NCBI GenBank assembly: GCA_027493055.1
Contig: JAPUDO010000048.1
Coordinates: 1 to 64,000, forward strand
Origin: Niabella sp.
GTDB lineage: Bacteria > Bacteroidota > Bacteroidia > Chitinophagales > Chitinophagaceae
Direction of reading: 5' to 3'
DNA: 64,000 bases
The number at the start of each line of letters is the position of its first letter. Within the stretch, counting starts at the first letter, position 1. Shown here piece by piece: positions 1 to 64,000 of the stretch. The notes under the pieces were generated by a model. The model was not told the origin of the DNA, searched no databases, and saw only the letters and a list, made by a program, of their open reading frames with translations. Position numbers and translations under genes: made by a program.

Positions 1-1387
1 CATCCGGAGCATCTTTCTTATAGCCACCAAACGCTTTTTGAGTAAAGCCCCCATCTCCATCCAGGATAGGATGCGAATAGGGATCGTTAGGATAATCTAC
101 TTCATTACCAATGCTCCATGCAAAAACGGAGATATGGTTTCTGTCGCGCCTTACCATATCCGCCAGGTCTTTTTCTCCCCACTCTTCAAAAAAATCGTAA
201 GTTCCCTGGAACCCCGGTGTGCCGGCATTCCAACCTTCTAACCATTTACGTTTAGGAAATTCCCATTCATCAAAAGCCTCATCCAATACCAGTAAACCCA
301 GCTCATCACAAAGATCATAAAACACAGTGCCCTGCGGATTATGGCTGGTTCTTACCGCATTTACGCCCACTTCCTTTAAGTTCAGCAATCTTCTGCGCCA
401 AACTTCTTTATACATAGCAGCGCCTAATACACCTGCATCGTGATGCAGGCAAACACCCTTTACTTTCATCCACTCATTGTTTAAAGCAAATCCTTTGTTT
501 GGATCGAATGTCAGCGTTCTAAACCCTGTAACGGTTGTATTGGCATCAACCTGTTTTCCGTCTTTTAAAATTTTTGTTTGCAGTTTGTACAAAGCAGGAT
601 TGGTAAGGCGCCACAATCGCGGATTAGCTACTTTTATTTCTGCAGTTTGTTTGCCCGATGTGTTTGCAGCAACGGTAATGGTATTGTTTGCTTTTCCCAC
701 CACTTTATTGGCGGCATTAAGCAATTCACTTATAACAGTAACTTTCTGGCTTTTGCCTTCTGTATTTACAATATCTGTCTCTATATGAAGTGTTCCGGTA
801 TTATTGGCTACTTCGGGATATGCATAAACGCCCCATTGCGCAATATGCACAGGGTTGGCATACACCAGCCATACATCACGGTAAATACCCGAACCGGTGT
901 ACCAGCGTGAGTCGGCATCACGGTGATGATCTGCTTTTACTAATATCTCGTTGGGTTGATTGAACCGGATGTAAGGAGTGATATCATACATAAATGATAT
1001 ATATCCGTTAGGTCTTTTCCCTACCGATTTCCCATTTACAAAAACTTCACTGCGGTTATACACCCCTTCAAAGTACAGGTACACCTGTTTGCCGGATGCA
1101 GGAACTACAACAGTTTTTTTATACCAGCCAATGCCACCGGGCAAATAGCCCATGGCGCTTGCATTTTTAGGATCGAGCTTTTGCTTTACGCTCCAATCGT
1201 GCGGCAAATCTACCTTTTGCCATTGCGCATTGGCTGCAGGCGAAGCCGCTACGGTATCGCTGCTGTTCAATGAGAACATCCAGCCATTGTTTAACTTTTG
1301 GGCATTACCAAAACCCGGCTGGGCAAACAGCCCGTTAAAGCAAACGGATAAGGCTATCAAAAACAATAAAGAAAAACGTGAGATCAT
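1..1387 (-). CDS. GH2 family beta-galactosidase, C-terminus cut by window edge
   Basis: The gene starts at ATG 1387 and is still open at base 1, so only the first 462 residues are visible. The N-terminus (MISRFSLLFLIALSV...LFAQ) is a Sec signal peptide, so the enzyme is exported, probably to the periplasm. Next come the GH2 sugar-binding jelly roll (motifs LPHDWSV, GGIGWYKK, VNGKSVGKRPNGY, RWYTGSGIYRDVWL), the immunoglobulin-like domain and the start of the TIM barrel (HHDAG, VRTSHNP). The motif WSIGNE carries the family's acid/base glutamate; the nucleophile would lie beyond the window. GH2 enzymes of this type remove terminal beta-galactose from oligosaccharides. It lies downstream of a GH43 gene and an HTCS on the same strand, which fits a polysaccharide-utilisation locus. 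Another GH2 specificity, such as beta-glucuronidase, is possible but less likely. Confidence 0.9.
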   Translation of the reverse strand, partial: MISRFSLLFLIALSVCFNGLFAQPGFGNAQKLNNGWMFSLNSSDTVAASPAANAQWQKVDLPHDWSVKQKLDPKNASAMGYLPGGIGWYKKTVVVPASGKQVYLYFEGVYNRSEVFVNGKSVGKRPNGYISFMYDITPYIRFNQPNEILVKADHHRDADSRWYTGSGIYRDVWLVYANPVHIAQWGVYAYPEVANNTGTLHIETDIVNTEGKSQKVTVISELLNAANKVVGKANNTITVAANTSGKQTAEIKVANPRLWRLTNPALYKLQTKILKDGKQVDANTTVTGFRTLTFDPNKGFALNNEWMKVKGVCLHHDAGVLGAAMYKEVWRRRLLNLKEVGVNAVRTSHNPQGTVFYDLCDELGLLVLDEAFDEWEFPKRKWLEGWNAGTPGFQGTYDFFEEWGEKDLADMVRRDRNHISVFAWSIGNEVDYPNDPYSHPILDGDGGFTQKAFGGYKKDAPD

Positions 1388-1578
1388 AATTATACAATGT
1401 TTAAATTTATTTTAAACCACATAGAATCATAGTAATATAGAATCGGTTAAAAAATATCCACAGTTAAGGAAAATATAGTTTTTCATCTTCGATGAAAAAT
1501 CTTTGTGGACCTATCCTTCTCCTCCTTCTTTCAAGTTTCTTATTCCTATGCAATTGCTATGTATCTATGTGATCAGGT

Positions 1579-3750
1579 TTAAAAAATCCCTTTTCCAACT
1601 TTTACAGGCTCTATCCCCCTATGCGTTGGAACCACCTGTTTGATGCTTCCATCTGCATTAAATTCCAGCTTATCTATACATACTTCACGGTGGTAACCCG
1701 CGGCCCTGCCCATCTTTATGCCATTGGGGTAGCTGAAACGGTGGTAAACAATATACCATTCATCTTTACCCGGTATTTGAATGACCGAGTTATGGCCCGC
1801 CCCGTAAATACCTTCAGAGACTTCCTTCTCTATCACTACATTATTGGCAGGAATCGTTATTTTTCCATCAGGTGCTTGCGAAGTGCCATAGCGCACCTTA
1901 TAATTAGGACTGCGGGTATCATCCTCGCTCCACATAAAATAATAAGTACCGTTCCTGTAAAAAACATAAGTGCCCTCCCGGTACGTTTTGTCGGGCGTAT
2001 TTATTTTGAGCGTTCCGGACTTTAGAGAGGTCATATCCTCATTCAACTCTGCAACTGCCAGGTAGCCATTACCCCAATACAAATAGCTTTTTCCTGTTTG
2101 CGGATCAGTAAACACATCGGGATCTATCTCCTGGCCTCCTTTTATCCCTGCAGGCTTATCTGCAATCAGCGGTTTACCGGAGTCTACGAAAGGGCCGGTG
2201 GGATGATCAGCAACCGCAACCCCAATTTTTTGAGCGGCAGTGAAATAGTAGAAGTATTTGTATTGCCCGTTGATCTTCTTTTCGATAATACAGGGAGCCC
2301 ATGCATTTCGGTTAGCCCAGCTCACCTGAGTGGGCAGGTCAAGCATTACGCCCTCGCCTTTCCAGTGCACCAGGTCGGGCGAAGAAAATACTTTAAAATA
2401 ATTACCGCTCCAGCCATCAAAGCCATCGCTGGTAGGATAGATATAAAACTTGCCCGTTTTCTCCGAATACAAAACTTCAGGATCGGCATAATATCCTGCT
2501 AAAGCAGGATTGTTGTTTTTTATAGCCTGAATCTGGAAAATTTGAGGCTTCTGCCTCGCAATAGAAACTGTATAAGCTACCGGTCCTTTAGAAAAGTTCC
2601 CGGTTTTTGAAGTGATCTTAACACCCGGCACTTTACCAAACTGGGGGTCAAATTGCCGGAGGTCAGTATCGGGCAACACCGGCAACAATAGCTTTTTTCC
2701 GGCAGTATCCAATACAATGTTATTACGTTTTACCTGCTTTGCCTGTACATTAGTGATCACTCCTTCAGCAGTCATCCATTTGCCAGTGAGCCGTTCCATC
2801 TCCTGGCGGGTAATGGGCAGCACGGTTCCATGCCGTGGATGAAAGTTCATTGCTACTTCATTATCCACTACTTTAAAATTTTCCAGGTCGGTGGTTTTTG
2901 TAAACTGGTATTTTCCTTTAGTGTACACATCGTACATCAGGATATAGCCAGTGCCATCGTTCAGTTTAAACACCCCGGCGCCCTCTACCGGGTCTTTGGT
3001 TTGCTGCACATATTGATCGCGCAGCACATACCCTTCAGTCAGTTTATTGGAAACCGCTATTTTAATCCCATTACCGGACCCCTCCGTTTTAAAGAATAAA
3101 TAGTATTTCCCGTCTTTATTAACAATATCACCATCTATACTGGCGGTACCATGCGGATTATAAAATAATTGCTTCGGTTCGGTTTCCAGGCAGGTAAAAT
3201 CTTTATTGGCATAAGCGTAATAAATCACATCAGGATCATTTCCTGCCCTCATTGACCAGTAAATCAAATATTTGCCTTTTTCTGAATCATAAATGGTTTG
3301 CGGGGCCCAAACCCTGTTTACGTTTTCAAATGCCTTAAAGGTTTGAGGAATGTTCACTATAGCCGATGTCCAGTTTACCAGGTTGGTTGATTTCAGCAGC
3401 ACCATAGCCCTGTTGGAGTTCCAGCCATTAGCCGAAACCATATCGGTAACCACCATGTAGAAAGTCTTGCCATCAGCGCCGCGCAAAATATGCGGATCGC
3501 GCACACCACCTGTAGAGCTGATGTCCTCTGACGGTATCACCGGTTTATTATCGTTTAAAGCAGTGTAACGGTAACCGTCTTCGCTTATTGCAAAACGAAT
3601 GGCTTCCTCATTCTTACTATTACCGGTAAAATAGGTAAACAGGTAGCCACCGTACCGGGATTCACTATTTTTATTATTCTTTTTACCCGCCTGTGCAAAA
3701 AGCAGGAAGACAGCAAATACCGATACCAGCAAAAGAAAAAATTTCTTCAT
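1579..3750 (-). CDS. secreted tandem GH43 glycosidase (arabinan/xylan-type)
   Basis: This 723-residue protein has a signal peptide (MKKFFLLLVSVFAVFLLFAQA) and two complete five-bladed propeller domains of the GH43 type. Domain 1 covers about residues 30-330 and has the GGVRDPH motif with the candidate base D85, an ASIDGD segment and an acid-like glutamate in PVEGAGVF. Domain 2 covers about 405-715 and has YYADPEV, EIDPDVF and YREGTYVF, which are the usual base, pKa-modulator and acid positions. Both domains therefore look catalytically intact. GH43 enzymes are mainly alpha-L-arabinofuranosidases, endo-arabinanases or beta-xylosidases; tandem forms are found in pectin and arabinan loci. The exact linkage cannot be read from the sequence. 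The gene lies 332 bases downstream of the HTCS and 191 bases upstream of the GH2 gene, same strand. Confidence 0.9.
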   Translation of the reverse strand: MKKFFLLLVSVFAVFLLFAQAGKKNNKNSESRYGGYLFTYFTGNSKNEEAIRFAISEDGYRYTALNDNKPVIPSEDISSTGGVRDPHILRGADGKTFYMVVTDMVSANGWNSNRAMVLLKSTNLVNWTSAIVNIPQTFKAFENVNRVWAPQTIYDSEKGKYLIYWSMRAGNDPDVIYYAYANKDFTCLETEPKQLFYNPHGTASIDGDIVNKDGKYYLFFKTEGSGNGIKIAVSNKLTEGYVLRDQYVQQTKDPVEGAGVFKLNDGTGYILMYDVYTKGKYQFTKTTDLENFKVVDNEVAMNFHPRHGTVLPITRQEMERLTGKWMTAEGVITNVQAKQVKRNNIVLDTAGKKLLLPVLPDTDLRQFDPQFGKVPGVKITSKTGNFSKGPVAYTVSIARQKPQIFQIQAIKNNNPALAGYYADPEVLYSEKTGKFYIYPTSDGFDGWSGNYFKVFSSPDLVHWKGEGVMLDLPTQVSWANRNAWAPCIIEKKINGQYKYFYYFTAAQKIGVAVADHPTGPFVDSGKPLIADKPAGIKGGQEIDPDVFTDPQTGKSYLYWGNGYLAVAELNEDMTSLKSGTLKINTPDKTYREGTYVFYRNGTYYFMWSEDDTRSPNYKVRYGTSQAPDGKITIPANNVVIEKEVSEGIYGAGHNSVIQIPGKDEWYIVYHRFSYPNGIKMGRAAGYHREVCIDKLEFNADGSIKQVVPTHRGIEPVKVGKGIF

Positions 3751-3865
3751 ATTTTAATATTCTGCTTTATAAGCAATACCGACAACCGTTAAAAATCCGC
3801 GGCATTTCTTCGCAAACGTTTGCTCAAACTTAGGGACAATCAAATAATTGTCAAAAAAACAATTA

Positions 3866-3873
3866 CAAAAGTA
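3866..3873 (-). promoter_or_regulatory. possible -7 box (TAnnTTTG) upstream of the tandem GH43 gene
   Basis: Read on the minus strand this is TACTTTTG, matching the Bacteroidota -7 consensus TAnnTTTG, 115 bases upstream of the GH43 start. No convincing -33 TTTG lies at the usual spacing, so this is a weak call. It sits between the GH43 start and the hairpin repeat that follows the HTCS gene, where a separate promoter would be expected. Confidence 0.3.
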
Positions 3874-3933
3874 AGTACATTACTACAAAAGGAAGGGAGT
3901 GAAATTCATTTAAAAAGAGGGTTAAACTCGTAT

Positions 3934-4036
3934 ATTTCTCTTGTATATTTATTATTGTTTTTGGCCAAGAGGAACCTTTGATGAAATTTTTCATGCTTCT
4001 TTGTGTAATTTAAGCATGAAAAATTTCATGTCGGTT
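3934..4036 (+). repeat. dispersed hairpin repeat, copy A
   Basis: About 100 bases here match positions 45,223-45,348 in the same orientation. The shared blocks are an A+T-rich lead (TATTTATTATTGTTTTTGGCC), a GAGGAACC/AAGGAACC segment, TTTTTCATGCTTC, GTGTAATTTAAGC and AAAAATTTCAT.TCGGTTT. Copy A holds a perfect hairpin; copy B has an extra ~20 bases in the right arm. It lies just past the 3' end of the HTCS gene. No ORF or target duplication was found, so it resembles a small REP- or MITE-like element, or a shared terminator that has spread. Confidence 0.65.
3981..4029. terminator. perfect 18-bp hairpin after the HTCS gene
   Basis: Bases 3981-3998 and 4012-4029 are exact inverted repeats (ATGAAATTTTTCATGCTT) around a 13-base loop. 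The hairpin lies 54 bases past the HTCS stop codon. There is no long U-tract after it on the minus strand, so it may act as a transcript 3'-end stabiliser or protein site rather than a classic terminator. It forms the core of repeat copy A. Confidence 0.5.
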
Positions 4037-4082
4037 TTAAAAGTCCATAAAGGCGGCCTATCCCATTCTTAATACGAATTTA

Positions 4083-7000
4083 TTATTGATTATCAATGCG
4101 CAGATTATCTGTCATTTTACCACGATATTGTTTAATATATTCCGTAGGCTTCATTTTAAAGAGGCGGGTGAACTGCTCCCTGAAATACTTCACATCGCTA
4201 AAACCAACGGCATAGGCCACCTGCGTAACTGTATCGTTGGTGGTAATTAAAAATTCGGCAGCCTTACGCAACCGTAAAAAACGGATGAACGAATTAACCG
4301 ATTGGCCGGAGATCAGCTTAATGCGTTTGTACAGATAGGAATGGCTCACACCCATTTCGCGGGCCAGCATTTCAATGTTAAAGGAGTTGTCATCCAGGTG
4401 TTTTTCTACTATTACAATACATTTATCTAAAAGCTCCTGGTATTCGGCAGGCACTTTCTGCTCCTCTGCTGTTACAGCGGCTTTTTTAAGGGTAACCTGG
4501 TCGTAAAAATATTGCTGCAGGTTAGCCCGGCTTTTAAAAATGCTGTTAACCCGTGCCAGCAGGAGATCTTTACTAAATGGTTTTGTAATATAATAATCCG
4601 CCCCCTCTTCTGTTCCTTTTAATTCCACCTCCTGGGAAGTATGGGCTGTAAGCAAAATAACCGCCAAATGATTCGTATTCTGGTCGGTTTTAATAGCTTT
4701 ACATAGTTCAATACCGTCCATTTCCGGCATAGTGATATCGGAAATGATCAGCTCGGGTTTTTTATCGCGCACCATTTGCAGGCCCTCTTCACCATTAGAA
4801 GCTGTATAAACCAGGTAATTCCGGCCCAGTACCGACGCCACATAGTTCCGTATCTCATTATCGTCATCTACTACCAGGATGGCTTTTTTAGCGGTAAGTA
4901 CCGGTACTTCGGGAATAAAGGCGGTACCAGGTTCATCGGCTTCTTCAAAATCATTGGTTTTAATGGTTTCATTGGCTTCCGGTAAATCTTCTGTAACCGG
5001 TATGTCTGCAAAATGGTCCTTACCTAAGCGTAGCTCTAATGTAAACCGGGTACCCTTATTTAAAGTACTTTGATAAGCAATAGCGCCTTTGTGCATATCA
5101 GTAAACTGCCTTACCATATATAACCCGATACCAAACCCCAGCTTTACATGGCCCTGTGCCTGGTAAAACCTTTCAAATATGGCATTGCCCGTCCCTTCGG
5201 GAATGCCTGCACCGGTATCTTCAATCACCGTTGTTACTATATTCCCGTTCCGGTTTACTTGAATGTGAATTTTACCTCCTTTGGGCGTATATTTAAAAGC
5301 ATTGGCTATAAGGTTATACAGTATGATCTCAATTTTAGCTTTATCCCCATAAAGCGCTATCGGCTCCTCAATGCCCTCTATTGTGTAACGGATATCCCTG
5401 GTTTTGGCTTCATGTTTAAAATAATAAAACACCGTATTGCAGAGCCTGCTGAAATCAAATTTTCCTACATGCAGCTCTTCGGCCCCTTCTTCAATTTTCC
5501 TGAACAATAGCAGCTGGTCTGTAAGGCTTAACAGGCGCGTGGCGTTCAGGCCAATCACACGAAGCTCTTCTTTTTCTTCGCCCTGGTACTGGTTCATCAG
5601 GTCCTGCACCGGATTAATAATCATGGTAAGCGGGGTTCTGAACTCGTGCGAGATATTGGTAAAGAAGGAGAGCCGTTTCTGGTTAATTTCTTTTTCCTTT
5701 TCATTAATCACCCGCTCGGTTTCTCTTTCGGCCTTTTCTTTTTCGTATTCTGCATGGGTCTTTTCCAGCTCGGCACGTTGCACTTCTTTTTCCATACGCT
5801 CACTTTCCAGCTCTGCTTTACGCATTTCCTCATCCATCCGGGCCAGCTTCAGCTCATATTTTATTTTAGCCTGGGCCGTCTTGTATCGCAGGTAAAGAAC
5901 AATAAGGCTGCCAATAGAAAGCAGGTACAATGTGTAGGCCCACCAGGTACGGTACCATGGAGGCAGCACGCTTATTTTTACTACCGTTTCCTGTGTATTC
6001 CAGGTACCCTCGGCATTGGTAGATTTTATGCGCAAGGTGTAAGAACCTTCGCGGATATTATTATACGTTACTGCCCGGGAGCTACCACTAACGCTCCAGC
6101 TTTTATCCCAGCCTTCAAGGTAATAGGCATACTGGATTTTATTGGGAGCAGAATATTCAAGTGCAGCAAATTGTATTGATAAAATGGCCTCATTATAAGG
6201 AACGGTGAGACTGGCTATATCGCCACTTTTATTGGTCCTGTAGTCATTATCATCTGAGAGGTCTTTATTATTAACCCTGAACGAAGTAATAACTACCCGG
6301 GGGAAATAGGTTCTGATAGCAACTTTAGACGGGTCAAAAATATTGAACCCGTTATTCCCTCCAAAAACAAGCTCGCCTGATTGTAATTTAAGAGCCGCAC
6401 GATAGGAGAACTGGTTATTCTGCAAGCCATCCGACTCGTAAAAGCTATTGACTTTTTTTGTTTGGGGGTCGAACCTGTTTAGGCCGTTGGAAGTGCTGAT
6501 CCATAAATACCCGCCATCATCTTCCAGGATATTCATTACCGTATTGCTGGAGAGCCCTTCTTCTTCAGAATAACGGGCAGCCATTTTTCCTGCCTTCCTG
6601 TCGAACAGTATAAGGCCACCGCCTTCTGCCCCAATCCAGAAGTTTCCTTTTGAATCTTCGTAAATAGCGCGTACTGTTTTGCCTATTTCATAAAATTGGT
6701 GCTTCCTGTTAACCCGGTCAATTTTTACCAGTTGTGATGCATTGCCGGCCCATAAGGTATGATCCCTGTCTTCCTTTATAGACATCAGATCGCCCAGATT
6801 CTGATCAAAGGCCTCAAACTGATCAAGCTCTTTATTATATAAATATAAATGGCCGTTTTCGTAGGTTGTGGCCCACAGGTTATTTTCCATATCCCGATAA
6901 ACGCGAATGGCTATTTTATTTTCATAGCCATCGGTATTAATTAACCGGTAATTTTTTATACTGCCGCTTTTTGTGAGCCGGTTCACGCCGCTGCCAAAAG

Positions 7001-8264
7001 TGGCGATCCAGGTATTTTGCACTGCATCCTGTGTAATGCTGCTAATAATATTATTAGAAAGAACGGGAGTTTGATATACGGTAAAATGATCCCGCCTGCT
7101 GTTCCATACATTTACACCACCGCCATCTGTGCCTATCCAAAGGCTTCCTTTTGGGTCCTCAAAAAAGGAAGTAATAAAATTGTTGGAAAGTTCCGGATAA
7201 AAAGGGTCCCTCCTTATGGTATTAAACATGTTGCCCGAAATGTCAAACACATTAATACCGCCCTTATTAGTGCCTATCCATTTCCGTGACTCTTTATCAA
7301 TAAAAATGGTTAGGATGGTTTTTGCAGAAACCAGTCCGGGTTGCCGGCCCTGCTCTATATTTGATATCTGCCCCGTATGGGTATCCAGCAGATCAATCCC
7401 TCCGCCGTCAGTGCCGATCCACAATTTCCCTCCGGCATCTGCACTTAGCGCCGTAACATAATTAGCGCTCAGCTTACCATTATCAGCGGTATAGCTGGAA
7501 AGAATGGCTTTTTGAGAAACCGAATATTTATACAAGCCTGTAGAAGTGCCCAGCCATAAATTTCCCTGTTCATCGGCCAGCATCTTATTTACAGGAAGGT
7601 TGATAAGCGATACATCCACAGCATCCAACTGCCGGGTTTTATAATTATACTGATGCAACCCACTGCCCGAGACAAATACCCAGGTACGTTTCTGCCTGTC
7701 CATATACATAGCCTGCACAGCGGAAAAAGCGCTTATACTTCCATCCGTATTTCGTAATGGAACCTGTATGGCAACCTTTTCATTTTTTAGTTTAACGATA
7801 AGCCCCGAACCGCTGGTTCCTAAAAACATATTTCCCTCAGCGTCTTTTTCTATACTGTTTATATAAGCCGTAATACGCGCTTCCTGCTTTGTTCTGTAAG
7901 AAAAGCAGTAAACCGGTGTTACCTTATTCGTAACCGGATTATAAGTAACCGCACCCTGTCCCATACCGATCCACAAATGGTGGTCATCGTCTTCATTTAT
8001 AGCAGAAATATAATTATGCGGCAGAGAGGCAGTATCATTGATCCGGTTGCGCAGTATCTTAAATTCATAGCCATCATAGCGGTTCAGCCCGTCATAAGTG
8101 CCAAACCACATAAACCCCCTGCTATCCTGGAAAATTGCGCGCACAGAATTATTGGACAAGCCCTGGGAACTGCCCAGGTATTTAGGCTTATAGGTTTCCT
8201 GTGCATCCGGTGCACCAAATAAAAAAAGTAAAAAAACAATTATAAAGAAATGCTTGTGCCACAT
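4083..8264 (-). CDS. hybrid two-component sensor/regulator (HTCS), AraC output
   Basis: This single-protein signalling system senses a periplasmic oligosaccharide and switches on a glycan locus. I chose the ATG at 8264; an upstream TTG at 8276 adds only four residues. In order it has a signal peptide (MWHKHFFIIVFLLFLF), about a dozen two-component propeller repeats (LWIGT, GLNRFD motifs), a Y_Y_Y domain (about 700-765), one membrane helix (about 773-793), a charged coiled coil, a histidine kinase domain with H873 in SHEFRTPL, an ATPase domain (NAFKYTP, GAGIP, GFGIGLY), a receiver domain with phospho-acceptor D1176 (SDITMPEMDG) and invariant K in TKPF, and a C-terminal AraC helix-turn-helix pair. 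All key residues are present at about 1,393 aa, normal for the family. The likely targets are the neighbouring GH43 and GH2 genes. Confidence 0.95.
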   Translation of the reverse strand: MWHKHFFIIVFLLFLFGAPDAQETYKPKYLGSSQGLSNNSVRAIFQDSRGFMWFGTYDGLNRYDGYEFKILRNRINDTASLPHNYISAINEDDDHHLWIGMGQGAVTYNPVTNKVTPVYCFSYRTKQEARITAYINSIEKDAEGNMFLGTSGSGLIVKLKNEKVAIQVPLRNTDGSISAFSAVQAMYMDRQKRTWVFVSGSGLHQYNYKTRQLDAVDVSLINLPVNKMLADEQGNLWLGTSTGLYKYSVSQKAILSSYTADNGKLSANYVTALSADAGGKLWIGTDGGGIDLLDTHTGQISNIEQGRQPGLVSAKTILTIFIDKESRKWIGTNKGGINVFDISGNMFNTIRRDPFYPELSNNFITSFFEDPKGSLWIGTDGGGVNVWNSRRDHFTVYQTPVLSNNIISSITQDAVQNTWIATFGSGVNRLTKSGSIKNYRLINTDGYENKIAIRVYRDMENNLWATTYENGHLYLYNKELDQFEAFDQNLGDLMSIKEDRDHTLWAGNASQLVKIDRVNRKHQFYEIGKTVRAIYEDSKGNFWIGAEGGGLILFDRKAGKMAARYSEEEGLSSNTVMNILEDDGGYLWISTSNGLNRFDPQTKKVNSFYESDGLQNNQFSYRAALKLQSGELVFGGNNGFNIFDPSKVAIRTYFPRVVITSFRVNNKDLSDDNDYRTNKSGDIASLTVPYNEAILSIQFAALEYSAPNKIQYAYYLEGWDKSWSVSGSSRAVTYNNIREGSYTLRIKSTNAEGTWNTQETVVKISVLPPWYRTWWAYTLYLLSIGSLIVLYLRYKTAQAKIKYELKLARMDEEMRKAELESERMEKEVQRAELEKTHAEYEKEKAERETERVINEKEKEINQKRLSFFTNISHEFRTPLTMIINPVQDLMNQYQGEEKEELRVIGLNATRLLSLTDQLLLFRKIEEGAEELHVGKFDFSRLCNTVFYYFKHEAKTRDIRYTIEGIEEPIALYGDKAKIEIILYNLIANAFKYTPKGGKIHIQVNRNGNIVTTVIEDTGAGIPEGTGNAIFERFYQAQGHVKLGFGIGLYMVRQFTDMHKGAIAYQSTLNKGTRFTLELRLGKDHFADIPVTEDLPEANETIKTNDFEEADEPGTAFIPEVPVLTAKKAILVVDDDNEIRNYVASVLGRNYLVYTASNGEEGLQMVRDKKPELIISDITMPEMDGIELCKAIKTDQNTNHLAVILLTAHTSQEVELKGTEEGADYYITKPFSKDLLLARVNSIFKSRANLQQYFYDQVTLKKAAVTAEEQKVPAEYQELLDKCIVIVEKHLDDNSFNIEMLAREMGVSHSYLYKRIKLISGQSVNSFIRFLRLRKAAEFLITTNDTVTQVAYAVGFSDVKYFREQFTRLFKMKPTEYIKQYRGKMTDNLRIDNQ

Positions 8265-8384
8265 GGTCAGGCACAAGGTAATAAAAAAGGGTAAAACCGG
8301 GTGTATCAGGTAAGAAGCCGGTGCCTGAATTCTTATCTCTCACAGATTACACGGAAAATCTCAGAAGGGTTTCTACATTCTAAC

Positions 8385-8411
8385 AAAAAGCCGGGAGAAA
8401 ATCCCCCCGGC
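8385..8411 (-). terminator. Rho-independent terminator of the beta-barrel gene
   Basis: On the minus strand GCCGGG and CCCGGC pair (8406-8411 with 8390-8395) around a short loop and are followed by TTTTTG. It lies 40 bases past the stop codon of the minus-strand gene that ends at 8451 and separates it from the HTCS gene. Confidence 0.7.
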
Positions 8412-8450
8412 ATCACAAGTATGAAACAGCTTTGCTTAAGAGACGGTAGC

Positions 8451-9116
8451 TTATTTGAATCTGTAGCTAATGCCTATAGAAAAGGCTGTATTGGTTGCTT
8501 TTGCCCCGTCAGCATTTGTTAAAATATTGGAAAGCCCCATGCTATAATGGATTCCGGCTCCAAATTTCTCTGTGAAATGATAATTAAACCCGCCTCTTAG
8601 CCCGAAATCTGATTTAGCGAGGCCATCCTCAATTTTAGTGTATTTTAAGTCTTCATCGTCATAATAACTACTTGCAGATGCATACTGTGAGGCAGAACTG
8701 GTGCCTCCAAGATCATCCTCCTCTCCCGGTACTATTTTGCTTTTGCCATTGAGAAGTAATGCTGCATATAAGCCTAATTCAGCTTTTAAATTGCTGACAA
8801 TTTCATACTGTGCGGTAACAGGTAAGGTTATGTAATTCAGCTTAACATTGACACCGTTAATGACATCACCAGGAGGAAATTTATATCCGAGCGCATTATA
8901 TTGCAGCTGGGGCTTAATGCTTAGCCTGTCTGCTACCGGGATCTCTGCAAAGAAACCAATCTGTGGCCCCAGCATACTTTTAGGTTTATCCCAAACATCG
9001 GTTTTATACGACACATTACTTATATTTAAGCCTGCTGTTACACCATAGTGAACGTCCTGGGCATATACAGACATATATAAAGCCAGTGATGCAATAGTTA
9101 CAATACTCTTTTTCAT
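8451..9116 (-). CDS. outer-membrane beta-barrel protein (OmpA/PorT-like fold)
   Basis: This 221-residue protein has a clear signal peptide (MKKSIVTIASLALYMSVYAQ) followed by alternating amphipathic strands typical of the eight-stranded Bacteroidota barrel family (VHYGVTAGLNISN, GPQIGFFAEIPV, IKPQLQYN, YITLPVTAQY, FGLRGGFNYHF, AGIHYSMGLSNI, AFSIGISYRFK). The last residues, Y-R-F-K, are a usual outer-membrane beta-signal with a terminal aromatic. One loop, about residues 125-160, is rich in acidic residues and serine (EEDDLGGTSSASQYASASSYYDDED), long for this family and probably surface-exposed. No enzymatic motif is present. It is a single-gene unit with its own terminator, and its function is unknown. 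Confidence 0.85.
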   Translation of the reverse strand: MKKSIVTIASLALYMSVYAQDVHYGVTAGLNISNVSYKTDVWDKPKSMLGPQIGFFAEIPVADRLSIKPQLQYNALGYKFPPGDVINGVNVKLNYITLPVTAQYEIVSNLKAELGLYAALLLNGKSKIVPGEEDDLGGTSSASQYASASSYYDDEDLKYTKIEDGLAKSDFGLRGGFNYHFTEKFGAGIHYSMGLSNILTNADGAKATNTAFSIGISYRFK

Positions 9117-9330
9117 GATGTTGAAGTTTGATTTTGGTGAATATTTAATTTAAGTTTTTAGAACGGAGGAGCGTTTTAGCCTCTATCCTGTAATATGTTT
9201 TTGATATATCGTGATCCCCCTTAACAAGTCATCAAAATTTTAAAAAGAAATTATGTTATGCGGAAGTCTCCTGAATGATTATTATCCATTTCATCAATTT
9301 TTATTAGCTTGCCTTAATAAACATCTGCAG

Positions 9331-9732
9331 ATGAAAAAAGAAGAAATACCACAGGATGACGGTGCCCTGGGCCGTATAGCCAGGGAGGTTACCTATGTGG
9401 TAGGCGAAGATGGCAAATATGAAACAGCCCAAAGCTCCGGCTGGGATGTTAAAACCGAAGCGCTCAATGTGGCCTGGGACGAGGTGGAGAGAAAAATAGA
9501 AGCAGCCAGGCAAAAAGTACTGAACGGAACCGCCAGTCCCCTACTCTATTTCATGGAAAAGAAAATAATGGACCTGTCGATATTATCTTCCTACACCGGC
9601 TTTTGGAAATGGACCATTAAACGGCATCTTAAACCTTCTGTATTTAAAAAGCTTCCGGAAGAAAAGCTGAAAAAATACGCTGAGCTTTTTGAAGTGAGTA
9701 TAGAGGAGTTGAAACTGCCGTTTGGCGCTTAA
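9331..9732 (+). CDS. small helix-turn-helix-like protein of a BtrH/ABC cluster
   Basis: I do not recognise a named family. I start it at the ATG at 9331 (MKKEEIPQDDGALGRIAREV); a longer reading frame from 9253 adds a hydrophobic stretch with no similarity to the rest. The 133-residue product is charged and mostly helical. Its last third (TGFWKWTIKRHLKP...LKKYAELFEVSIEELK) has the spacing and the VS-EEL ending of an XRE-type helix-turn-helix, so a DNA-binding or adaptor role is possible. The neighbours downstream on the same strand are the BtrH-like, DUF2891 and ABC ATPase genes; the gap to the next gene is 73 bases. Function is inferred from context only. Confidence 0.65.
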   Translation: MKKEEIPQDDGALGRIAREVTYVVGEDGKYETAQSSGWDVKTEALNVAWDEVERKIEAARQKVLNGTASPLLYFMEKKIMDLSILSSYTGFWKWTIKRHLKPSVFKKLPEEKLKKYAELFEVSIEELKLPFGA

Positions 9733-9805
9733 TTGCTCATGGCAAATGGTTCATTGTTCATAGATTTACAATTTCAACGAGACCAGAAAATCTATAATTA
9801 CGATA

Positions 9806-10876
9806 TTGGAAACTACAAATTATAAAGAAACGCCAAACGCCTCCTTTGGGGCCCCGGGGGCTAACTTTCACCACTTACAGGCGGCACATTGCGAAAATGG
9901 CGTTACTACCGCACTGCTTCATCATTATGGCATAACAAAAATTACCGAGCCCCTCGCTTTTGGCATAGGCTCGGGATTGTTTTATGTTCAGCTCCCGTTT
10001 ATGAAAGTGAACGGGGGCCCTGCTATTTCATTTCGCACCATGCCGGGACTTATCTTTAAAAGAACCTGCACGGCGCTGGGAGTTCCGGTTACCCGGAAAA
10101 AATACACCTCGCACGAAAAAGCTATGCGTGAGCTGGATGAAAGGCTGGCTGCGGGTAAACCCACTGCCTGCCAGGTAGGTGTTTTTTACCTCACGTATTT
10201 TCCGAAGGAATATCGTTTTCATTTCAATGCGCACAATCTTATTGTTGTAGATAAGCAGGGCGATCATTATTATATCAGTGACCCGATCATGGAGGAACTG
10301 GTTACCATGAACAGTTATGAGCTGGAGCGCGTGCGCTTTGCCAAAGGCGCTTTTGCACCACGCGGGCAAATGTATTATCCCGGTGATAACCTGGCAGAAC
10401 CTTCCAATGAACAAATGCGACTGGGTATTATTACAGGTATTAAAAGAAACTGCCGCGATATGCTGATGATACCTGGCTCATTTGGAGGGGCAAAAGGCAT
10501 TGCTTATACGGGCCGCCAGATCAAAAAATGGAAAAACAGGCTGGGTGATGAAAAAGCCCGCACTTACCTGGCCCAATTAGTACGTATGCAGGAAGAGATT
10601 GGCACAGGCGGCGGAGGCTTCAGGTTTATTTATGGCGCCTTTTTACAGCAGGCCCATGCCTATTTACCTGTTGATGAGCTGCTGGATGTATCACAACAAA
10701 TAACGGCCAGTGGCGATAAGTGGCGAGATGCCGCCATACAGGCTTCGGGAATTTACAAAGGGCGTCTTGGCACACAGGCTGATTATGATAATATGGGTGA
10801 CCGGCTTATTGAAATTTCAGAGCTGGAGAAAAAAGCGTTTAAAGAGCTGCGGGAAGCCATAAAAAAGGTGAAATAA
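9806..10876 (+). CDS. BtrH-like acyltransferase/peptidase-fold protein (DUF4872)
   Basis: The protein (356 aa) begins with the BtrH N-terminal domain. The segment HLQAAHCENGVTTALLHHYG carries the candidate catalytic cysteine. A papain-like core follows (GKPTACQVGVFYLTYFP, FHFNAHNLIVVD, YYISDP), in which the histidine of AHN and aspartate of SDP could complete a triad. The C-terminal half (about 190-350) is helical and matches the DUF4872 layout. BtrH of butirosin biosynthesis moves a gamma-glutamyl acyl group from a carrier protein to an amine; the substrate here is unknown. The only start that keeps the catalytic domain whole is TTG 9806; the next in-frame ATG would remove the cysteine. It overlaps the next gene by one base (TAATG), suggesting translational coupling. 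Confidence 0.8.
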   Translation: METTNYKETPNASFGAPGANFHHLQAAHCENGVTTALLHHYGITKITEPLAFGIGSGLFYVQLPFMKVNGGPAISFRTMPGLIFKRTCTALGVPVTRKKYTSHEKAMRELDERLAAGKPTACQVGVFYLTYFPKEYRFHFNAHNLIVVDKQGDHYYISDPIMEELVTMNSYELERVRFAKGAFAPRGQMYYPGDNLAEPSNEQMRLGIITGIKRNCRDMLMIPGSFGGAKGIAYTGRQIKKWKNRLGDEKARTYLAQLVRMQEEIGTGGGGFRFIYGAFLQQAHAYLPVDELLDVSQQITASGDKWRDAAIQASGIYKGRLGTQADYDNMGDRLIEISELEKKAFKELREAIKKVK

Positions 10877-11946
10877 TGCAAAAAATATTTATTTTAATAT
10901 TATCCTGTTTCGCTTTGAATGCTGCCAGCGCCCAAACCCAACTTACGGAGCAGGTAGCCATGCAGCTTGGCAAAATGCCCCTGCATTGTATTCCAACGGA
11001 ATTTCCCAATAAAACCTCCCATTTAAGCGATGGGCCGGAAGATGCCCGTTTGCTGCCACATGAGCTGCACCCTGTTTTTTATGGCTGCTTAGACTGGCAC
11101 AGCAGCGTGCATGGACACTGGATGCTGGTGAGGCTTTTAAAATTATTTCCGCAGCTGCCCGGCAGGGATAGTATTGTGGCCCTTTTAGACCAATCCTTCC
11201 AGTTGCAGAAAATGCAGCAGGAAGCCAACTATTTTGGCAGGTACACCGCATCAAAAGGATATGAGCGCACTTATGGCTGGGCATGGCTGCTAAAGCTGGA
11301 TGAAGAGCTGCTTACATGGAACGATCCGCTGGCTGGCAAATGGCACGAGGCTATGCAGCCACTTACACAGAAAATTGAAGCATTATGGAAAGAATTTCTG
11401 CCCAAACAAACCTATCCTAACCGTACAGGTGTGCATGGCAACACTGCATTTGGATTGTGCTTCGCGCTGGACTGGGCCAGGGCTAAAAACGATACAGCCT
11501 TTGAAAGATTAATCATTCACCGCGCCAGGGATTTTTATTTTAATAATAAAGCAATTCCTGCCCACCTGGAGCCGGATGGTTCAGACTTTTTCTCTCCCAG
11601 CCTGATGGCAGCCGACCTGATGCGCCGTATTTTGCCACAGGCAGCATTTGTGAAATGGCTGAATGATTATTATACCCAAGCAGGTATAAAGCGCATTTGC
11701 AAAGCGCCCACAGTAAGCGACCGTAACGACTACCAGATCGTTCACCTGGACGGCCTTAGCTTCAGCCGTGCCTGGTGCATGAAAGGTATTGCCGGTAAAC
11801 TGCCGGCCAGCCATAAATACAAGCCTCTTTTCAAAGCAGCAGCTAATGATTTTTTAGACCAATCCTTACCAAAGATATTCAGCGGCGGTTATGGCGGCGA
11901 GCACTGGCTGGCTTCGTTTGCCGTATATGCTTTATCAGTAAAATAA
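10876..11946 (+). CDS. exported DUF2891 family protein
   Basis: This 356-residue protein starts with a signal peptide (MQKIFILILSCFALNAASA) and matches DUF2891, an uncharacterised family of about 330-360 residues. Landmarks are HPVFYGCLDWHSSVHGHW near residue 70, RTYGWAWLLKLDEEL, VHGNTAFGLCFALDW, LEPDGSDFFSPSL and GGYGGEHWLASFA at the end. The repeated aromatic, histidine and aspartate motifs and the helical spacing resemble an (alpha/alpha) barrel such as glycoside hydrolase or isomerase barrels, but no catalytic role is established. It overlaps the BtrH-like gene by one base and precedes the ABC ATPase by 24 bases, so it belongs to the same transcript. An exported enzyme between an acyltransferase and an ABC ATPase is an unusual arrangement. 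Confidence 0.85.
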   Translation: MQKIFILILSCFALNAASAQTQLTEQVAMQLGKMPLHCIPTEFPNKTSHLSDGPEDARLLPHELHPVFYGCLDWHSSVHGHWMLVRLLKLFPQLPGRDSIVALLDQSFQLQKMQQEANYFGRYTASKGYERTYGWAWLLKLDEELLTWNDPLAGKWHEAMQPLTQKIEALWKEFLPKQTYPNRTGVHGNTAFGLCFALDWARAKNDTAFERLIIHRARDFYFNNKAIPAHLEPDGSDFFSPSLMAADLMRRILPQAAFVKWLNDYYTQAGIKRICKAPTVSDRNDYQIVHLDGLSFSRAWCMKGIAGKLPASHKYKPLFKAAANDFLDQSLPKIFSGGYGGEHWLASFAVYALSVK

Positions 11947-11970
11947 TTCCTTTTTAATACTTTCGTTTGA

Positions 11971-12708
11971 ATGAACGCAGTTAAGGTAGAACAACTTTCT
12001 TTTAATTATAAAAACCAGCCTTCGCTGATAAGCAATTTATCGTTTACCATTGAAGGCGGTGAACGGTTTGGTATTTTTGGCCCTAACGGTGCAGGAAAAA
12101 CCACACTGATGAGCCTGATAACCGGACTGCTTCCATATAAGCAGGGAAGCATTAAAGTATTTGGCAGGGAAGTGGTCCTCAATAAAAAAGAGGTGAATAA
12201 AATGATCGGGCTGGTACCCCAGGATTTTTCTTTTTACGAAGACCTGAGCCCGGCAGAGAACATGGCGTTTTTTGGCGCCTGGTATGGTTTGGATGCAGCA
12301 ACAACAAAACAGAGAACACGGGATCTTTTGAAGGTGATGGGACTGGATGATGTAGCCGATACTCCGGTGAAATCTTTTTCCGGTGGTATGAAACGCAGGG
12401 TGAACCTGGCTATTGGCGTAATGAATCACCCACGCGTGCTGTTCCTGGATGAACCCACTGTAGGAGTTGATGTGCAATCAAGAAACGCTATCATATCTTT
12501 TTTAAAAGACATTAACAAAACAGGCACTACACTTATTTACACATCGCACCAGTTGGGCGAGGCCGAAGATCTCTGCAATACGGTAGCGCTCTTTGATGAG
12601 GGCGCCATTATTGTAAAAGATACCCTTGACAATCTGTTAAAAGACCATAAACAGCAGGGCCTGGAAGGCTTGTTCCTGGAGCTGACAGGCAGGGCTTACC
12701 GCGATTGA
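11971..12708 (+). CDS. ABC transporter ATP-binding protein without a partner permease
   Basis: The 245-residue nucleotide-binding domain has Walker A (GPNGAGKTT, about residues 37-45), a Q-loop (GLVPQDFSF), the ABC signature (SFSGGMKRRVNLAIG), Walker B (VLFLDEPTVGVD) and an H-loop (YTSHQ). The C-terminal part is typical of ABC-2 drug, lipid or polysaccharide exporters. It should couple ATP hydrolysis to a membrane permease, normally encoded next door. Here the following 326 bases carry no membrane protein, so the permease is missing or elsewhere. It is the fourth gene of a co-directional cluster with BtrH-like and DUF2891 genes. Confidence 0.92.
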   Translation: MNAVKVEQLSFNYKNQPSLISNLSFTIEGGERFGIFGPNGAGKTTLMSLITGLLPYKQGSIKVFGREVVLNKKEVNKMIGLVPQDFSFYEDLSPAENMAFFGAWYGLDAATTKQRTRDLLKVMGLDDVADTPVKSFSGGMKRRVNLAIGVMNHPRVLFLDEPTVGVDVQSRNAIISFLKDINKTGTTLIYTSHQLGEAEDLCNTVALFDEGAIIVKDTLDNLLKDHKQQGLEGLFLELTGRAYRD

Positions 12709-13034
12709 CCGGCGGCTCTATTGTATTTCAATATCGTGCACTTAAGATATTGGTGATAACACCAACATTGGTGGTTGCCGTTGCGGATGTTTCCGCCTTT
12801 CACCTGCAAACCACTGTACACGCCAAAGCCCCTGAAAAACAGGATGTGGCGGAGGATAACACCTGGCCACGGCGTTCCCCCGGTTAAACAACATTGTCCT
12901 GTATTTTATTGATTATAGCTCCGGCCCTGCCCTACCCCTGAACGAAAAAATCAGGAAAGTTTACCCGCTTCGCTATTTTGGCAGATTATTTGTGTTACCT
13001 TAGAAGCGATTAATAACCGATTAAAAAATGATTT
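12709..13034. other. gene-poor stretch after the ABC ATPase
   Basis: I see no supported gene here. A 60-codon frame at 12705-12887 opens with TTG, has no recognisable motif and no membrane helices, so it is not the missing ABC permease. The stretch is more G+C-rich than a usual spacer up to about 12,930, so it may be the trace of a decayed gene. The last 100 bases presumably hold the promoter of the ytxH-like gene. Confidence 0.4.
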
Positions 13035-13262
13035 ATGAATAAGCTAATTACAGGATTTGCGTTAGGTTTAATAGTGGGCATTCTTTACGCCCCTGACAAA
13101 GGAACGTATACACGCAGGAAAATAAGTGATAAAGGGAATGACCTGAAAAACCAGTTTGCGGACTTTATTGACAGTGTGGCTGCAAAGTTTGAGCATACCG
13201 CAGATGAAATAGAAGATTATGCAAACATGAAAACAGAAAATATCCGTTCAGAAGCCATTTAA
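13035..13262 (+). CDS. YtxH-like small membrane-anchored protein
   Basis: The 75-residue product starts with one short hydrophobic segment (ITGFALGLIVGILYAP) directly followed by DKGTYTRRKISDKGNDLKNQ. The GLIVG-LYAP-KG..TR..I pattern is the hallmark of the YtxH family. The remainder is an amphipathic helix. In other bacteria these proteins are general-stress or envelope-associated, with no known biochemical activity. It has its own terminator and is not part of an operon. Confidence 0.85.
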   Translation: MNKLITGFALGLIVGILYAPDKGTYTRRKISDKGNDLKNQFADFIDSVAAKFEHTADEIEDYANMKTENIRSEAI

Positions 13263-13299
13263 GCATAAACTTAACTATTGAGCCTTATATCAATTTAAT

Positions 13300-13329
13300 A
13301 AAAGCTGCCCGCGGGGTAGCTTTTGTTTT
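13300..13329. terminator. terminator between ytxH-like gene and dprA
   Basis: AAAAGCTGCCC (13300-13310) pairs with GGGTAGCTTTT (13314-13324), one G-T wobble, around a GCG loop, followed by GTTTT. It lies between convergent genes. The A-run on the left side means it can serve both strands, ending the ytxH-like gene on the plus strand and dprA on the minus strand. Confidence 0.8.
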
Positions 13330-13348
13330 AGTGAAGTTATAGTACCTG

Positions 13349-14446
13349 TTACAGCAATCTATATCGCTTTCCTGGCAAGGATGATATAACATGCTGCATT
13401 TCCAGGTTAAGGATACAAACCGCAACGGTGCTGCTGCTTAAGCCGCTTTGCCAGTTTATTTCATCTATGCTCAATTCCTCTCTCTCATTAAGCAGGTCCA
13501 CGATTATTTTTTCATCTGCCGTTAGATTAATAAACAGCTGCTTTGTTTTATTTTTACTTAACTTTTTAGGACTGGCCCATCCCATTGTTTCCAGTAGCTG
13601 CATGGCATCGGTAAGCAAAATAGCGTTATCAGTTTTGATAAGATGATTGCAGCCGTTGCTCTTTTTATCTGTCACTTTCCCCGGGTAGGCAAATACATCT
13701 TTATTATAACCATTTGCCAGCTCTGCCGTTATCATGCTGCCCCCTTTGATATCTGTTTCCATAACGATGGTAGCATCGCTCATTCCAGCCACCACGCGGT
13801 TGCGGCTGGGAAAGTTGTGCCGGTCAGGTTTGGTTTTAGTCCTGAACTCTGTAAGCAGCCCGCCGTTTTTTATCATTTCCCGGGCCATTCCGGTATGAGA
13901 GGAAGGATACATTTTATCAAGGCCATGGGCCAATACCCCTACTGTTGCTATCTTGTTTTTTAAAGCCGCTTTGTGTGCTACGGAATCAATACCATACGCC
14001 AGGCCACTTACTACCAGTACTCCTGATGAGGCAAGCCCTTCTATCAGCTTTTCAGTTTCAGCTTTGCCATAATCGGTATGGGCGCGCGATCCTACAACAG
14101 CTACTATTTTAGACTGGTTTAAATCGGCTTCACCGCGATAATACAACAGCGTTGGCGCATCGTAACAATTTAGCAGCCGCTGCGGATAAGCAGGGTCTTT
14201 TATAAAAAGCGGTTGTATTTTATATTTTTCAATGAAGGCCAGCTCCTCTTCGGCAGCAGTAAAATCATTAAAGCTGCTGATACTTCCGGCCCTTACTTCA
14301 CCCAGGCCTTCTATTTTTTCGAGGGCCGACCTCCTGGCTTTGAATATTTCTTCCGGCTCAAAATGGGCCAATAAATTGCGGGCCTGCACACAGCCAATAT
14401 TAGGAATAAGTGTTAGTGCTATCTGGTATAAAAGCGGGTTTTTCAT
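13349..14446 (-). CDS. dprA: DNA-processing protein DprA
   Basis: DprA binds incoming single-stranded DNA in the cytoplasm and loads RecA during transformation. The start is ATG 14446 (MKNPLLYQIALTLIPNIG); an upstream TTG would run into cdsA. Residues 1-70 form the helix-hairpin-helix-like N-terminus (LIPNIGCVQARNLL...IEGLGEVRA). The Rossmann core has IVAVVGSRAHTDYGK, VVSGLAYGIDSVAHKAAL, VLAHGLDKMYPSSH, FPSRNRVVAGMSD and GGSMITAELA. A winged-helix domain ends the protein (ADEKIIVDLLNE... ITSLPGKRYR-type end), typical of the longer DprA form. At about 366 residues it is full length. It is the last gene of a CPBP-cdsA-dprA run, 29 bases after cdsA. Confidence 0.95.
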   Translation of the reverse strand: MKNPLLYQIALTLIPNIGCVQARNLLAHFEPEEIFKARRSALEKIEGLGEVRAGSISSFNDFTAAEEELAFIEKYKIQPLFIKDPAYPQRLLNCYDAPTLLYYRGEADLNQSKIVAVVGSRAHTDYGKAETEKLIEGLASSGVLVVSGLAYGIDSVAHKAALKNKIATVGVLAHGLDKMYPSSHTGMAREMIKNGGLLTEFRTKTKPDRHNFPSRNRVVAGMSDATIVMETDIKGGSMITAELANGYNKDVFAYPGKVTDKKSNGCNHLIKTDNAILLTDAMQLLETMGWASPKKLSKNKTKQLFINLTADEKIIVDLLNEREELSIDEINWQSGLSSSTVAVCILNLEMQHVISSLPGKRYRLL

Positions 14447-14475
14447 GCTTACATAGGTTGCCCTAAAGTTAGCAC

Positions 14476-15366
14476 CTATTTTAATAAAAAAATCCTGATA
14501 AATAACCAAACTGCCGGTGCCGCAAATAAAACAGAATCAAACCTGTCTAAAAAACCGCCATGTCCCGGCATAATATGGCCACTGTCCTTAACCCCGGCCA
14601 TCCGTTTTAATTTTGATTCGAACAAATCTCCAAACGTACCGCTTATAGCAGCAATAGCGCTTATTATGATACCTGCTGGCGCAACAGCCCAAAAAATTCC
14701 TTTCAGGAAAATTAAAGAATACAGTAACCATGTTAACGCTGCACTTAATATTATGCCGCTAATAGTACCCTCCCAGGTTTTTTTAGGGGATATTTTGCTT
14801 AGCGGTGTTTTGCCTATAGCTGAACCTGCCAGGTAAGCCATCGTATCGTTTACCCATACGCTGCCTATTATGAAAAGGACCACATGTGAACCGGGAATTT
14901 TTACGGCCCCCTGGTCTCTGTATAAATCAACGGTATCCGCAATATTGATCAACAAACCTAAAGCAAGAGAAATATAAGCCAGCCCGCCAATACACCATAC
15001 CACAATCCCACTGTTTACGCTTTTTGTTTTAAACACCCCCCATACGGTGAGGATACAGCCTGCTACTAAAAAAGGCAGGCTAAAGCTATCCTTTACACTG
15101 TACGCCAATAACCGCAAATCACCGGCCGCTAACCATATAAAAAAATGATATCCCAATAAGCTCCACCCCAGTTTTGCATAGGGATGTATGGATGGATTTT
15201 GTTTTTTTTCAACCAGCCTGCAATACTCCCACCAACAGCCAAAATGAATAACAGAGATCAAAAGGAAGAGGCTCCATTTGCTATACAAAAGGCCAAACAT
15301 CATTACAGCTACAAATATCAGCGCTGTAAAAGCCCTTGTCCAGAAAGTACTCCAGTTAAATGCCAT
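14476..15366 (-). CDS. cdsA: phosphatidate cytidylyltransferase CdsA
   Basis: CdsA makes CDP-diacylglycerol from phosphatidate and CTP, the branch point of phospholipid synthesis, in the inner membrane. The 296-residue protein has about eight hydrophobic segments. The diagnostic motifs are complete: SPKKTWEG (about 195-202) and, near the C-terminus, GDLFESKLKRMAGVKDSG followed by HGGFLDRFDS, which hold the metal-binding aspartates. ATG 15366 is used. The first codons overlap the end of the CPBP gene by 11 bases, so the two are probably translated from one message. Confidence 0.95.
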   Translation of the reverse strand: MAFNWSTFWTRAFTALIFVAVMMFGLLYSKWSLFLLISVIHFGCWWEYCRLVEKKQNPSIHPYAKLGWSLLGYHFFIWLAAGDLRLLAYSVKDSFSLPFLVAGCILTVWGVFKTKSVNSGIVVWCIGGLAYISLALGLLINIADTVDLYRDQGAVKIPGSHVVLFIIGSVWVNDTMAYLAGSAIGKTPLSKISPKKTWEGTISGIILSAALTWLLYSLIFLKGIFWAVAPAGIIISAIAAISGTFGDLFESKLKRMAGVKDSGHIMPGHGGFLDRFDSVLFAAPAVWLFIRIFLLK

Positions 15367-16318
15367 CTGCCGGTTTTAATGAGTGAGCGCTTCGTTTGTA
15401 CCGCGCAAATAAAAATATAATAACCGGAATGGCAATAAGCCCTAAATAGCTGCCCTCCTTATCGCTTAAAATTTCCTGCATGGACTTCCCGTTCGCTTTT
15501 TGAACGTATATCACCAGCACCGCCGCCGCATTATTAATAAAATGCGCCAGTATGCTCAGCCATAACCTGCCACTGTACTGGTATAACAGTCCCAGCACAA
15601 TCCCCAGCGCCACCCTCGATAAAAAGCCATACACCGAAAAATGCACAGCGCTAAAAATAATGCTTACCACAATTACGCTCATCCACAATTTGCCGGTGCC
15701 CCTGTACATATAATTCTGTAATCCGCCCCTGAAAAAAGCCTCTTCGCATACCGCGGGTACCAGCGCCAGCACCACAATGGAAAGTAAAAGTTCGGGAACC
15801 GAATCCAAATTAATAAGGCCCGATGCCGCTTTGGCATAGTCATTTTCCATCCGGTCAAACATGATCCGCCAGTTAACAGGAAAAGGAAGTTTATAAGTAA
15901 AATATCCCAGCGCACCGCTTAAAGCCAGTCCTGCCGCAATAATAAGAACCGTTAGGCCCAGTTGCCGGGCTGTAATAATACCTTTAAAGCCGGTTAGCGT
16001 TACCGGCCTGTAGCTAAGGCGCGATGCCGTAAATAAAACAGGCAGCAAAAAGCCAAATAACGCTGAAAAGGTTTGTATCACCTGCATTTCTCTTAAAAAA
16101 GCAGGATCTGTGGTCAGTTGCTGTAAATTCTCTGTTATAAATGCAATGCTCCGGCCGCTCATTGCCGCTGCTATCGGGATGCCCAGGATGCCACCTATAA
16201 CAGTGCCCCCTATGCCAAATGCAACCAGCATGAAAAAACCTGCCATATACGAAACCCCTTTTTCACTCTTTCCTGCGGGTGGTTTTACCTCAAAAGCACT
16301 CTTGTTTTCTTCCATCAT
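15356..16318 (-). CDS. CPBP-family intramembrane metalloprotease
   Basis: This is a polytopic membrane protein with the three conserved motifs of the CPBP (Abi/CAAX-type) family: EEAFFRGGLQNYMYR, FSAVHFSVYG and the third histidine in ILAHFINNAA. These glutamates and histidines bind the catalytic metal in Rce1 relatives. The substrate is unknown. I start it at ATG 16318 (MMEENKSAFE), with a second ATG immediately after; the longer TTG frame is not needed. It overlaps cdsA by 11 bases and is the first gene of the CPBP-cdsA-dprA transcript. Its start region faces dusB, so the 76 bases between them hold divergent promoters. Confidence 0.9.
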   Translation of the reverse strand: MMEENKSAFEVKPPAGKSEKGVSYMAGFFMLVAFGIGGTVIGGILGIPIAAAMSGRSIAFITENLQQLTTDPAFLREMQVIQTFSALFGFLLPVLFTASRLSYRPVTLTGFKGIITARQLGLTVLIIAAGLALSGALGYFTYKLPFPVNWRIMFDRMENDYAKAASGLINLDSVPELLLSIVVLALVPAVCEEAFFRGGLQNYMYRGTGKLWMSVIVVSIIFSAVHFSVYGFLSRVALGIVLGLLYQYSGRLWLSILAHFINNAAAVLVIYVQKANGKSMQEILSDKEGSYLGLIAIPVIIFLFARYKRSAHSLKPADGI

Positions 16319-16394
16319 TGTTTTAAAAATAAGTGTGTATTTTTGCAGGCTCAAAAATAGGACTAAAAGTTTCTTGTTTTTGATTTAATTAATT

Positions 16395-17528
16395 ATGGGG
16401 CCAGCGGCAGTACTGCTATCATCGTATGTGCCACGCTCGTTTTATCGTTCCGGTTATATGGCATCAGATACAACTATACAGCATCTTTTAAAAAATTCCA
16501 CTTCGGGGGATTTAGGGAGCTGCTTCCCTTTGCTTCTTGCTCCTATGGAGGATGTAAGTGACCCTCCTTTCCGCGCTGTATGCAAGGATAATGGCGCCGA
16601 TCTGATGTACACCGAGTTCATCAGCAGCGAAGGTTTGATACGCGATGCTATTAAAAGCCGCCGCAAGCTGGATATTTTCGATTATGAACGCCCCATTGGC
16701 ATCCAGATCTTTGGCGGCGACGAGGAAAGCCTTTCCCTGGCTGCAAAAATTGTGGATGTTACACAACCCGATCTTTTAGACATTAACTTTGGCTGCCCGG
16801 TAAAGAAAGTAGCGCTGAAAGGCGCCGGCGCCGGAGTGCTGAAAGATGTTGACCTGATGGTACGTCTTACAGAAGCCGTTGTAAAAAGCACTTCCCTGCC
16901 GGTTACGGTAAAAACCCGCCTGGGCTGGGACGACAGTATGCTGAATATTGAAGAAGTGGCTGAACGTTTGCAGGACGTAGGCATTAAGGCCCTGGCCATT
17001 CACGGCCGTACCCGCTGCCAGATGTATAAAGGTGATGCCGACTGGACGCTGATCGGTAAAGTAAAAAACAACCCGCGCATCAACATCCCCATTTTCGGTA
17101 ATGGTGATATCGACAGTCCGCACAAAGCGGTCGAGTATAAGAACCGCTACGGGGTGGATGGCATCATGATTGGCCGTGCAGCCATTGGCTACCCCTGGAT
17201 ATTCAGGGAAATAAAGCATTTTTATCAGACCGGTGAGTTACTGGCACCGCCAACTGTAGAAGAACGCGTAAACGTAGTACGCAAGCATTTGCATAAGAGC
17301 CTGGAATGGAAAGGTCCGGTAGTGGGCATTAACGAAATGCGCCGGCACTATGCTAACTATTTAAAAGGCCTGCCTAATATTAAAGAATACCGCAGTAAGC
17401 TGGTTACGCTGAATCAGCCGGAAGAGATTGATAAAATACTGGACGAAATCATTGTCCGCTATTCTGGCTACGAAATTACCGCCGCTCCTATTGAGCTGGT
17501 GAACTATCATGAGAAGTGCCCGGTGTAA
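16395..17528 (+). CDS. dusB: tRNA-dihydrouridine synthase
   Basis: The enzyme uses FMN and NADPH to reduce specific tRNA uridines to dihydrouridine. The TIM-barrel motifs are complete: LLLAPMEDVSDPPFR (FMN phosphate region), YTEFIS, QIFGGDEES, LDINFGCPVKKV with the catalytic cysteine in GCPV, KTRLGWD, AIHGRTRCQMYKG, IFGNGDI and GIMIGRAAIGYPWIF. A helical C-terminal domain follows. Both ATG 16395 and ATG 16458 (MASDTTIQ) are possible; the second removes 21 residues not normally present in the family and may be the true start. The DusB assignment within the Dus family is by general resemblance. Confidence 0.93.
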   Translation: MGPAAVLLSSYVPRSFYRSGYMASDTTIQHLLKNSTSGDLGSCFPLLLAPMEDVSDPPFRAVCKDNGADLMYTEFISSEGLIRDAIKSRRKLDIFDYERPIGIQIFGGDEESLSLAAKIVDVTQPDLLDINFGCPVKKVALKGAGAGVLKDVDLMVRLTEAVVKSTSLPVTVKTRLGWDDSMLNIEEVAERLQDVGIKALAIHGRTRCQMYKGDADWTLIGKVKNNPRINIPIFGNGDIDSPHKAVEYKNRYGVDGIMIGRAAIGYPWIFREIKHFYQTGELLAPPTVEERVNVVRKHLHKSLEWKGPVVGINEMRRHYANYLKGLPNIKEYRSKLVTLNQPEEIDKILDEIIVRYSGYEITAAPIELVNYHEKCPV

Positions 17529-17577
17529 TTTTAGAGTCTCATAGGCCCTGCCGTATCAAGCTTAATATAAAACGCCC

Positions 17578-18618
17578 ATGAAGCAGGTTGTATACTCCCT
17601 TTTATTTGTTTTTATTTTCGTTGGTTCAGGTACTGCCCAAACGTATCCTTTAAGAGTATTACAGTTCAATATCTGGCAGGAGGGAACTACTGTTCCTGGC
17701 GGCTTTGATGGCGTTGTAGAAGAAATAGCACGTTTGCAGCCCGACCTGGTGGCTCTTTCAGAAGTGAGAAATTACAACAATACCCGATTTCATGAGCGCA
17801 TTGTAACGGCTTTAAAAGCCAAAGGGCTGACTTATTATTCGTTTTATAGCGACGATACCGGCATTCTCTCTAAATATCCATTAATAGAATATGGTCCGCT
17901 GGGAAAAAAGGACATTGATTTCAGGGGCACCATTCATAAGGTAGTGGTAAAACATGAAAGCGGTAAAGAGATCACCTTTTATACCGCTCACCTGCAATAT
18001 ACAAAAGCGGCCAATTATCTCCCCAGGGCGTATGATGCTGATACCTGGGAAAAACTGCCGGCACCGGTTTTGAGCGCTGATTCGATAATACAAAATAATA
18101 AGCTCTCTACAAGGGACGAAGCGATAGCGGCATTTATTAAGGATGCCCGCCAGGAAACAAAAAAAGGCCGCCTGGTTTTCCTGGGTGGCGATTTTAACGA
18201 ACCCTCCCATCTGGACTGGACCAAACGCACTAAAAACCTTTTTGACCACCATGGCCAGATCGTTCCCTGGAATAATACCCTCTCTTTGCAAAAGAATGGC
18301 TTTATAGATGCCTACCGGAAACAATTTCCAAATGAAGTTAGTCATCCCGGATTTACATTTCCGGCATATATTACTACTGTACCCACAAAAAAGCTGGTTT
18401 GGGCGCCGGACGCAGATGAAAGGGACCGCATTGATTTTATCTTTTACAGGAAAAACAAAGCGGTCCGCCTGAAGGATGTCACTATTGTAGGGCCTAAGGA
18501 ATCTATACTTAAAAGCCAGCCTGTTACAGAAGCAACCAAAGACCCCTTTCTGTTACCTCAGGGAAACTGGCCTACTGACCATAAGGCCCTGCTGGCCGAT
18601 TTCGTTATAAAAAAGTAG
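17578..18618 (+). CDS. secreted endonuclease/exonuclease/phosphatase family protein
   Basis: The 346-residue protein begins with a signal peptide (MKQVVYSLLFVFIFVGSGTAQ) and then has the DNase I-like fold. Key motifs are LRVLQFNIWQEG (metal-site asparagine), LVALSEVRNY (metal-binding glutamate), FYTAHLQY (catalytic histidine region), FLGGDFNEPSHLDW (the conserved GDFN) and a late WPTDHKALLADF with the SDH/TDH catalytic histidine. All catalytic positions are therefore present. Exported members act as phosphodiesterases or phosphatases on nucleotides, lipids or sugars; the substrate here cannot be told. It stands alone between dusB (49 bases upstream) and the tRNA gene. Confidence 0.88.
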   Translation: MKQVVYSLLFVFIFVGSGTAQTYPLRVLQFNIWQEGTTVPGGFDGVVEEIARLQPDLVALSEVRNYNNTRFHERIVTALKAKGLTYYSFYSDDTGILSKYPLIEYGPLGKKDIDFRGTIHKVVVKHESGKEITFYTAHLQYTKAANYLPRAYDADTWEKLPAPVLSADSIIQNNKLSTRDEAIAAFIKDARQETKKGRLVFLGGDFNEPSHLDWTKRTKNLFDHHGQIVPWNNTLSLQKNGFIDAYRKQFPNEVSHPGFTFPAYITTVPTKKLVWAPDADERDRIDFIFYRKNKAVRLKDVTIVGPKESILKSQPVTEATKDPFLLPQGNWPTDHKALLADFVIKK

Positions 18619-18699
18619 TGGTGGGATATCGACATTTTTTGCAGTTACACTTTTGAATGAATTTTTAAAAATTAGTAGTGCCAAATTGAAAATTTTCTA

Positions 18700-18707
18700 T
18701 ACTTTTG
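18700..18707 (+). promoter_or_regulatory. candidate -7 box of the tRNA gene
   Basis: TACTTTTG fits the Bacteroidota -7 consensus TAnnTTTG and lies 60 bases upstream of the tRNA. The upstream TTGAAAA is closer than the usual -33 spacing, so only the -7 element is claimed. Confidence 0.4.
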
Positions 18708-18767
18708 CCCTCCCTTAAAACAGGAAAGTTCTTTTCTATATATTATTTCACCGTTATAAACAGTACC

Positions 18768-18841
18768 GGTCCTATAGCTCAGTTGGTTAGAGCACCTGAC
18801 TCATAATCAGGTGGTCCCTGGTTCGAGCCCAGGTGGGACCA
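18768..18841 (+). tRNA. tRNA with CAT anticodon (Met or lysidine-Ile)
   Basis: A complete cloverleaf can be folded by hand. The acceptor arm GGTCCTA pairs with TGGGACC with one G-T pair, the D-arm is AGCTCAGTTGGTTAGAGCA-like, the anticodon stem CCTGA/TCAGG encloses the loop CTCATAA (anticodon CAT), and the T-arm is CCTGG TTCGAGC CCAGG. The discriminator base is A and CCA is not encoded. A CAT anticodon can belong to elongator tRNA-Met or to tRNA-Ile2 modified by TilS; I cannot separate these by eye. Its 3' end serves as the attachment site of the island that follows. Confidence 0.93.
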
Positions 18842-18842
18842 C
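18829..18842 (+). repeat. attL: 3' end of the tRNA gene
   Basis: The 14 bases CCAGGTGGGACCAC cover the end of the tRNA T-arm, the acceptor strand and one base beyond. An identical copy lies at 43545-43558 in the same orientation. Tyrosine integrases commonly recombine at tRNA 3' ends and leave such direct repeats, with the intact tRNA on one side. Confidence 0.85.
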
Positions 18843-18852
18843 TTAATAATCA

Positions 18853-18883
18853 AGCAGCTACATTAGATGTAGCTGCTTTTTTT
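18853..18883 (+). terminator. strong terminator just inside the island, after the tRNA
   Basis: AGCAGCTACAT and ATGTAGCTGCT form a perfect 11-bp stem with a TAG loop, followed by seven T. It ends tRNA transcription only 11 bases past the tRNA. Because it lies inside attL, it was brought by the island and replaces the terminator now found past attR. Confidence 0.9.
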
Positions 18884-19505
18884 ATGTCCCCTGATAAACA
18901 ATTGATAAACATTTTTACGGGATTTAAATCATGACCTGAAGCACATTAAAAAAAATGCTACAAATACCTGATAAAAATTATGTATAACTTTTTCTGAAAA
19001 TATTTAAATTGATGGGTTAAACTAGCTTAATAAGACAGGAGTCGTTGAATGTATAACTGTTTTAAAGTCTGTCGAAGTGCGGAAAAAATGCAAAGAATGG
19101 AGAAGCGACTATATACCAAACGACCTCAAAAATAACTAAGCTATCTTTCTTATATCAAACATCTGGATGTTAAGACGTCAGCCTTTTATTCACGCAGGCA
19201 AGCGGAAATTTTTCAAATATTGAAGCGTTGCCAGAGTTGGTAAAGTGATACAAAACAAAGGAGGTAATAGACTTAGAAGTCCTAACTGGCTAGGGCTTCT
19301 AATAAGGAGAAGCTTACAAAAAAGCCCACCGCTGTCTAAGCTGCAATCAAAATAAATAGCATTTTGGAAATTCATAATCACTTTTATAACCCGTTAAATT
19401 TTTAGATTTTACGTATATTGCAATATTATATAAGTGTGGTATGTAATACCGCTGTCTTGCACCTTATTGAGCTTCCATATAGAGTAAATATTTTAAATAA
19501 AAAGC
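18884..19505. other. non-coding left end of the island
   Basis: I find no supported gene in these 620 bases. The only frame of any length (minus strand, 19190-19381) has no motif and an odd composition. The stretch is A+T rich with many stops in all frames. Its last 100 bases should contain the promoter of the AraC gene. Confidence 0.5.
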
Positions 19506-20366
19506 GTGAAACCACTTTTAATGCGTCACTCTGAGCCAAGAAATGAGGCTTTCAAAGTTTGGTACAACGGAGGGCCATATCTACACAATCCTTGGCATTA
19601 CCATCCAGAATTTGAAATTACATTTATAAAAAAAGGAGACGGCATGCTTTTTATTGGAGATAAAATCGTTGATTATGCACAAAACGATATTTTTTTAATC
19701 GGTCCTAACCTGCCGCATGAGTGGCGCAGTAATATTAAAGAAGATCCTGATTTACTATCGGAAAGCTACTCTATACATTTCAATACCGATTTTTTGGGGG
19801 TAGATTTTTTTAATCTCTCTGAAACAAAACAGTTACAAAAACTTTTCGCTCAGGCTGACAAAGGTATAAAACTTAAATCTTCTACGTCAACCGAGCGAAT
19901 AAGCGATATGATTTCCTCGTTGATTAACAAAACGGATCTTTCCAAAATATATGCACTGTTACAAATCTTCGATCACATTATCTCATGCGAAATTATCTCG
20001 CCTATCACAAGTGAAGGCTTTGCAGCTTCTTTTAAAGGAAATGATGAAAGACTGCAAAATATATTTACCTATTTAATGAAGAATTTTACCAACGTAGTTA
20101 CAGTTGAGAACGCCGCAGCCATCGTAAATATGACACCTACTTCGTTCTGCCGTTTTTTTAAATCGAGAACACACAAATCTTTTGTAAACTACCTCCACGA
20201 CATCAGAGTCGGATATGCCTGCAAGCTACTACAAGAAGAAAAATACACGATCTCACAAGTTGCCTATCATTGCGGCTTTGAAAACCTATCGAACTTTAAT
20301 AAGCAATTCAAAAAGATAAAAAGTATTACGCCCAAAGAATACCTGCGGATATTTAAAAATACGTAG
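19506..20366 (+). CDS. AraC-family transcriptional regulator with cupin sensor
   Basis: The 286-residue protein has an N-terminal cupin-like sensing domain (about 10-110; WHYHPEFEITFIKKGDGMLFIGD and GPNLPHEW are typical) and a C-terminal pair of helix-turn-helix motifs (about 180-283; AAIVNMTPTSFCRFFKSRT and ISQVAYHCGFENLSNFNKQFK...TPKEY). The start is GTG 19506; ATG 19521 is a possible alternative that loses five residues. This kind of regulator binds a sugar or sugar acid in the cytoplasm. It is the only regulator on the island and is oriented toward the tail of the GH110-SusCD operon, so I infer it controls that operon and perhaps the dgo genes. The sequence shows no operator. Confidence 0.92.
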   Translation: MKPLLMRHSEPRNEAFKVWYNGGPYLHNPWHYHPEFEITFIKKGDGMLFIGDKIVDYAQNDIFLIGPNLPHEWRSNIKEDPDLLSESYSIHFNTDFLGVDFFNLSETKQLQKLFAQADKGIKLKSSTSTERISDMISSLINKTDLSKIYALLQIFDHIISCEIISPITSEGFAASFKGNDERLQNIFTYLMKNFTNVVTVENAAAIVNMTPTSFCRFFKSRTHKSFVNYLHDIRVGYACKLLQEEKYTISQVAYHCGFENLSNFNKQFKKIKSITPKEYLRIFKNT

Positions 20367-20529
20367 TTTTATTCTCATTCGCTTCTACGTCACATTAAAA
20401 CGTAAAAAGAAAGTTCCAAAATTAATTTCCTCCATAAAGAGGATTAATCTGCTCTCACAAACATATGGGTTTGGGGCTTTGGGCTTTAAACAAAACCGAA
20501 ACATTATAGTTTTACCCGAAAGGCTGCCA

Positions 20530-21930
20530 TTACCAGCTATCAGTTCTAAAAGGTATTACAGGTAATCCCTCCAGACTAAATAGATTTGTTTTGATAAAAT
20601 CTGTAAAAGCATACCTTACGGCTACTGGCTGTTTTACTTCTTCACTAATAACTTCTATATTATTTTTTACTATTGTTGCTCTGGCATCATGAAAAATCTT
20701 ATCTGACCCCGCTATCTGAAAGCCTACTACCTCTTCATCGTATGACGTGAAATTTGCGGGTGCATGATCAAAGCTAAGCACCGCCGTATCACTTCTGAAC
20801 ACCACACTTTTAAAGCTTGGACTTTTATAGGCTATTCCCTTCTTGTGATAAGCATCACCTAACGCCCAATACAGCAATCTGTTGCTTATAGCTGTCTTGT
20901 CCGGTGGATGAATGGTTTTATCACTGCCTTTATCCATACTTACTACCATACCACTAAGAGGCAGGGTAGTGAGTGCATTATATTGCGCTTCCCTTAGTAA
21001 AGCAGATTTATTTCTATTCGCTCCATATTTCCATGGTGCAATTTGTACGTAATAAAAATATAAGCTATCCCGTTGCCACAATTTGCGCCATCCTTCCACC
21101 ATAAGCCTCATTAGTTCTGTATACTCCGGGAATCTAACCACATTAGATTCCCCTTGATACCATAGAAATCCTTTTATTCCGAATCCTGCAATGGGGTTAA
21201 TCATACCATTGAATAGACAAGTAGTTTTCAGGCGATCGGCCGTATCATTTTTTCCGGGAATTGGCCTTTGTGTTTGACCAAAACGATGGACACTTTCTTG
21301 ATCCATCCATGATTCAATGGGAGTTCCTCCCCACGTGGACTCGATAATCCCCACAGGAACTTTTAAAATCTCATGCAACCTTTTAGCAAACTGGAACCCA
21401 ATAGCACTGAAATTTGCTGCAGATTCGGATGATGATATCTGCCATTGACCACCACAAGTATATTCCGGCACAACAGATGCAGATTTCTTAACCTGAAATA
21501 ACCTTAGCGAATTGTTGTCCGGCCCAGCTAAAATATCGTTTGAATTCAAAATCGGCTGGTTAGCAAATCCTTTCATGGGCATCTCCATATTTGATTGGCC
21601 AGAACACACCCAAACCTCTCCTATCAAGACGTTTGTCAATATGAGTTTTTCATCATCGATAATAACAATATCATACGGGCCACCTGCCGCAGGAGTCTTT
21701 AAAAGAACCCGCCATTCGCCCGCATTATTTGACTTCACCGTATAAGACTCTCTACTCCAGGAAGGCTTAATCTTTACAATGAAACTCGCTCGTGCCTTGC
21801 CCCAAATGGCCACTTCTGTCTGCTGTTGCAGTACCATACCGCTACCAAAAATCGCAGGTAGCTCAATCTTTGCTTCTGCGTTAAAAAATACTCCAACTGC
21901 AAACAAGCATAATAAAATGTATTTTTTCAT
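20530..21930 (-). CDS. sialate O-acetylesterase-like SGNH hydrolase
   Basis: Starting at ATG 21930 (MKKYILLCLFAVGVFFNAEA, signal peptide), this 466-residue protein matches the secreted carbohydrate esterase family annotated as sialate O-acetylesterase. Motifs are GSGMVLQQ, a beta-domain with GEWRV, EVWVCSGQSNMEMPM with the nucleophile serine in block I, ESTWGGTPIESWM, FLWYQGESN and a late DKTIHPPDK holding the catalytic histidine. It removes O-acetyl groups from sugars; activity on sialic acid is not implied, as plant-glycan acetyl esterases share this annotation. It is the last gene of the GH110-SusCD operon, 248 bases after the propeller gene, and would clear acetyl groups that block the exo-acting galactosidases. 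Confidence 0.88.
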   Translation of the reverse strand: MKKYILLCLFAVGVFFNAEAKIELPAIFGSGMVLQQQTEVAIWGKARASFIVKIKPSWSRESYTVKSNNAGEWRVLLKTPAAGGPYDIVIIDDEKLILTNVLIGEVWVCSGQSNMEMPMKGFANQPILNSNDILAGPDNNSLRLFQVKKSASVVPEYTCGGQWQISSSESAANFSAIGFQFAKRLHEILKVPVGIIESTWGGTPIESWMDQESVHRFGQTQRPIPGKNDTADRLKTTCLFNGMINPIAGFGIKGFLWYQGESNVVRFPEYTELMRLMVEGWRKLWQRDSLYFYYVQIAPWKYGANRNKSALLREAQYNALTTLPLSGMVVSMDKGSDKTIHPPDKTAISNRLLYWALGDAYHKKGIAYKSPSFKSVVFRSDTAVLSFDHAPANFTSYDEEVVGFQIAGSDKIFHDARATIVKNNIEVISEEVKQPVAVRYAFTDFIKTNLFSLEGLPVIPFRTDSW

Positions 21931-22178
21931 CGATAATAATTTTCTTTTTGATTGCATAATGAGATCAAAGTATGAAAACATTCGTGTTCTCGGGAAAAAG
22001 AATAGTATTTTTCTTATACTTTATTTCCTTTTTTCACTTAAATATTTAGAAGATCAATGCAGGTATTTACTTTCAAAATAAAAGTAAAATTATCAACTAT
22101 TTGACCGACTCACTTCCTTTACGTATCAAATTCATCTGGTTTAAAAAACCTTAAAGATCGAGATCTCAGAATGAAATC

Positions 22179-24356
22179 TTATTGCGCGATCTTATCTTTA
22201 TATAATGGGCTCATTTTCTTCTCCGCCTCGTAAGCCTTAATACCTACATTATCTACATTAGTGGAAAAGCCAGGACCTCCACCTCCAATATAACCATCAC
22301 TCCGACCAGTGTCATCGCGACTCACCCAAAAAGAATAAAATTTTCCATTTTTTACCTTAAACCGAAAACGCACGGGTTTATCATTAAGTATCGATAAATC
22401 GCTTTCTCCTTTCCATCCTATTTTCGAAATAGTCGTGTTACCTTTTACTCCTATACAGTTTTCAAAGGTGAAAGGAGCTATAGTTTTTCCTTCCATGTCA
22501 ACAACTTCCGCTATCAGCTCCCCCTGCGGCGCGTCAACATTTACAAACAAGTATTTGCCTGAGAATTTTACTGGTCGGGTAAGCAATAGCCCCGATGAAC
22601 CTGCGTCGGAATTTAAAGATATAAAGCCATCTCTCCGTAAAAATGCAAGACCTGTAGCTCCATTAGCATATAATCCTGAGTACATAGAATTTTTCACTCC
22701 TGGGTCGCCGAGTTTTACTTTTTCATCACCCGCAAAGCCAATATAGTAAAACCAAAGTTTATCCCCTCGTACTGTTAACAAATTACCCAATGATTGTACA
22801 TAGCCTCTGTCCCACGCTGGTTTATTTTCTGAATCGATAGCCATTTTCCGATCTGGTCTGTGCCAATGAAAACCATCTCTACTGTACGCAAAATTTAATC
22901 CTGTACTTTTAGGAAATCCTTTTGCCGCCAGTACTTCGTTATTGGGTCCATTTAAAATTTCAAAAAATCCCAGCATAATACTCTCGTAGGCAACAGCGTC
23001 AAGATTGTACAATTGTGCGTCTTCTTCACTCCCTGGATATGGCGGATCAAGCTTATCAGCTCTTGCCCAATCGTAGGGTTCGTCTGGCAACCATTGCATA
23101 CCTTTTAAATAATCATCCGATTCCCAGTAGGCTCTGGAACGCTTACCTTCAGGACTTAACCATCTCAGGCTGTATATCCATTTTTGCCTAAATGGATTAT
23201 AAAACATCGTACTTCTGTCTCCTGTTATGCCCATTTCATACATTTTACCAAAATCTGTTGCATTTCCTGTAACGAACGCTCTTGCCCTATCCCTAGCCGC
23301 TCCTCCACGAAGAAAAACTTTATACGTTTCATTCGGTTTGGTAGCATTATAATCTCTCACAACGGTCCAGGAATCTGGTTTAATCTCAGAAGGCAGTATC
23401 TGGTTGGTGCCAGGATTCAGAGAGAGGTTAGGTCTTTGCCAATGTAAGCCATCTTTACTAGTTGCATAGGCAAGAGTAGTTACCCATCCTGCTTCATACC
23501 ATAGTTCAAATAATTTTTTCTCTTCATTCCACCATAGACCTCCGCTTTTGGGGCCAGCTAACGCTAAATTATTCAGCCCTTTTTTCTCTATATCTGTTTC
23601 AGGTTTAAGAATAGGGTTGCCTTCGTATTTTTGCGGGTAATGGTATTCTATTTTTAAGTCGGTCTTCTCTATTAAAAAATCATCGACGAAGAGTTGTCGT
23701 CCCACATTGATATTGATGAGTTCGGGTTTGTGAGTTAAATAAGGCACATTCATAGGCCCATTGATTGACCAGTCAACTATTGGAGGCCAGTGCTTTGGCA
23801 ATCTTATTCCGTTGTAAAGCAACTCTCCTCCCGGTTCTAGTCTGTTAACCTCAAAGCCGGTAACTATCGACCATGCAGGTAGTGTTAGCTTTTCATCCTT
23901 TTTCAGGGATTTGCTAAAGACACTTACAGTATTTTCTGGCTTATCATAGAAAAGAATAAAGGGTGGCACACTATCTATTTTAGTAAAACCATTATCAAGT
24001 AGAGGCTTACTTCTGTCAACAGACTGGTTTGTCGGCGCAAGCACCAAAACATATCCAGCCTCTAAACAATGAATGGCGTATTCCTTATTAAATGGTAATT
24101 CAAAATACAATAATCCATCTAAAAGACTGGGAATTTCAATGTTCGCCTTAAATCCTCTATCTGAAAAAAGAGCCATAGACTTTAGTAACAGTCCATGTTT
24201 CGAGAACATCCTTATCAAAGACTCATTTGATCCCTGCAATTCTACTTTCGCTTTTTTAAACAGTGCGGGACGGCTTCCCGATCCATCTTGTGCATGCAAG
24301 TAACTTGACAAGCTTATAAAACTTATCATGATCCATATTTTCAAAATATTGCGCAT
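22179..24356 (-). CDS. secreted beta-propeller glycosidase-like protein, unclassified
   Basis: The 725-residue protein begins with a signal peptide (MRNILKIWIMISFISLSSYLHAQ). Residues about 30-200 are a beta-rich domain I do not recognise. From about 215 (VGRQLFVDDFLIE) to about 600 there is a five-bladed propeller with GH32/GH43-like repeats (SKDGLHWQRP, GGLWWNEEKKLFELWYEAG, YSRDGFHWHRPD, LWFYYIGFAG). The last 120 residues form a beta-sandwich (LLLTRPVKFSGKYLFVNVDAP, RFRFKVKNGKFYSFWV). Proteins with this VDDFLIE opening and GKYLFVN ending occur in Planctomycetes and Bacteroidota glycan loci and are, to my knowledge, not assigned to a characterised GH family. It follows susD by 27 bases in the operon. 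A glycosidase or glycan-binding role is inferred. Confidence 0.75.
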   Translation of the reverse strand: MRNILKIWIMISFISLSSYLHAQDGSGSRPALFKKAKVELQGSNESLIRMFSKHGLLLKSMALFSDRGFKANIEIPSLLDGLLYFELPFNKEYAIHCLEAGYVLVLAPTNQSVDRSKPLLDNGFTKIDSVPPFILFYDKPENTVSVFSKSLKKDEKLTLPAWSIVTGFEVNRLEPGGELLYNGIRLPKHWPPIVDWSINGPMNVPYLTHKPELININVGRQLFVDDFLIEKTDLKIEYHYPQKYEGNPILKPETDIEKKGLNNLALAGPKSGGLWWNEEKKLFELWYEAGWVTTLAYATSKDGLHWQRPNLSLNPGTNQILPSEIKPDSWTVVRDYNATKPNETYKVFLRGGAARDRARAFVTGNATDFGKMYEMGITGDRSTMFYNPFRQKWIYSLRWLSPEGKRSRAYWESDDYLKGMQWLPDEPYDWARADKLDPPYPGSEEDAQLYNLDAVAYESIMLGFFEILNGPNNEVLAAKGFPKSTGLNFAYSRDGFHWHRPDRKMAIDSENKPAWDRGYVQSLGNLLTVRGDKLWFYYIGFAGDEKVKLGDPGVKNSMYSGLYANGATGLAFLRRDGFISLNSDAGSSGLLLTRPVKFSGKYLFVNVDAPQGELIAEVVDMEGKTIAPFTFENCIGVKGNTTISKIGWKGESDLSILNDKPVRFRFKVKNGKFYSFWVSRDDTGRSDGYIGGGGPGFSTNVDNVGIKAYEAEKKMSPLYKDKIAQ

Positions 24357-24383
24357 AATTATTGACTTTTAGTTAACACTCTC

Positions 24384-26054
24384 TTAGTATCCAGGGTTAG
24401 GAACCAAGTTCGGATTCACATCTATCTCTTTTTTAGGGATGGGAAACCATATTTTGTAAGGGAAAAAATTTTCTTTTACCGTTTGCGCACCCAACATATT
24501 AAAGTAATAATGCGCCCCAACAGTAGCTCTATAGTCTGATGCAGAGGGAGTCTTCAATGATTGAATGACCGACTGCAGTTTTCCCATTCTAATCAAATCG
24601 AAACGACGCCAGTTTTCGCCACAAAGCTCACGGCTGCGTTCATCTAACAGTTCATCCATAAAATTTTCTTTTCTATAAGAACTATTGAGTTCGTTAAGCA
24701 AAACTGCGTCACCTCCCGCAGCCCGGCTTCTTACTATGCTTACCAACTCCCTTGCCCCTGACTCATCTCCTGTTTTAAATTTTGCTTCTGCATAAAGTAG
24801 TAATATATCTGCGTATCTTATTATAGGAAAGTTCAATAAACTCGCCAATCCAGGAACCCCCAATGCCGTTCTGTCTGCGCCGCTCGACTGCCGGAATTTG
24901 GACAAACAAATTTGAGTCCCTGAACTATTCACTGCATTAGGAATATAAAAGGTCGCGTTTTTTATTATTTCGGTTTTTGAAGAAGCGTTAATTATTCCTG
25001 TAATGTTATGTAAATACCGCAGATCTTTAAGGTTGTACTTATCTTTCAACTCCCCCATAGATCTCACGTGGCCCCTTCCACCCCCGCTTGCATCTGGTCC
25101 CTGTGGACTAACCCAATCAATAAGAAGATAAAAATCACTATTTCCGTTAAGCCCTGTTTGCACAACCATTGGGCATTCACTTGCCTGTTCGTCTCTTGTT
25201 ACATCAAGAAAATTATATCTATAAGATGGTAATAATATATATTGGCTATTTTGATATATTTCCTTTCCCAGCGCTTCAGATTTTTGATAGTAATCCATTG
25301 CGTTGACCCAATTAAAACTGTTAAGTTCGAAACTCAACTCGGCGCCCACATTGTTTTCTTTACAAGAGGCTAAATAGGTATACATTTTCAAAAGAAAACT
25401 AGCTGCAGTCCATTTGTTCACCCTACCTTGTTTTGCATTGCGATGATTTAGATTATCATAAGCGAAACGCAAATCATCCTCAACCTTCTGATAAACTATG
25501 TTCAAACTTTCTCTAGGTGCCTGAGGGTCATCGTTTATACCTGCTGGCATAGGAATAGCGCCAAACATCCAAGCTAGATAAATGCTGTAAAAGCCTCTAA
25601 AAAAGCGGGCTTCAGCCATAATTTGCTTCTTCCTTTCTTCGGATATATTGATCGCATTAACACGGTTAATAATATTATTAGCGCGATTAACGCCCACATA
25701 TAGAGAGAACCACGCATCAGAAATGAACGCATTCTCTGTGCTAAGCGCCCCGCTTGCTATATTAAGACGATCACCATTCAGCTTAGTAAAATCTGCTATT
25801 ACTTCATCTCCGAGCATTAGGATCCAGTTCAGCCGGCTTCCCCATAAACTCTGGCTTCCAACTCCCTGTATACTGGAAGCATTCATTACATCATATACGC
25901 CTGTCATTGCAAGCTCAATTCCTTCAGGAGTATACAAATCTTCCGGAGTAGAGAATGAATATACTTTTTCTTCCAAAAACTTGGAACAGGAATTATTAAC
26001 AATACAAATAGCTGCTAACACAGACGTTAATATTAATATTCTTAACTTTTTCAT
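24384..26054 (-). CDS. susD: SusD/RagB-family glycan-binding outer-membrane lipoprotein
   Basis: This 556-residue protein has a lipoprotein signal with the lipid-attachment cysteine near residue 23 (IVNNSCSKFLEE). SusD motifs are present: FLEEKVYSFSTPEDL, a long TPR-like helical region (RANNIINRVNAI, EARFFRGFYSIYLAWMFG), IVRSRAAGGD, LLDERSRELCGENWRRFDLIRMGK and the C-terminal NPNLVPNPGY. It caps the SusC barrel and binds oligosaccharide at the cell surface. It starts 32 bases after susC and shares its reading direction. Full length for the family. Confidence 0.95.
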   Translation of the reverse strand: MKKLRILILTSVLAAICIVNNSCSKFLEEKVYSFSTPEDLYTPEGIELAMTGVYDVMNASSIQGVGSQSLWGSRLNWILMLGDEVIADFTKLNGDRLNIASGALSTENAFISDAWFSLYVGVNRANNIINRVNAINISEERKKQIMAEARFFRGFYSIYLAWMFGAIPMPAGINDDPQAPRESLNIVYQKVEDDLRFAYDNLNHRNAKQGRVNKWTAASFLLKMYTYLASCKENNVGAELSFELNSFNWVNAMDYYQKSEALGKEIYQNSQYILLPSYRYNFLDVTRDEQASECPMVVQTGLNGNSDFYLLIDWVSPQGPDASGGGRGHVRSMGELKDKYNLKDLRYLHNITGIINASSKTEIIKNATFYIPNAVNSSGTQICLSKFRQSSGADRTALGVPGLASLLNFPIIRYADILLLYAEAKFKTGDESGARELVSIVRSRAAGGDAVLLNELNSSYRKENFMDELLDERSRELCGENWRRFDLIRMGKLQSVIQSLKTPSASDYRATVGAHYYFNMLGAQTVKENFFPYKIWFPIPKKEIDVNPNLVPNPGY

Positions 26055-26086
26055 ATGATAATAATTTTTGGGTATTTTGAAAAAAC

Positions 26087-29000
26087 TTAAAAAGAGACGT
26101 TTAAACCAATTGTATATACACGTGGGCGGGGATAAACGGTATCATCAAAACCGGTTATCAGTTTATTATGATAAGATACTTCTGGATCTAAGCCGCTATA
26201 TTTAGTCCACGTTATAAGATTCTCGGCGGTCAAATAAAGGTTAATATTTGATATTTTTAAGCGTCTGAGAGACGCACTTGAAAAGTTGTAGGCCAATCTC
26301 AAATTTTTCAGCCGCAAAAATGATCCATCTTCCGCATAGAAAGATGAGTTGGCATCCCTAAAACGGCCATCGTAAGATGGATATAGGTTTGAAGCATTGT
26401 CATTGGTCCAATGATTTCTGTAATAGTCGTAAGTCACATTATAATATGCATTATTCCCTTCGTAGCGATACCTACCTGTATTCAAAATTCCGTTACCCGA
26501 TGACCATTGCAGAAAAATATCTAATTCTATTTTTTTAAATTGAAAGCTATTGGAAAAGCCTCCAAAATGTTTAGGATTGCTGTTTGAAATAAATGTCTTA
26601 TCACCCCCAGGTGTGATCACACCATCTCCGTCAAGATCTTTAAACTTGATGTCGCCAGGTTTCACAACTACTCCGGAATAGGAAGGGATACCTGCAACCG
26701 GCGTTCCATCTGAATTGAAATCAGTTTTTTGATAAATACCATCAAATATAAATCCCCATCCCATTCCTATTGGATAACCTGGAATTAGCCGGCCGATCTC
26801 TTGGATGTGACCGCCTCTACCTGTCACCTTCAGGAATTCAGAGCTACCCAATGAAACCACCTTGTTTTTGTTAGTATTAATATTGAAACTGGTATTCCAG
26901 GAAAAGTTTTTTGTACTAATATTTCGCGTAGTAAAAGCAAATTCAATTCCTTCGTTATTTATCTGCCCAATATTCTGCCATTGACGGCTCGATCCCGTCT
27001 GGCTCGGTATACCGACTTGCAACAACATATCTGTCGTTTGCTTTTTATACCAATCCGCCACGATAGTAATACGGCCTTTAAACATCGATAGGTCAACCCC
27101 AAAATCCAGTTGAGAAGTTGTTTCCCATTTAAGGTTAGGGTTTGCTGCTTCTGCCGGCGCCAGCCCTAGATCCACCCCACCGGAGCTATTTCCATAATAA
27201 GCTCTGTCTGTTCTTGATAAAGACCGGTATTCGGGGATACGATCATTTCCCGTTAAACCATACGTAGCTCTTATTTTTAACTCATTTATAAAATTTATCT
27301 TCGAAAACAAATTCTCCTTATTTAGCTTCCAGGCAACTCCCCATGAAGGGAATAACGCATATTTATTATTCTGTCCAAATTTTGATGATCCATCCCTTCT
27401 TAAAGTAGCGGTAAGCAAATACTTTCCTTTAAAAGAGTAATTCAGTCTTCCGAATTGTGACAAACGGTTATTTTTGATTTTAGACGACTCCACCTTGTCA
27501 GGGAAGACACTTCCTTGATTTATATCGTAAACAGGATTGAAGCTTTGATTTTCAAAACCCGTTGCACGGGTTCCAAATGTACTGATGGAATATTGATTAA
27601 TTTCTATTCCTGCCATTGCATTTAATTGATGGTGCTGATTAAAGACTTTATTATATGTTAATGTATTTGAATTTTGTATAGCAATCGAATTCGAATTATC
27701 AATCATTGCTAATCCGTTGACTGGCGGGGCGCCCCAAGAAGTTATACTGGGAAACCACGCTTCGGCTTTAGAATAGCTTAATATCCCGCCACCATAAATA
27801 TTTAAGCTCAGGTTTTTATTAAAGTCATATTTCACACCCCCGTTTACCAACAATCGGGAAGTACCGATCTCCTTAAAAGCATTATTAATTATAGTAAGTG
27901 GATTTGATACTCCTCCATTTTGTGCAATATCCTCTTCTGATTCAACTCCTCTTAAAAGAGGTCTGTAAATAATAAAACTTTGCACAACCCCCGTGTAAGA
28001 ATTTGCTCCTAAAGCTGTGGCGGCAGCTCCGGAAGATATTGTATGAGAAAAATTAATATCGCCACTAATCGTTAGTTTTTTATTAAAAGTTGCACCCCCC
28101 TTAACAGCAGCCGTATATCGTTTAAAATTGTTGTTTTTCAAGATGCCGTCCTGATCCAGATATCCAAACGAAACGGCAACATTACTATTACCCGTTCCAG
28201 CAGTTAACCCAAGATTATAATTCTGAATGAGGCCTTTGTGCAGTAATTCATTTTGCCAGTTATGCACACTAAAATTATTAATATCACGAATTTTATCAGC
28301 AACGCCATCGTCATTAGTATCAACTCCCCAACTTAAACTTCTCGGATCCCTGGCGTACTTATAATCCAGATAGTCATTCCCTTCTAATACTTCTATTTTT
28401 TTTACCGGCTCTCCAAATCCCCAATATCCATTAAAGTTAATTTTAGGATTTTTTGTAGTTCCTTTTTTAGTAGTTACTATTATTACACCATTTGCAGCTC
28501 TGGAACCGTATATAGCACTTGCGGATGCATCTTTAAGTACTTCAATTGATTCTATATCTGACGGATTAATACTTGATAGAGGATTGTATTTAACATCGGC
28601 GTCGTATGAGTTTGAGGCCACCTCTCGCGTATTGACATCGATCTGAAGCCCATCAATAACATATAATGGCTGTGTACCGGCATCTACAGAATTACTACCT
28701 CGGATATTCACAGAAACCCCTGCTCCAGGCTCACCGGAATTAGACGTAACTTGTACTCCAGCAATTCTTCCTTGCATTGCTTCTATAAATGAAATTGCCC
28801 TTGATTTTGTTAAATCTTCATTTTTAATGGAAGCTATGGAGCCTGTTAAATCGCTCCTTCGTTGCTCACCATAACCTATTACTACTATTTCATCCAAGAC
28901 ATTGGCGGACTTTAACAAGATCACATTTACATTCTTTCTTCCATTTATCAACTCCACCCTGTTTTCCCAACCTATAGCAGTAAATAATAAAGTGTCATTA

Positions 29001-29218
29001 TCCCGATAGCTTAAAATCCTGAAACCGCCTAAACTATCTGTAACGGCATGACTCCCGGTTCTTTTTATGGTAACCGTGACGTAAGAGACAGGTTCTCCTA
29101 GAGCCGAGGTTACGGTACCGGTTAAGGAGTTTTGGGCATTAGCAATGTTAGATATCGTGTTAAACCCTATTATAGCCCACAGGTAAAAAACACTCTTTGT
29201 AATTAATTGTTTAAGCAT
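26087..29218 (-). CDS. susC: SusC/RagA-family TonB-dependent glycan transporter
   Basis: The 1,043-residue product has a signal peptide, a carboxypeptidase-like regulatory domain (about 30-105, LTGTVTSALGEPVSYVTV), the TonB box region (VLDEIVVIGYGEQRRSDLTGS), a plug (IAGVQVTSNSGEPGAGVSVNIRG, LYVIDGLQI, ASAIYGSRAANGVIIVTTKKG) and a 22-stranded barrel ending in VYTIGLNVSF. It imports oligosaccharides through the outer membrane with energy from TonB-ExbBD. There is no N-terminal STN domain, so it does not signal to an anti-sigma factor. It is preceded by two GH110 genes in the same operon and followed by its susD. Confidence 0.96.
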   Translation of the reverse strand: MLKQLITKSVFYLWAIIGFNTISNIANAQNSLTGTVTSALGEPVSYVTVTIKRTGSHAVTDSLGGFRILSYRDNDTLLFTAIGWENRVELINGRKNVNVILLKSANVLDEIVVIGYGEQRRSDLTGSIASIKNEDLTKSRAISFIEAMQGRIAGVQVTSNSGEPGAGVSVNIRGSNSVDAGTQPLYVIDGLQIDVNTREVASNSYDADVKYNPLSSINPSDIESIEVLKDASASAIYGSRAANGVIIVTTKKGTTKNPKINFNGYWGFGEPVKKIEVLEGNDYLDYKYARDPRSLSWGVDTNDDGVADKIRDINNFSVHNWQNELLHKGLIQNYNLGLTAGTGNSNVAVSFGYLDQDGILKNNNFKRYTAAVKGGATFNKKLTISGDINFSHTISSGAAATALGANSYTGVVQSFIIYRPLLRGVESEEDIAQNGGVSNPLTIINNAFKEIGTSRLLVNGGVKYDFNKNLSLNIYGGGILSYSKAEAWFPSITSWGAPPVNGLAMIDNSNSIAIQNSNTLTYNKVFNQHHQLNAMAGIEINQYSISTFGTRATGFENQSFNPVYDINQGSVFPDKVESSKIKNNRLSQFGRLNYSFKGKYLLTATLRRDGSSKFGQNNKYALFPSWGVAWKLNKENLFSKINFINELKIRATYGLTGNDRIPEYRSLSRTDRAYYGNSSGGVDLGLAPAEAANPNLKWETTSQLDFGVDLSMFKGRITIVADWYKKQTTDMLLQVGIPSQTGSSRQWQNIGQINNEGIEFAFTTRNISTKNFSWNTSFNINTNKNKVVSLGSSEFLKVTGRGGHIQEIGRLIPGYPIGMGWGFIFDGIYQKTDFNSDGTPVAGIPSYSGVVVKPGDIKFKDLDGDGVITPGGDKTFISNSNPKHFGGFSNSFQFKKIELDIFLQWSSGNGILNTGRYRYEGNNAYYNVTYDYYRNHWTNDNASNLYPSYDGRFRDANSSFYAEDGSFLRLKNLRLAYNFSSASLRRLKISNINLYLTAENLITWTKYSGLDPEVSYHNKLITGFDDTVYPRPRVYTIGLNVSF

Positions 29219-29366
29219 AATCGTTACTAGTTTTTTTGGTATATTACAGTTTCACGCAGAACACAAGTGTAAATTATAGTACAAAAATGCCCCATAGATC
29301 CACTTATTTATAATTCATTTTTATCTGCTTTCAATGCATTTTTTTCAAACTATTTTAGTGAGTGGT

Positions 29367-31079
29367 TTATTTTTCTATCTCCAGGCCTTTACAATAGGCT
29401 GTAATAAAAGGCTCAGCGCCTATATTGATATTTGCATAATCTTTACTATCTATTATTTTGTTGTCAAAGAATTTAAACCCTTTGACACTATATATATTTA
29501 CTATTCGTGGATCAAATCTTTTAATAGTGTTGTTATATACATGGATATTCTGATTATATCTGCTATCATTTCTAAATTGTTCTGCTATTCTAGATGCGGA
29601 TTGAATTATCGCATGGCCCCAAATGCCATAATTACAGTTTTCAAATCGATTTTCCGTTATGGTTACTTTTCTAACCCCGGCTTGTTCAAACCAGTAATTG
29701 ACATCCCCCTCAAAAAGGATGGCAGCGCCAGGAGTATGAAAATAATTTCCTCTTATTGTGATATTCGCCCTTGACCCAAGTAATAGCCCCCTTGCCCTGT
29801 TATTTTGAATAATACAATTACTGATCAGTACCTCAGGATATTTTAACGAGGCAATCGCATTCCCCTCGCTGTTCTCAGGAACAGGGCTACTTAAAAATAG
29901 CTGTGTAAATTCTTTATTGATCGGTTTAACACTATCCACTCTGGTATAACAATAAGAAACAAGTGAATTCCTGTTTACAAATTCAATGGAATCGCCGGGT
30001 ATAAATAATTTCTGTCCGTATTGCTGATAGTGTTTTAATCGAACAATAATGCTCTTGCTATCAGGCTGGGATTCTATCAATGTATAAATTCCATGAATAT
30101 TAGTTGCATCGTCCCCCTGATTTTCAAAAAGACAACTATCTATCTTTATGCTGCCGTAACAATTCACAAAATGTGTAGCGTCGGCCGTAGTGCTAACTAT
30201 TCTTCCAGGCGAAGGAGTAACAGACACATTGCGCAAAATTATATCAGAACACATTTGCGCTATCACTCCCATCCCTCCTGCATGAAGTATTGAAACATCA
30301 TTTATTTTTATCCCATTAGTTTGGGATAACGTAATCGCGGGGCATAACCTATCCGACGGGAAAAAAACCATCGTATTGCCTCTGGATGCGCTGATAGTCG
30401 GAACAAACAGGCGTACCGTAGCCTCATCGATTCTTTTTGCCTTAGCGTAGGGACCAGCATAGTAATCCTTCACCTTAAATGCAGTTTCTCTCTTTTGGGT
30501 ATCAAATTCTAAAAGGCTTTTGTAAGGATAGCTTATACCTGAACTGTCACTAAAAAACAACAGATCGTTTTTTATTGCATAAGGATATTTTGTAGAAAAG
30601 GATATATCAAGACTGTCTTTATATACATTCACAATCTTTGCTTCACTGTGAAAAGTTCTCTGCCAGTCAATGCGAAAATTCTTTAAACTTACTTTGTTAG
30701 AAGACTTGACAATAAACGGGCAGATATATCCATGAAATATGAAGGTTGAGCCCTGTCCGTCTACCGTGAAATCAGATAGCCCTTCTATTAAAAAGGCAAT
30801 ACGCTTCAGCCCTTCATCATTATTACTTATAAACATATAGGCTTCTGATGCCATGTCTGGATAAAAATGATATGTTCCTTTGGGGATAATCAATTTAGCT
30901 GCTTTATTTTTTTTGCAGTCAGCCAAGGCTTGGCTCACAGCAAAACTTGCATCAACTCTGTCTCCGTTTTTAACAAGATAGTCCGCTAAATTGATTACCC
31001 GGTTTTGACTACCGTTTGCCAAGAGCTGAAGCGTTGAAAAAAAAAGTAAAATACATAATAATAGTGATCGTCTGTTCAT
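29367..31079 (-). CDS. GH110 family alpha-1,3-galactosidase-like protein (copy 1)
   Basis: This 570-residue exported protein (signal peptide MNRRSLLLCILLFFSTLQLLA) is a right-handed parallel beta-helix. The family fingerprint is TADATHFVNCYGSIKIDSC followed by ENQGDDATNIHG. The aspartates D300, D323 and D324 have the same 23-residue spacing as the residues I recall as catalytic in a characterised marine GH110 (D321, D344, D345). Other family motifs are LLLGSRANITIRGNYFHTPGAAILFEGDVNYWFE. GH110 enzymes invert and release terminal alpha-1,3-linked galactose from blood-group B or linear alpha-Gal structures; some act on algal galactans. It is the second gene of the operon, 29 bases after its paralogue and 148 bases before susC. 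Confidence 0.85.
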   Translation of the reverse strand: MNRRSLLLCILLFFSTLQLLANGSQNRVINLADYLVKNGDRVDASFAVSQALADCKKNKAAKLIIPKGTYHFYPDMASEAYMFISNNDEGLKRIAFLIEGLSDFTVDGQGSTFIFHGYICPFIVKSSNKVSLKNFRIDWQRTFHSEAKIVNVYKDSLDISFSTKYPYAIKNDLLFFSDSSGISYPYKSLLEFDTQKRETAFKVKDYYAGPYAKAKRIDEATVRLFVPTISASRGNTMVFFPSDRLCPAITLSQTNGIKINDVSILHAGGMGVIAQMCSDIILRNVSVTPSPGRIVSTTADATHFVNCYGSIKIDSCLFENQGDDATNIHGIYTLIESQPDSKSIIVRLKHYQQYGQKLFIPGDSIEFVNRNSLVSYCYTRVDSVKPINKEFTQLFLSSPVPENSEGNAIASLKYPEVLISNCIIQNNRARGLLLGSRANITIRGNYFHTPGAAILFEGDVNYWFEQAGVRKVTITENRFENCNYGIWGHAIIQSASRIAEQFRNDSRYNQNIHVYNNTIKRFDPRIVNIYSVKGFKFFDNKIIDSKDYANINIGAEPFITAYCKGLEIEK

Positions 31080-31108
31080 TATTCAGATTTTGTTTGGTTA
31101 TACTAATT

Positions 31109-33076
31109 TTATTTGCGGATTGTCATGCTTTTATCATGAAGTATTAAATCTGTTTTGCTCATATTCTTTAAATCTATTTTCATTGGGTAAAAATTCTTAG
31201 AAATAGCATTCCCCTCAATTTTTGTATTACGACATCCGTCCAGAAAAAATCCAGGAAAATCAGAATATGGGATATATGTGTTGGATTTTACAATCTCATT
31301 ATTAGAAAAAATAAGGCCGTCAACAGATCGAGCAGCCAATATAGACTGGTCAAAATGTTTAAAAAGGTTGTTGGAAATTTTTATACCACTGTGATAGGGC
31401 CTTGTCAATGGTCCACTAGGTTTAATCGATGGTGTTATTGTTATTATTGAACTTCCCCAACGTCCACCGGAAGTAACACAATTTTCAAAAACATTGTTCT
31501 GAATATTGATCTCTTTTACACCACCACTTTCAAACCAATAATTAAGATCACCCTCTATTAAAATGGCCGCACCGGCAGTGTTAAAATAATTGTTTTCAAT
31601 TAAGACCTTTTGAGGTGTTGTCACCAGGATACCCCGAGCTCTGTTTTTCTTTAGAATAAAACAGTTTCTAATTTCTAATGAAGGATTCCAAGTTTTATTT
31701 TCAACATAAAATTGTCCGTTTAAATGTTTAGGTAATTCATGATCGACTATTAACTGATAGCCTTGAAAATTTTCGTGTTGAGAGACAGTTTGAATCTGCT
31801 TGACCTTGTAAGTCTTTGAACGTTGAAAGGTAATGGAATCTACAAACCATATTTCATCGCCCGGCTCGATAATATCTCTCGAGTTTCTAGTTCTTCCCTT
31901 ATAAGGTAACAAAACAGCATAATCGTTCACACGTTCCTTAACAGCAATGTATTCACCGTGAACATTTACAAAATCGTCCGCCTGACCACTATGAGTGCAA
32001 TTTTTTATTTCAATTTGCCCCCTACATGTAGAAAAATGAAAGGCATCCGCGATAGCGCTAAAAACCCTGCCCTTGCGATCGTTTACCCGGATGTTGACAT
32101 CATCGAGGTAGAGATTTCTGGACCTAAAGCCCACAACTCCCATACTCAAGGAGTGAAAAATATCTATGTTTTTCAGGCTTATGTGCCCGCTTCTCAAAAT
32201 CTGGATACATGAAGCCAGATACCTTGCATGTAACATTGATATATATGTGCCTACAGGTGGCTTATAGCTTGTAGCAGTATGAAATCTGACAATGTCTTTT
32301 TCGATCGCTTCTGCTCGGGAATCAAAAAAATTATTTCCTAATGGGTTATCATAAGTTCTATATATAATGTCTTTAGTCTTATTATCGTATAAATTATGCA
32401 AGGATACTCCTAGTTGCCATCCTTCGCCTTCAAAGAAAATTCTCCCACCCTTAATCTGATAAGGGTATTCTCGTTTATTGATTTTTATATCAATAAACTT
32501 TTCATTGGTATATGTGATTTGGCCTTGAGAAATATAGGGACGATCCCAGTCGATATTGAAGTTCTGCAAAGAAATATTTTCACAACGATCTATTAATATC
32601 GCACTCATCTTTGAGTGAAAAATAAAAGATGAACCTCTTCCATCAATAGTCAGATTTTTTAATCCCATCAAAGAAATGCCTGTTCCTGCCTCGTTAACTG
32701 TGTCAGGATAAAAATCATATCTCCCCTTTGGAAATATCAGAATCAACCCGTTGTTATCTCGGTTTTCAGCAATGGCTTTTCGCACCGCAAACAGGGTGTT
32801 TTGTCCGTCGCCAGGAAATGCTCCATAAGTTGATATATATACCCTCTTTGTTACATCTTTTAATGGCGATAGATTTCCTTCTTTTTGTGTGTGATGACTT
32901 AATGAGTCAATTGCATTAACAGACGTTTTGCAAGTATTTTTTGATAAATAAGTCATTTTTATCGATCTTGAAAATTCATCCTCCCCTCCCCCCATAATCA
33001 TAAAATGGCCATGCAACATCAGCAAACAAGTCAACCATCTAAAAAAGATATTCATATTGTAAATCATATTCTTCAT
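31109..33076 (-). CDS. GH110 family alpha-1,3-galactosidase-like protein (copy 2)
   Basis: This is a longer, divergent paralogue (about 655 residues from ATG 33076). ATG 33121 and 33055 are also in frame; a signal-like segment MNIFFRWLTCLLMLHGHFM begins near residue 8. After a linker of about 60 residues the beta-helix starts (STYGAFPGDGQNTLFAVRKAI, IFPKGRYDFYPD). The GH110 fingerprint ADAFHFSTCRGQIEIKNC and GQADDFVNVHG keeps aspartates D344, D367 and D368 with the same 23-residue spacing as copy 1. NKTWNPSLEI and AAILIEGDLNYWFESGG are also shared. It is the first gene of the operon. Having two GH110 types suggests two alpha-galactosyl contexts, or that one copy acts on a substituted galactose. 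Confidence 0.83.
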   Translation of the reverse strand: MKNMIYNMNIFFRWLTCLLMLHGHFMIMGGGEDEFSRSIKMTYLSKNTCKTSVNAIDSLSHHTQKEGNLSPLKDVTKRVYISTYGAFPGDGQNTLFAVRKAIAENRDNNGLILIFPKGRYDFYPDTVNEAGTGISLMGLKNLTIDGRGSSFIFHSKMSAILIDRCENISLQNFNIDWDRPYISQGQITYTNEKFIDIKINKREYPYQIKGGRIFFEGEGWQLGVSLHNLYDNKTKDIIYRTYDNPLGNNFFDSRAEAIEKDIVRFHTATSYKPPVGTYISMLHARYLASCIQILRSGHISLKNIDIFHSLSMGVVGFRSRNLYLDDVNIRVNDRKGRVFSAIADAFHFSTCRGQIEIKNCTHSGQADDFVNVHGEYIAVKERVNDYAVLLPYKGRTRNSRDIIEPGDEIWFVDSITFQRSKTYKVKQIQTVSQHENFQGYQLIVDHELPKHLNGQFYVENKTWNPSLEIRNCFILKKNRARGILVTTPQKVLIENNYFNTAGAAILIEGDLNYWFESGGVKEINIQNNVFENCVTSGGRWGSSIITITPSIKPSGPLTRPYHSGIKISNNLFKHFDQSILAARSVDGLIFSNNEIVKSNTYIPYSDFPGFFLDGCRNTKIEGNAISKNFYPMKIDLKNMSKTDLILHDKSMTIRK

Positions 33077-33705
33077 TATAATGATAAAAATTAACCCTTT
33101 CCTGAAGCTATATTGACCCATAGAACATTATGCTTCATTGTAGTATTTTGAATAGAATCATATTGCAACACATTTTTATCCATTGTTACAAAAATGAAAA
33201 AGCAAGCATATTTTGGAGACAGTCTTCCTCTTTTATAAAATTTCAGCGAATGTTAAAGGGAAGTTCTGACTATACATTTTAATTAATCAAAAACGCCCAT
33301 TCCCATAAATACTAAATTCCACAAGTTCAAAAATCAAACCCAGCCTATCTGAAGGTCTTAATCATATGCAGCAAGACGTTGTGCTAAACCTATCAACCAT
33401 AAATCAAACGTTTAATGTTAACCAAAGTACTCAGCAAAGTTGAAGTATATCGCACCACTGATAAGGTTTAATATTTGCGAATCATAATACTATTTTACCC
33501 AATCTATTACTTTACAAAACCACAACCTATTTATAATTTTTTCATATAAATAATACAGAATATCCTTAATGATAAAAACGCATTAGCAATTGGCAAAAAA
33601 GGATAATAAACTCCATAGCATTTTGTTCACATTTGCTATATAATTGCCTGTCAGCTCAATACTTGCAAATTCATTAAATTTAGTAAACGACAAATAACAG
33701 CACAA
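33077..33705. other. divergent promoter region of the two island operons
   Basis: These 629 bases separate the minus-strand GH110-SusCD operon from the plus-strand dgo operon. The stretch is strongly A+T rich, with stops in all frames, and I see no gene. Promoters for both operons must lie here, but I could not place a convincing paired -33/-7 element. One weak frame (minus, 33583-33765) overlaps the next gene and is rejected. Confidence 0.5.
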
Positions 33706-34134
33706 ATGAGAGTAATAAAAATATTGGCCATAGTATCCTTCTTCGCCTCTCCTGTTTTTTCTCAAAGCAAAGACATTGTAGCGGTTGCTAGAAAAGTTGA
33801 AGCATTACGTCTTGCAATGATTAATGCAGACTCGAGCCAACTAAATAGCTTAGTAGTTTCCTGGTTAAGTTACGGGCATTCTACTAATGTCGTGGAAAAT
33901 AAAAAACAATTTATCACCTCACTTATTTCGGGCAAATATGATTTCACAGACATCAGCCTAAAAGAACAGTCAATAGTAATCAACAATAACATCGCAATTG
34001 TTCGCCACAAGCTTTTCGGCGAAACGCACGATAAGGATAAGCCACCTAGCCTTGCCAAACTAGGCGTATTACTGATATGGCAAAAGATAGACAAAAAATG
34101 GATGTTGGTGGCAAGACAAGCTTGTAAATTATAA
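33706..34134 (+). CDS. secreted NTF2-like (DUF4440/SnoaL) protein
   Basis: The 142-residue protein has a signal peptide (MRVIKILAIVSFFASPVFSQ) and one cone-shaped NTF2-like domain. VARKVEALRLAMINADSSQLNSLV, a middle strand pair (INNNIAIVRHKLFGETH) and a final strand LIWQKIDKKWMLVARQACKL are the usual DUF4440 layout. Such proteins bind small ligands or act as isomerases; nothing identifies a substrate. It is the first gene of the dgo operon, 44 bases before the kinase. Confidence 0.8.
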   Translation: MRVIKILAIVSFFASPVFSQSKDIVAVARKVEALRLAMINADSSQLNSLVVSWLSYGHSTNVVENKKQFITSLISGKYDFTDISLKEQSIVINNNIAIVRHKLFGETHDKDKPPSLAKLGVLLIWQKIDKKWMLVARQACKL

Positions 34135-34178
34135 GATCAAGTCAATAGAAATAGAAACCAAACCACCGAAAATTAAAT

Positions 34179-35186
34179 ATGAGTAACCTGCTTTTTTCTT
34201 GTGATTGGGGTACAAGTTCTTTCCGCCTCAGACTTGTAAATATAGAAACGCATAAAATACTGGCAGAGGTTTTGTCTGAAAAAGGGGTTTCGCCTACCTA
34301 TCAGGCCTGGGAACAAGCCACACAGAATAACGGAATAACAAAAGCAGATTTTTTTATCAATGAACTATTGCAAAATTTATCCAAGATTTTTAACGACTTC
34401 AAAACTGATATCAAGCAAATACCATTGATATTATCAGGCATGGCTTCGTCTTCATTAGGGTTGTTGAATTTGCCTTATGCAAAGATCCCTTTAGATATAG
34501 AAGGTAAAGATTTAATCATTGAAAGTTTGAAAATAAAAAATGACATTTTACATCATATTTTTTTGATTTCGGGCATAAAAGATAACGGAAGCGTAATACG
34601 TGGGGAAGAAACACAGTTGATAGGTATTTTTGAATGGCTCAAATTACAAAAACACAATCTAACAACAGATAAAGTATTCGTCTTTCCTGGCACCCATTCC
34701 AAACACATTTTTGTAAATGGGAATAAAATCACTGGTTTTAATACTTACATTACCGGAGAGCTATTTATGTTGCTAATGACCAAAAGCATACTTAAAGAAT
34801 CTGTTTCGGCCCCTGTTAAAATTGGCAATATTGATCACCACGAATTGAATGCTTTTTGCAATGGTGTAAAGTTATCTCAAACTTCTGGGCTACTAAAAAA
34901 CCTTTTCGCAGTGCGCTCCAACTGGTTATTTGATATAATGGATAAGCATAAAAATTATTTTTTCTTAAGTGGATTACTAATTGGTTCAGAATTGGGCGAA
35001 TTGCGTACGACATATTCAAGTGAGATTATCGTTTGTTGTGGCAGCAATCTTTATGAATTATATAAAATTGCATGTAGAGAACTGAACATACCAGCGAAAA
35101 TAGTCGCACCGGAAACCGTAGATACAGCCGTGATCGAAGCGCATATAAAGATTTTCAAACAGGTTCTTTCCCCTTCGATTCCATAA
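34179..35186 (+). CDS. dgoK: 2-dehydro-3-deoxygalactonokinase
   Basis: DgoK phosphorylates 2-keto-3-deoxy-D-galactonate to its 6-phosphate using ATP in the cytoplasm. The 335-residue protein opens with the ASKHA phosphate-1 loop FSCDWGTSSFRLRLV, followed by MASSSLGLLNLPYAKIPL, a GEETQLIGIF motif, FPGTHSKHIFVNGNKITGF and SGLLIGSELGEL near the end. These are DgoK hallmarks and the length is normal. It lies 20 bases before the matching aldolase gene. Together they form the lower part of the De Ley-Doudoroff galactonate pathway. Confidence 0.92.
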   Translation: MSNLLFSCDWGTSSFRLRLVNIETHKILAEVLSEKGVSPTYQAWEQATQNNGITKADFFINELLQNLSKIFNDFKTDIKQIPLILSGMASSSLGLLNLPYAKIPLDIEGKDLIIESLKIKNDILHHIFLISGIKDNGSVIRGEETQLIGIFEWLKLQKHNLTTDKVFVFPGTHSKHIFVNGNKITGFNTYITGELFMLLMTKSILKESVSAPVKIGNIDHHELNAFCNGVKLSQTSGLLKNLFAVRSNWLFDIMDKHKNYFFLSGLLIGSELGELRTTYSSEIIVCCGSNLYELYKIACRELNIPAKIVAPETVDTAVIEAHIKIFKQVLSPSIP

Positions 35187-35206
35187 AAGCAAGTAAAATT
35201 TTATTA

Positions 35207-35830
35207 ATGTCAAGAATTTATAAAGTCATGATCATTGGTATCGTACGCAATATCAATTATGATGTTTTAAAGCCAATACTGAAACTATATATTCGTGCTG
35301 GGTTAACCCATCTTGAAGTAACTATGAACTCGCCAAATGCCCATCTGATCATAAAAAATATAATCAGAGATTATGGTGATAGTTTATGTGTTGGCGCGGG
35401 GACCGTTTGCTCCATGAACGACCTAAAGGTGGCGCTAGGCGCATGCGCTCAATTTATTGTAACACCAATCATAGATCCAGATATTATTAAGACATGTGTA
35501 AACTTAAATATCCCTGTATATCCAGGAGCATTTACACCAACAGAAATACATAAGGCCTGGTCTATGGGTGCAACAATGATAAAAATTTTTCCTGCATCTT
35601 CCCTAGGGCCTAATTTTATTAAAGATGTAAAAGCTGCACTAAATACTATCAAATTACTTCCAACCGGCGGGATCACCTTACAAAATATAGACCTATTTAT
35701 AAAATCCGGCGCCGATGGCTTTGGAATAGGCAGCCCACTTTTTGACGCTAAATATATCGAATCACAAAACTGGATATCACTCGAAAGGCATTTTGAAGCT
35801 TTCGCAAATAAACAATCATTAATACAATAA
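35207..35830 (+). CDS. dgoA: 2-dehydro-3-deoxy-6-phosphogalactonate aldolase
   Basis: This class I aldolase splits KDPGal into pyruvate and glyceraldehyde 3-phosphate. The 207-residue TIM barrel shows the Schiff-base lysine at K126 (MIKIFPASSLGP) and the catalytic glutamate at E37 (HLEVTMN), the same numbers I recall for Escherichia coli DgoA, with VGAGTVCSM, VTPIIDPDII, YPGAFTPTEI and PTGGI as further family motifs. The pairing with dgoK makes the galactonate isomer more likely than the gluconate one (Eda). It is followed by an MFS gene after 10 bases. Confidence 0.92.
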   Translation: MSRIYKVMIIGIVRNINYDVLKPILKLYIRAGLTHLEVTMNSPNAHLIIKNIIRDYGDSLCVGAGTVCSMNDLKVALGACAQFIVTPIIDPDIIKTCVNLNIPVYPGAFTPTEIHKAWSMGATMIKIFPASSLGPNFIKDVKAALNTIKLLPTGGITLQNIDLFIKSGADGFGIGSPLFDAKYIESQNWISLERHFEAFANKQSLIQ

Positions 35831-35840
35831 AATCAATCTA

Positions 35841-37133
35841 ATGCCTCAAAAAATATCCAATTATCGGTGGCTGATTGCTATCCTTCTTTTTTTCGCAACA
35901 ACTATTAACTATCTTGACAGACAGATAATAGGTCTTTTGAAACCTTTACTAGAGAACGAGTTTAATTGGAATGAAACAGATTTTGCTCATATTGTAATGG
36001 CATTTACAGCTGCGTATGCTATAGGACTACTACTAATAGGCAGGTATATAGATAAGGTAGGTACAAAAATAGGATATGCTGTTGCTGTTGTGATTTGGAG
36101 TATAGGAGGTATGCTTCATGCGCTGGCAAACAGTGTGGGGGGGTTTATAGTAATGCGCGTTATATTAGGTATCGGTGAGGCAGGTAATTACCCTGCTGCC
36201 ATGAAAGCTATTGCAGAATGGTTTCCTAAAAAAGAACGTGCTTTAGCAACGGGGCTAATGAACGCCGGTACCAGCATCGGAGTTGTGGTAGCATTGTTGT
36301 TAGCCCCATTCATACTCTCCCATTACCGATGGCAGGAAGTGTTTTGGATTACAGGTTCTTTGGGCTTTATCTGGTTGATTTTTTGGTTAATTTTTTATGC
36401 TCTGCCCGCCAGACAAAAAAGAATTACTGAATCGGAGCTAAGTTTAATCACGAATGATATTGCGAGCGACTCAAAGGAACAAAGAAATAAAAATATTTCA
36501 TGGACAGCATTATTTTCTATGAAAAACACTTGGGCTTTTATTGCAGGGAAGTTATTCATTGATCCTATATATTGGTTCTTTTTATTTTGGCTTCCTTCTT
36601 ATTTTTCATCCACTTTTAGTTTAGATCTTAAAAAACCCAGCCTTCCACTAATGATTATATATACTGCTACAACTTTAGGTAGTATTTTTGGCGGATTTCT
36701 TTCTTCCCGCCTGATAAAAAAAGGATGGCCAGTATTAAAAGCCCGCAAAACGGTGTTACTTGCGTTTGCTCTTATACAAACTTCTATCATTCTAGTGCAA
36801 TTTGTCTCTTCTATGTGGATGGCAGTTGCCTTGCTTAGCCTGGCTACCGCTGTCCATCAGGCATGGTCTACTAATATATTTACATTGTCATCCGACATGT
36901 TTCCTAAAGAGTATGTAAGTTCAGTAGTAGGAATAGGTGGTATGGCAGGCGCGATTGGCGGTATGTGTTTTCCAATTCTAGTAGGATACCTACTCGACCT
37001 TTTTAAAGCACAGGGAAATTTATCAGGCGGATACAATCTACTTTTTACAATTTGTGGTTGTATCTATTTAATGACCTGGTGTATTATTTATCTCCTTACT
37101 AAAAAGCCACAACAGCAAGATCAATTATCATAG
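35841..37133 (+). CDS. MFS transporter of the anion:cation symporter (sugar acid) type
   Basis: The 430-residue inner-membrane protein has 12 predicted helices. Motifs are INYLDRQIIGLLKPLL in the first helix, the MFS motif GRYIDKVGTKIGY and GIGEAGNYPAAMKAIAEWFPKKERALATGLMNAGTSIG, which is the signature of the hexuronate/galactonate (ExuT/DgoT) branch. It should import a sugar acid such as galactonate or a hexuronate by proton symport. It is the last gene of the dgo operon, which supports a galactonate-type substrate, though the exact sugar acid cannot be read from the sequence. Confidence 0.9.
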   Translation: MPQKISNYRWLIAILLFFATTINYLDRQIIGLLKPLLENEFNWNETDFAHIVMAFTAAYAIGLLLIGRYIDKVGTKIGYAVAVVIWSIGGMLHALANSVGGFIVMRVILGIGEAGNYPAAMKAIAEWFPKKERALATGLMNAGTSIGVVVALLLAPFILSHYRWQEVFWITGSLGFIWLIFWLIFYALPARQKRITESELSLITNDIASDSKEQRNKNISWTALFSMKNTWAFIAGKLFIDPIYWFFLFWLPSYFSSTFSLDLKKPSLPLMIIYTATTLGSIFGGFLSSRLIKKGWPVLKARKTVLLAFALIQTSIILVQFVSSMWMAVALLSLATAVHQAWSTNIFTLSSDMFPKEYVSSVVGIGGMAGAIGGMCFPILVGYLLDLFKAQGNLSGGYNLLFTICGCIYLMTWCIIYLLTKKPQQQDQLS

Positions 37134-37862
37134 AAAAATAGAACCTTATGGATTATTATCCGGGTTCTATTTTTATCATTACAGGCATAGGATTTTAAAA
37201 CGCCCCTTTACACGGCTTGTCCTGTTGGTTTGTATTACGTATACCATTTGTTAGTTTTTGCAAGTTGTTTGCTAATATTATTTACGTAGCTTTTTATTAA
37301 TCCTATATCTATTCCTCAAGATAAAGCGGCTTAAGACCTTCTTATGTTTGGCATTTCAAATACTGATCCTAAATCCAAACACCCTTCTTGCACCTAGTAA
37401 CTTCTTCAGGATTCGTACGTGTTCAGATCCCATTTTCCAAGATCTGTATTAGATGACACACTTCTATTATGCTATTCTTTTTTCTTACAACATACGCCAC
37501 TTAAATAACTGCAATTGTGGTAGCTATTCTGGCTTGAGTGATAGTTTGTTCATAACCAAGTTTATTGAAAGTATTAAAGAATATCTATATTATATATGAC
37601 CAGACTCATCACAGATCCTATACAATCTCCGTTGTTTTTATATTAAAAGCTTACCGGCAGACATACTAGTGTTCTGTATAAGGTGGACCATCTTTATCAA
37701 CGCGCCGAGGCTTAAAAGCAAAACATTTCTGCCTTCTGCTTGTATGTTGAAAGATAACATTGTATTTGACCCCCACCTTATCAACTCATAAAACAGAGTA
37801 GCACGATCTCAATAACCTAGTTTTATCGGATCTAGTCCAAAAGTTGTGGAGCATTATTTGTT
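37134..37862. other. decayed, non-coding stretch between dgo operon and IS remnant
   Basis: I see no supported gene. Stops are frequent in all frames. A 9-bp perfect inverted repeat, ATAAGGTGG at 37678-37686 and CCACCTTAT at 37773-37781, encloses about 86 bases. It could be the ends of a deleted IS or a chance match; no transposase frame lies between. Confidence 0.4.
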
Positions 37863-38408
37863 TCATGCATAAATTTTAGTTAGTCTGAATAAAAAGTATT
37901 CAATTGATCTTACTCCTCTAAACTGACTTCTGAAGGCCTTGATTTTAGCGTTAAATGATTTTGCCGAGGCATTGGCAGACCGATTATCAAAGTAATTGAC
38001 AATAGTTTTGTAATGCAGCTGTATAGATCTTGAGATGGGATTAAAGGCTTTAAATCCGGCCTGTCGTACTTTTTCATGCCACTTAGCCGGCCATAGAGTG
38101 GTTTTATCGTAAACATTACTCAATTCTGTTGCCAGGTTTTAGGCCTTTTGTGAATCAGGATATCGTCCGAATAATAGCTTTGCCCCTTAGCTCTGGCCGG
38201 GTGTCCAATCTGCTGTTTTCTTGTACAATACATATCGGCTTCGTGCCAGTAGCTGCTTAAGCGTATCGCCATTTTCAAGTATCTCGGCTTTAAATTCCGA
38301 ACCGGTTTGTCTGGCTCTTTCAATTGCCTCGTTTTCTACATCCAGAAGACAACCTCTTTGCTGTATAAAGTGAGCGGATGCATAATAGCTAAAACGCCTC
38401 TTATGCAC
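37863..38408 (-). pseudogene. ISL3-like transposase remnant (C-terminal half, frameshifted)
   Basis: Three minus-strand frames join into one degraded transposase. Upstream (38408 down) reads EAIERARQ...EILENGDTLKQLLARSRYVLYKK-DWTP; a frameshifted middle (YYSDDILIHK region) follows, and then WHEKVRQAGFKAFNPISRSI and NYFDNRSANASAKSFNAKIKAFRSQFRGVRSIEYFLFRLTKIYA-type sequence to the stop. The NRS-NASAKSFNAKIKAFR motif is typical of ISL3-type DDE transposases of Bacteroidota. The N-terminal zinc-ribbon and first catalytic residues are missing. At least two frameshifts make it inactive. No terminal inverted repeats were found. Confidence 0.8.
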
Positions 38409-38773
38409 TTACCTACCAATCTATTCGACAGAATCAAAATCATCAAAATTGTTACCGGGAGTCAGACTAAAGTACTTTCAAAAGAAAATGTTCAACAAAC
38501 GAAATAATATGAAAAAACACTTTGGCTTAAGCCTTATCGGACTATCATCAAAACTCAGCAACTATCGAACAGCTCATCATTGAATACTTATATTTCTACT
38601 AATTGTTAGAACCATTTTCGAGGTAGTTCTGGCTCGATAGATTATTCCTCATCAATTCTCTCCTTTGAAAATCGATAAGAAAGGGAAGCAAATATTATTA
38701 ACCCGCTTGCCCGAATGTTTATATTCAGTAATCAAACAATTCATTAACCTATTTGCTTCCTCATTATATTTTT
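38409..38773. other. non-coding stretch next to the IS remnant
   Basis: These 365 bases carry no supported gene. They may include unrecognisable 5' sequence of the ISL3-like transposase and the 3' trailer of the sialidase-like gene that ends at 38774. Confidence 0.4.
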
Positions 38774-39973
38774 TTATTTCGCCAAATCCTCCAGTTTTCC
38801 AAACATGACCCTCTCTTTTCGCCCCTGTGTTACGCAAAGCCAAACTATTCCATTATGCTCTTTGAATGTGGGATATTGGAAACTTTCCCGCGATTCGAAA
38901 CGATACTTTCTTTCCCATGTAATACCGTCTTTCGACACATCAATGTTGAATACTGACCTGCCGCGTTCCTGCCAACCTAGATAATAAATTCCATTAAATT
39001 TATCAAATGTTGGTTTTGAAGAAGATCCATTAGGAACCCAATCCCTGTATTCTCCTTTTGTCCAGGTTTTACCATCTTTACTCGTTGAAAAGACATAGTT
39101 TCCTTTATCCTGACGAATAATGGCCAACCAAGTCCCATCCGGTAATCTATTTACTGCAGGTTCACAAAGCATAATATCTTGGGGTTCATTAAAATGACCA
39201 ACAACCTCGAACGTATCCATTTCCTTGTTTAGAATAGCGAGTCCATTTTGTCTTCCAGCATAATTATTAATAGCGACATAGGTTTTACCATCAAACTCTT
39301 TAAAGGAATCAAAAATATACAACCCATGCGTTTTTCTTGGCTTTGCGAATCCAAAACGGGCGGCATCATCATAAAAATGAATCGGCTGCATGTCAAAAGT
39401 GCCTTGCGCAGTTTTTAACTTGGCTTTGTATATGTGATTGGTAAATTTCTGTGTTTTGATATCGAAGTCCATGTACCATGTTTGCGATTGTCGTTTTTCT
39501 GGTTCTTCACTTGCGAAAAAGCATCTCAATGTTTTGTCATCCTTTTTGATAATCCGGGGCACAAAACAAGCTCCGCGTGGCAATGTGTCGTTCTCGAAGG
39601 GTTGTTCACCTCTAGCTATTGAAATAATGCGTTCCAGTTTCATTGTTTTCAAATTAACTATTGACATTGCAACGTAGATGAATGGCCAGTGTGACGATTC
39701 ACCCGATTTAATATCATTGACTTCAGCTACAATATAAGCACGATCTTCGTCAAAAGTCATGTCTGCATCGTGAGCTCCTCTAACCTGCCAGGCTGTAGTG
39801 TTTATTAGTTTATCCATTATCCGATCCGCCTTGGCTTTTGCATCCCACTTCTTTGGAATCAGAGCTCGTTTTGCCTGAGGCCATGCTTTATATGGGAGAA
39901 AAAAAGCCAGGGAGAGAAAAATTATTAATACAGGTAGTCTGTTTAATTTCAGGTTGTTTAAGGGATATTTCAT
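38774..39973 (-). CDS. exported sialidase-superfamily beta-propeller protein
   Basis: The 399-residue protein has an N-terminal hydrophobic signal (LPVLIIFLSLAFFLPYKAWPQA) and a propeller with BNR/Asp-box-like repeats (STSKDGKTWTKGEY, DVSKDGITWERKY) and related blades (LPDGTWLAIIRQDKGN, FNGIYYLGWQERG, HNGIVWLCVTQGRKE). The conserved blocks RGAHDADMTFDEDRAYIVAEVND and EPAVNRLPDGTWLA could form the active site. I cannot recognise the arginine triad of true sialidases, so it is best called sialidase-like; a lyase or glycosidase of another specificity is possible. It stands alone on the minus strand among decaying DNA of the island but is intact itself. Confidence 0.75.
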   Translation of the reverse strand: MKYPLNNLKLNRLPVLIIFLSLAFFLPYKAWPQAKRALIPKKWDAKAKADRIMDKLINTTAWQVRGAHDADMTFDEDRAYIVAEVNDIKSGESSHWPFIYVAMSIVNLKTMKLERIISIARGEQPFENDTLPRGACFVPRIIKKDDKTLRCFFASEEPEKRQSQTWYMDFDIKTQKFTNHIYKAKLKTAQGTFDMQPIHFYDDAARFGFAKPRKTHGLYIFDSFKEFDGKTYVAINNYAGRQNGLAILNKEMDTFEVVGHFNEPQDIMLCEPAVNRLPDGTWLAIIRQDKGNYVFSTSKDGKTWTKGEYRDWVPNGSSSKPTFDKFNGIYYLGWQERGRSVFNIDVSKDGITWERKYRFESRESFQYPTFKEHNGIVWLCVTQGRKERVMFGKLEDLAK

Positions 39974-40086
39974 CTTATTTTTATTTATTATTAAATCTAA
40001 ATTATTGGTTTTGTTTACTGTTTTAAGAATTGCAGTTTTTTTTCGTAATACAATTAAATAAAAGATTGATTTTATTTACAGCATAT

Positions 40087-40524
40087 TCAAGGTGGGACAA
40101 GTACAGATTTGTAGAGGATTTTAAAAGAAGGATTAATAGTACTTATGGAATTTTCGCAACTTATTTTTGATGTCACCCATTTTTCAAAAACATTATTCCC
40201 AATTATTCCTTCTTTTTCAATTATTTTTTCGAAACAATACCTCAGCTCGCTTTCTATTAAACTGGTAGTACACGTAGCCTTACAATTCTTGTTTTCACTA
40301 ATAATTTTTTCTACCCTTGTATACGTAATTTCCTTTACTCCATTTTTATATATAACTGAACCTTGCCAGATTGCTAATAAAGTGTTCCATGTTTTGTTCA
40401 CCATATAAAAACTGCTATCCATTTGTTGCTGCAATTCATAGGTTACAATTATCCTATCGTTTATTAACTGCATTGCTTTTCCTGCATACGGGACTAGTAA
40501 TAAATATAGCAGAACTCGAAACAT
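40087..40524 (-). pseudogene. decayed fragment of a third GH110 gene
   Basis: An open frame of 145 codons reads as a degraded copy of the C-terminal half of the GH110 copy 2 protein. VNKTWNTLLAIW corresponds to ENKTWNPSLEIR, the preceding ELQQQMDSSFYM to ELPKHLNGQFYV, and NNVFEKWVTSK to NNVFENCVTSG, followed by ISTINPSFKILYKS matching ITITPSIKPSGP. Short stretches between these matches have drifted or are shifted in frame, and the catalytic aspartate part is absent. There is a possible initiator and hydrophobic start, but the evidence favours a pseudogene over a new small protein. Confidence 0.65.
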
Positions 40525-41220
40525 ATCCGTTACTTCAGTAAAATATTTTTTCTATAAACCATGAAACAAAAAAAGAAATAGAATTGGAGCAACAATCTTT
40601 ACATACACTTTATACAGCGTATAACCGTGACAAACTCTCTCGATTAATTCAAAAGCTGATGACAAAGATCAATAATATAAAAAGAGCATTTATATAAGAT
40701 ATTCTCGAAACCTAATGATATTTTATCCTGTTGAACATTTTATAAATCCCTAACCCTACAATTAAGAACAAGTGTTCTCAAGACATAAATGGATTAGCAA
40801 TTGATAGAAAAGAACAACAAGAATATGTTGATTACTGGCATTTTTGCAATACCACTGTTTTAAATATTTAAATTCCTTGAATAGTGTTTTCAAACTTATC
40901 TGATCAACAGCCAAATAAAAAATGCATCCTATATAAAATATGGTTAATACAGCTAATAGTTTTTAAGAAAGTTTAATACAAATCGAGTAGTAGTCAAATA
41001 GTATAAAAAAAGAAACATGATGGCAAAACATATTTTTGCAATGATATTAGATCCGCCAATGCCTGCCGATCAGATAAAAATAATTTAACTATAATTTATT
41101 TAAAAGCCGACAACAAAAAATATGTATTTTCTTATAGTTTTTTTCTAAATGTTGCTCAAACCAAAATGGCAAACTTTTTTAACCATTACTGTAGTCTTTC
41201 CACTTTTAAAATCATCTTAT
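40525..41220. other. non-coding, A+T-rich stretch
   Basis: About 700 bases with no supported gene. Short frames lack motifs. I looked for the missing 5' half of the GH110 fragment on the minus strand and did not find it. An in-frame ATG at 41149 could extend the next gene by 24 residues. The promoter of the DUF1080 gene should be here. Confidence 0.45.
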
Positions 41221-42060
41221 ATGGCACGCTTATTTTTGTATTGTATACCTATAACATTTTTTTTCTTCTTCACCGAAAAAAAAAGCCAGAAATGGCATCA
41301 TCTATTTAATGGGAAAGATTTAAAAGGCTGGGATAGCTATCTCGATTATGAAACCGACAGCTTTGGTAAGCCGGTTTCTCCCACTAAGCTCGGCTTCAAT
41401 AACGATAGGTTAAAAGTATTTTCTGTTGTAATCGAAAATGAACTACCCGCCATACGTGTGTCAGGAAAAATTTGGGGAGGCTTATCCACTGTAGAAGAGT
41501 TTTCTGATTATCATTTACAGTTGCAGTTTAAATGGGGAAATACAGCTAATTGGGGTCATAAAAGAGGAAAGAAAAAAGATAGCGGATTGCTTTATCACGG
41601 GACAGGAGAACATGGAGCAAACAACGAGCCCTGGCTAAAATCACAGGAGTTTCAGATCGAGGAAAATAATACAGGAGATTACTGGGGTGTAGCAGGAGCT
41701 GGAGTAGAGATCAATACTATTAATACCGTTGGTCGAAAATACATATACAACCCAACAGGAACAGTTACTACTTTTAGCCAATCCAGTTATGCAGGTAGGC
41801 ACTGTGAAAAGATAGTTGACGCAGAGTACCCAATTGGGCAATGGAACACATTAGACTTGTATTGTTTAAAAGGAATAAGCGTACATGTTGTAAATGGTAA
41901 GACTGTAATGGTCTTAAAAAATTCCTTTCAAGAGAAGGATGGGTTAAAAAAGCCTCTAACGTCAGGAAAGTTACAATTGCAATCTGAGGGAGCCGAATTA
42001 TTCTACAGAAATATCCGGATACGTTCAATTAGTGAAATCCCGCCAGAGATATTAAATTAA
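41221..42060 (+). CDS. secreted DUF1080 (3-keto-disaccharide hydrolase-like) protein
   Basis: I start at ATG 41221 (MARLFLYCIPITFFFFFTEKK), which gives a clean signal peptide; ATG 41149 adds 24 residues. The jelly-roll domain PF06439 is complete: WHHLFNGKDLKGWDSYL, IRVSGKIWGGLSTVEEFSDYHLQLQFKWG, KKDSGLLYHGTGEHG, SQEFQIEENNTGDYWGV, PIGQWNTLDLYCL, HVVNGKTVMVLKNS and SGKLQLQSEGAELFYRNIRIR. The fold resembles concanavalin-like lectins; some relatives cleave 3-keto-glycosides by elimination or hydrolysis. No 3-keto-forming dehydrogenase is encoded on the island, so binding or hydrolysis of another glycan is also possible. It stands alone on the plus strand. Confidence 0.88.
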   Translation: MARLFLYCIPITFFFFFTEKKSQKWHHLFNGKDLKGWDSYLDYETDSFGKPVSPTKLGFNNDRLKVFSVVIENELPAIRVSGKIWGGLSTVEEFSDYHLQLQFKWGNTANWGHKRGKKKDSGLLYHGTGEHGANNEPWLKSQEFQIEENNTGDYWGVAGAGVEINTINTVGRKYIYNPTGTVTTFSQSSYAGRHCEKIVDAEYPIGQWNTLDLYCLKGISVHVVNGKTVMVLKNSFQEKDGLKKPLTSGKLQLQSEGAELFYRNIRIRSISEIPPEILN

Positions 42061-42370
42061 AATTTCTATACGTCAGCCAATTTTTTATTCTCGATCATAA
42101 TTACTAAAAATTTACATGTTAAGTTAAGCCGGACTACTTATTATAATGTGTACGCGAGCTGGAACAGTTGGGATACATTAAATATGCCGGCCCCTATAGT
42201 CCAGTATTAGGGGACCTAATCTATTTGATAGAGATTGATGGTAATGTGTAATGGTACAGATAATTTAACTGCCAATCCCGCGATGATAATTTGTCATCAG
42301 ATATTATTGTAATCGTCATTACTTAATCTTTCCTAAATAATTTCAGTGGTGCGTTTATAACCCAATTCTA
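42061..42370. other. non-coding stretch before the integrase remnant
   Basis: About 310 bases with no supported gene. Given the degraded integrase that follows, this may be eroded integrase or other mobile-element sequence, but no motif is readable. Confidence 0.4.
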
Positions 42371-42813
42371 CTAAAACCTCATATCAAGGGCCAGGAATAA
42401 ATTACATTACATGCTACAGCGTTAAAAATTATAGAGAAACAAAGAAAAAACTTCAACACTATGCTGTACAACCTGAATTGGTATTTGATTTGCCTACTGC
42501 TAATGGTGCGAATAAGGCTCTTGGTGAGTGGACAAAAGCTGCAGGGATAGAAAAAAAGTTTACCTGGTCTTGCGCAAGGTTGAGCTTTCCCATCTTGTTG
42601 CAGGATGAAAATGTTGATTTAGCAACAGTTGCCTATCTCTTAGGACATACAACAACAAAACAGGTTAGCAAGGCATATAAAAGACATCGACCAAAAGATC
42701 AAGTAGCAACGATAAGTAAACTGCCAAGTGAGCAAAAGAAGGCGGTCAATTCTGCAAAAGTTGTAACATGCTATACTGGGGTAATTGGGGCTTACTTTAT
42801 GGAGACATTTTGA
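42371..42813 (+). pseudogene. tyrosine integrase, C-terminal catalytic fragment
   Basis: A plus-strand fragment encodes the end of a Bacteroidota phage-type integrase. After an in-frame TAA (42398) and a frameshift in an A-rich run near 42,445, the frame reads LPTANGANKALGEWTKAAGIEKKFTW-SCARLSFPILLQDENVDLATVAYLLGHTTTKQVSKAYKRH. These hold the box II arginine (CAR-LSF; the usual His/Lys of the box is replaced by L), the LLGHT motif and the active-site tyrosine region (AYKRH in place of the usual Y-H). The first catalytic arginine region is missing. It points toward the minus-strand N-terminal fragment, so the gene is broken. Confidence 0.75.
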
Positions 42814-43367
42814 TATTAAACTTCTTAGCATCGTTGAATATTTTCCGGATATATTTCATGTCGTTGTGGAGAGTATTCGTCTTATTACCTAACGCCCTCA
42901 GATGCTGCTCATATCTTTCCAAAAACGCTGGCGTAATGTCGGTAAGTGGTAATTTCCGGTTGTTGTTATATTCTTTTAGCTTATTTATGATAGCTTTATT
43001 TTTATCATAAGTGCCAATTTTTCCTGCTGTATAGTTTTTAGCATTTATGTTAGTTGAATACTCAAAAAATCAACAGGCGGCTTCCCAAATATTTCATATT
43101 TTAAAGTTTTCCCAGTTGGAATTTTTTCTTGCGTTTCAACCTCTAACAGCCGCGCATGTACTCTGTCATTTTTGCGCTAAGCCGTCCGGAATTCTTATGA
43201 TTCGTTTTAACCCTTTTGTTTTTTACATCCCATTCCGATTCCCTTATGTATTGACCAGGAGAGATGTAACTTGATTTTCTGTTTTTGGTGATTCTGAAAT
43301 GAATGGGGTTTAAACCCTGATTGTTTAATTTGTCTTTTCTCAATGTTAATTTAATACTGCTTGCCAT
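42814..43367 (-). pseudogene. tyrosine integrase, N-terminal half with frameshifts
   Basis: From ATG 43367 the minus strand encodes an arm-DNA-binding domain (MASSIKLTLRKDKLNNQGLNP, ISPGQYIRESEWDVKNKRVK, SGRLSAKMTEY). After a frameshift near 43,140 it continues with VETQEKIPTGKTLKYEIFG. After another it reads EYSTNINAKNYTAGKIGTYDKNKAI and then KLPLTDITPAFLERYEQHLRALGNKTNTLHNDMKYIRKIFNDAKKFN, the SAM-like core-binding domain. It ends where the oppositely oriented catalytic fragment begins. The gene starts 180 bases inside attR, the normal position for the integrase of an island. Confidence 0.8.
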
Positions 43368-43401
43368 AATTTTTTACAGGGATTTGACATATACCGTACC
43401 A

Positions 43402-43442
43402 GTAAACGGGGACAACAATGGGGACAACATTCATGTTATCCG
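43402..43442. repeat. possible integrase arm-type sites
   Basis: GGGGACAACA occurs twice in tandem (43408-43417 and 43420-43429) between the integrase start and attR. A diverged third copy of the block, GTAAAC..AGGAACAACATTTGGGTTAT, lies at 43621-43650, just outside attR. Repeated motifs near the attachment site are expected for integrase arm binding. Confidence 0.5.
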
Positions 43443-43544
43443 TTTACTTTCCGATACATTTAATTACGTTTAAATAATTTGTTAATTTCTCTAAATCAGT
43501 GTTTTAGAGTGTAATCAAATGTTTTCCTATGTTATCATGACAGT

Positions 43545-43558
43545 CCAGGTGGGACCAC
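43545..43558 (+). repeat. attR: duplicated tRNA 3' end
   Basis: CCAGGTGGGACCAC is identical to the 3' end of the CAT-anticodon tRNA at 18829-18842 and in the same orientation. No tRNA body precedes it, so this is the distal attachment site of the island. Confidence 0.85.
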
Positions 43559-43564
43559 AACATT

Positions 43565-43612
43565 AAGCCTTACATTTTTGATTTTTAATCAGTTATGTGA
43601 GGCTTTTTTTTT
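43565..43612 (+). terminator. terminator past attR, probably the original tRNA terminator
   Basis: AAGCCTTACAT (43565-43575) pairs with ATGTGAGGCTT (43595-43605), with one wobble, and a run of nine T follows. No plus-strand gene ends here now. In the uninterrupted chromosome this hairpin would sit directly behind the tRNA, so it supports the island model. Nine G follow the nine T, an unusual homopolymer junction. Confidence 0.75.
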
Positions 43613-43664
43613 GGGGGGGGGTAAACATAGGAACAACATTTGGGTTATGGCCGTTTTATTACCA

Positions 43665-44489
43665 TCAAAACAAAGTGAGCTGTCCCAATGCCTGCGGAAT
43701 GCTGGGGGTAAGCGCTTTACTGCCGGAAACAGTATATACCGGAGTTTCCTGGTACCTCGAGGCAATGACAATATGAGTGGCAGCAGCATGCCTGCAAAAA
43801 AGATCACGTACCAGATCAGGGTTGTTGTTATCAGCAGAAAGATGGGACAGGAACAGGTGGCTCATGTGTGCCGGCCTGCAGGATAGAAACAGATCAAGCG
43901 CTTCTTTATTGGATAAGTGCCCGCGCCCTCCACTGATCCTTTTTTTAAGATGATAGGGATATCTGCCGTTCTGAAGCAAAACCTCATCATAGTTGGCTTC
44001 CAGGAAAGCAGCATGGCATCTCTTGAAATGGGTACTTAAGTTTTCGCAAACTTTCCCGATATCGGTAAAAACACCAATACAGGTGTGGCCATCCTCCACG
44101 GTAAAGCTATGCGGGTCTGCAGCATCGTGATGTTTTAAAAAAGCGCTCACCAACAGGGCGCCAATCTGGACGGGCACTCCTGCAATCAACGGACGCACCA
44201 GGTCAGGATCCAACGGCAAGCCAGTATGACGGAGCGTATCGGAAGATATATATACCGGAAGCTGATATTTTTTTGAGAGCACTTCAAGCCCCCGGATATG
44301 ATCTCCATGTTCGTGAGAGATGAATATGGCTTTTACTTTCTTTATAGCCAGTCCCAGCCTGTACATTCTTTTCTCGGTTTCCCGGCAGGATAAGCCGGCA
44401 TCTATCAACACAGCCTCCTCATCGTTGCCAATGTAATAACAGTTACCGTTACTGCCGGAATTAAGAGAGGAAAGATGGAGGCTGGTCAT
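43665..44489 (-). CDS. MBL-fold metallo-hydrolase (YycJ/WalJ-like)
   Basis: The 274-residue cytoplasmic protein has the metallo-beta-lactamase fold: LSSLNSGSNGNCYYIG at the start, VLIDAGLSCRE, FISHEHGDHIRG (the metal motif HxHxDH), LKHHDAADPHSFTV, VFTDIGK, AAFLEANYDE and LFLSHLSADNNNP near the end. Members of this branch (YycJ, PhnP-like) are phosphodiesterases or nucleases; the nearest relatives are proposed to act in DNA repair or cell-wall regulation. All metal ligands appear present. It is the first chromosomal gene right of the island and lies convergent to attR. Confidence 0.88.
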   Translation of the reverse strand: MTSLHLSSLNSGSNGNCYYIGNDEEAVLIDAGLSCRETEKRMYRLGLAIKKVKAIFISHEHGDHIRGLEVLSKKYQLPVYISSDTLRHTGLPLDPDLVRPLIAGVPVQIGALLVSAFLKHHDAADPHSFTVEDGHTCIGVFTDIGKVCENLSTHFKRCHAAFLEANYDEVLLQNGRYPYHLKKRISGGRGHLSNKEALDLFLSCRPAHMSHLFLSHLSADNNNPDLVRDLFCRHAAATHIVIASRYQETPVYTVSGSKALTPSIPQALGQLTLF

Positions 44490-44705
44490 GCTGCAAAATA
44501 CCTTTTTTATTTAAACCACCTCCTGTTCCTGGGATAATAATAGCAAATACCTGCAACTTCACTGTACGAAATGATATTTTATACGCCAATTTAACTATTA
44601 CATCTGCGCTGATAATACGTCAAATTTTTAAGTACCTTTGGAATAACATACGAAGATGAAAATACGTTGCAAATTGTTAAGATAAATTCACACTAAAAAA
44701 AATAT

Positions 44706-44945
44706 ATGAACGTTGCAAAATCTATTGATCTGGAGATTGCTCAATATTTACCGCACTTAAACGCAAAGCAAAAGAAAACAGTGCTCACCGTTGTTAAAAC
44801 ATTTGCAGAAGAGCAAAAAGATTGGTGGGATGAAATTAGTATGGAACAACAGGAAGCTATTGAAAAAGCCCTGGAAGAAGTAAAAGCAGGTCAAGTGACG
44901 CCTCATGCTGATGTAATGAAAGCATACGCTAAATGGCTGAAGTAA
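44706..44945 (+). CDS. antitoxin of a RelE/ParE-type toxin-antitoxin pair
   Basis: The 79-residue acidic, helical protein (LPHLNAKQKKTVLTVVKTFAEEQKDWWDEIS, IEKALEEVKAGQVTPHADVMKAYAKWLK) has the layout of Bacteroidota antitoxins paired with ParE-like toxins: an N-terminal helical segment and a C-terminal toxin-wrapping tail. No ribbon-helix-helix is obvious, so autoregulation is uncertain. Its last 13 bases overlap the toxin start, the usual translational coupling. Confidence 0.82.
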   Translation: MNVAKSIDLEIAQYLPHLNAKQKKTVLTVVKTFAEEQKDWWDEISMEQQEAIEKALEEVKAGQVTPHADVMKAYAKWLK

Positions 44946-45274
44946 TAGAGATATTCTGGTCGGATAGTGCCAAAAGTAGCTTTCAGCATATTATTGCATA
45001 TCTGGAAAAGAACTGGTCTGAAAAAGAAGTGGCAGCATTTGTAAAACGTGCCTATGCAATGCTATCCACTATTCAAAGATATTCTGAAATGTGTCGGCCT
45101 TCAATGAAAAGAAAAAATGTACGAATCGGGATTTTGGATAAACACACTCAACTTGTCTATCATTATACACCACGAAAAAAACAAATAGAAGTTCTTTTAT
45201 TTTGGGGGATAAAACAAAATCCATTTCTCTTATATATTTATTATTGTTTTTGGCCACAAGGAACCTTAAAATAA
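44933..45274 (+). CDS. RelE/ParE-family toxin with a repeat-derived C-terminus
   Basis: The protein (113 aa) has the ParE fold: VIEIFWSDSAKSSFQHIIAYLEKNW, EVAAFVKRAYAMLSTIQRYSEMCRPSMKRKNVRIGILDKHTQLVYHY, KKQIEVLLFWGIKQNP. Members inhibit gyrase or cleave mRNA. Homologues usually end shortly after FW-.-KQNP, at about 98-100 residues. Here the next 16 codons (FLLYIYYCFWPQGTLK) are encoded by the dispersed hairpin repeat that begins at about 45,223, so the native tail was replaced when the repeat arrived. The core residues are intact, so it may still be active, but the hydrophobic tail is odd. Confidence 0.85.
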   Translation: MAEVIEIFWSDSAKSSFQHIIAYLEKNWSEKEVAAFVKRAYAMLSTIQRYSEMCRPSMKRKNVRIGILDKHTQLVYHYTPRKKQIEVLLFWGIKQNPFLLYIYYCFWPQGTLK

Positions 45275-45348
45275 GATTTTTCATGCTTCCTACGTGTAAT
45301 TTAAGCCTGTTCAAGGAACTCCCCGGAGAAAAATTTCATATCGGTTTG
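45223..45348 (+). repeat. dispersed hairpin repeat, copy B
   Basis: This matches copy A at 3934-4036 block by block in the same orientation: TATTTATTATTGTTTTTGGCC, AAGGAACC, TTTTTCATGCTTCC, GTGTAATTTAAGC and AAAAATTTCATATCGGTTT. The right arm is interrupted by about 20 extra bases (CTGTTCAAGGAACTCCCCGG), so the long perfect hairpin of copy A is lost. It overlaps the last 16 codons of the toxin gene and precedes a GH43 gene. Confidence 0.65.
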
Positions 45349-45427
45349 AAATAGTATTGTTAAAATACATCATTTATGATATCTTTTGTTATTCAGCTAC
45401 CTTTATCCTTTCTATAACAATCAACCC

Positions 45428-46540
45428 ATGCATAAAACTTTCTTTTTAATTACGTTTTTGATTACACTGACAAGCATGTCCTGTCAAACAAGCTCATCAA
45501 AAGAAGCAAAAACATACAGCAACCCATTGCAGGTAAAATTTGGCGATCCTTATGTACTGCGCGCATCTGATGGCAAATATTATATGTATGGTACCGGTGC
45601 CGGAGCCAAAAATGGTTTTGCGGCTTATTCTTCGGAAGATTTAACAGACTGGAAATGGGAAGGCCAGGTTTATTTTGGTAATAACAAAAACGGCTGGGGC
45701 GAACATTCTTACTGGGCGCCGGAAGTATATGAGCGGAATGGCAAATACTATATGTTCTACAGTGCCCACTGGAAAGTAAACCCTAACAAGGAAGAAGAAA
45801 ATTTTAAGATCGGCGTGGCCGTAGCCGACAAGCCTGTAGGCCCTTTTACTGATATGCAGGACAAGCCCATCTTTGATCCCGGCTACCCTATTATTGATGC
45901 GAACGTATTGTTTGCGGAAGATGGGAAAACCTATTTATATTACTCCAGGTGCTGTTATAAACATCCTGTTGAAAGTGAAGTAGCTGCATGGGCAAAACAA
46001 AAAGGATGGTTCAATGAAATTGAAGAAAGCTGGGTGTATGGCGTGGAAATGAAACCGGACTTCAGCGGAGTAATCGGGGAACCGGTATTATTATTACGCC
46101 CACCTGTAAAAATGGATGATACGCAGGCGGAATGGGAAAGTCGCTCCGTAACTTCTAAAGAAGTAAACCGCCGCTGGACAGAAGGCTCTTATATCTTCAA
46201 AAAAGGTGATACCTATTACATGATGTATTCCGCCAATTATTTTGGAGGACAGAATTACGCGGTTGGCTATGCTACATCAAAAAGTCCGCTCGGGCCCTTT
46301 GAAAAAGCAGCCAATAACCCTGTTTTGCAAAAGAACACAGCTACAGGCGGTATTGTAACCGGTACCGGCCACAACAGTATTACCTACTCGCTCGATGGTA
46401 AAACGATGCTCTGCGTGTACCACGGCCGCACCAGCAAAACCGGCGATGAGCGGGTAGTATTTATTGACAAAATGAATGTTTCTGAAAACGGTGTCTTAAC
46501 CGTTGAAGGGCCAACAACCGATCCGCAGCAGGCGCCCTAA
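45428..46540 (+). CDS. GH43-family glycosidase lipoprotein
   Basis: Starting at ATG 45428 (MHKTFFLITFLITLTSMSCQTSS) the protein has a lipobox with the acylated cysteine at about residue 19, so it is membrane-anchored. The propeller motifs are NPLQVKFGDPYVLRASDGKYYMYGTG (base aspartate in FGDPY), YWAPEVYERNGKYYMFYSA, YPIIDANVLFAEDGKTYLYYSRC (pKa-modulator aspartate) and RRWTEGSYIFKKGDTYYMMYSANYF (acid glutamate in TEGSY), then GHNSITYSLDGKTMLCVYHGRT. All three catalytic positions are intact. Activity on arabinan or xylan side chains is likely. It is followed convergently by an esterase gene after 8 bases. Confidence 0.92.
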   Translation: MHKTFFLITFLITLTSMSCQTSSSKEAKTYSNPLQVKFGDPYVLRASDGKYYMYGTGAGAKNGFAAYSSEDLTDWKWEGQVYFGNNKNGWGEHSYWAPEVYERNGKYYMFYSAHWKVNPNKEEENFKIGVAVADKPVGPFTDMQDKPIFDPGYPIIDANVLFAEDGKTYLYYSRCCYKHPVESEVAAWAKQKGWFNEIEESWVYGVEMKPDFSGVIGEPVLLLRPPVKMDDTQAEWESRSVTSKEVNRRWTEGSYIFKKGDTYYMMYSANYFGGQNYAVGYATSKSPLGPFEKAANNPVLQKNTATGGIVTGTGHNSITYSLDGKTMLCVYHGRTSKTGDERVVFIDKMNVSENGVLTVEGPTTDPQQAP

Positions 46541-46548
46541 GGCATTGC

Positions 46549-47388
46549 TTATTTCTTTTCGGAATTAATTTCTTTAATGCGTTGCTGCATTTCTTTTAAT
46601 AAGAGCGGATAAGCTCCTTCCGGCATATTGCCATGATCATAACCCTCCAGTTCAAACAGTTTGGTTTGTTTGTGGCCGGTCAGCTTCATCATACGATACC
46701 AATAGGCGTTTTCCTCATAACGCCCAAACAACTCCAGCTCCCTGTCGCCGGTTATTAATATGGTAGGAGGCGCATCTTTTCTCACAAAATACAGTGGGGC
46801 CATAGAGTCGATCACCGGTTGCAAGGCATCAATACCCTGTTCTTTTCTCACGGTAAAATGCGTTATGGCCTGCCCGCTGAAAGGGATTAAAGCAGCCACA
46901 CGATTGGCATCAATATTATATTTTCCCAGGTAAGTTTTATTTAGTGCCACCATGGATACCAGGTAACCACCTGCCGAATGCCCGGATAAAAAAATAAGCT
47001 GCTCGCTTCCGCCATATTGTTTTATATGCTTAAACACCCATGCTACTGCTGCTGCTGCATCTTCAATATATGCCGGTGCTTTTACTTTGGGGGACAGGCG
47101 ATATTCCACCGTAGCAATGGCATATCCTTTATTTTTCAAAGGTTCCGGTAAATCGCGATGTCCACCAGTGATGCCACCACCATGAAGCCAAACAATGGTA
47201 GCGAAATTTTTTATTCCTTCAGGATAATACAGGTCCAGCACGCACATAGAATCTTTATAACTATCTTTTTTATATTCTTCCTGGGGATAATATTTAATAT
47301 TCTTGACTGTTTTGTAGATCGGTTGTGCAAAAGAGGCCGCACTGATCAGAACGAGACTTAAAAAAGCAATTATTTTATTCATAAGCAT
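46549..47388 (-). CDS. secreted alpha/beta-hydrolase (carboxylesterase-like)
   Basis: The 279-residue protein has a signal peptide (MNKIIAFLSLVLISAASFAQ after an extra ML). Motifs are IVWLHGGGITGGHRD (oxyanion HGGG), VEYRLSP, LSGHSAGGYLVSMV with the nucleophile serine, an aspartate in ILITGDRELE and the histidine in GYDHGNMPEG. This is the BD-FAE/hormone-sensitive lipase-like esterase group, whose members often deacetylate or deferuloylate plant polysaccharides. It is convergent with the GH43 gene, with which it may share substrate, though not a transcript. Confidence 0.88.
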   Translation of the reverse strand: MLMNKIIAFLSLVLISAASFAQPIYKTVKNIKYYPQEEYKKDSYKDSMCVLDLYYPEGIKNFATIVWLHGGGITGGHRDLPEPLKNKGYAIATVEYRLSPKVKAPAYIEDAAAAVAWVFKHIKQYGGSEQLIFLSGHSAGGYLVSMVALNKTYLGKYNIDANRVAALIPFSGQAITHFTVRKEQGIDALQPVIDSMAPLYFVRKDAPPTILITGDRELELFGRYEENAYWYRMMKLTGHKQTKLFELEGYDHGNMPEGAYPLLLKEMQQRIKEINSEKK

Positions 47389-47847
47389 GCTAAGCTATAA
47401 AAAAAATGGGACCGTCTGAAAACAAAAAAGGTCCTTCCGTAGAAACGGACTGACCTCTAACGATTGCTTGCCATATGAAAAATTTGAAAAATCTGTTTTA
47501 TTCACCCTTCAAATCCTCTCTGCACTTTCATTAAACCTTTGGCTTAATTACAATACAAAAGTAATTATGATAAATACAACTTTAAAGCCAGTTTTTTGTC
47601 ATTTATACCTTGCCCAGTAATATTTTTTAAAAGGAACAGCAAGTACAGATCAGTGTTTCACGCAATTGTAATGATTACAGCCAATCACCTGCAGAGCTAG
47701 CCCTGATAATTTTGGCCCAAGCTGATTCCAGATTTTGTATGCAGGTCTAAGGTGCATTTTTTCGCAAAAAAATAATAAAAAAGCTGTAACAAACCCTGTT
47801 ACTATTATACTAACCGTATAACAGTATTGAAAATTAAACAAACAACA
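47389..47847. other. intergenic region with one short hairpin
   Basis: No gene is supported in these 459 bases. A hairpin at 47430-47454 (GGTC...CCGT AGAA ACGG...GACC) lies 42 bases upstream of the esterase start on the minus strand. It does not match a riboswitch I know. The right half should hold the promoter of the sigma-factor operon. Confidence 0.4.
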
Positions 47848-48060
47848 ATGAAGAGAGTAACGACTATTGACACCTTATGGACAATTTTTGGTTCGATAGT
47901 CAGAGAGGAAGCACAAGCTTATCATCAAAGCTTTTCAGGAAAAGAAAATCTTACCGAACTTATGAGTGAAAAAGAAAGTATATTGTATGCAACAGGCAGC
48001 AACCATCCGGATAGAGCAGGCCACATTGTGCATTTTTTAATAAACAGGAGTACACGGTAA
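47848..48060 (+). CDS. small hypothetical protein upstream of the ECF sigma gene
   Basis: From ATG 47848 this is a 70-residue soluble protein (MKRVTTIDTLWTIFGSIVREEAQ...). There is no signal peptide, membrane helix or known motif. It lies 27 bases before the sigma-factor gene on the same strand and is probably co-transcribed. It may be a small accessory or anti-sigma-like factor, but nothing in the sequence proves it. Confidence 0.5.
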   Translation: MKRVTTIDTLWTIFGSIVREEAQAYHQSFSGKENLTELMSEKESILYATGSNHPDRAGHIVHFLINRSTR

Positions 48061-48087
48061 AACCAATCACACAATAAAAACCGATTT

Positions 48088-48609
48088 GTGAGTAGTAGTA
48101 AGGAAAAGATCTTTCTTGAACTGGTGAACCGGCATAAAGGTATCCTGCATAAGGCGTCGCGTATGTATGCAAGCGATCCCGAAGACCAGCAGGACCTGCA
48201 ACAGGAAATAATGATCCAATTGTGGAAGGCATTTGAATCGTTTAAAGGCGAAAGCACTTTCTCTACCTGGATGTATCGCGTGGCCGTTAATACCGCAATC
48301 ACCTGTTTTAAAAAAGAAAAAAAGCGAACAGACACTTTTAGCAACCAGGAAGCAGGAGAATCAGAGCAGGAAGAATACAATAGCAGTAAAGACGAGCAAC
48401 TGGAAGTTTTTTACAAGGCCATCCAGTTATTAAGCCCCATAGAAAAGGCACTGATGTTTTACTATATGGAGGGTCTTTCCCATAAAGAAACCGGGGCCCA
48501 ATTAGGCCTGAGTGAAGGTAATGTGAGGGTAAAACTAAGCAGGGCAAAAGAAAAATTGCAAAACATTATTACAACAAGACAATATGAACTTCGAAGAACT
48601 AAAAAATAA
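48088..48609 (+). CDS. ECF-type sigma-70 family RNA polymerase sigma factor
   Basis: This 173-residue protein has the two ECF domains: region 2 (ILHKASRMYASDPEDQQDLQQEIMIQLWKAFESFKGESTFSTWMYRVAVNTAI) and region 4 (LEVFYKAIQLLSPIEKALMFYYMEGLSHKETGAQLGLSEGNVRVKLSRAKEKL), joined by an acidic linker. It directs RNA polymerase to a specific promoter set, probably of its own operon too. The start is GTG 48088. Its end overlaps the next gene by 26 bases, so the two products are translationally coupled. Confidence 0.93.
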   Translation: MSSSKEKIFLELVNRHKGILHKASRMYASDPEDQQDLQQEIMIQLWKAFESFKGESTFSTWMYRVAVNTAITCFKKEKKRTDTFSNQEAGESEQEEYNSSKDEQLEVFYKAIQLLSPIEKALMFYYMEGLSHKETGAQLGLSEGNVRVKLSRAKEKLQNIITTRQYELRRTKK

Positions 48610-49198
48610 CTGGCAAAAGGAAAGTGCCGAGGATGTGCATATTCCTTCCAGGATAGCACAGCTTAAAGAAGCGCACCACCCGTTAGAACAGCTGCAGAAG
48701 AACATGAAAAAAGAGTTCTATGCACAGATAGCAGCTATCGTGCTGATCGCACTCTTTCCATTTCAGTTTGGGTTTCCGGCGGAGCAATACATTATTTACT
48801 ATACATCCTATACAATGCTTGTAGTTATATCAGCCTATTACATATTTGGATTTTACAGATTTTACAGGCAGGTAGGGCTTTACAACGGCGATACCCGCAG
48901 CAGCCTGTGGAACATATACTACGAACTACGGCTGAACATGGAGCGTTACCAGTCTTTTGGGTTTTTACTGCTTCCACATTTCTTAATTACCCTCGGGCTG
49001 GCAATTTTTGGCAAGATGGTACAAAAAGGCAAAACGCTCGCTGATCTTACAGAAGCCCAGCAATTTTCCCTGATCATAATTGTTTTGGTAGGCACATTGG
49101 CTGTAGTAGCAGCTATTGTACTCTGGGTAAAATATATATATGGTCGCTATGCAAAAAAAATAGAGTATTTGCTGAAAGAAATGGCAGAGGATGAGTAA
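48584..49198 (+). CDS. membrane protein coupled to the ECF sigma factor (putative anti-sigma)
   Basis: The 204-residue protein has a short charged N-terminal cytoplasmic segment (MNFEELKNNWQKESAEDVHIPSRIAQL), then four hydrophobic helices (about 48-62, 70-92, 122-142, 158-184) and a charged tail. The layout ELKNNWQ... followed by membrane helices is common in Bacteroidota behind ECF sigma genes. No zinc-binding anti-sigma motif is visible. The overlap with the sigma gene argues for a regulatory partner, which is an inference. Confidence 0.75.
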   Translation: MNFEELKNNWQKESAEDVHIPSRIAQLKEAHHPLEQLQKNMKKEFYAQIAAIVLIALFPFQFGFPAEQYIIYYTSYTMLVVISAYYIFGFYRFYRQVGLYNGDTRSSLWNIYYELRLNMERYQSFGFLLLPHFLITLGLAIFGKMVQKGKTLADLTEAQQFSLIIIVLVGTLAVVAAIVLWVKYIYGRYAKKIEYLLKEMAEDE

Positions 49199-49354
49199 GG
49201 TAAATATACTTTCGCGGCTAATCTGAAAAAAACGGGAGAATTGTAACAAACGGTAATAACTATATACTAACTGGATTAAAGATGTAATGCAAAGGCATTA
49301 AGCTTATCACACCTTTTAATAAAGATTTTATATTCAATAAACAAACTCTAAACC

Positions 49355-50665
49355 ATGGTACACAAAATGAAATGTGCGCCAGGCACTCTATTGGGGTATG
49401 CCAGGCAAATGATGATCTCCTCTTTTCTTCTTTTTGTAATTTCTTCTTTTTCGGCATATGCCCAAACTGTGCTAACCCCGGGTGATATATGCATGGTAGG
49501 CTACTACAGGGTAAGTGGCACTAATGCAGGGTTTTCTTTTGTAACACTGAGGAAAATAACTAAAGGGACCTTTGTTTACTTTACAGATAAAGGAACAAAC
49601 GGGACAAACGGATGGATTGACTCAAACGAAGGATATTTAAAATGGACCATAGGAAATGCTTCTGGCCAGGATCTTGAAGCAGGAGCTATCGTGACTGTGG
49701 TTTCGCCACAATCTGCGGGAGGAATGGCTGTTAATATGCGCAACGCTGGGGGTGCCACATCCACTATTACAGCTGAATTTGTCAATTCATCCAGTCCCTC
49801 TAACGGATTTTCGCTTGGCGCAGGAGGCGATCCCATACTTGTATTCCAAACAAAATCGGCTGATAAAAACTTCGACCAAATCACAGATGTAAAGCTGCCG
49901 ATAGCAGAGGTAAATTTTATTACCGGTATCACTACTGATTATAATCCCCTTACAATAAACAGCATTACAAAATGGAACAATGAGAACGGACCAACATCTG
50001 CTAATGAATCAACCGTTCCTCCCGGCCTTGCCAACGGAACCGACTGTATTTCTTTGGGAACCGCAGGAATGAATGAGAATTACGCCTTGTATACCGGTCC
50101 TTTAAATGGTTCGAAACAACAAATAGCAGCTAACATCAACGACGCAGGTAACTGGAACCTAATTTCTTCCGCCACTACCGCTACAACTATTACGCTTAGC
50201 AACTTTGCAGCTAACATTTCCCTGCCGGTAACTTTTGGTAAAGTGCAGGTTGTGATAAAAGAAGATAAGCTGCTGGTAAACTGGCAAACAGAAAAAGAAA
50301 CTAATAATGACCATTTCGAGATTGAAGCATCCAAAGATGGAAAAACATTTACCACAATTGCAACCATACCCTCCAAAGCTATTAACGGAAACAGCGAGGA
50401 GAAAATCACCTATGAATGGACCTCAGGGGTTGCATTATCTTTATCTGTAGTACCACTGTTTACATTGCTCCTGGGTTCTTTTATACCTCTTCGCAGAAAA
50501 GCGGTACCCCGTTTGGTAATTGCAGTTATTGTAATTATTAGTATTGGTTGCAATAAAAGCTCAGGTGATATAAGTACAACTGATAGCTACTATGTAAGAA
50601 TAGCCCAGGTGGATAAAGACGGAGCTACAACTTACTCCAAAGTGGTCCGGGCCAGCAAGAAGTAG
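49355..50665 (+). CDS. cell-surface protein with internal lipobox-like segment
   Basis: The 436-residue protein has a signal peptide ending near SSFSAYAQ. Residues about 40-285 form a beta-rich domain seen in surface proteins of this phylum (GDICMVGYYRVSGTNAGFSFVTLRKITKGTFVYFTDKG, GYLKWTIGN, GDPILVFQTKS). From about 292 a fibronectin-like domain starts (LPVTFGKVQVVIKEDKLLVNWQTEKETNNDHFEIEASKDGKTFTTI), as found before T9SS tails. This domain is interrupted at about 355-405 by a hydrophobic module: VPLFTLLLGSFIPLRRK, then VPRLVIAVIVIISIGCNKSSGD, which looks like an internal lipoprotein signal. Then the domain resumes (SYYVRIAQVDKDGATTYSKVVRAS). Function unknown; it lies downstream of the ECF sigma operon. 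Confidence 0.75.
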   Translation: MVHKMKCAPGTLLGYARQMMISSFLLFVISSFSAYAQTVLTPGDICMVGYYRVSGTNAGFSFVTLRKITKGTFVYFTDKGTNGTNGWIDSNEGYLKWTIGNASGQDLEAGAIVTVVSPQSAGGMAVNMRNAGGATSTITAEFVNSSSPSNGFSLGAGGDPILVFQTKSADKNFDQITDVKLPIAEVNFITGITTDYNPLTINSITKWNNENGPTSANESTVPPGLANGTDCISLGTAGMNENYALYTGPLNGSKQQIAANINDAGNWNLISSATTATTITLSNFAANISLPVTFGKVQVVIKEDKLLVNWQTEKETNNDHFEIEASKDGKTFTTIATIPSKAINGNSEEKITYEWTSGVALSLSVVPLFTLLLGSFIPLRRKAVPRLVIAVIVIISIGCNKSSGDISTTDSYYVRIAQVDKDGATTYSKVVRASKK

Positions 50666-50927
50666 CCTGTTATTTTGAAGCTGAAGCATGATTCTCTGAA
50701 AGTATCGTCGGCATTGATTTTAAGAAAATACTGATGAGCAACAATATGCATTTCATGTTTCTCTTTTTGCATCCGCCTTCTGGCGGGCTGCTGCAGGCGC
50801 TATTTTAGTTTTAAAGGGCCTGCAGCAGGGCACAATAAGCTATAAATTGCAGATACTGATCTAAATCATATTCTTTGTGGATCCAAATTATGATCTTCGC
50901 AGGTATTTTAAAGCAGATCAGATCATT

Positions 50928-52745
50928 ATGACAAATAAGCAGCATCCAATGCACTCCTTTCATATCCCTGTAATGGGTTTGGCCTATACTATTGACACGC
51001 CCATAAAAGTTGCCCCGTTTGGTATCTCTTCAGTATTATCCATCTGTGATGATGAGCTGGTGGAAAAAATGAGAGCCTTTTATAGCAATAAATTTAAACT
51101 GCCTTATGAAGAAATATCAAAAAAGATACATGATTACCGCGCAAAGCGCATTACAGAATATCTGAACATAGTAGATGTACTGGTGAAAGAGAAATTCCAG
51201 GCATTTAAAAAGGAATTGACAGAAAGTAAAAAAGCACTGGAAAGCTATATTTCTACCCTGCCTAATAAATCTGAGTTTAGAAAAAAGATACAGGATCTTA
51301 TTAAAGATGGCAATACATTAAAAGAACAGGTTGTCAATTACATTGAAACGCATTTATGCCCCGGCAAAATTGATGTGAACATAATGACAAAAGTAGATAA
51401 GGAGAATTTTGAAAATGATGAGCAACTGCCGGTAGCTTACAACGATGCACATGCATCGCTCCGTGGGTTTGCCAATAGTACCCTGGACTCATCTGTTGTG
51501 CTGTCTGCAGGTATGAACCCCAGGCTGTACAGCTATTTTGAAAACTTCAGTGATTTTTATCCCGATGAAAATTTCCATCTTAAAAAGAAAATTATTCTGA
51601 AAGTAAGCGACTATAGGTCGGCCTTTATCCAGGGTAATTTTTTAGCCAAGAAGGGGCTTTGGGTTTCGGAATATCGTATTGAATCGGGGTTAAACTGTGG
51701 CGGCCATGCATTTGCCACTGAAGGGCTTTTAATGGGGCCTATATTAAAAGAGTTTCGCGAGAAAAAAAATGAGCTGGTTTCATCTGCGCATGGGTTAATG
51801 GTAACTGCTTTGAAGACTAAAAACTTACCGGTACCATCTCAGCCTTTATCTTTAAAAATTACAGCACAGGGCGGGGTAGGCACCGCTGAAGAACATGCTT
51901 TCTTACTGGAGCATTACCAACTGGATAGCGTGGGCTGGGGCTCGCCGTTTTTATTAGTGCCGGAAGCTACAACAGTAGATGAGGAGACCCGACAGCTGCT
52001 TTGTAAAGCCAAAGAAGATAGTTTTTATTTAAGTAATATTTCCCCGCTGGGTGTGCCATTTAATACTGTGAAAGGCGCCACTAACGATTACTGGAAACAA
52101 AAACGTATAGAAGCCAATAAAGCAGGAAGCTCCTGTCCCAAGAAGTTTTTATCCTTAAATAAAGAATACGATCCTAAAGGTATTTGTACCGCATCTAAAA
52201 AATACCAGGATAAAAAACTATTTGAGCTGGAGGCGGATAAGGAGGAAATTTCCGCCAGTGAATACCAAAAAAGGAAGAATGCTATAACCGACAAGGCCTG
52301 CCTTTGTGTGGGTTTGGCCAACACAGCCTATATGGAAAATGGTATTGATATAAAAGGTCAGCAGCAAGGGGTAGTTATTTGCCCGGGACCTAACCTGGCT
52401 TATTTTGACAGGCAGGTATCATTAGCGGCTATGACAAAGCATATTTATGGAAATGCAAATGTATTAGCAACAACAAACAGGCCTCACATGTTTGTAAACG
52501 AGTTAAAACTGTATATAAACTATTTCAAAAAACAAATAGCTGCCTTACCCGAAGATGCAGCTACTACCCAGGTTAAAAAATGGTATGCTTTTAAAAATAA
52601 TCTCCTGGATGGGATTGCCTATTATAAAGACCTGTTCCGGCAATTGCACTACTTTTCTTCCGATAGCGGGAATTTACAGGAGCAACTGGAAAAGTACCAG
52701 AATGAGCTGGAACAAATAGAAGTAGCACCGCTTCAACCGGCATAG
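50928..52745 (+). CDS. large nitronate-monooxygenase-like TIM-barrel protein
   Basis: I do not recognise a named family. The start ATG 50928 is chosen over GTG 50877. Of 605 residues, the N-terminal 100 read MGLAYTIDTPIKVAPFGISSVLSICDDELVEKMR, like the start of FMN-dependent 2-nitropropane dioxygenases. The middle contains CGGHAFATEGLLMGPILKEF and KITAQGGVGTAEEHAFLLEHYQLDSVGWGSPFLLVPEATTVD, which resemble the family's GGIG phosphate-binding and terminal strands. Between them and after them are insertions, including cysteine pairs (SSCPKKF, GICTASKKYQ, KACLCVGLAN) that could bind metal. A helical tail ends the protein. An FMN enzyme is inferred from motifs only. It stands alone. Confidence 0.7.
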   Translation: MTNKQHPMHSFHIPVMGLAYTIDTPIKVAPFGISSVLSICDDELVEKMRAFYSNKFKLPYEEISKKIHDYRAKRITEYLNIVDVLVKEKFQAFKKELTESKKALESYISTLPNKSEFRKKIQDLIKDGNTLKEQVVNYIETHLCPGKIDVNIMTKVDKENFENDEQLPVAYNDAHASLRGFANSTLDSSVVLSAGMNPRLYSYFENFSDFYPDENFHLKKKIILKVSDYRSAFIQGNFLAKKGLWVSEYRIESGLNCGGHAFATEGLLMGPILKEFREKKNELVSSAHGLMVTALKTKNLPVPSQPLSLKITAQGGVGTAEEHAFLLEHYQLDSVGWGSPFLLVPEATTVDEETRQLLCKAKEDSFYLSNISPLGVPFNTVKGATNDYWKQKRIEANKAGSSCPKKFLSLNKEYDPKGICTASKKYQDKKLFELEADKEEISASEYQKRKNAITDKACLCVGLANTAYMENGIDIKGQQQGVVICPGPNLAYFDRQVSLAAMTKHIYGNANVLATTNRPHMFVNELKLYINYFKKQIAALPEDAATTQVKKWYAFKNNLLDGIAYYKDLFRQLHYFSSDSGNLQEQLEKYQNELEQIEVAPLQPA

Positions 52746-52820
52746 TATTCTTATTTATAACTAATTAAATATTAGTAATAAACACCGTATAAAAAAACCT
52801 TTACCCTGAAGCGTGAGGAG

Positions 52821-53138
52821 TTATTTTTTTGCATTTTCGAATACATAGGCAGATACCTGCTTTACTTCTTCGCTGCTCAACCGTGCTTTTTTGGACATAG
52901 AGGCCAGCACCGGGCGTAGCTCTTCGTATGTTTGCGAAGCCACAGCCTTATCCTTAGCTTTATGGCATTTAGTGCATTTGGTAGTAAAAATAACCTGCCC
53001 CGCATTTATTGTCTCCTGGCTGGTGCTGACCTCAGTTGCTAACGGAATTATGGCATCGGTAGCCGTTGGAGACGCCTTGGGCGTACAGGCAATAATTGCA
53101 ATCACTCCTATATATGCCACTATCAGTATTTTTTTCAT
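52821..53138 (-). CDS. small cytochrome c lipoprotein
   Basis: The 105-residue protein has a lipoprotein signal (MKKILIVAYIGVIAIIAC, lipid cysteine at 18). After a threonine/alanine-rich linker a class I cytochrome c domain follows, with the haem motif CTKCH near residue 55 and the distal methionine probably in LASMSKKARLSSEEVKQVSAYVF. It would carry electrons at the outer face of the inner membrane or inner face of the outer membrane. No oxidase or dehydrogenase gene is adjacent, so its partner is unknown. Confidence 0.88.
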   Translation of the reverse strand: MKKILIVAYIGVIAIIACTPKASPTATDAIIPLATEVSTSQETINAGQVIFTTKCTKCHKAKDKAVASQTYEELRPVLASMSKKARLSSEEVKQVSAYVFENAKK

Positions 53139-53245
53139 AACCTGTTATTTACTTATTAAAAGCAAATAATAAGCCATTTTACAATTTCATGACAATAGTT
53201 TTTCATGAACGTTGCTGACAGAAGCAATTATCAAATAATTACAGG

Positions 53246-53686
53246 TTAACTTTTAAGGCTTTTTACCTTAAAACCTGATGCAACGGACCTGATACGAACC
53301 AAAAGCGCCGCGATCTCGTTGCGCCTGTCGGAAGACAGGTTTTCCAGCAAATCTATTTCTCTTGTAAAATAAACATCCGAATCCACAATTTCATTAGGCG
53401 TTCTGCCCGAAAAAACCTTCAGATATAGTGATAATATTCCTCTCATGACCTTACTATCGCTATCACCCGAGTAATAAACCCTGCCATCTCTATACTCCGC
53501 ATCCAGCCAGATCCTGGATTTGGTGAGTCTGATCAGCTTTTCATTGGTACGCTCTATAGCAGTAACGCCGGGAAGCAGCGTACCCAAATCAGCAAAATAC
53601 CGGAAGTATCTGAACTTACTTTTAACCTGGTCAAAGATCCCTTCAAAATCAGTAATGATCTTGTCCTGTATTTTGTTCAAATGCAT
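53246..53686 (-). CDS. SufE-like protein lacking the catalytic cysteine
   Basis: SufE accepts persulfide sulfur from the cysteine desulfurase SufS for Fe-S assembly. The 146-residue protein has the whole SufE fold: DKIITDFEGIFD, FRYFADLGTLLPG, then WLDAEYRDGRVYYSGDSDSKVMRGILSLYLKVFSGRTPNEI and the C-terminal LLENLSSDRRNEIAALLVRIR. Active homologues have G-C-Q-S-R/K-V-W-L at the active site. Here the same place reads L-T-K-S-R-I-W-L, so threonine replaces the persulfide cysteine. No other cysteine is present in the protein. It cannot work as a normal SufE and may be a regulatory paralogue or have drifted. The gene is otherwise intact. Confidence 0.8.
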   Translation of the reverse strand: MHLNKIQDKIITDFEGIFDQVKSKFRYFRYFADLGTLLPGVTAIERTNEKLIRLTKSRIWLDAEYRDGRVYYSGDSDSKVMRGILSLYLKVFSGRTPNEIVDSDVYFTREIDLLENLSSDRRNEIAALLVRIRSVASGFKVKSLKS

Positions 53687-54139
53687 AACTGAAGTTTTAT
53701 TCCGATGTATCGGATGTGATTAGGCAAGTATGTACCAGTGAAACATTAAATATCTTTCTTCTCCGGGACGTGCAGTTATTATCCATTCAATTCTGATCAA
53801 TGATTATCAACAAAAGCGCTGCCGGAATTTGTACCGTAGCATCGATCCCATATTTTCATCAAACGGAGAAAATTCAAAAATATTGCCCTTTCCGGCAACA
53901 TATATTTACTAACACTAACAATTTCTGCATCTTGCTCAAAGCCCTGAAAGAGAGGCTATTGAAAAATACATCATCGTTCCGGACCTGTATGTTATGTTAT
54001 TATTTTAATTTTCAACTCAACCCAGGATAAATGATTATACATTTATAATTAAATACAAATACACACCGGTCTGAGACCGGCGCCAAACGAAGGTCAGCCC
54101 ACACTCATTTCCATGCTACAAACCGCGCAAGGACTTTAA
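53687..54139. other. intergenic region between sufE-like and fructan locus
   Basis: No gene is supported. A 76-codon plus-strand frame at 53800-54030 has no motif or credible start. A short perfect stem, CCGGTC/GACCGG at 54066-54080, is visible but without a T-run. The stretch ends at the terminator of the fructan operon. Confidence 0.5.
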
Positions 54140-54176
54140 AAAAGCAAACAAAAGCCGCTTCATTTTAGAAGCGGCT
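54140..54176 (-). terminator. terminator of the fructan operon
   Basis: On the minus strand AGCCGCTTC (54176-54168) pairs with GAAGCGGCT (54161-54153) around a six-base loop, followed by TTTGTTTGCTTTTTT. It lies 22 bases past the stop codon of the last GH32 gene. Confidence 0.85.
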
Positions 54177-54197
54177 CCAATAATGACCTATTTTGTA

Positions 54198-55727
54198 TTA
54201 ATTGCCTCCTTTGTACCTGCTAAGCTGTAATTCCTGTATAACTATACGTTCAGGCGATTGTATTTTGATATTGGTAAACGGAGTGGTTGGGAAAAATATG
54301 CCTGTCATCACGCTCAGACCGTTATCTGTGAATAATTCTACTGATGCTACATCTAGCACCAGCGTCATATCCATTTCTTTGTTATCCGAAAAACGTGGTG
54401 CAAAATGTCTTTTTGCAAAATCCTTTTCAAACGATGTATCACCACTTTTGCTACGGTCAATAAAATACTGGTTTGCTTTGGCATCAAAGCCGATTACAAC
54501 CTCTTCTCCCTGCGCGTTAGATAAAAGAACATTGAATGATTTTGCGTTGCTGGTCGTTAGTTTTAATATAGCTGCACCGTCCAGCTTTTCTGCTTTTTTA
54601 GTTACATCAAAGCTTCCTGCTTTTATATTTTTTAATACGATGCTTTTCCCAAAAGTTGTGTACAGCTCTTTTACAGGTTCGGAAACCACAAGATATTGAT
54701 GGCCTGTTTTTTTAACAGAAAGCTCCCTTGCAATGGTAGTAGCGCTGCGCCAGTTTTTAGTAGGCACCACGTTGGCGTATTGCCAGTTGCTCATCCATCC
54801 AATCAATACTTTGCGATCTCCGGTATTGCTCCATGTAACGCCGGCATAATTATCCGGGCCATAATCCATCCAGCGGATTTGTGTATCAAAAGGTTTAAAA
54901 GCCGATCCATCAAAATCCCCTACAAAATATTGTGTGGCCGATCCGCCGTTTGGTCCGCCAGGGTTCAGGTTTACGATCAGTACCCATACCTGTTTGCCAT
55001 CAACGGTAAAAGGAATCAGATCAGGGCATTCCCATACTCCACCATGCGCACCGATGTTTTTACCAAACTTGCTTTCTTCTTTCCAGCTTTTCAGATCAGG
55101 CGAGGAATAAAAAGTGATATGATCCAAAGTAGCTAATGTCATGATCCATTTTTGAGCAGGCTCGTACCACATCACTTTAGGGTCGCGGAAATCGCGGATA
55201 CGGGGGTTAGGCAATACGGGGTTGCCTTTGTATTTAGTCCAGGTTTTGCCTTCATCTAAGCTGTAGGCAATACCCTGCGTTTCATAAGTATCAAAGCCCT
55301 CTTTTTCTATAGTGTGGCTATGGTTAGTATAAATAGCTACCATGGCATTTTTACCAAAACCAGCGGTATTATTTACATCTATCACAGCGCTGCCGGAAAA
55401 GATAGTACCCAAAGCATCGGGGTATAAAGCAATAGGCTGCTCTTCCCAGTTTACCAGGTCGGTGCTGGTGGCATGGCCCCAGTGCATAGGACCCCATACC
55501 GGCTCGTTAGGGTTGTGCTGAAAGAACAGGTGGTAGGTGCCGTTATAATACACCATACCGTTGGGGTCGTTCATCCAGCCCTTTTTAGGCGTGAAGTGAA
55601 TAAGGGGACGGTGGGGTTCCCGGTCCGTGCCATTATCCTGCGCCATTACGGTTACGGGAATGAATAGCATGAGGAGGATCATTCTTTGCAAAAAAGATGT
55701 CAGTTTCATTTCTTTCAATTTCATCAT
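54198..55727 (-). CDS. secreted GH32 fructosidase (levanase/inulinase-type)
   Basis: The 509-residue enzyme has a signal peptide (LTSFLQRMILLMLFIPVTVMAQ) and both GH32 domains. The propeller carries WMNDPNG with nucleophile D54, FSGSAVID, FRDPKVMW with the transition-state aspartate, and VWECPDL with the acid glutamate. The C-terminal beta-sandwich ends near ELQLSRYKG. It probably removes fructose from levan or inulin oligosaccharides in the periplasm. Its start codon overlaps the stop of the thioredoxin-like gene (ATGA). Two further ATGs lie nearby (55724, 55709). It is the last gene of the fructan operon. Confidence 0.95.
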   Translation of the reverse strand: MMKLKEMKLTSFLQRMILLMLFIPVTVMAQDNGTDREPHRPLIHFTPKKGWMNDPNGMVYYNGTYHLFFQHNPNEPVWGPMHWGHATSTDLVNWEEQPIALYPDALGTIFSGSAVIDVNNTAGFGKNAMVAIYTNHSHTIEKEGFDTYETQGIAYSLDEGKTWTKYKGNPVLPNPRIRDFRDPKVMWYEPAQKWIMTLATLDHITFYSSPDLKSWKEESKFGKNIGAHGGVWECPDLIPFTVDGKQVWVLIVNLNPGGPNGGSATQYFVGDFDGSAFKPFDTQIRWMDYGPDNYAGVTWSNTGDRKVLIGWMSNWQYANVVPTKNWRSATTIARELSVKKTGHQYLVVSEPVKELYTTFGKSIVLKNIKAGSFDVTKKAEKLDGAAILKLTTSNAKSFNVLLSNAQGEEVVIGFDAKANQYFIDRSKSGDTSFEKDFAKRHFAPRFSDNKEMDMTLVLDVASVELFTDNGLSVMTGIFFPTTPFTNIKIQSPERIVIQELQLSRYKGGN

Positions 55728-56233
55728 GATTTTAAATTTTTAAGTTGCCTGATCAATGTATCCATGTCTTTCTCAGAATAATACTTTTGTACCAGGTCGC
55801 CGTTTTTGGTGTACAGCGCCATAAAAGGTAATGTATTAAGGTTATAATATTTTTTTATAAAGAACGAATTCCCTTCTGTGCCAACATACACATTACTGTA
55901 TTTCTGAAAACCGAACTGTTTAATGAAATCTTTTACAGATGCTAAAGGATAGTAGGTAATCATTGCTACAGATGCCTTACCAAACGTTTCCTTATTTTTA
56001 ATAAAACTGCTCATCAGCTTTTCGCAATGATCGCAACCGGGGGCAAAATAAATCAGCACGATGGGTTTACCAAAGGGAAGCTGCTCCGCTTTAAAGAATC
56101 TTCCATCTGCCTGCAACACCTGGAAGGGAGGCAGCTTATTCTTCTGCGCATGGCCGGTAGCTGTCAACGCCAGGAACCAAAGAAATATCCCGGCTGTTTT
56201 TAAAAACTTTAAATACCTGTTTACATCATTCAT
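55724..56233 (-). CDS. thioredoxin-like (TlpA/peroxiredoxin-fold) exported protein
   Basis: I start it at ATG 56233; ATG 56275 adds 14 polar residues. A signal segment (FLKTAGIFLWFLALTATGHA) is followed by a thioredoxin fold: LPFGKPIVLIYFAPGCDHCEKL with the redox motif C-D-H-C, a YYPLASVKDFIKQFGFQKYSNVYVG strand-helix, and LNTLPFMALYTKNGDLVQKY with the cis-proline region. It should act as a periplasmic thiol oxidoreductase. It sits between two GH32 genes and its stop overlaps the next start, so it is made together with them. Its substrate may be a cysteine-containing operon partner, which is an inference. Confidence 0.85.
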   Translation of the reverse strand: MNDVNRYLKFLKTAGIFLWFLALTATGHAQKNKLPPFQVLQADGRFFKAEQLPFGKPIVLIYFAPGCDHCEKLMSSFIKNKETFGKASVAMITYYPLASVKDFIKQFGFQKYSNVYVGTEGNSFFIKKYYNLNTLPFMALYTKNGDLVQKYYSEKDMDTLIRQLKNLKS

Positions 56234-56296
56234 CTTTATCTGGTCGTTACCCAAATTTAAATTATCATAACACATTCATTAATCATTCTCTTCACT

Positions 56297-58264
56297 TTAT
56301 TTCTCCCATATAGAAGCAAGTTCCCATCCTTTGAAGCTGACGAGCCGGGCAGACCCTTTTTCAGCAAAAAGCTGGATACCTGTTTGTGATTCAGAAGGAT
56401 AGGAAACCATGCTCAATACCACTTTTCCCTGGTTGGTAAAAATCTCTACTGAAGATTGATCCACCAATATATGAAATCTTACCTGGTTGTTTTCTGCTTC
56501 TACCGGCGCATACATTTTAGTTGCAAACTTTTGAGTAAAATCTGCCTTCTCTGTAAAGTCTGTGCAATTCGTTCTGTCAATGTAAAGGCCTGACGTTTTG
56601 GGGTCATAACTCAACTTCAATTGCCTTCCTTCGCCAACCAGCAAATTGAAACCGAACACAGACGAAGTTTCCGTGCTGAATACAGCTTCTATTTCATACG
56701 TATTTTTTGAAGGTTTAAATTCCCGAAGCTCCATTGTACCATTAACGGTTTTGTTGGAAAGCTGTACCGGCGGCCTTCGTAGCTTTGTTAAAGCCTGTAC
56801 AGGGCTTTGTACCAGCCGTATGCCTTCGGGGAAATTTTTTAAGGCGATAGCTCTTGGTAACGACTGGAACCCTTTTCCCCAGGTGGATGGCACATTTCTC
56901 GAATAATCCCAATTGCCCATCCACCCCATAAATACGGGTTGGTGCTCCGGATTTTCAGGAAAACGGTAAGACCTTGTGGCATAAAAATCGGGACCATAAT
57001 CCAGCCAAAGACCATGCTGCAAACCTTTGGGCTGAAGCACGTTGGAAAAAAGAATATGGTCAATACGAATATAGCCCCACTGTTCATCAGAAGCATTATC
57101 TACAATCTGTATCACCGCTTTTTCCCCTTTCAGATCGCTTACATCCCAGCCATCCCATTTCAGCAGGTCGCTGTTATCGCCTGTTGCAGATCGTACTACT
57201 TTTTGATCCACCAATAAATTGATGCAGGCTTTCCCGGGAAGATTTCCACCTGCAATTAAAAAATTGATCACCGGTTCTGTAATAACAAAAACAGATGAAG
57301 TGAGTGTACCGGTATTTGTATTGCTTCCGTTAAGGGAATTGGCATCGCCTCTGCCAATGCGTACCACGGAATCACTATCATCCGGGCGATTACCAAAAGC
57401 GGTTCCGGTCATTTTCCAATTCTCATAGCTGAGGGCATCAAATGATTCAAACACTTTCCCCGGAAGACCAACGCCGTTTTTTAAAAAAGCAACTGTTGCC
57501 GCATCAGCCCGAAACTGTTTCCCGTCAAAGTCTCCCATAAAATACTGAACGCGGTTAGGCCCCTGGCCAATGAGCAATACCCATTTCTTTTTACCGGGCT
57601 CGCCTTCTACTTCCATCTCAAACAGATCGGGGCATTCCCAGAAAGCGCTTCGCGGGCCTAAATCGCCAAATTCACCCGTATAAGTCCATTCTTTTAAATT
57701 GCGCGAGGAGTAAAAATGTATTTTTTTAATATCAGGCACCGTTACTGCCATTACCCATTTTTGAATAGCATCGTGCCAGAACACCTGCGGATCGCGGAAA
57801 AATATTTTACGCACGTCCAGCACCGGGTTGCCTTCGTAGAAATTAAAATTGATCCTGTCGTTGCTTACCGATATGGCCTGCTTTTCTGGCAAACTATCGC
57901 CAGGGTGGTGCATGGTATAAACAGCGATCATACTGTTAGCACCAAATCCCGCTGTATTGTCCTTATCAACAACTACTGATCCCGAAAAATAAGAAAACGA
58001 TCTGTCGCCGCCCTTCATGGGATAAGGAAGCTCCTGCCAGTGTACCAGGTCTTCAGAAACCGCATGTCCCCACCAGAACAAATGATACTTACCCTGAGTG
58101 TAGATCAAGCCATCGGGATCGCCTATCCATCCTTTCTTTGGGCTAAAGTGAAACTGCGGGCGATATTTTTCATCATACTGTGCATGCAGCTGTTGCAGGC
58201 TGTATACCAACAGTAAATAAACCAGCGCAGCAATGCTTTTGCTATATAGATATACTTTTTGCAT
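56297..58264 (-). CDS. secreted GH32 fructosidase with an inserted beta-domain
   Basis: The 655-residue enzyme has a signal peptide (LVYLLLVYSLQQLHA). The propeller begins with WIGDPDG, a variant of WMNDPNG that keeps nucleophile D49. Then come FSGSVVVD, FFRDPQVF and FWECPDLF, so the catalytic trio is intact. At about residues 283-415 a domain of some 130 residues is inserted between the blades (VFESFDALSYENWKMTGTAFG ... GYIRIDHILFSN), resembling carbohydrate-binding jelly rolls. The propeller then resumes (WLDYGPDFYATRSY, FMGWMGNWDY), and the C-terminal sandwich follows. The usual length is about 500, so the insertion explains the extra size. It lies three bases after the endo-levanase-like gene. 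Confidence 0.92.
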   Translation of the reverse strand: MQKVYLYSKSIAALVYLLLVYSLQQLHAQYDEKYRPQFHFSPKKGWIGDPDGLIYTQGKYHLFWWGHAVSEDLVHWQELPYPMKGGDRSFSYFSGSVVVDKDNTAGFGANSMIAVYTMHHPGDSLPEKQAISVSNDRINFNFYEGNPVLDVRKIFFRDPQVFWHDAIQKWVMAVTVPDIKKIHFYSSRNLKEWTYTGEFGDLGPRSAFWECPDLFEMEVEGEPGKKKWVLLIGQGPNRVQYFMGDFDGKQFRADAATVAFLKNGVGLPGKVFESFDALSYENWKMTGTAFGNRPDDSDSVVRIGRGDANSLNGSNTNTGTLTSSVFVITEPVINFLIAGGNLPGKACINLLVDQKVVRSATGDNSDLLKWDGWDVSDLKGEKAVIQIVDNASDEQWGYIRIDHILFSNVLQPKGLQHGLWLDYGPDFYATRSYRFPENPEHQPVFMGWMGNWDYSRNVPSTWGKGFQSLPRAIALKNFPEGIRLVQSPVQALTKLRRPPVQLSNKTVNGTMELREFKPSKNTYEIEAVFSTETSSVFGFNLLVGEGRQLKLSYDPKTSGLYIDRTNCTDFTEKADFTQKFATKMYAPVEAENNQVRFHILVDQSSVEIFTNQGKVVLSMVSYPSESQTGIQLFAEKGSARLVSFKGWELASIWEK

Positions 58265-58267
58265 GAA

Positions 58268-59833
58268 TTAATGAGCAGATATTTTTAGATCGCTTGCTAC
58301 AATTTTAATCTTATCAGCGCGAAGGCTCCATACATTATCCTGTGCACGGTACACACGGTTGGTGAGCGCAACTTCATTGTTTAAAAAAAGCGCTGCAATG
58401 TAGTTGTCAATGATCAGGCTGAAATAATAATTTTTACCTGCTTCAAAGTTAAACGGCACCCTGGTAATTTCCGACCCGTTATTATAGGCCGCTATCCTTT
58501 TGGATGCCGGCTCGAAACGTATAACGTAAGTTCCGTTTTTATCAGTACCCGCATTAAAACCAACAGAAGCGGTACCGCTGGTATTGCTAAAATTGATGCT
58601 GCCGCTGATCTTCACCGTTCCCCTAATTTCACCAAACTGAAACCCTGCTATAGCAGCCGTACCATCAATGGTATAATTGGAACCTGATTGCGTTGCTGCG
58701 CCATCCTGCCCTTTAACAGAAAGCTCTGCTGTTTTAGCAAAATAAGCCTGCACCGGTTCGGGAATTTTTACGCCAAGATTGCCATTGCTTAATTTTACCA
58801 GCTCATGACTGATTAAATTGCCGGCCCAGGTGCGTGTGCCATTATCATTTTCCGGGTTACGGCGGTGCGCCCATGCAAAAGCATAATACTGTGTGCCGTT
58901 GGAGGCCATGCGACCTGCATAAAACTGGTGGCCATCAAACATATCATTGCCGCCGGCAGGCTTTGTCCACGGACCGGCTGTAGAATTAGCTACACGATAA
59001 TGGGTACCCGGCGTACCCGACCAGTCCTCGGCGAAAAGCATGTAATACTGATTGCCCCACTTGAATATATCGGCACATTCCAGCATCAGGTAATCGCCTT
59101 CCACATTTAAAGTACCACGCACCTGCCAGTTGTTGGATGCGGGATCTGTTGTTTTGTAAACAAGCAGTACTCCTTTTCCAGCTTGCTGGGCGCTTACCAG
59201 CATCCAGTATTCCTTAAACTCATCGTTGTAAAAAACATAGGGATCGCGGAATTCATTCATATTAAATCCCTGCGGCGCTTTCAATGAAAAATCTTTCTTG
59301 GCCCAGCTCTTCAAATCGGTGCTGGTGGCATACATTACTGCTTCACGGCTATTTGCTGTTGTCCAGCCAGGGTTATTGTTCTGCAGCCAGCTGCTGCTAC
59401 CATTGTGGCCGGTATAATAAAAATAATAGGTACTGCCTGCTTTTACCATAGAACCTGTACCAACCAGGTGATCCTGTGTAGCAGCGTTCCCATAAGCAAT
59501 CGTTTCGCCCTCGTAATTATAGTCGAGCAGGTTGCTTGTAGTAAACTGGTGAATGGGATGCTGGCCCGGACTGCTTTGCTTTACCCTGTCCGGCGCATCG
59601 TGCAGGAAGAACAAATGAAACTTGCCATCCAGGTAATAAGGCATTACATCACCCACCCAGCCCGCATAGCCAGTACTTCCGGCTGTTGCAGGAGCTGTAG
59701 GCTTAGGATAAATATTAAACGCCGCCTGTGGCTCCGGTTCGGGAATAATATTGTTCCCGTTATTTTTATTGCAACTGCTGAACGTGAACAGTATGCTTGT
59801 AACAAAACAAAAAGAATTAAAAAGCATTTTCAT
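58268..59833 (-). CDS. GH32 lipoprotein, candidate surface endo-levanase
   Basis: The 521-residue protein has a lipoprotein signal with cysteine 21 (FTFSSCNKN), so it is probably displayed on the outer membrane. The propeller keeps the trio in modified form: WVGDVMPYY with nucleophile D62, FRDPYVFYN and MLECADIFKW with the acid glutamate. A C-terminal beta-sandwich (about 370-521) follows. In the Bacteroides levan locus the gene in this position (BT1760) is a surface endo-levanase. The synteny and lipid anchor point the same way here; the exact linkage is not proven. Confidence 0.9.
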   Translation of the reverse strand: MKMLFNSFCFVTSILFTFSSCNKNNGNNIIPEPEPQAAFNIYPKPTAPATAGSTGYAGWVGDVMPYYLDGKFHLFFLHDAPDRVKQSSPGQHPIHQFTTSNLLDYNYEGETIAYGNAATQDHLVGTGSMVKAGSTYYFYYTGHNGSSSWLQNNNPGWTTANSREAVMYATSTDLKSWAKKDFSLKAPQGFNMNEFRDPYVFYNDEFKEYWMLVSAQQAGKGVLLVYKTTDPASNNWQVRGTLNVEGDYLMLECADIFKWGNQYYMLFAEDWSGTPGTHYRVANSTAGPWTKPAGGNDMFDGHQFYAGRMASNGTQYYAFAWAHRRNPENDNGTRTWAGNLISHELVKLSNGNLGVKIPEPVQAYFAKTAELSVKGQDGAATQSGSNYTIDGTAAIAGFQFGEIRGTVKISGSINFSNTSGTASVGFNAGTDKNGTYVIRFEPASKRIAAYNNGSEITRVPFNFEAGKNYYFSLIIDNYIAALFLNNEVALTNRVYRAQDNVWSLRADKIKIVASDLKISAH

Positions 59834-59843
59834 TATATAGAGT

Positions 59844-61223
59844 TTAATGATCTTTTAAATAATCAATTGCATTTTTAGTGATCCTGCGGATATTACCGAT
59901 ATAGGCATTGGTGGTCTTCCCTCCGTTTAATGGTTCGGAATACCAGTCATAAGCACCAAATGCAATAATGATCACATTGGCATTATCGCCTGTTTTCCAT
60001 TCGGCAATACCCACACGCCCGTCTAAATGATCGTCCCAGGCTTCGGAAGCAAGGTTGATACCGCCGGTTTGCTCGCGCCAGGTAGCACCATTGCCATAAC
60101 CACCCCATTCTGGTAAGAACCACCAGGCCGTATGGTTTTGCCTGAATGTTCCTTTTTCAAGCAGCCATGCTTTACCCGGTTCGTAGGTTTCAATGCCTGC
60201 AAATACGGGATGATCTTCGCGGGTACGGAAAGAAATACCCCAGTCATTATTCTGTTCAATAAACCCGGCGTTACCAAAATCGCCAAATGCGTTATTAGGT
60301 CCGCGGCCTTGCGGAACAATGCCCAGCGCTTCTACATAACGCGTAGCATAAGTAGTAAGCAGCAGGTTGCCTCCGTTGGCACGATAGTCTTTAAGCGCAT
60401 TTACGACGGTGGAGGTGAGAGCCGCTGCCGGCAAATCCTGCGCCTCGTCATAATGCCACCAGATCACTTTATAATTAGTAAGCCTGCGCCCTGTTTCAAT
60501 ACTCTGGAAGGAGATATAATCTGCCGCAGGGTAGTTTAAGAAAAACCAGTCTGCCGCAGCTTTCTCATCAGGGTCTACAATAGCATCTCGCGTAGCTGCA
60601 AGGCCCAGGAACGCATATTCGTTTACTGAATTGCTGATCACCGTTACCCTGTAAATCGCAGTAGCGCTGCCAGATGACACTGTGTACGATACAGGCCCTG
60701 TAAAGTTTTGCGGCACACCGCTGGCGGGAGATATTTGAATATTGCTTTCAAGCTGTATCTGCGGCGTAAGATTGCTTAGGTTAACCCCATCAGGCAATAG
60801 CACGGTAATGCTTTGCGTAGACTGATCAATAGTACCTGCCACACCGTTGATCGTAAAAGATTTTAACGGAGGCGTGATGATAGCTCTAACGGTATAGTCC
60901 TTATACAGGTTGCCATTGGTGATGCGGTACTTAACATCTCCTGTAAAATTAACGGGCGCTCCTGGTGCAGGCGACAGGGCCGCTGCTGCAGGCAACTCTA
61001 TAGATGGAGTGAGAGCACTAAGGTTGGTTCCAAAAGGAAGCCGCACCGTGATAATACCTGTTTTATAATCTATCTCGCCCTGTTGCTGGTTGATGCTGAA
61101 TGATTGCAGATGCACGTCAGCATTTGTATCAAAATTGCTGTCGGATCCTTTATCACATCCTGTAAACAGTGCAGTAAATAATACCGCCAAAATTATATAG
61201 GGAAGAATGGTTCGCTTTTTCAT
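59844..61223 (-). CDS. surface glycan-binding lipoprotein (DUF5018/DUF4960)
   Basis: The 459-residue protein has a lipoprotein signal (VLFTALFTGCDKGSD, cysteine 23). Two Ig-like repeats of DUF5018 type follow (about 40-115 and 117-195; both contain GTI or GEIDY-IT V-LP-G-NLS-LTP patterns). The C-terminal DUF4960 domain (about 200-459) resembles a glutamine-amidotransferase/trehalose-utilisation fold without catalytic residues. BT1761, the levan-binding protein of B. thetaiotaomicron, has the same place and C-terminal domain. It probably holds fructan on the surface and hands it to the endo-enzyme and SusD. It lies 24 bases after susD. Confidence 0.88.
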   Translation of the reverse strand: MKKRTILPYIILAVLFTALFTGCDKGSDSNFDTNADVHLQSFSINQQQGEIDYKTGIITVRLPFGTNLSALTPSIELPAAAALSPAPGAPVNFTGDVKYRITNGNLYKDYTVRAIITPPLKSFTINGVAGTIDQSTQSITVLLPDGVNLSNLTPQIQLESNIQISPASGVPQNFTGPVSYTVSSGSATAIYRVTVISNSVNEYAFLGLAATRDAIVDPDEKAAADWFFLNYPAADYISFQSIETGRRLTNYKVIWWHYDEAQDLPAAALTSTVVNALKDYRANGGNLLLTTYATRYVEALGIVPQGRGPNNAFGDFGNAGFIEQNNDWGISFRTREDHPVFAGIETYEPGKAWLLEKGTFRQNHTAWWFLPEWGGYGNGATWREQTGGINLASEAWDDHLDGRVGIAEWKTGDNANVIIIAFGAYDWYSEPLNGGKTTNAYIGNIRRITKNAIDYLKDH

Positions 61224-61247
61224 TTTTCAAATTTTTAATTGCCTGAA

Positions 61248-62945
61248 TTAATAACCGGGGTTTTGTACATATAAACCTTCACTCCAGAAGATCTGGTTTT
61301 GCGGAACCGGTAAAAACTCATCGCGGCCTTTTTTAAACAGCGCGCCCTGGTAAATGGAACGGGTGGGCTTTTCGTGTGTAAAGAAATCGTTCATTGCCTG
61401 GTCTGCAATGCCCCAGCGCATCAGGTCGAAAAACCGCTCACCTTCCAGTGCCATTTCAAGCCGGCGCTCAAACCTTAATGCTTTGCGTGCTGTAGCCTGA
61501 TCCCAGGAAACATTTTCACCCGGCACATACTCCTTTACATTATAGTTGGAAGTAGGCTGACCGTTGGCTCGTTTAAGCCGTGTGGTACTGCTGGCGGCAC
61601 GGCGGCGAATGGCATTGATAAGCGGAAGTGCATCGGTTTGTCTTCCCAGCTCAATCAGCGCTTCGGCTTTAAACAGCATTACATCTGCATACCTGATAAG
61701 GATGCGCGCTTTGGTGTTGCCGAAGAAAGGAGCAAGATTAATAAAGCAATCGCAATCCGGCGATACGTTTTCTTTCATGGAATTATACACCCCATAAATA
61801 GGCACATTGCGGCTCCAGGCTTCTGTAACCACTCTTGCCGGCTCATATTTCCACGGTGCGCCGGGTCTTGAAACCGTATGGTCAATACGGGGATCAACAG
61901 TGTTAGCGCTGAAGTTTACATTTTGGTCGTTATAATTGTCTAACAATGGTACGCCTGCAGCATTGGTGCGAAAAGCATTGACGAGGGTTTGCGATGGTTT
62001 CTGAAAATCGCAGCAGCCCAGGCCCTGCGGCACTGTAAGCATATCGCCAAAATTCACACGACCACGGCCGGCCCCATCGTTGCTGGAAAACTGAACAGAC
62101 AGTAATGCTTCGATGCCATTTTCAAAGCTGCCAGGTAAAAAGTTACTGGCAAAATCATCCTGCAATTTATAGTCAGAGTTCAGTGCCATATCTGCTGCCT
62201 CAATCACTTTCTGAAGCAATGCTGCATCTATACTTGTTACAGCATGTGTTTCATTTTGCTTATACGCCTGAAACAACCTGGTTTTAGCCAGGAACGCATA
62301 AGCAGCATATTTATTAACCCGGCCAATCTGTGGCTGTTTGGCTGGCAGGGTTTGAGCGGCAAACTCAAAATCCGCAGCTATCTTTTCCAGTATCTGGTCG
62401 CGCGTAAATTCATTATTCTTTACCAGCTTATAATCTGCCGGCGGCACATTTTCGTCTATATAAGGTATTTGCTTAAAAAGGTTTTCAATCATCAGGTACC
62501 AGTAACCTCTTAAAAACCGAAGCTCTGCTTTACGTGTTTCCAGTAACGGGAACTCAGCTTCATTGAGCTTGTTTAAAATACGCAGTCCTTCATTGGCTCT
62601 CCTGATGCCAACATAAATATTAAACCAGATACCATCGTAGTTCCATTGGTCGGGCCGTGATGTTACAAAAGTTTCCATTGAGTGAAACACATCACCATCG
62701 TTAATGCCACCGCCACCTTTGTAAGCGTCATCGGCACGAACGTTCCCATACTGGTACATGCTGAACGCACGGTTTATTTCATCATTTCCCAGTTGGGAAT
62801 AGGCTGCTATCACAAAGCCATCTGCCTGCTCAGGCGTAGCCACCTGCTCTTCAGACAAAGAACCTCTTGGGCCTACTTCTAACATTTTTTTGCATGAAGT
62901 AAATGAGATAAGGGCTATAACTATTATTAGTATATTCTTGTTCAT
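61248..62945 (-). CDS. susD: SusD-family lipoprotein of the fructan locus
   Basis: This 565-residue protein has a lipoprotein signal (IALISFTSCKKML, cysteine 18), SusD motifs (VGPRGSLSEEQVATPEQADGFV, RRANEGLRILNKLNEA, LRFLRGYWYLMIENLF, VNKYAAYAFLAKTRLFQAY, IRRRAASS, KALRFERRLEMALEGERFFDLMRWG) and the C-terminal LYVQNPGY. It forms the lid of the SusC transporter and binds fructan fragments. It starts 11 bases after susC. Confidence 0.95.
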   Translation of the reverse strand: MNKNILIIVIALISFTSCKKMLEVGPRGSLSEEQVATPEQADGFVIAAYSQLGNDEINRAFSMYQYGNVRADDAYKGGGGINDGDVFHSMETFVTSRPDQWNYDGIWFNIYVGIRRANEGLRILNKLNEAEFPLLETRKAELRFLRGYWYLMIENLFKQIPYIDENVPPADYKLVKNNEFTRDQILEKIAADFEFAAQTLPAKQPQIGRVNKYAAYAFLAKTRLFQAYKQNETHAVTSIDAALLQKVIEAADMALNSDYKLQDDFASNFLPGSFENGIEALLSVQFSSNDGAGRGRVNFGDMLTVPQGLGCCDFQKPSQTLVNAFRTNAAGVPLLDNYNDQNVNFSANTVDPRIDHTVSRPGAPWKYEPARVVTEAWSRNVPIYGVYNSMKENVSPDCDCFINLAPFFGNTKARILIRYADVMLFKAEALIELGRQTDALPLINAIRRRAASSTTRLKRANGQPTSNYNVKEYVPGENVSWDQATARKALRFERRLEMALEGERFFDLMRWGIADQAMNDFFTHEKPTRSIYQGALFKKGRDEFLPVPQNQIFWSEGLYVQNPGY

Positions 62946-62956
62946 TTCTTTAGTTT

Positions 62957-64000
62957 TTAGAATTTCAGGTTAACACCTCCGGTAAATACAGTTGGATTAG
63001 GATAGGCATAAGCCGGGCTTTCGGGATCGAGGCCGGTAAAGGATTTTGATTTCATCAATATACCCAGGTTGTCACCTCCAATATAGAATCTGCAGGATTT
63101 TATATTCAGCTTATTCAGCAGGCTTTTGTCAATGGTGTAACCCAATTGGAAATTTCTCAGTTTCAGGTAAGCACCATTTTCAATAAAGTAAGTGGAAGCT
63201 CTGGCTTCAAAATTGTTATCGGTTAATACCGGCGCAGGAATGGTTGAACCTGTATTAGTAGGAGACCAGGCATCGAGCAGGCGTTGCCCTTTGTTAGAGG
63301 AGGATTCTACAGCACTCCAGAAATCGGTAAACCTTTTGGCCTCGTTATTTACATCAACCTTGCCAAGTCCCTGCAATAAAAACGAAAGGTCGAAGTTTTT
63401 ATAGCTGACATTAGCATTAAAGCCATAAGAGAATTTGGGAATAGGGATGCCAATCCAGGTGCGGTCAAAATCGTTGATCACCCCATTATTATCCAAATCG
63501 CGGTAACGTATTCTTCCCGGCGCTTTCCCCGGCTGATCGGCATAAGCATCTACCTCTGCCTGGGTTTGAAACAACCCATCAGCAATATAGCCAAAGTAAG
63601 AGCCAATGGTTCTACCTAAAATAGTCTGTCCGCGGCCATCGCCTCCGTAAGCGTTTACCACTTCTGCCGGCAGCTTTGTAACCTTGTTCCGAACGATGTC
63701 GAAATTACCGGTAAGGTCAATCGACCAGTCTTCAGTTAAATTATTCCTGTACCCCAGTACAAATTCAAACCCGTTGTTTTGCATGGAAGCGCCATTTACC
63801 CAGCGGTTACCGCCTTCGCCCAGCGTACCAATATACGGAGGCAGAATAAGGATGTCGGATGTTTTCTTGATATAATAGTCCATGCTTCCGTACACTTTAT
63901 TATTGGCAAATGCATAGTCCAGACCGAAATTCGACATATCGGTTGCTTCCCATTTAAGATCAGGATTGGCATTTTGTGAAAGATAAAATCCTGACGGCAG
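62957..64000 (-). CDS. susC: SusC-family TonB-dependent transporter, N-terminus beyond window
   Basis: The frame is open at base 64,000, so only the last 347 residues are seen. They are typical SusC barrel: LSQNANPDLKWEATDMSNFGLDYAF, PPYIGTLGEGGNRWVNGASMQNNGFE, RYRDLDNNGVINDFDRTWIG-PKFSYGFN, AYLKLRNFQLGYTI and the C-terminal PNPTVFTGGVNLKF. The next gene is susD after 11 bases. It should import levan or inulin oligosaccharides through the outer membrane. Confidence 0.95.
   Translation of the reverse strand: MPSGFYLSQNANPDLKWEATDMSNFGLDYAFANNKVYGSMDYYIKKTSDILILPPYIGTLGEGGNRWVNGASMQNNGFEFVLGYRNNLTEDWSIDLTGNFDIVRNKVTKLPAEVVNAYGGDGRGQTILGRTIGSYFGYIADGLFQTQAEVDAYADQPGKAPGRIRYRDLDNNGVINDFDRTWIGIPIPKFSYGFNANVSYKNFDLSFLLQGLGKVDVNNEAKRFTDFWSAVESSSNKGQRLLDAWSPTNTGSTIPAPVLTDNNFEARASTYFIENGAYLKLRNFQLGYTIDKSLLNKLNIKSCRFYIGGDNLGILMKSKSFTGLDPESPAYAYPNPTVFTGGVNLKF

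Follow-up and report, generated by a model that had tools for sequence, protein, structure and literature searches.

The 24.7-kb region behind a tRNA-Met gene of this Niabella genome is probably the product of serial accretion and decay of elements at a tRNA-Met hotspot, with a glycan-use locus carried along, rather than one clean island. The original prediction had been a horizontally gained island at a tRNA gene. An acquired, tRNA-associated region is upheld by composition, by a direct repeat, by integrase remnants, and by the lack of close cargo matches at 16 Niabella tRNA-Met loci; one 24.7-kb attL-attR island is not supported, in view of differing arm units and of an element end lying beyond the second repeat. 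This kind of case is already known, and the present locus serves as an instructive example of it.

Within the window (i.e., the whole 64-kb stretch of DNA analysed), the left end is formed, as had been predicted, by an intact tRNA-Met(CAT) gene (18768-18842, + strand), the putative integration target, the last 14-17 bp of which constitute the first core copy (exact part 18829-18842). The second copy lies at 43542-43558 on the same strand (exact part 43545-43558), and the tRNA 3' end is thus directly repeated at both ends of the region. The claimed perfect repeat was confirmed; the 14-bp core CCAGGTGGGACCAC occurs exactly twice in the 5.75-Mb genome, at these two places, with zero matches for the reversed control and a calculated chance expectation of ~0.04 for a second copy. 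With one mismatch, the repeat grows to 17 bp. A third near-match with two mismatches (26607-26620) falls within the SusC gene, and the interior holds neither a further exact core nor a further PF13102 piece. The core is present in 16 of 17 genomes of Niabella, the relatives of the source (own genome included), and is single-copy in 13.

Paired short repeats are found at three places in the window: behind the tRNA, between an integrase remnant and the second core, and beyond that core. Module P'X (18843-18913, +) follows the tRNA directly, with a terminator hairpin at ~18852-18883 and two units of TGATAAACA at a period of 11 from 18891/18892, ~50 bp from the tRNA end. The integrase-side pair P (43409-43430, −) consists of two units of TGTTGTCCCC at a period of 12. 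Module P'Y (43559-43640, +) again combines a terminator hairpin with an arm pair of period 11, from 43619, and its arms lie ~25 bp from the stop of an MBL-fold gene of the chromosomal flank (43665-44489, −). The second core (43545) is therefore abutted on both sides by element-end modules (P at 43409, P'Y arms at 43619), and such a module stands beyond the repeat in place of plain host sequence. Since paired arm modules occur at all three sites, the hairpin right of the second core, previously taken for an orphan host tRNA-type terminator, is part of an element end. In N. drilacis and in a Niabella MAG, tRNA-Met is immediately followed by a homologue of the P'Y stretch; the module matches the stretch behind tRNA-Met in genomes G014 (77% over 83 bp) and G004 (83% over 59 bp). 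We infer that these pairs are integrase arm sites.

Elements in relatives display a common end grammar, which runs from a tRNA through a terminator of the element itself and, ~50 bp out, a pair of ~11-bp arm repeats (P') to cargo, an integrase, a second pair (P), and the core. The P' and P arm units match in all seven elements read at both ends; in two of these (C92 of the own genome and one in G156, the latter with only one unit at its tRNA end) the second end was found by searching for the unit of the first, and the two ends in G013 lie on separate contigs. Among 11 regions read, four have only the integrase-side pair and four have no pair; in G007 (C1) and G001 (C4), a second pair was not found on inspection. 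The C92 element was set aside as an example of plain insertion, as its far side also bears a hairpin and one TTTGAGACAT unit, so that it may be stacked too. The left terminator had been considered native, given a similar hairpin (by eye) behind tRNA-Met in seven other Niabella; this was dropped, since the hairpin-plus-pair layout also occurs at a tRNA-Asn element with an integrase in G014 and at the tRNA-Met of G013, the arms of which match those of an open-frame integrase end on another contig. In the window, the right-hand units agree with those of P at 8 and 9 of 10 positions and the left unit at only 6 of 10, unlike the matching ends of the seven elements; the left unit also bears some likeness to the right module (7 and 8 of 10), so the contrast between left module and P rests on short, perhaps decayed motifs.

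The integrase sequences likewise depart from a single element. What had been described as one broken integrase comprises two pieces, of different subfamilies and on opposite strands: (i) a C-terminal catalytic piece (42478-42813, +), relatives of which are downstream of tRNA-Leu in 10 of 11 cases read, and (ii) an N-terminal SAM-like piece broken across frames (42815-43371, −; PF13102 at 42818-43069), whose relatives have TGTTTACCCC-type arm pairs upstream in eight of nine cases read.

The interior is more A+T rich than its surroundings, as had been claimed; its G+C content (36.6%) is not equal to that of the flanks and is lower than on either the left (43.7%) or the right (42.5%). Mean GC3 of 14 island ORFs (0.336) differs from that of 12 left ORFs (0.455, p=4e-5), 15 right ORFs (0.432, p=9e-5), and the seven nearest right ORFs (0.406, p=0.01). 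To the right of 43558, G+C remains at ~40-41% until about 56 kb. Four other stretches of the own genome have 38-41% G+C; composition thus varies within it.

We propose that site-specific elements with tyrosine-recombinase integrases would hit the tRNA-Met gene repeatedly. Each would restore the tRNA 3' end while bringing its own terminator and paired arm repeat P' right behind it, and the other end would carry the integrase, the second arm pair P, and a core copy. The element with P'Y would enter first; at least one later element would then integrate between the tRNA and P'Y, placing P'Y beyond the second core, while the P'Y element would lose its body as far as the MBL gene. As the P'X and P arm units differ, the 24.7 kb would probably represent two elements that fused, their junction having been deleted.

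Alternatively, a single insertion with ends at 18843 and 43544 would account for the 14-bp repeat, the low G+C, and an integrase remnant in the right place and orientation, with the right module being the pre-insertion sequence behind the tRNA; it would suffice provided that the end of an earlier element was in place there, as in G014 and G004. However, the right module being an element end in its own right, one or more earlier insertions would be needed, and this, together with the left and integrase-side units differing where those of seven elements match, makes a single event unlikely. Considerably more doubtful is that 43409-43640 is a complete attP (P-core-P') from an element that was once circular and came in by another route, the region never having been inserted at the tRNA; P and P'Y do flank the core with similar units, at spacings like those of both arms in relative elements, but entry would have to be non-site-specific within 25 kb of a targeted tRNA, and the left module also has an element-end layout. 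A chance repeat in an ordinary A+T-rich chromosomal locus, for which the variable composition of this genome might speak, is highly improbable given a repeat unique to this locus within the genome, three arm pairs at predicted places, integrase relics, and the lack of close cargo matches in the 5-20 kb fetched at the 16 tRNA-Met loci.

Pattern searches bear on how specific the arm pairs are. An arm-pair regular expression, composed after the window had been seen, matches three times in the 64 kb, always at the proposed positions and on one strand, compared with one match in 1.33 Mb from 72 MBL loci outside the genus and four in a second set (1.03 Mb), three of the latter following tRNA-Met (two overlapping matches in G011, one in G014) and one lying elsewhere (L091). 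The Y-arm pattern, derived from the window, occurs in the own genome at 43409 and 43619 only and in three other genomes of 334: 57 bp behind tRNA-Asp in G110; 47 bp behind tRNA-Cys in G296, with a second match 6.5 kb further along that is next to a 517-aa integrase-like ORF; and with no tRNA nearby in G333. The X-arm pattern revealed no other element in 334 genomes, its single other match (G074) having no tRNA in the fetched locus; G011 has no more than a near match. Across 89 distinct tRNA contexts (window included), a nonrandom sample since the loci had been fetched mostly for tRNAs or integrases, a pair matching at ≥9/10 is present at +25 to +100 in 12, upstream in one, and at random places in none, with 113 of 20,000 random windows containing one; at ≥8/10, the counts are 23 downstream, 10 upstream, and five at random places.

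The segment from 19506 to 37133 is best read as a glycan-use locus, in which GH110 α-1,3-galactosidases and SusCD-mediated uptake would be combined with a sugar-acid-type permease, a KDGal kinase, and a KDPG/KDPGal-type aldolase for the product. The cargo originally listed (GH110, SusCD, dgoK-dgoA, and MFS) is indeed present by Pfam. An AraC-type regulator (19506-20366, +) and a SASA-type carbohydrate acetylesterase (20530-21981, −), both Pfam-assigned, are followed by a 725-aa protein (22179-24356, −) that matched nothing in Pfam, NCBIfam, or PDB at the applied cut-offs and for which structure prediction from a 7-sequence alignment was unusable (mean pLDDT 44). SusD (24384-26054, −) lies beside SusC (26087-29218, −), both by Pfam, and next to two GH110 glycoside hydrolases, as in a polysaccharide-utilisation locus. 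The best solved relative of the first GH110 (29367-31079, −) is 7jw4 (PdGH110B), and those of the second (31109-33121, −) are 8pvs and 9i4f; the catalytic Asp positions, taken from PMC7939477, are kept in both. On the opposite strand, Pfam identifies a DUF4440 protein (33706-34134, +) and a DgoK-family 2-keto-3-deoxygalactonate kinase (34179-35186, +), and Pfam with NCBIfam an aldolase (35207-35830, +) that at family level is either KDPG or KDPGal type. This kinase-aldolase pair presumably belongs to the D-galactonate (DeLey-Doudoroff) pathway. An MFS transporter (35841-37133, +) follows, the top NCBIfam model of which, the D-galactonate transporter subfamily, scores below cut-off (244 of 395 bits). 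The rest of the interior contains an ISL3-type transposase remnant (37866-38138, −; PF01610, 2.7e-13), a BNR-repeat-like protein under the Pfam cut-off (38774-39973, −), a 145-aa ORF without Pfam match (40087-40524, −), and a Pfam-assigned 3-keto-disaccharide hydrolase domain protein (41149-42060, +). The 15 island ORFs submitted to Pfam include no galactose dehydrogenase or galactonate dehydratase, nor any relaxase or conjugation gene of the kind that would mark an ICE or IME.

An empty site was sought in 59 genomes, the own one among them, with the MBL gene as anchor, and in named genomes. The anticipated uninterrupted tRNA-terminator-MBL order was not found; the core is absent from all 13 Niabella MBL regions retrieved (13-20 kb each) and sits elsewhere in those genomes, and in G001 (L097) another CAT tRNA, without core, is ~8 kb from the MBL gene. 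No intermediate state was seen in the relatives examined. The upstream gene P0001 proved unhelpful as an anchor, with mostly weak matches in eight of the 17 genomes of the genus, the own one counted. In the 5-20 kb retrieved around each of 16 Niabella tRNA-Met genes, there are no close cargo matches; weak SusC-type matches occur in six and weak MFS or AraC matches in two, the former not being counted as evidence because two of the 13 MBL regions carry them as well. A GH110 match is present in 48 of the 394 family genomes, the own genome counted, and a match to the 725-aa protein in nine (the own and eight others); for the longer GH110, identity is 37% to the top-scoring family match and 39% to one partial match. 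When the cargo was sought elsewhere, the same set did not appear in 27 neighbourhoods (20 covering 21 of 62 GH110 matches and seven covering eight of 10 matches to the 725-aa protein); a SusC-SusD-GH110 row was recovered only in G133.

Literature searches returned nothing on topic for Niabella genomic islands and, for arm-type sites, Bifidobacterium prophages. For the 3' ends of tRNA and other genes, PMC5704250 describes how ICEs, IMEs, and CIMEs accrete in tandem by insertion into the att site next to the target gene. The present locus resembles those systems in stacking, in decayed members that keep att ends, in chimeric att junctions, and in different integrases on one target; it differs in having no relaxase or transfer gene among the 15 ORFs given to Pfam, with members known from end modules and integrase pieces alone. 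In PMC6907783, mobile elements are reported to carry 47 SusC/SusD loci, and one island to consist of two tandem ICEs. The systems of that study and of PMC8845570 share with our locus a laterally acquired segment bearing SusC/SusD together with glycoside hydrolases in Bacteroidota; they are, however, from gut species, whereas here a Niabella carries GH110 with DgoK/aldolase and no transfer genes among the 15 ORFs. With PdGH110B, as presented in PMC7939477, both the GH110 family and three catalytic Asp positions are shared; no sulfatase is found among the 15 ORFs given to Pfam, and a carrageenan role is thus not indicated.

More tentatively, the tRNA terminator may be portable and the arms an element-specific code, such that on one core each integrase would read its own unit (TGATAAACA, GGGACAACA, GGGTAAACA, TTGCAAACA, TTTGCCAGTA, or TTTGAGACAT), allowing unrelated elements to stack and to excise independently; we regard this as a speculative possibility, under which the diversification of arm units would be what makes accretion possible. 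Islands are often delimited by a tRNA and a single repeat, a rule that here yields a misleading single island where the arm modules reveal several layers. A terminator with a paired 11-12-bp repeat ~50 bp behind a tRNA, and a matched pair at the integrase, is a signature that tells element ends from host DNA, and it could thus be used to split and order stacked islands, glycan-use ones included, across Bacteroidota genomes.

The tRNA-derived direct repeat at this locus is real: the last 14 bases of tRNA-Met(CAT) (18768-18842), the sole tRNA identified in the window by ARAGORN, have an exact second copy at 43545-43558, which extends to 17 bases if one mismatch is allowed, and the exact core occurs at just two places (18829-18842 and 43545-43558) in the 5,747,285 bases (131 contigs, the window being positions 1-64000 of contig 48) of this genome, where the reversed pattern, used as a control, gave zero matches. 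The sequence between the two copies is also A+T-richer, as originally predicted, with a G+C content of 36.6% vs 43.7% (left flank) and 42.5% (right flank), and a mean GC3 of 0.336 vs 0.455 and 0.432, respectively. This composition supports a foreign origin of the interior without defining its right boundary, since G+C is also 38-41% in four other stretches examined from the same genome, and remains at ~40-41% in the right flank as far as ~56 kb.

The cargo as first read (GH110, SusCD, DgoK, aldolase, and MFS) is borne out within a set comprising an AraC regulator, a SASA esterase, a 725-aa protein without a family, SusD, SusC, two GH110 proteins, DUF4440, DgoK, an aldolase, and an MFS permease. 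In alignments, both GH110 proteins retain the Asp positions reported as catalytic in PMC7939477. Neither galactose dehydrogenase nor galactonate dehydratase was found among the island ORFs scanned, so a galactonate route is predicted on the basis of two enzymes together with a permease belonging to the right superfamily. With a cut-off of E<=1e-20, GH110 matches (62 in all, the best-scoring at 37% identity) were obtained in 48 of 394 family genomes, this one included; the 725-aa protein is matched in 9 of the 394, again including this one (10 matches). Of 27 neighbourhoods compared, 20 were for GH110, taking in 21 of its 62 matches, and 7 were for the 725-aa protein; some were truncated by contig ends. 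Among these 27, the SusC-SusD-GH110 order recurred in genome G133 only. More genes for sugar use lie on either side of the site: three GH32 genes, a SusD gene, and a partial SusC-like ORF in the right flank (54198-63937), and GH43 with a hybrid two-component regulator in the left (1579-8276).

One integrase piece near the second core (42815 to ~43371, minus strand, spread over more than one frame) has relatives in 32 of 195 family genomes, this one included. A TGTTTACCCC-type paired repeat lies shortly upstream of the integrase in eight of the nine such loci read, L215 being the one in which none was found there. Of 11 regions to which a single regular expression was applied, three showed an arm pair at each end, four had one on the integrase side alone, and the remaining four had none; elements with both pairs have a tRNA at one end (tRNA-Arg in G085, tRNA-Lys in G178, and tRNA-Asn in contig 23 of N. 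drilacis). Both ends were likewise read for an element at tRNA-Cys in G296, with a 517-aa integrase-like ORF beside the second pair, and, across two contigs, for one at tRNA-Met itself in G013. Counting contig 92 of the present genome and G156, for which the second end was located by looking for the unit of the first, the tRNA-end unit matches the integrase-end unit in 7/7 elements, and each of the six that were scored has at least one pair with 10/10 identity. The layout in these relatives is tRNA, then terminator hairpin, then an arm pair ~50 bp out.

The contig 92 element (~20181-42040; L238, L239), at tRNA-Asn, is a second tRNA element in this genome; it carries an integrase ORF of 471 aa, and TTTGCCAGTA units occur at each of its ends. 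On contig 104 (L359), a minus-strand tRNA-Lys (6957-7030 of the locus) is followed by a paired TTTGCCATAC repeat and a similar terminator, possibly a third element end. In G013 contig 208 (L253, 5255-7000), an open 420-aa integrase frame, a TTTGAGACAT arm pair, and then ~44 bp from the 3' end of tRNA-Met read as the end of a tRNA-Met-targeting element with an unbroken integrase frame; a GIY-YIG-like ORF starts beyond the ~44 bp.

A regular expression broad enough for the arm units of relatives has three matches in the window (18892, 43409, and 43619), all on the minus strand. It matched once in 72 loci of other genera bearing the MBL-fold gene (1.33 Mb), and four times in a second set (1.03 Mb) that took in Niabella tRNA-Met and MBL regions, three of these being behind tRNA-Met of G011 and N. 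drilacis and one elsewhere. A narrower pattern for the right-hand unit type (Y) matches this genome at 43409 and 43619 only. Searched across family genomes, i.e., at places outside those used to write it, the Y pattern is present in 4 of 334, this one included: it lies 57 bp behind tRNA-Asp in G110 and 47 bp behind tRNA-Cys in G296 (there a second time 6.5 kb on), and in G333 it has no tRNA near and resembles coding sequence. The left-hand (X) pattern, over 334 family genomes, matched at 18892 and at one place in G074 without a nearby tRNA; the case for the left module is thus its layout, namely a 9/10 arm pair starting ~49 bp behind tRNA-Met (of 20000 random 75-bp windows, 113 contain a pair at this level), with hairpin and arms like those at elements in N. 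drilacis and G013.

The original prediction placed an orphan tRNA-type terminator just beyond the second repeat. This segment (43559-43640) aligns with sequence directly behind tRNA-Met in N. drilacis (77% over 83 bp) and MAG BIN29 (83% over 59 bp), and, like the module behind tRNA-Asp in G110, consists of a hairpin plus arms; by eye, nothing resembling it was seen in the 200 bp downstream of 13 relatives' MBL genes, where the broad arm expression also had no match. For these reasons, it is most simply read as an element end formerly behind the tRNA, and not as a host terminator freed by one insertion.

The relatives belong to Niabella, as a scan of named genomes showed, and the exact core is present in 16 of 17 genomes of this genus, this one included, with N. 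defluvii carrying a two-mismatch form. Neither the MBL gene nor a close cargo match was found in the tRNA-Met neighbourhoods of 16 relatives (20 kb each, except for G013, N. drilacis, and G016 with 5 to 11 kb); 6 of the 16 have SusC-type matches there, at 25 to 32% identity. The core was not found in the 13 Niabella MBL neighbourhoods examined; in N. ginsengisoli, another CAT tRNA, without the core, lies ~8 kb from the MBL gene. As the former neighbourhoods were without MBL and the latter without core, no uninterrupted site was found among these 16 and 13.

Other arrangements were seen at tRNA-Met. N. drilacis (L048) has a partial tRNA-like copy immediately upstream of the intact gene. Behind their tRNA-Met, N. 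defluvii (L085, ~1520-2760) and N. hibiscisoli (L082, ~1570-3350) bear tandem units, each ending in a tRNA 3'-half copy with an inserted TGCCGATAGCTATCGGCA palindrome. The former has three, which are 384-386 bp long and contain a GIY-YIG ORF (one tested: PF01541, 9e-10); the latter has seven short ones (163-165 bp) and a single 554-bp unit. The appearance is of a tiny GIY-YIG cassette that has been amplified at a tRNA gene, a subject for which no evidently on-topic paper was among the literature matches listed.

A single broken integrase had also been proposed. For the second piece (42478-42813, plus strand), relatives were identified in 60 of the 195 family genomes, this one included. Because (i) the best relatives of the two pieces fall in different genomes, (ii) in 10 of 11 plus-strand-piece relatives read, a tRNA-Leu ends 143 to 440 bp ahead of the integrase, and (iii) TGTTTACCC was found in none of those 11 loci, the pieces derive from two different integrases. 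Most of these 11 loci (L255-L262, L264, L267, L268), whose integrase subfamily adjoins tRNA-Leu in 10 of them, carry SCARLSF at the position where HxxR is usual. The relic of an ISL3 transposase is present at 37866-38138.

What the sequence shows is the repeat of the tRNA end, the cargo, three modules with paired units, and relics of two integrases. In the history we propose, the element ending in the right-hand (Y) module would have integrated first, followed by one or more insertions between the tRNA and that module; a deletion would then have fused X and Y parts, and the body of the first element would have been lost. At least two insertions at the site are well supported; three are likely, but the motifs that point to the third are short. 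This fits the accretion described in PMC5704250, in which members have decayed and att sites are chimeric; polysaccharide-utilisation loci on mobile elements are reported in PMC6907783 and PMC8845570. Of the predicted island at a tRNA gene, a real island-like region stands, but its boundary logic was wrong. The region is of a kind already known, and it is the mistaken single-island boundary that is informative.
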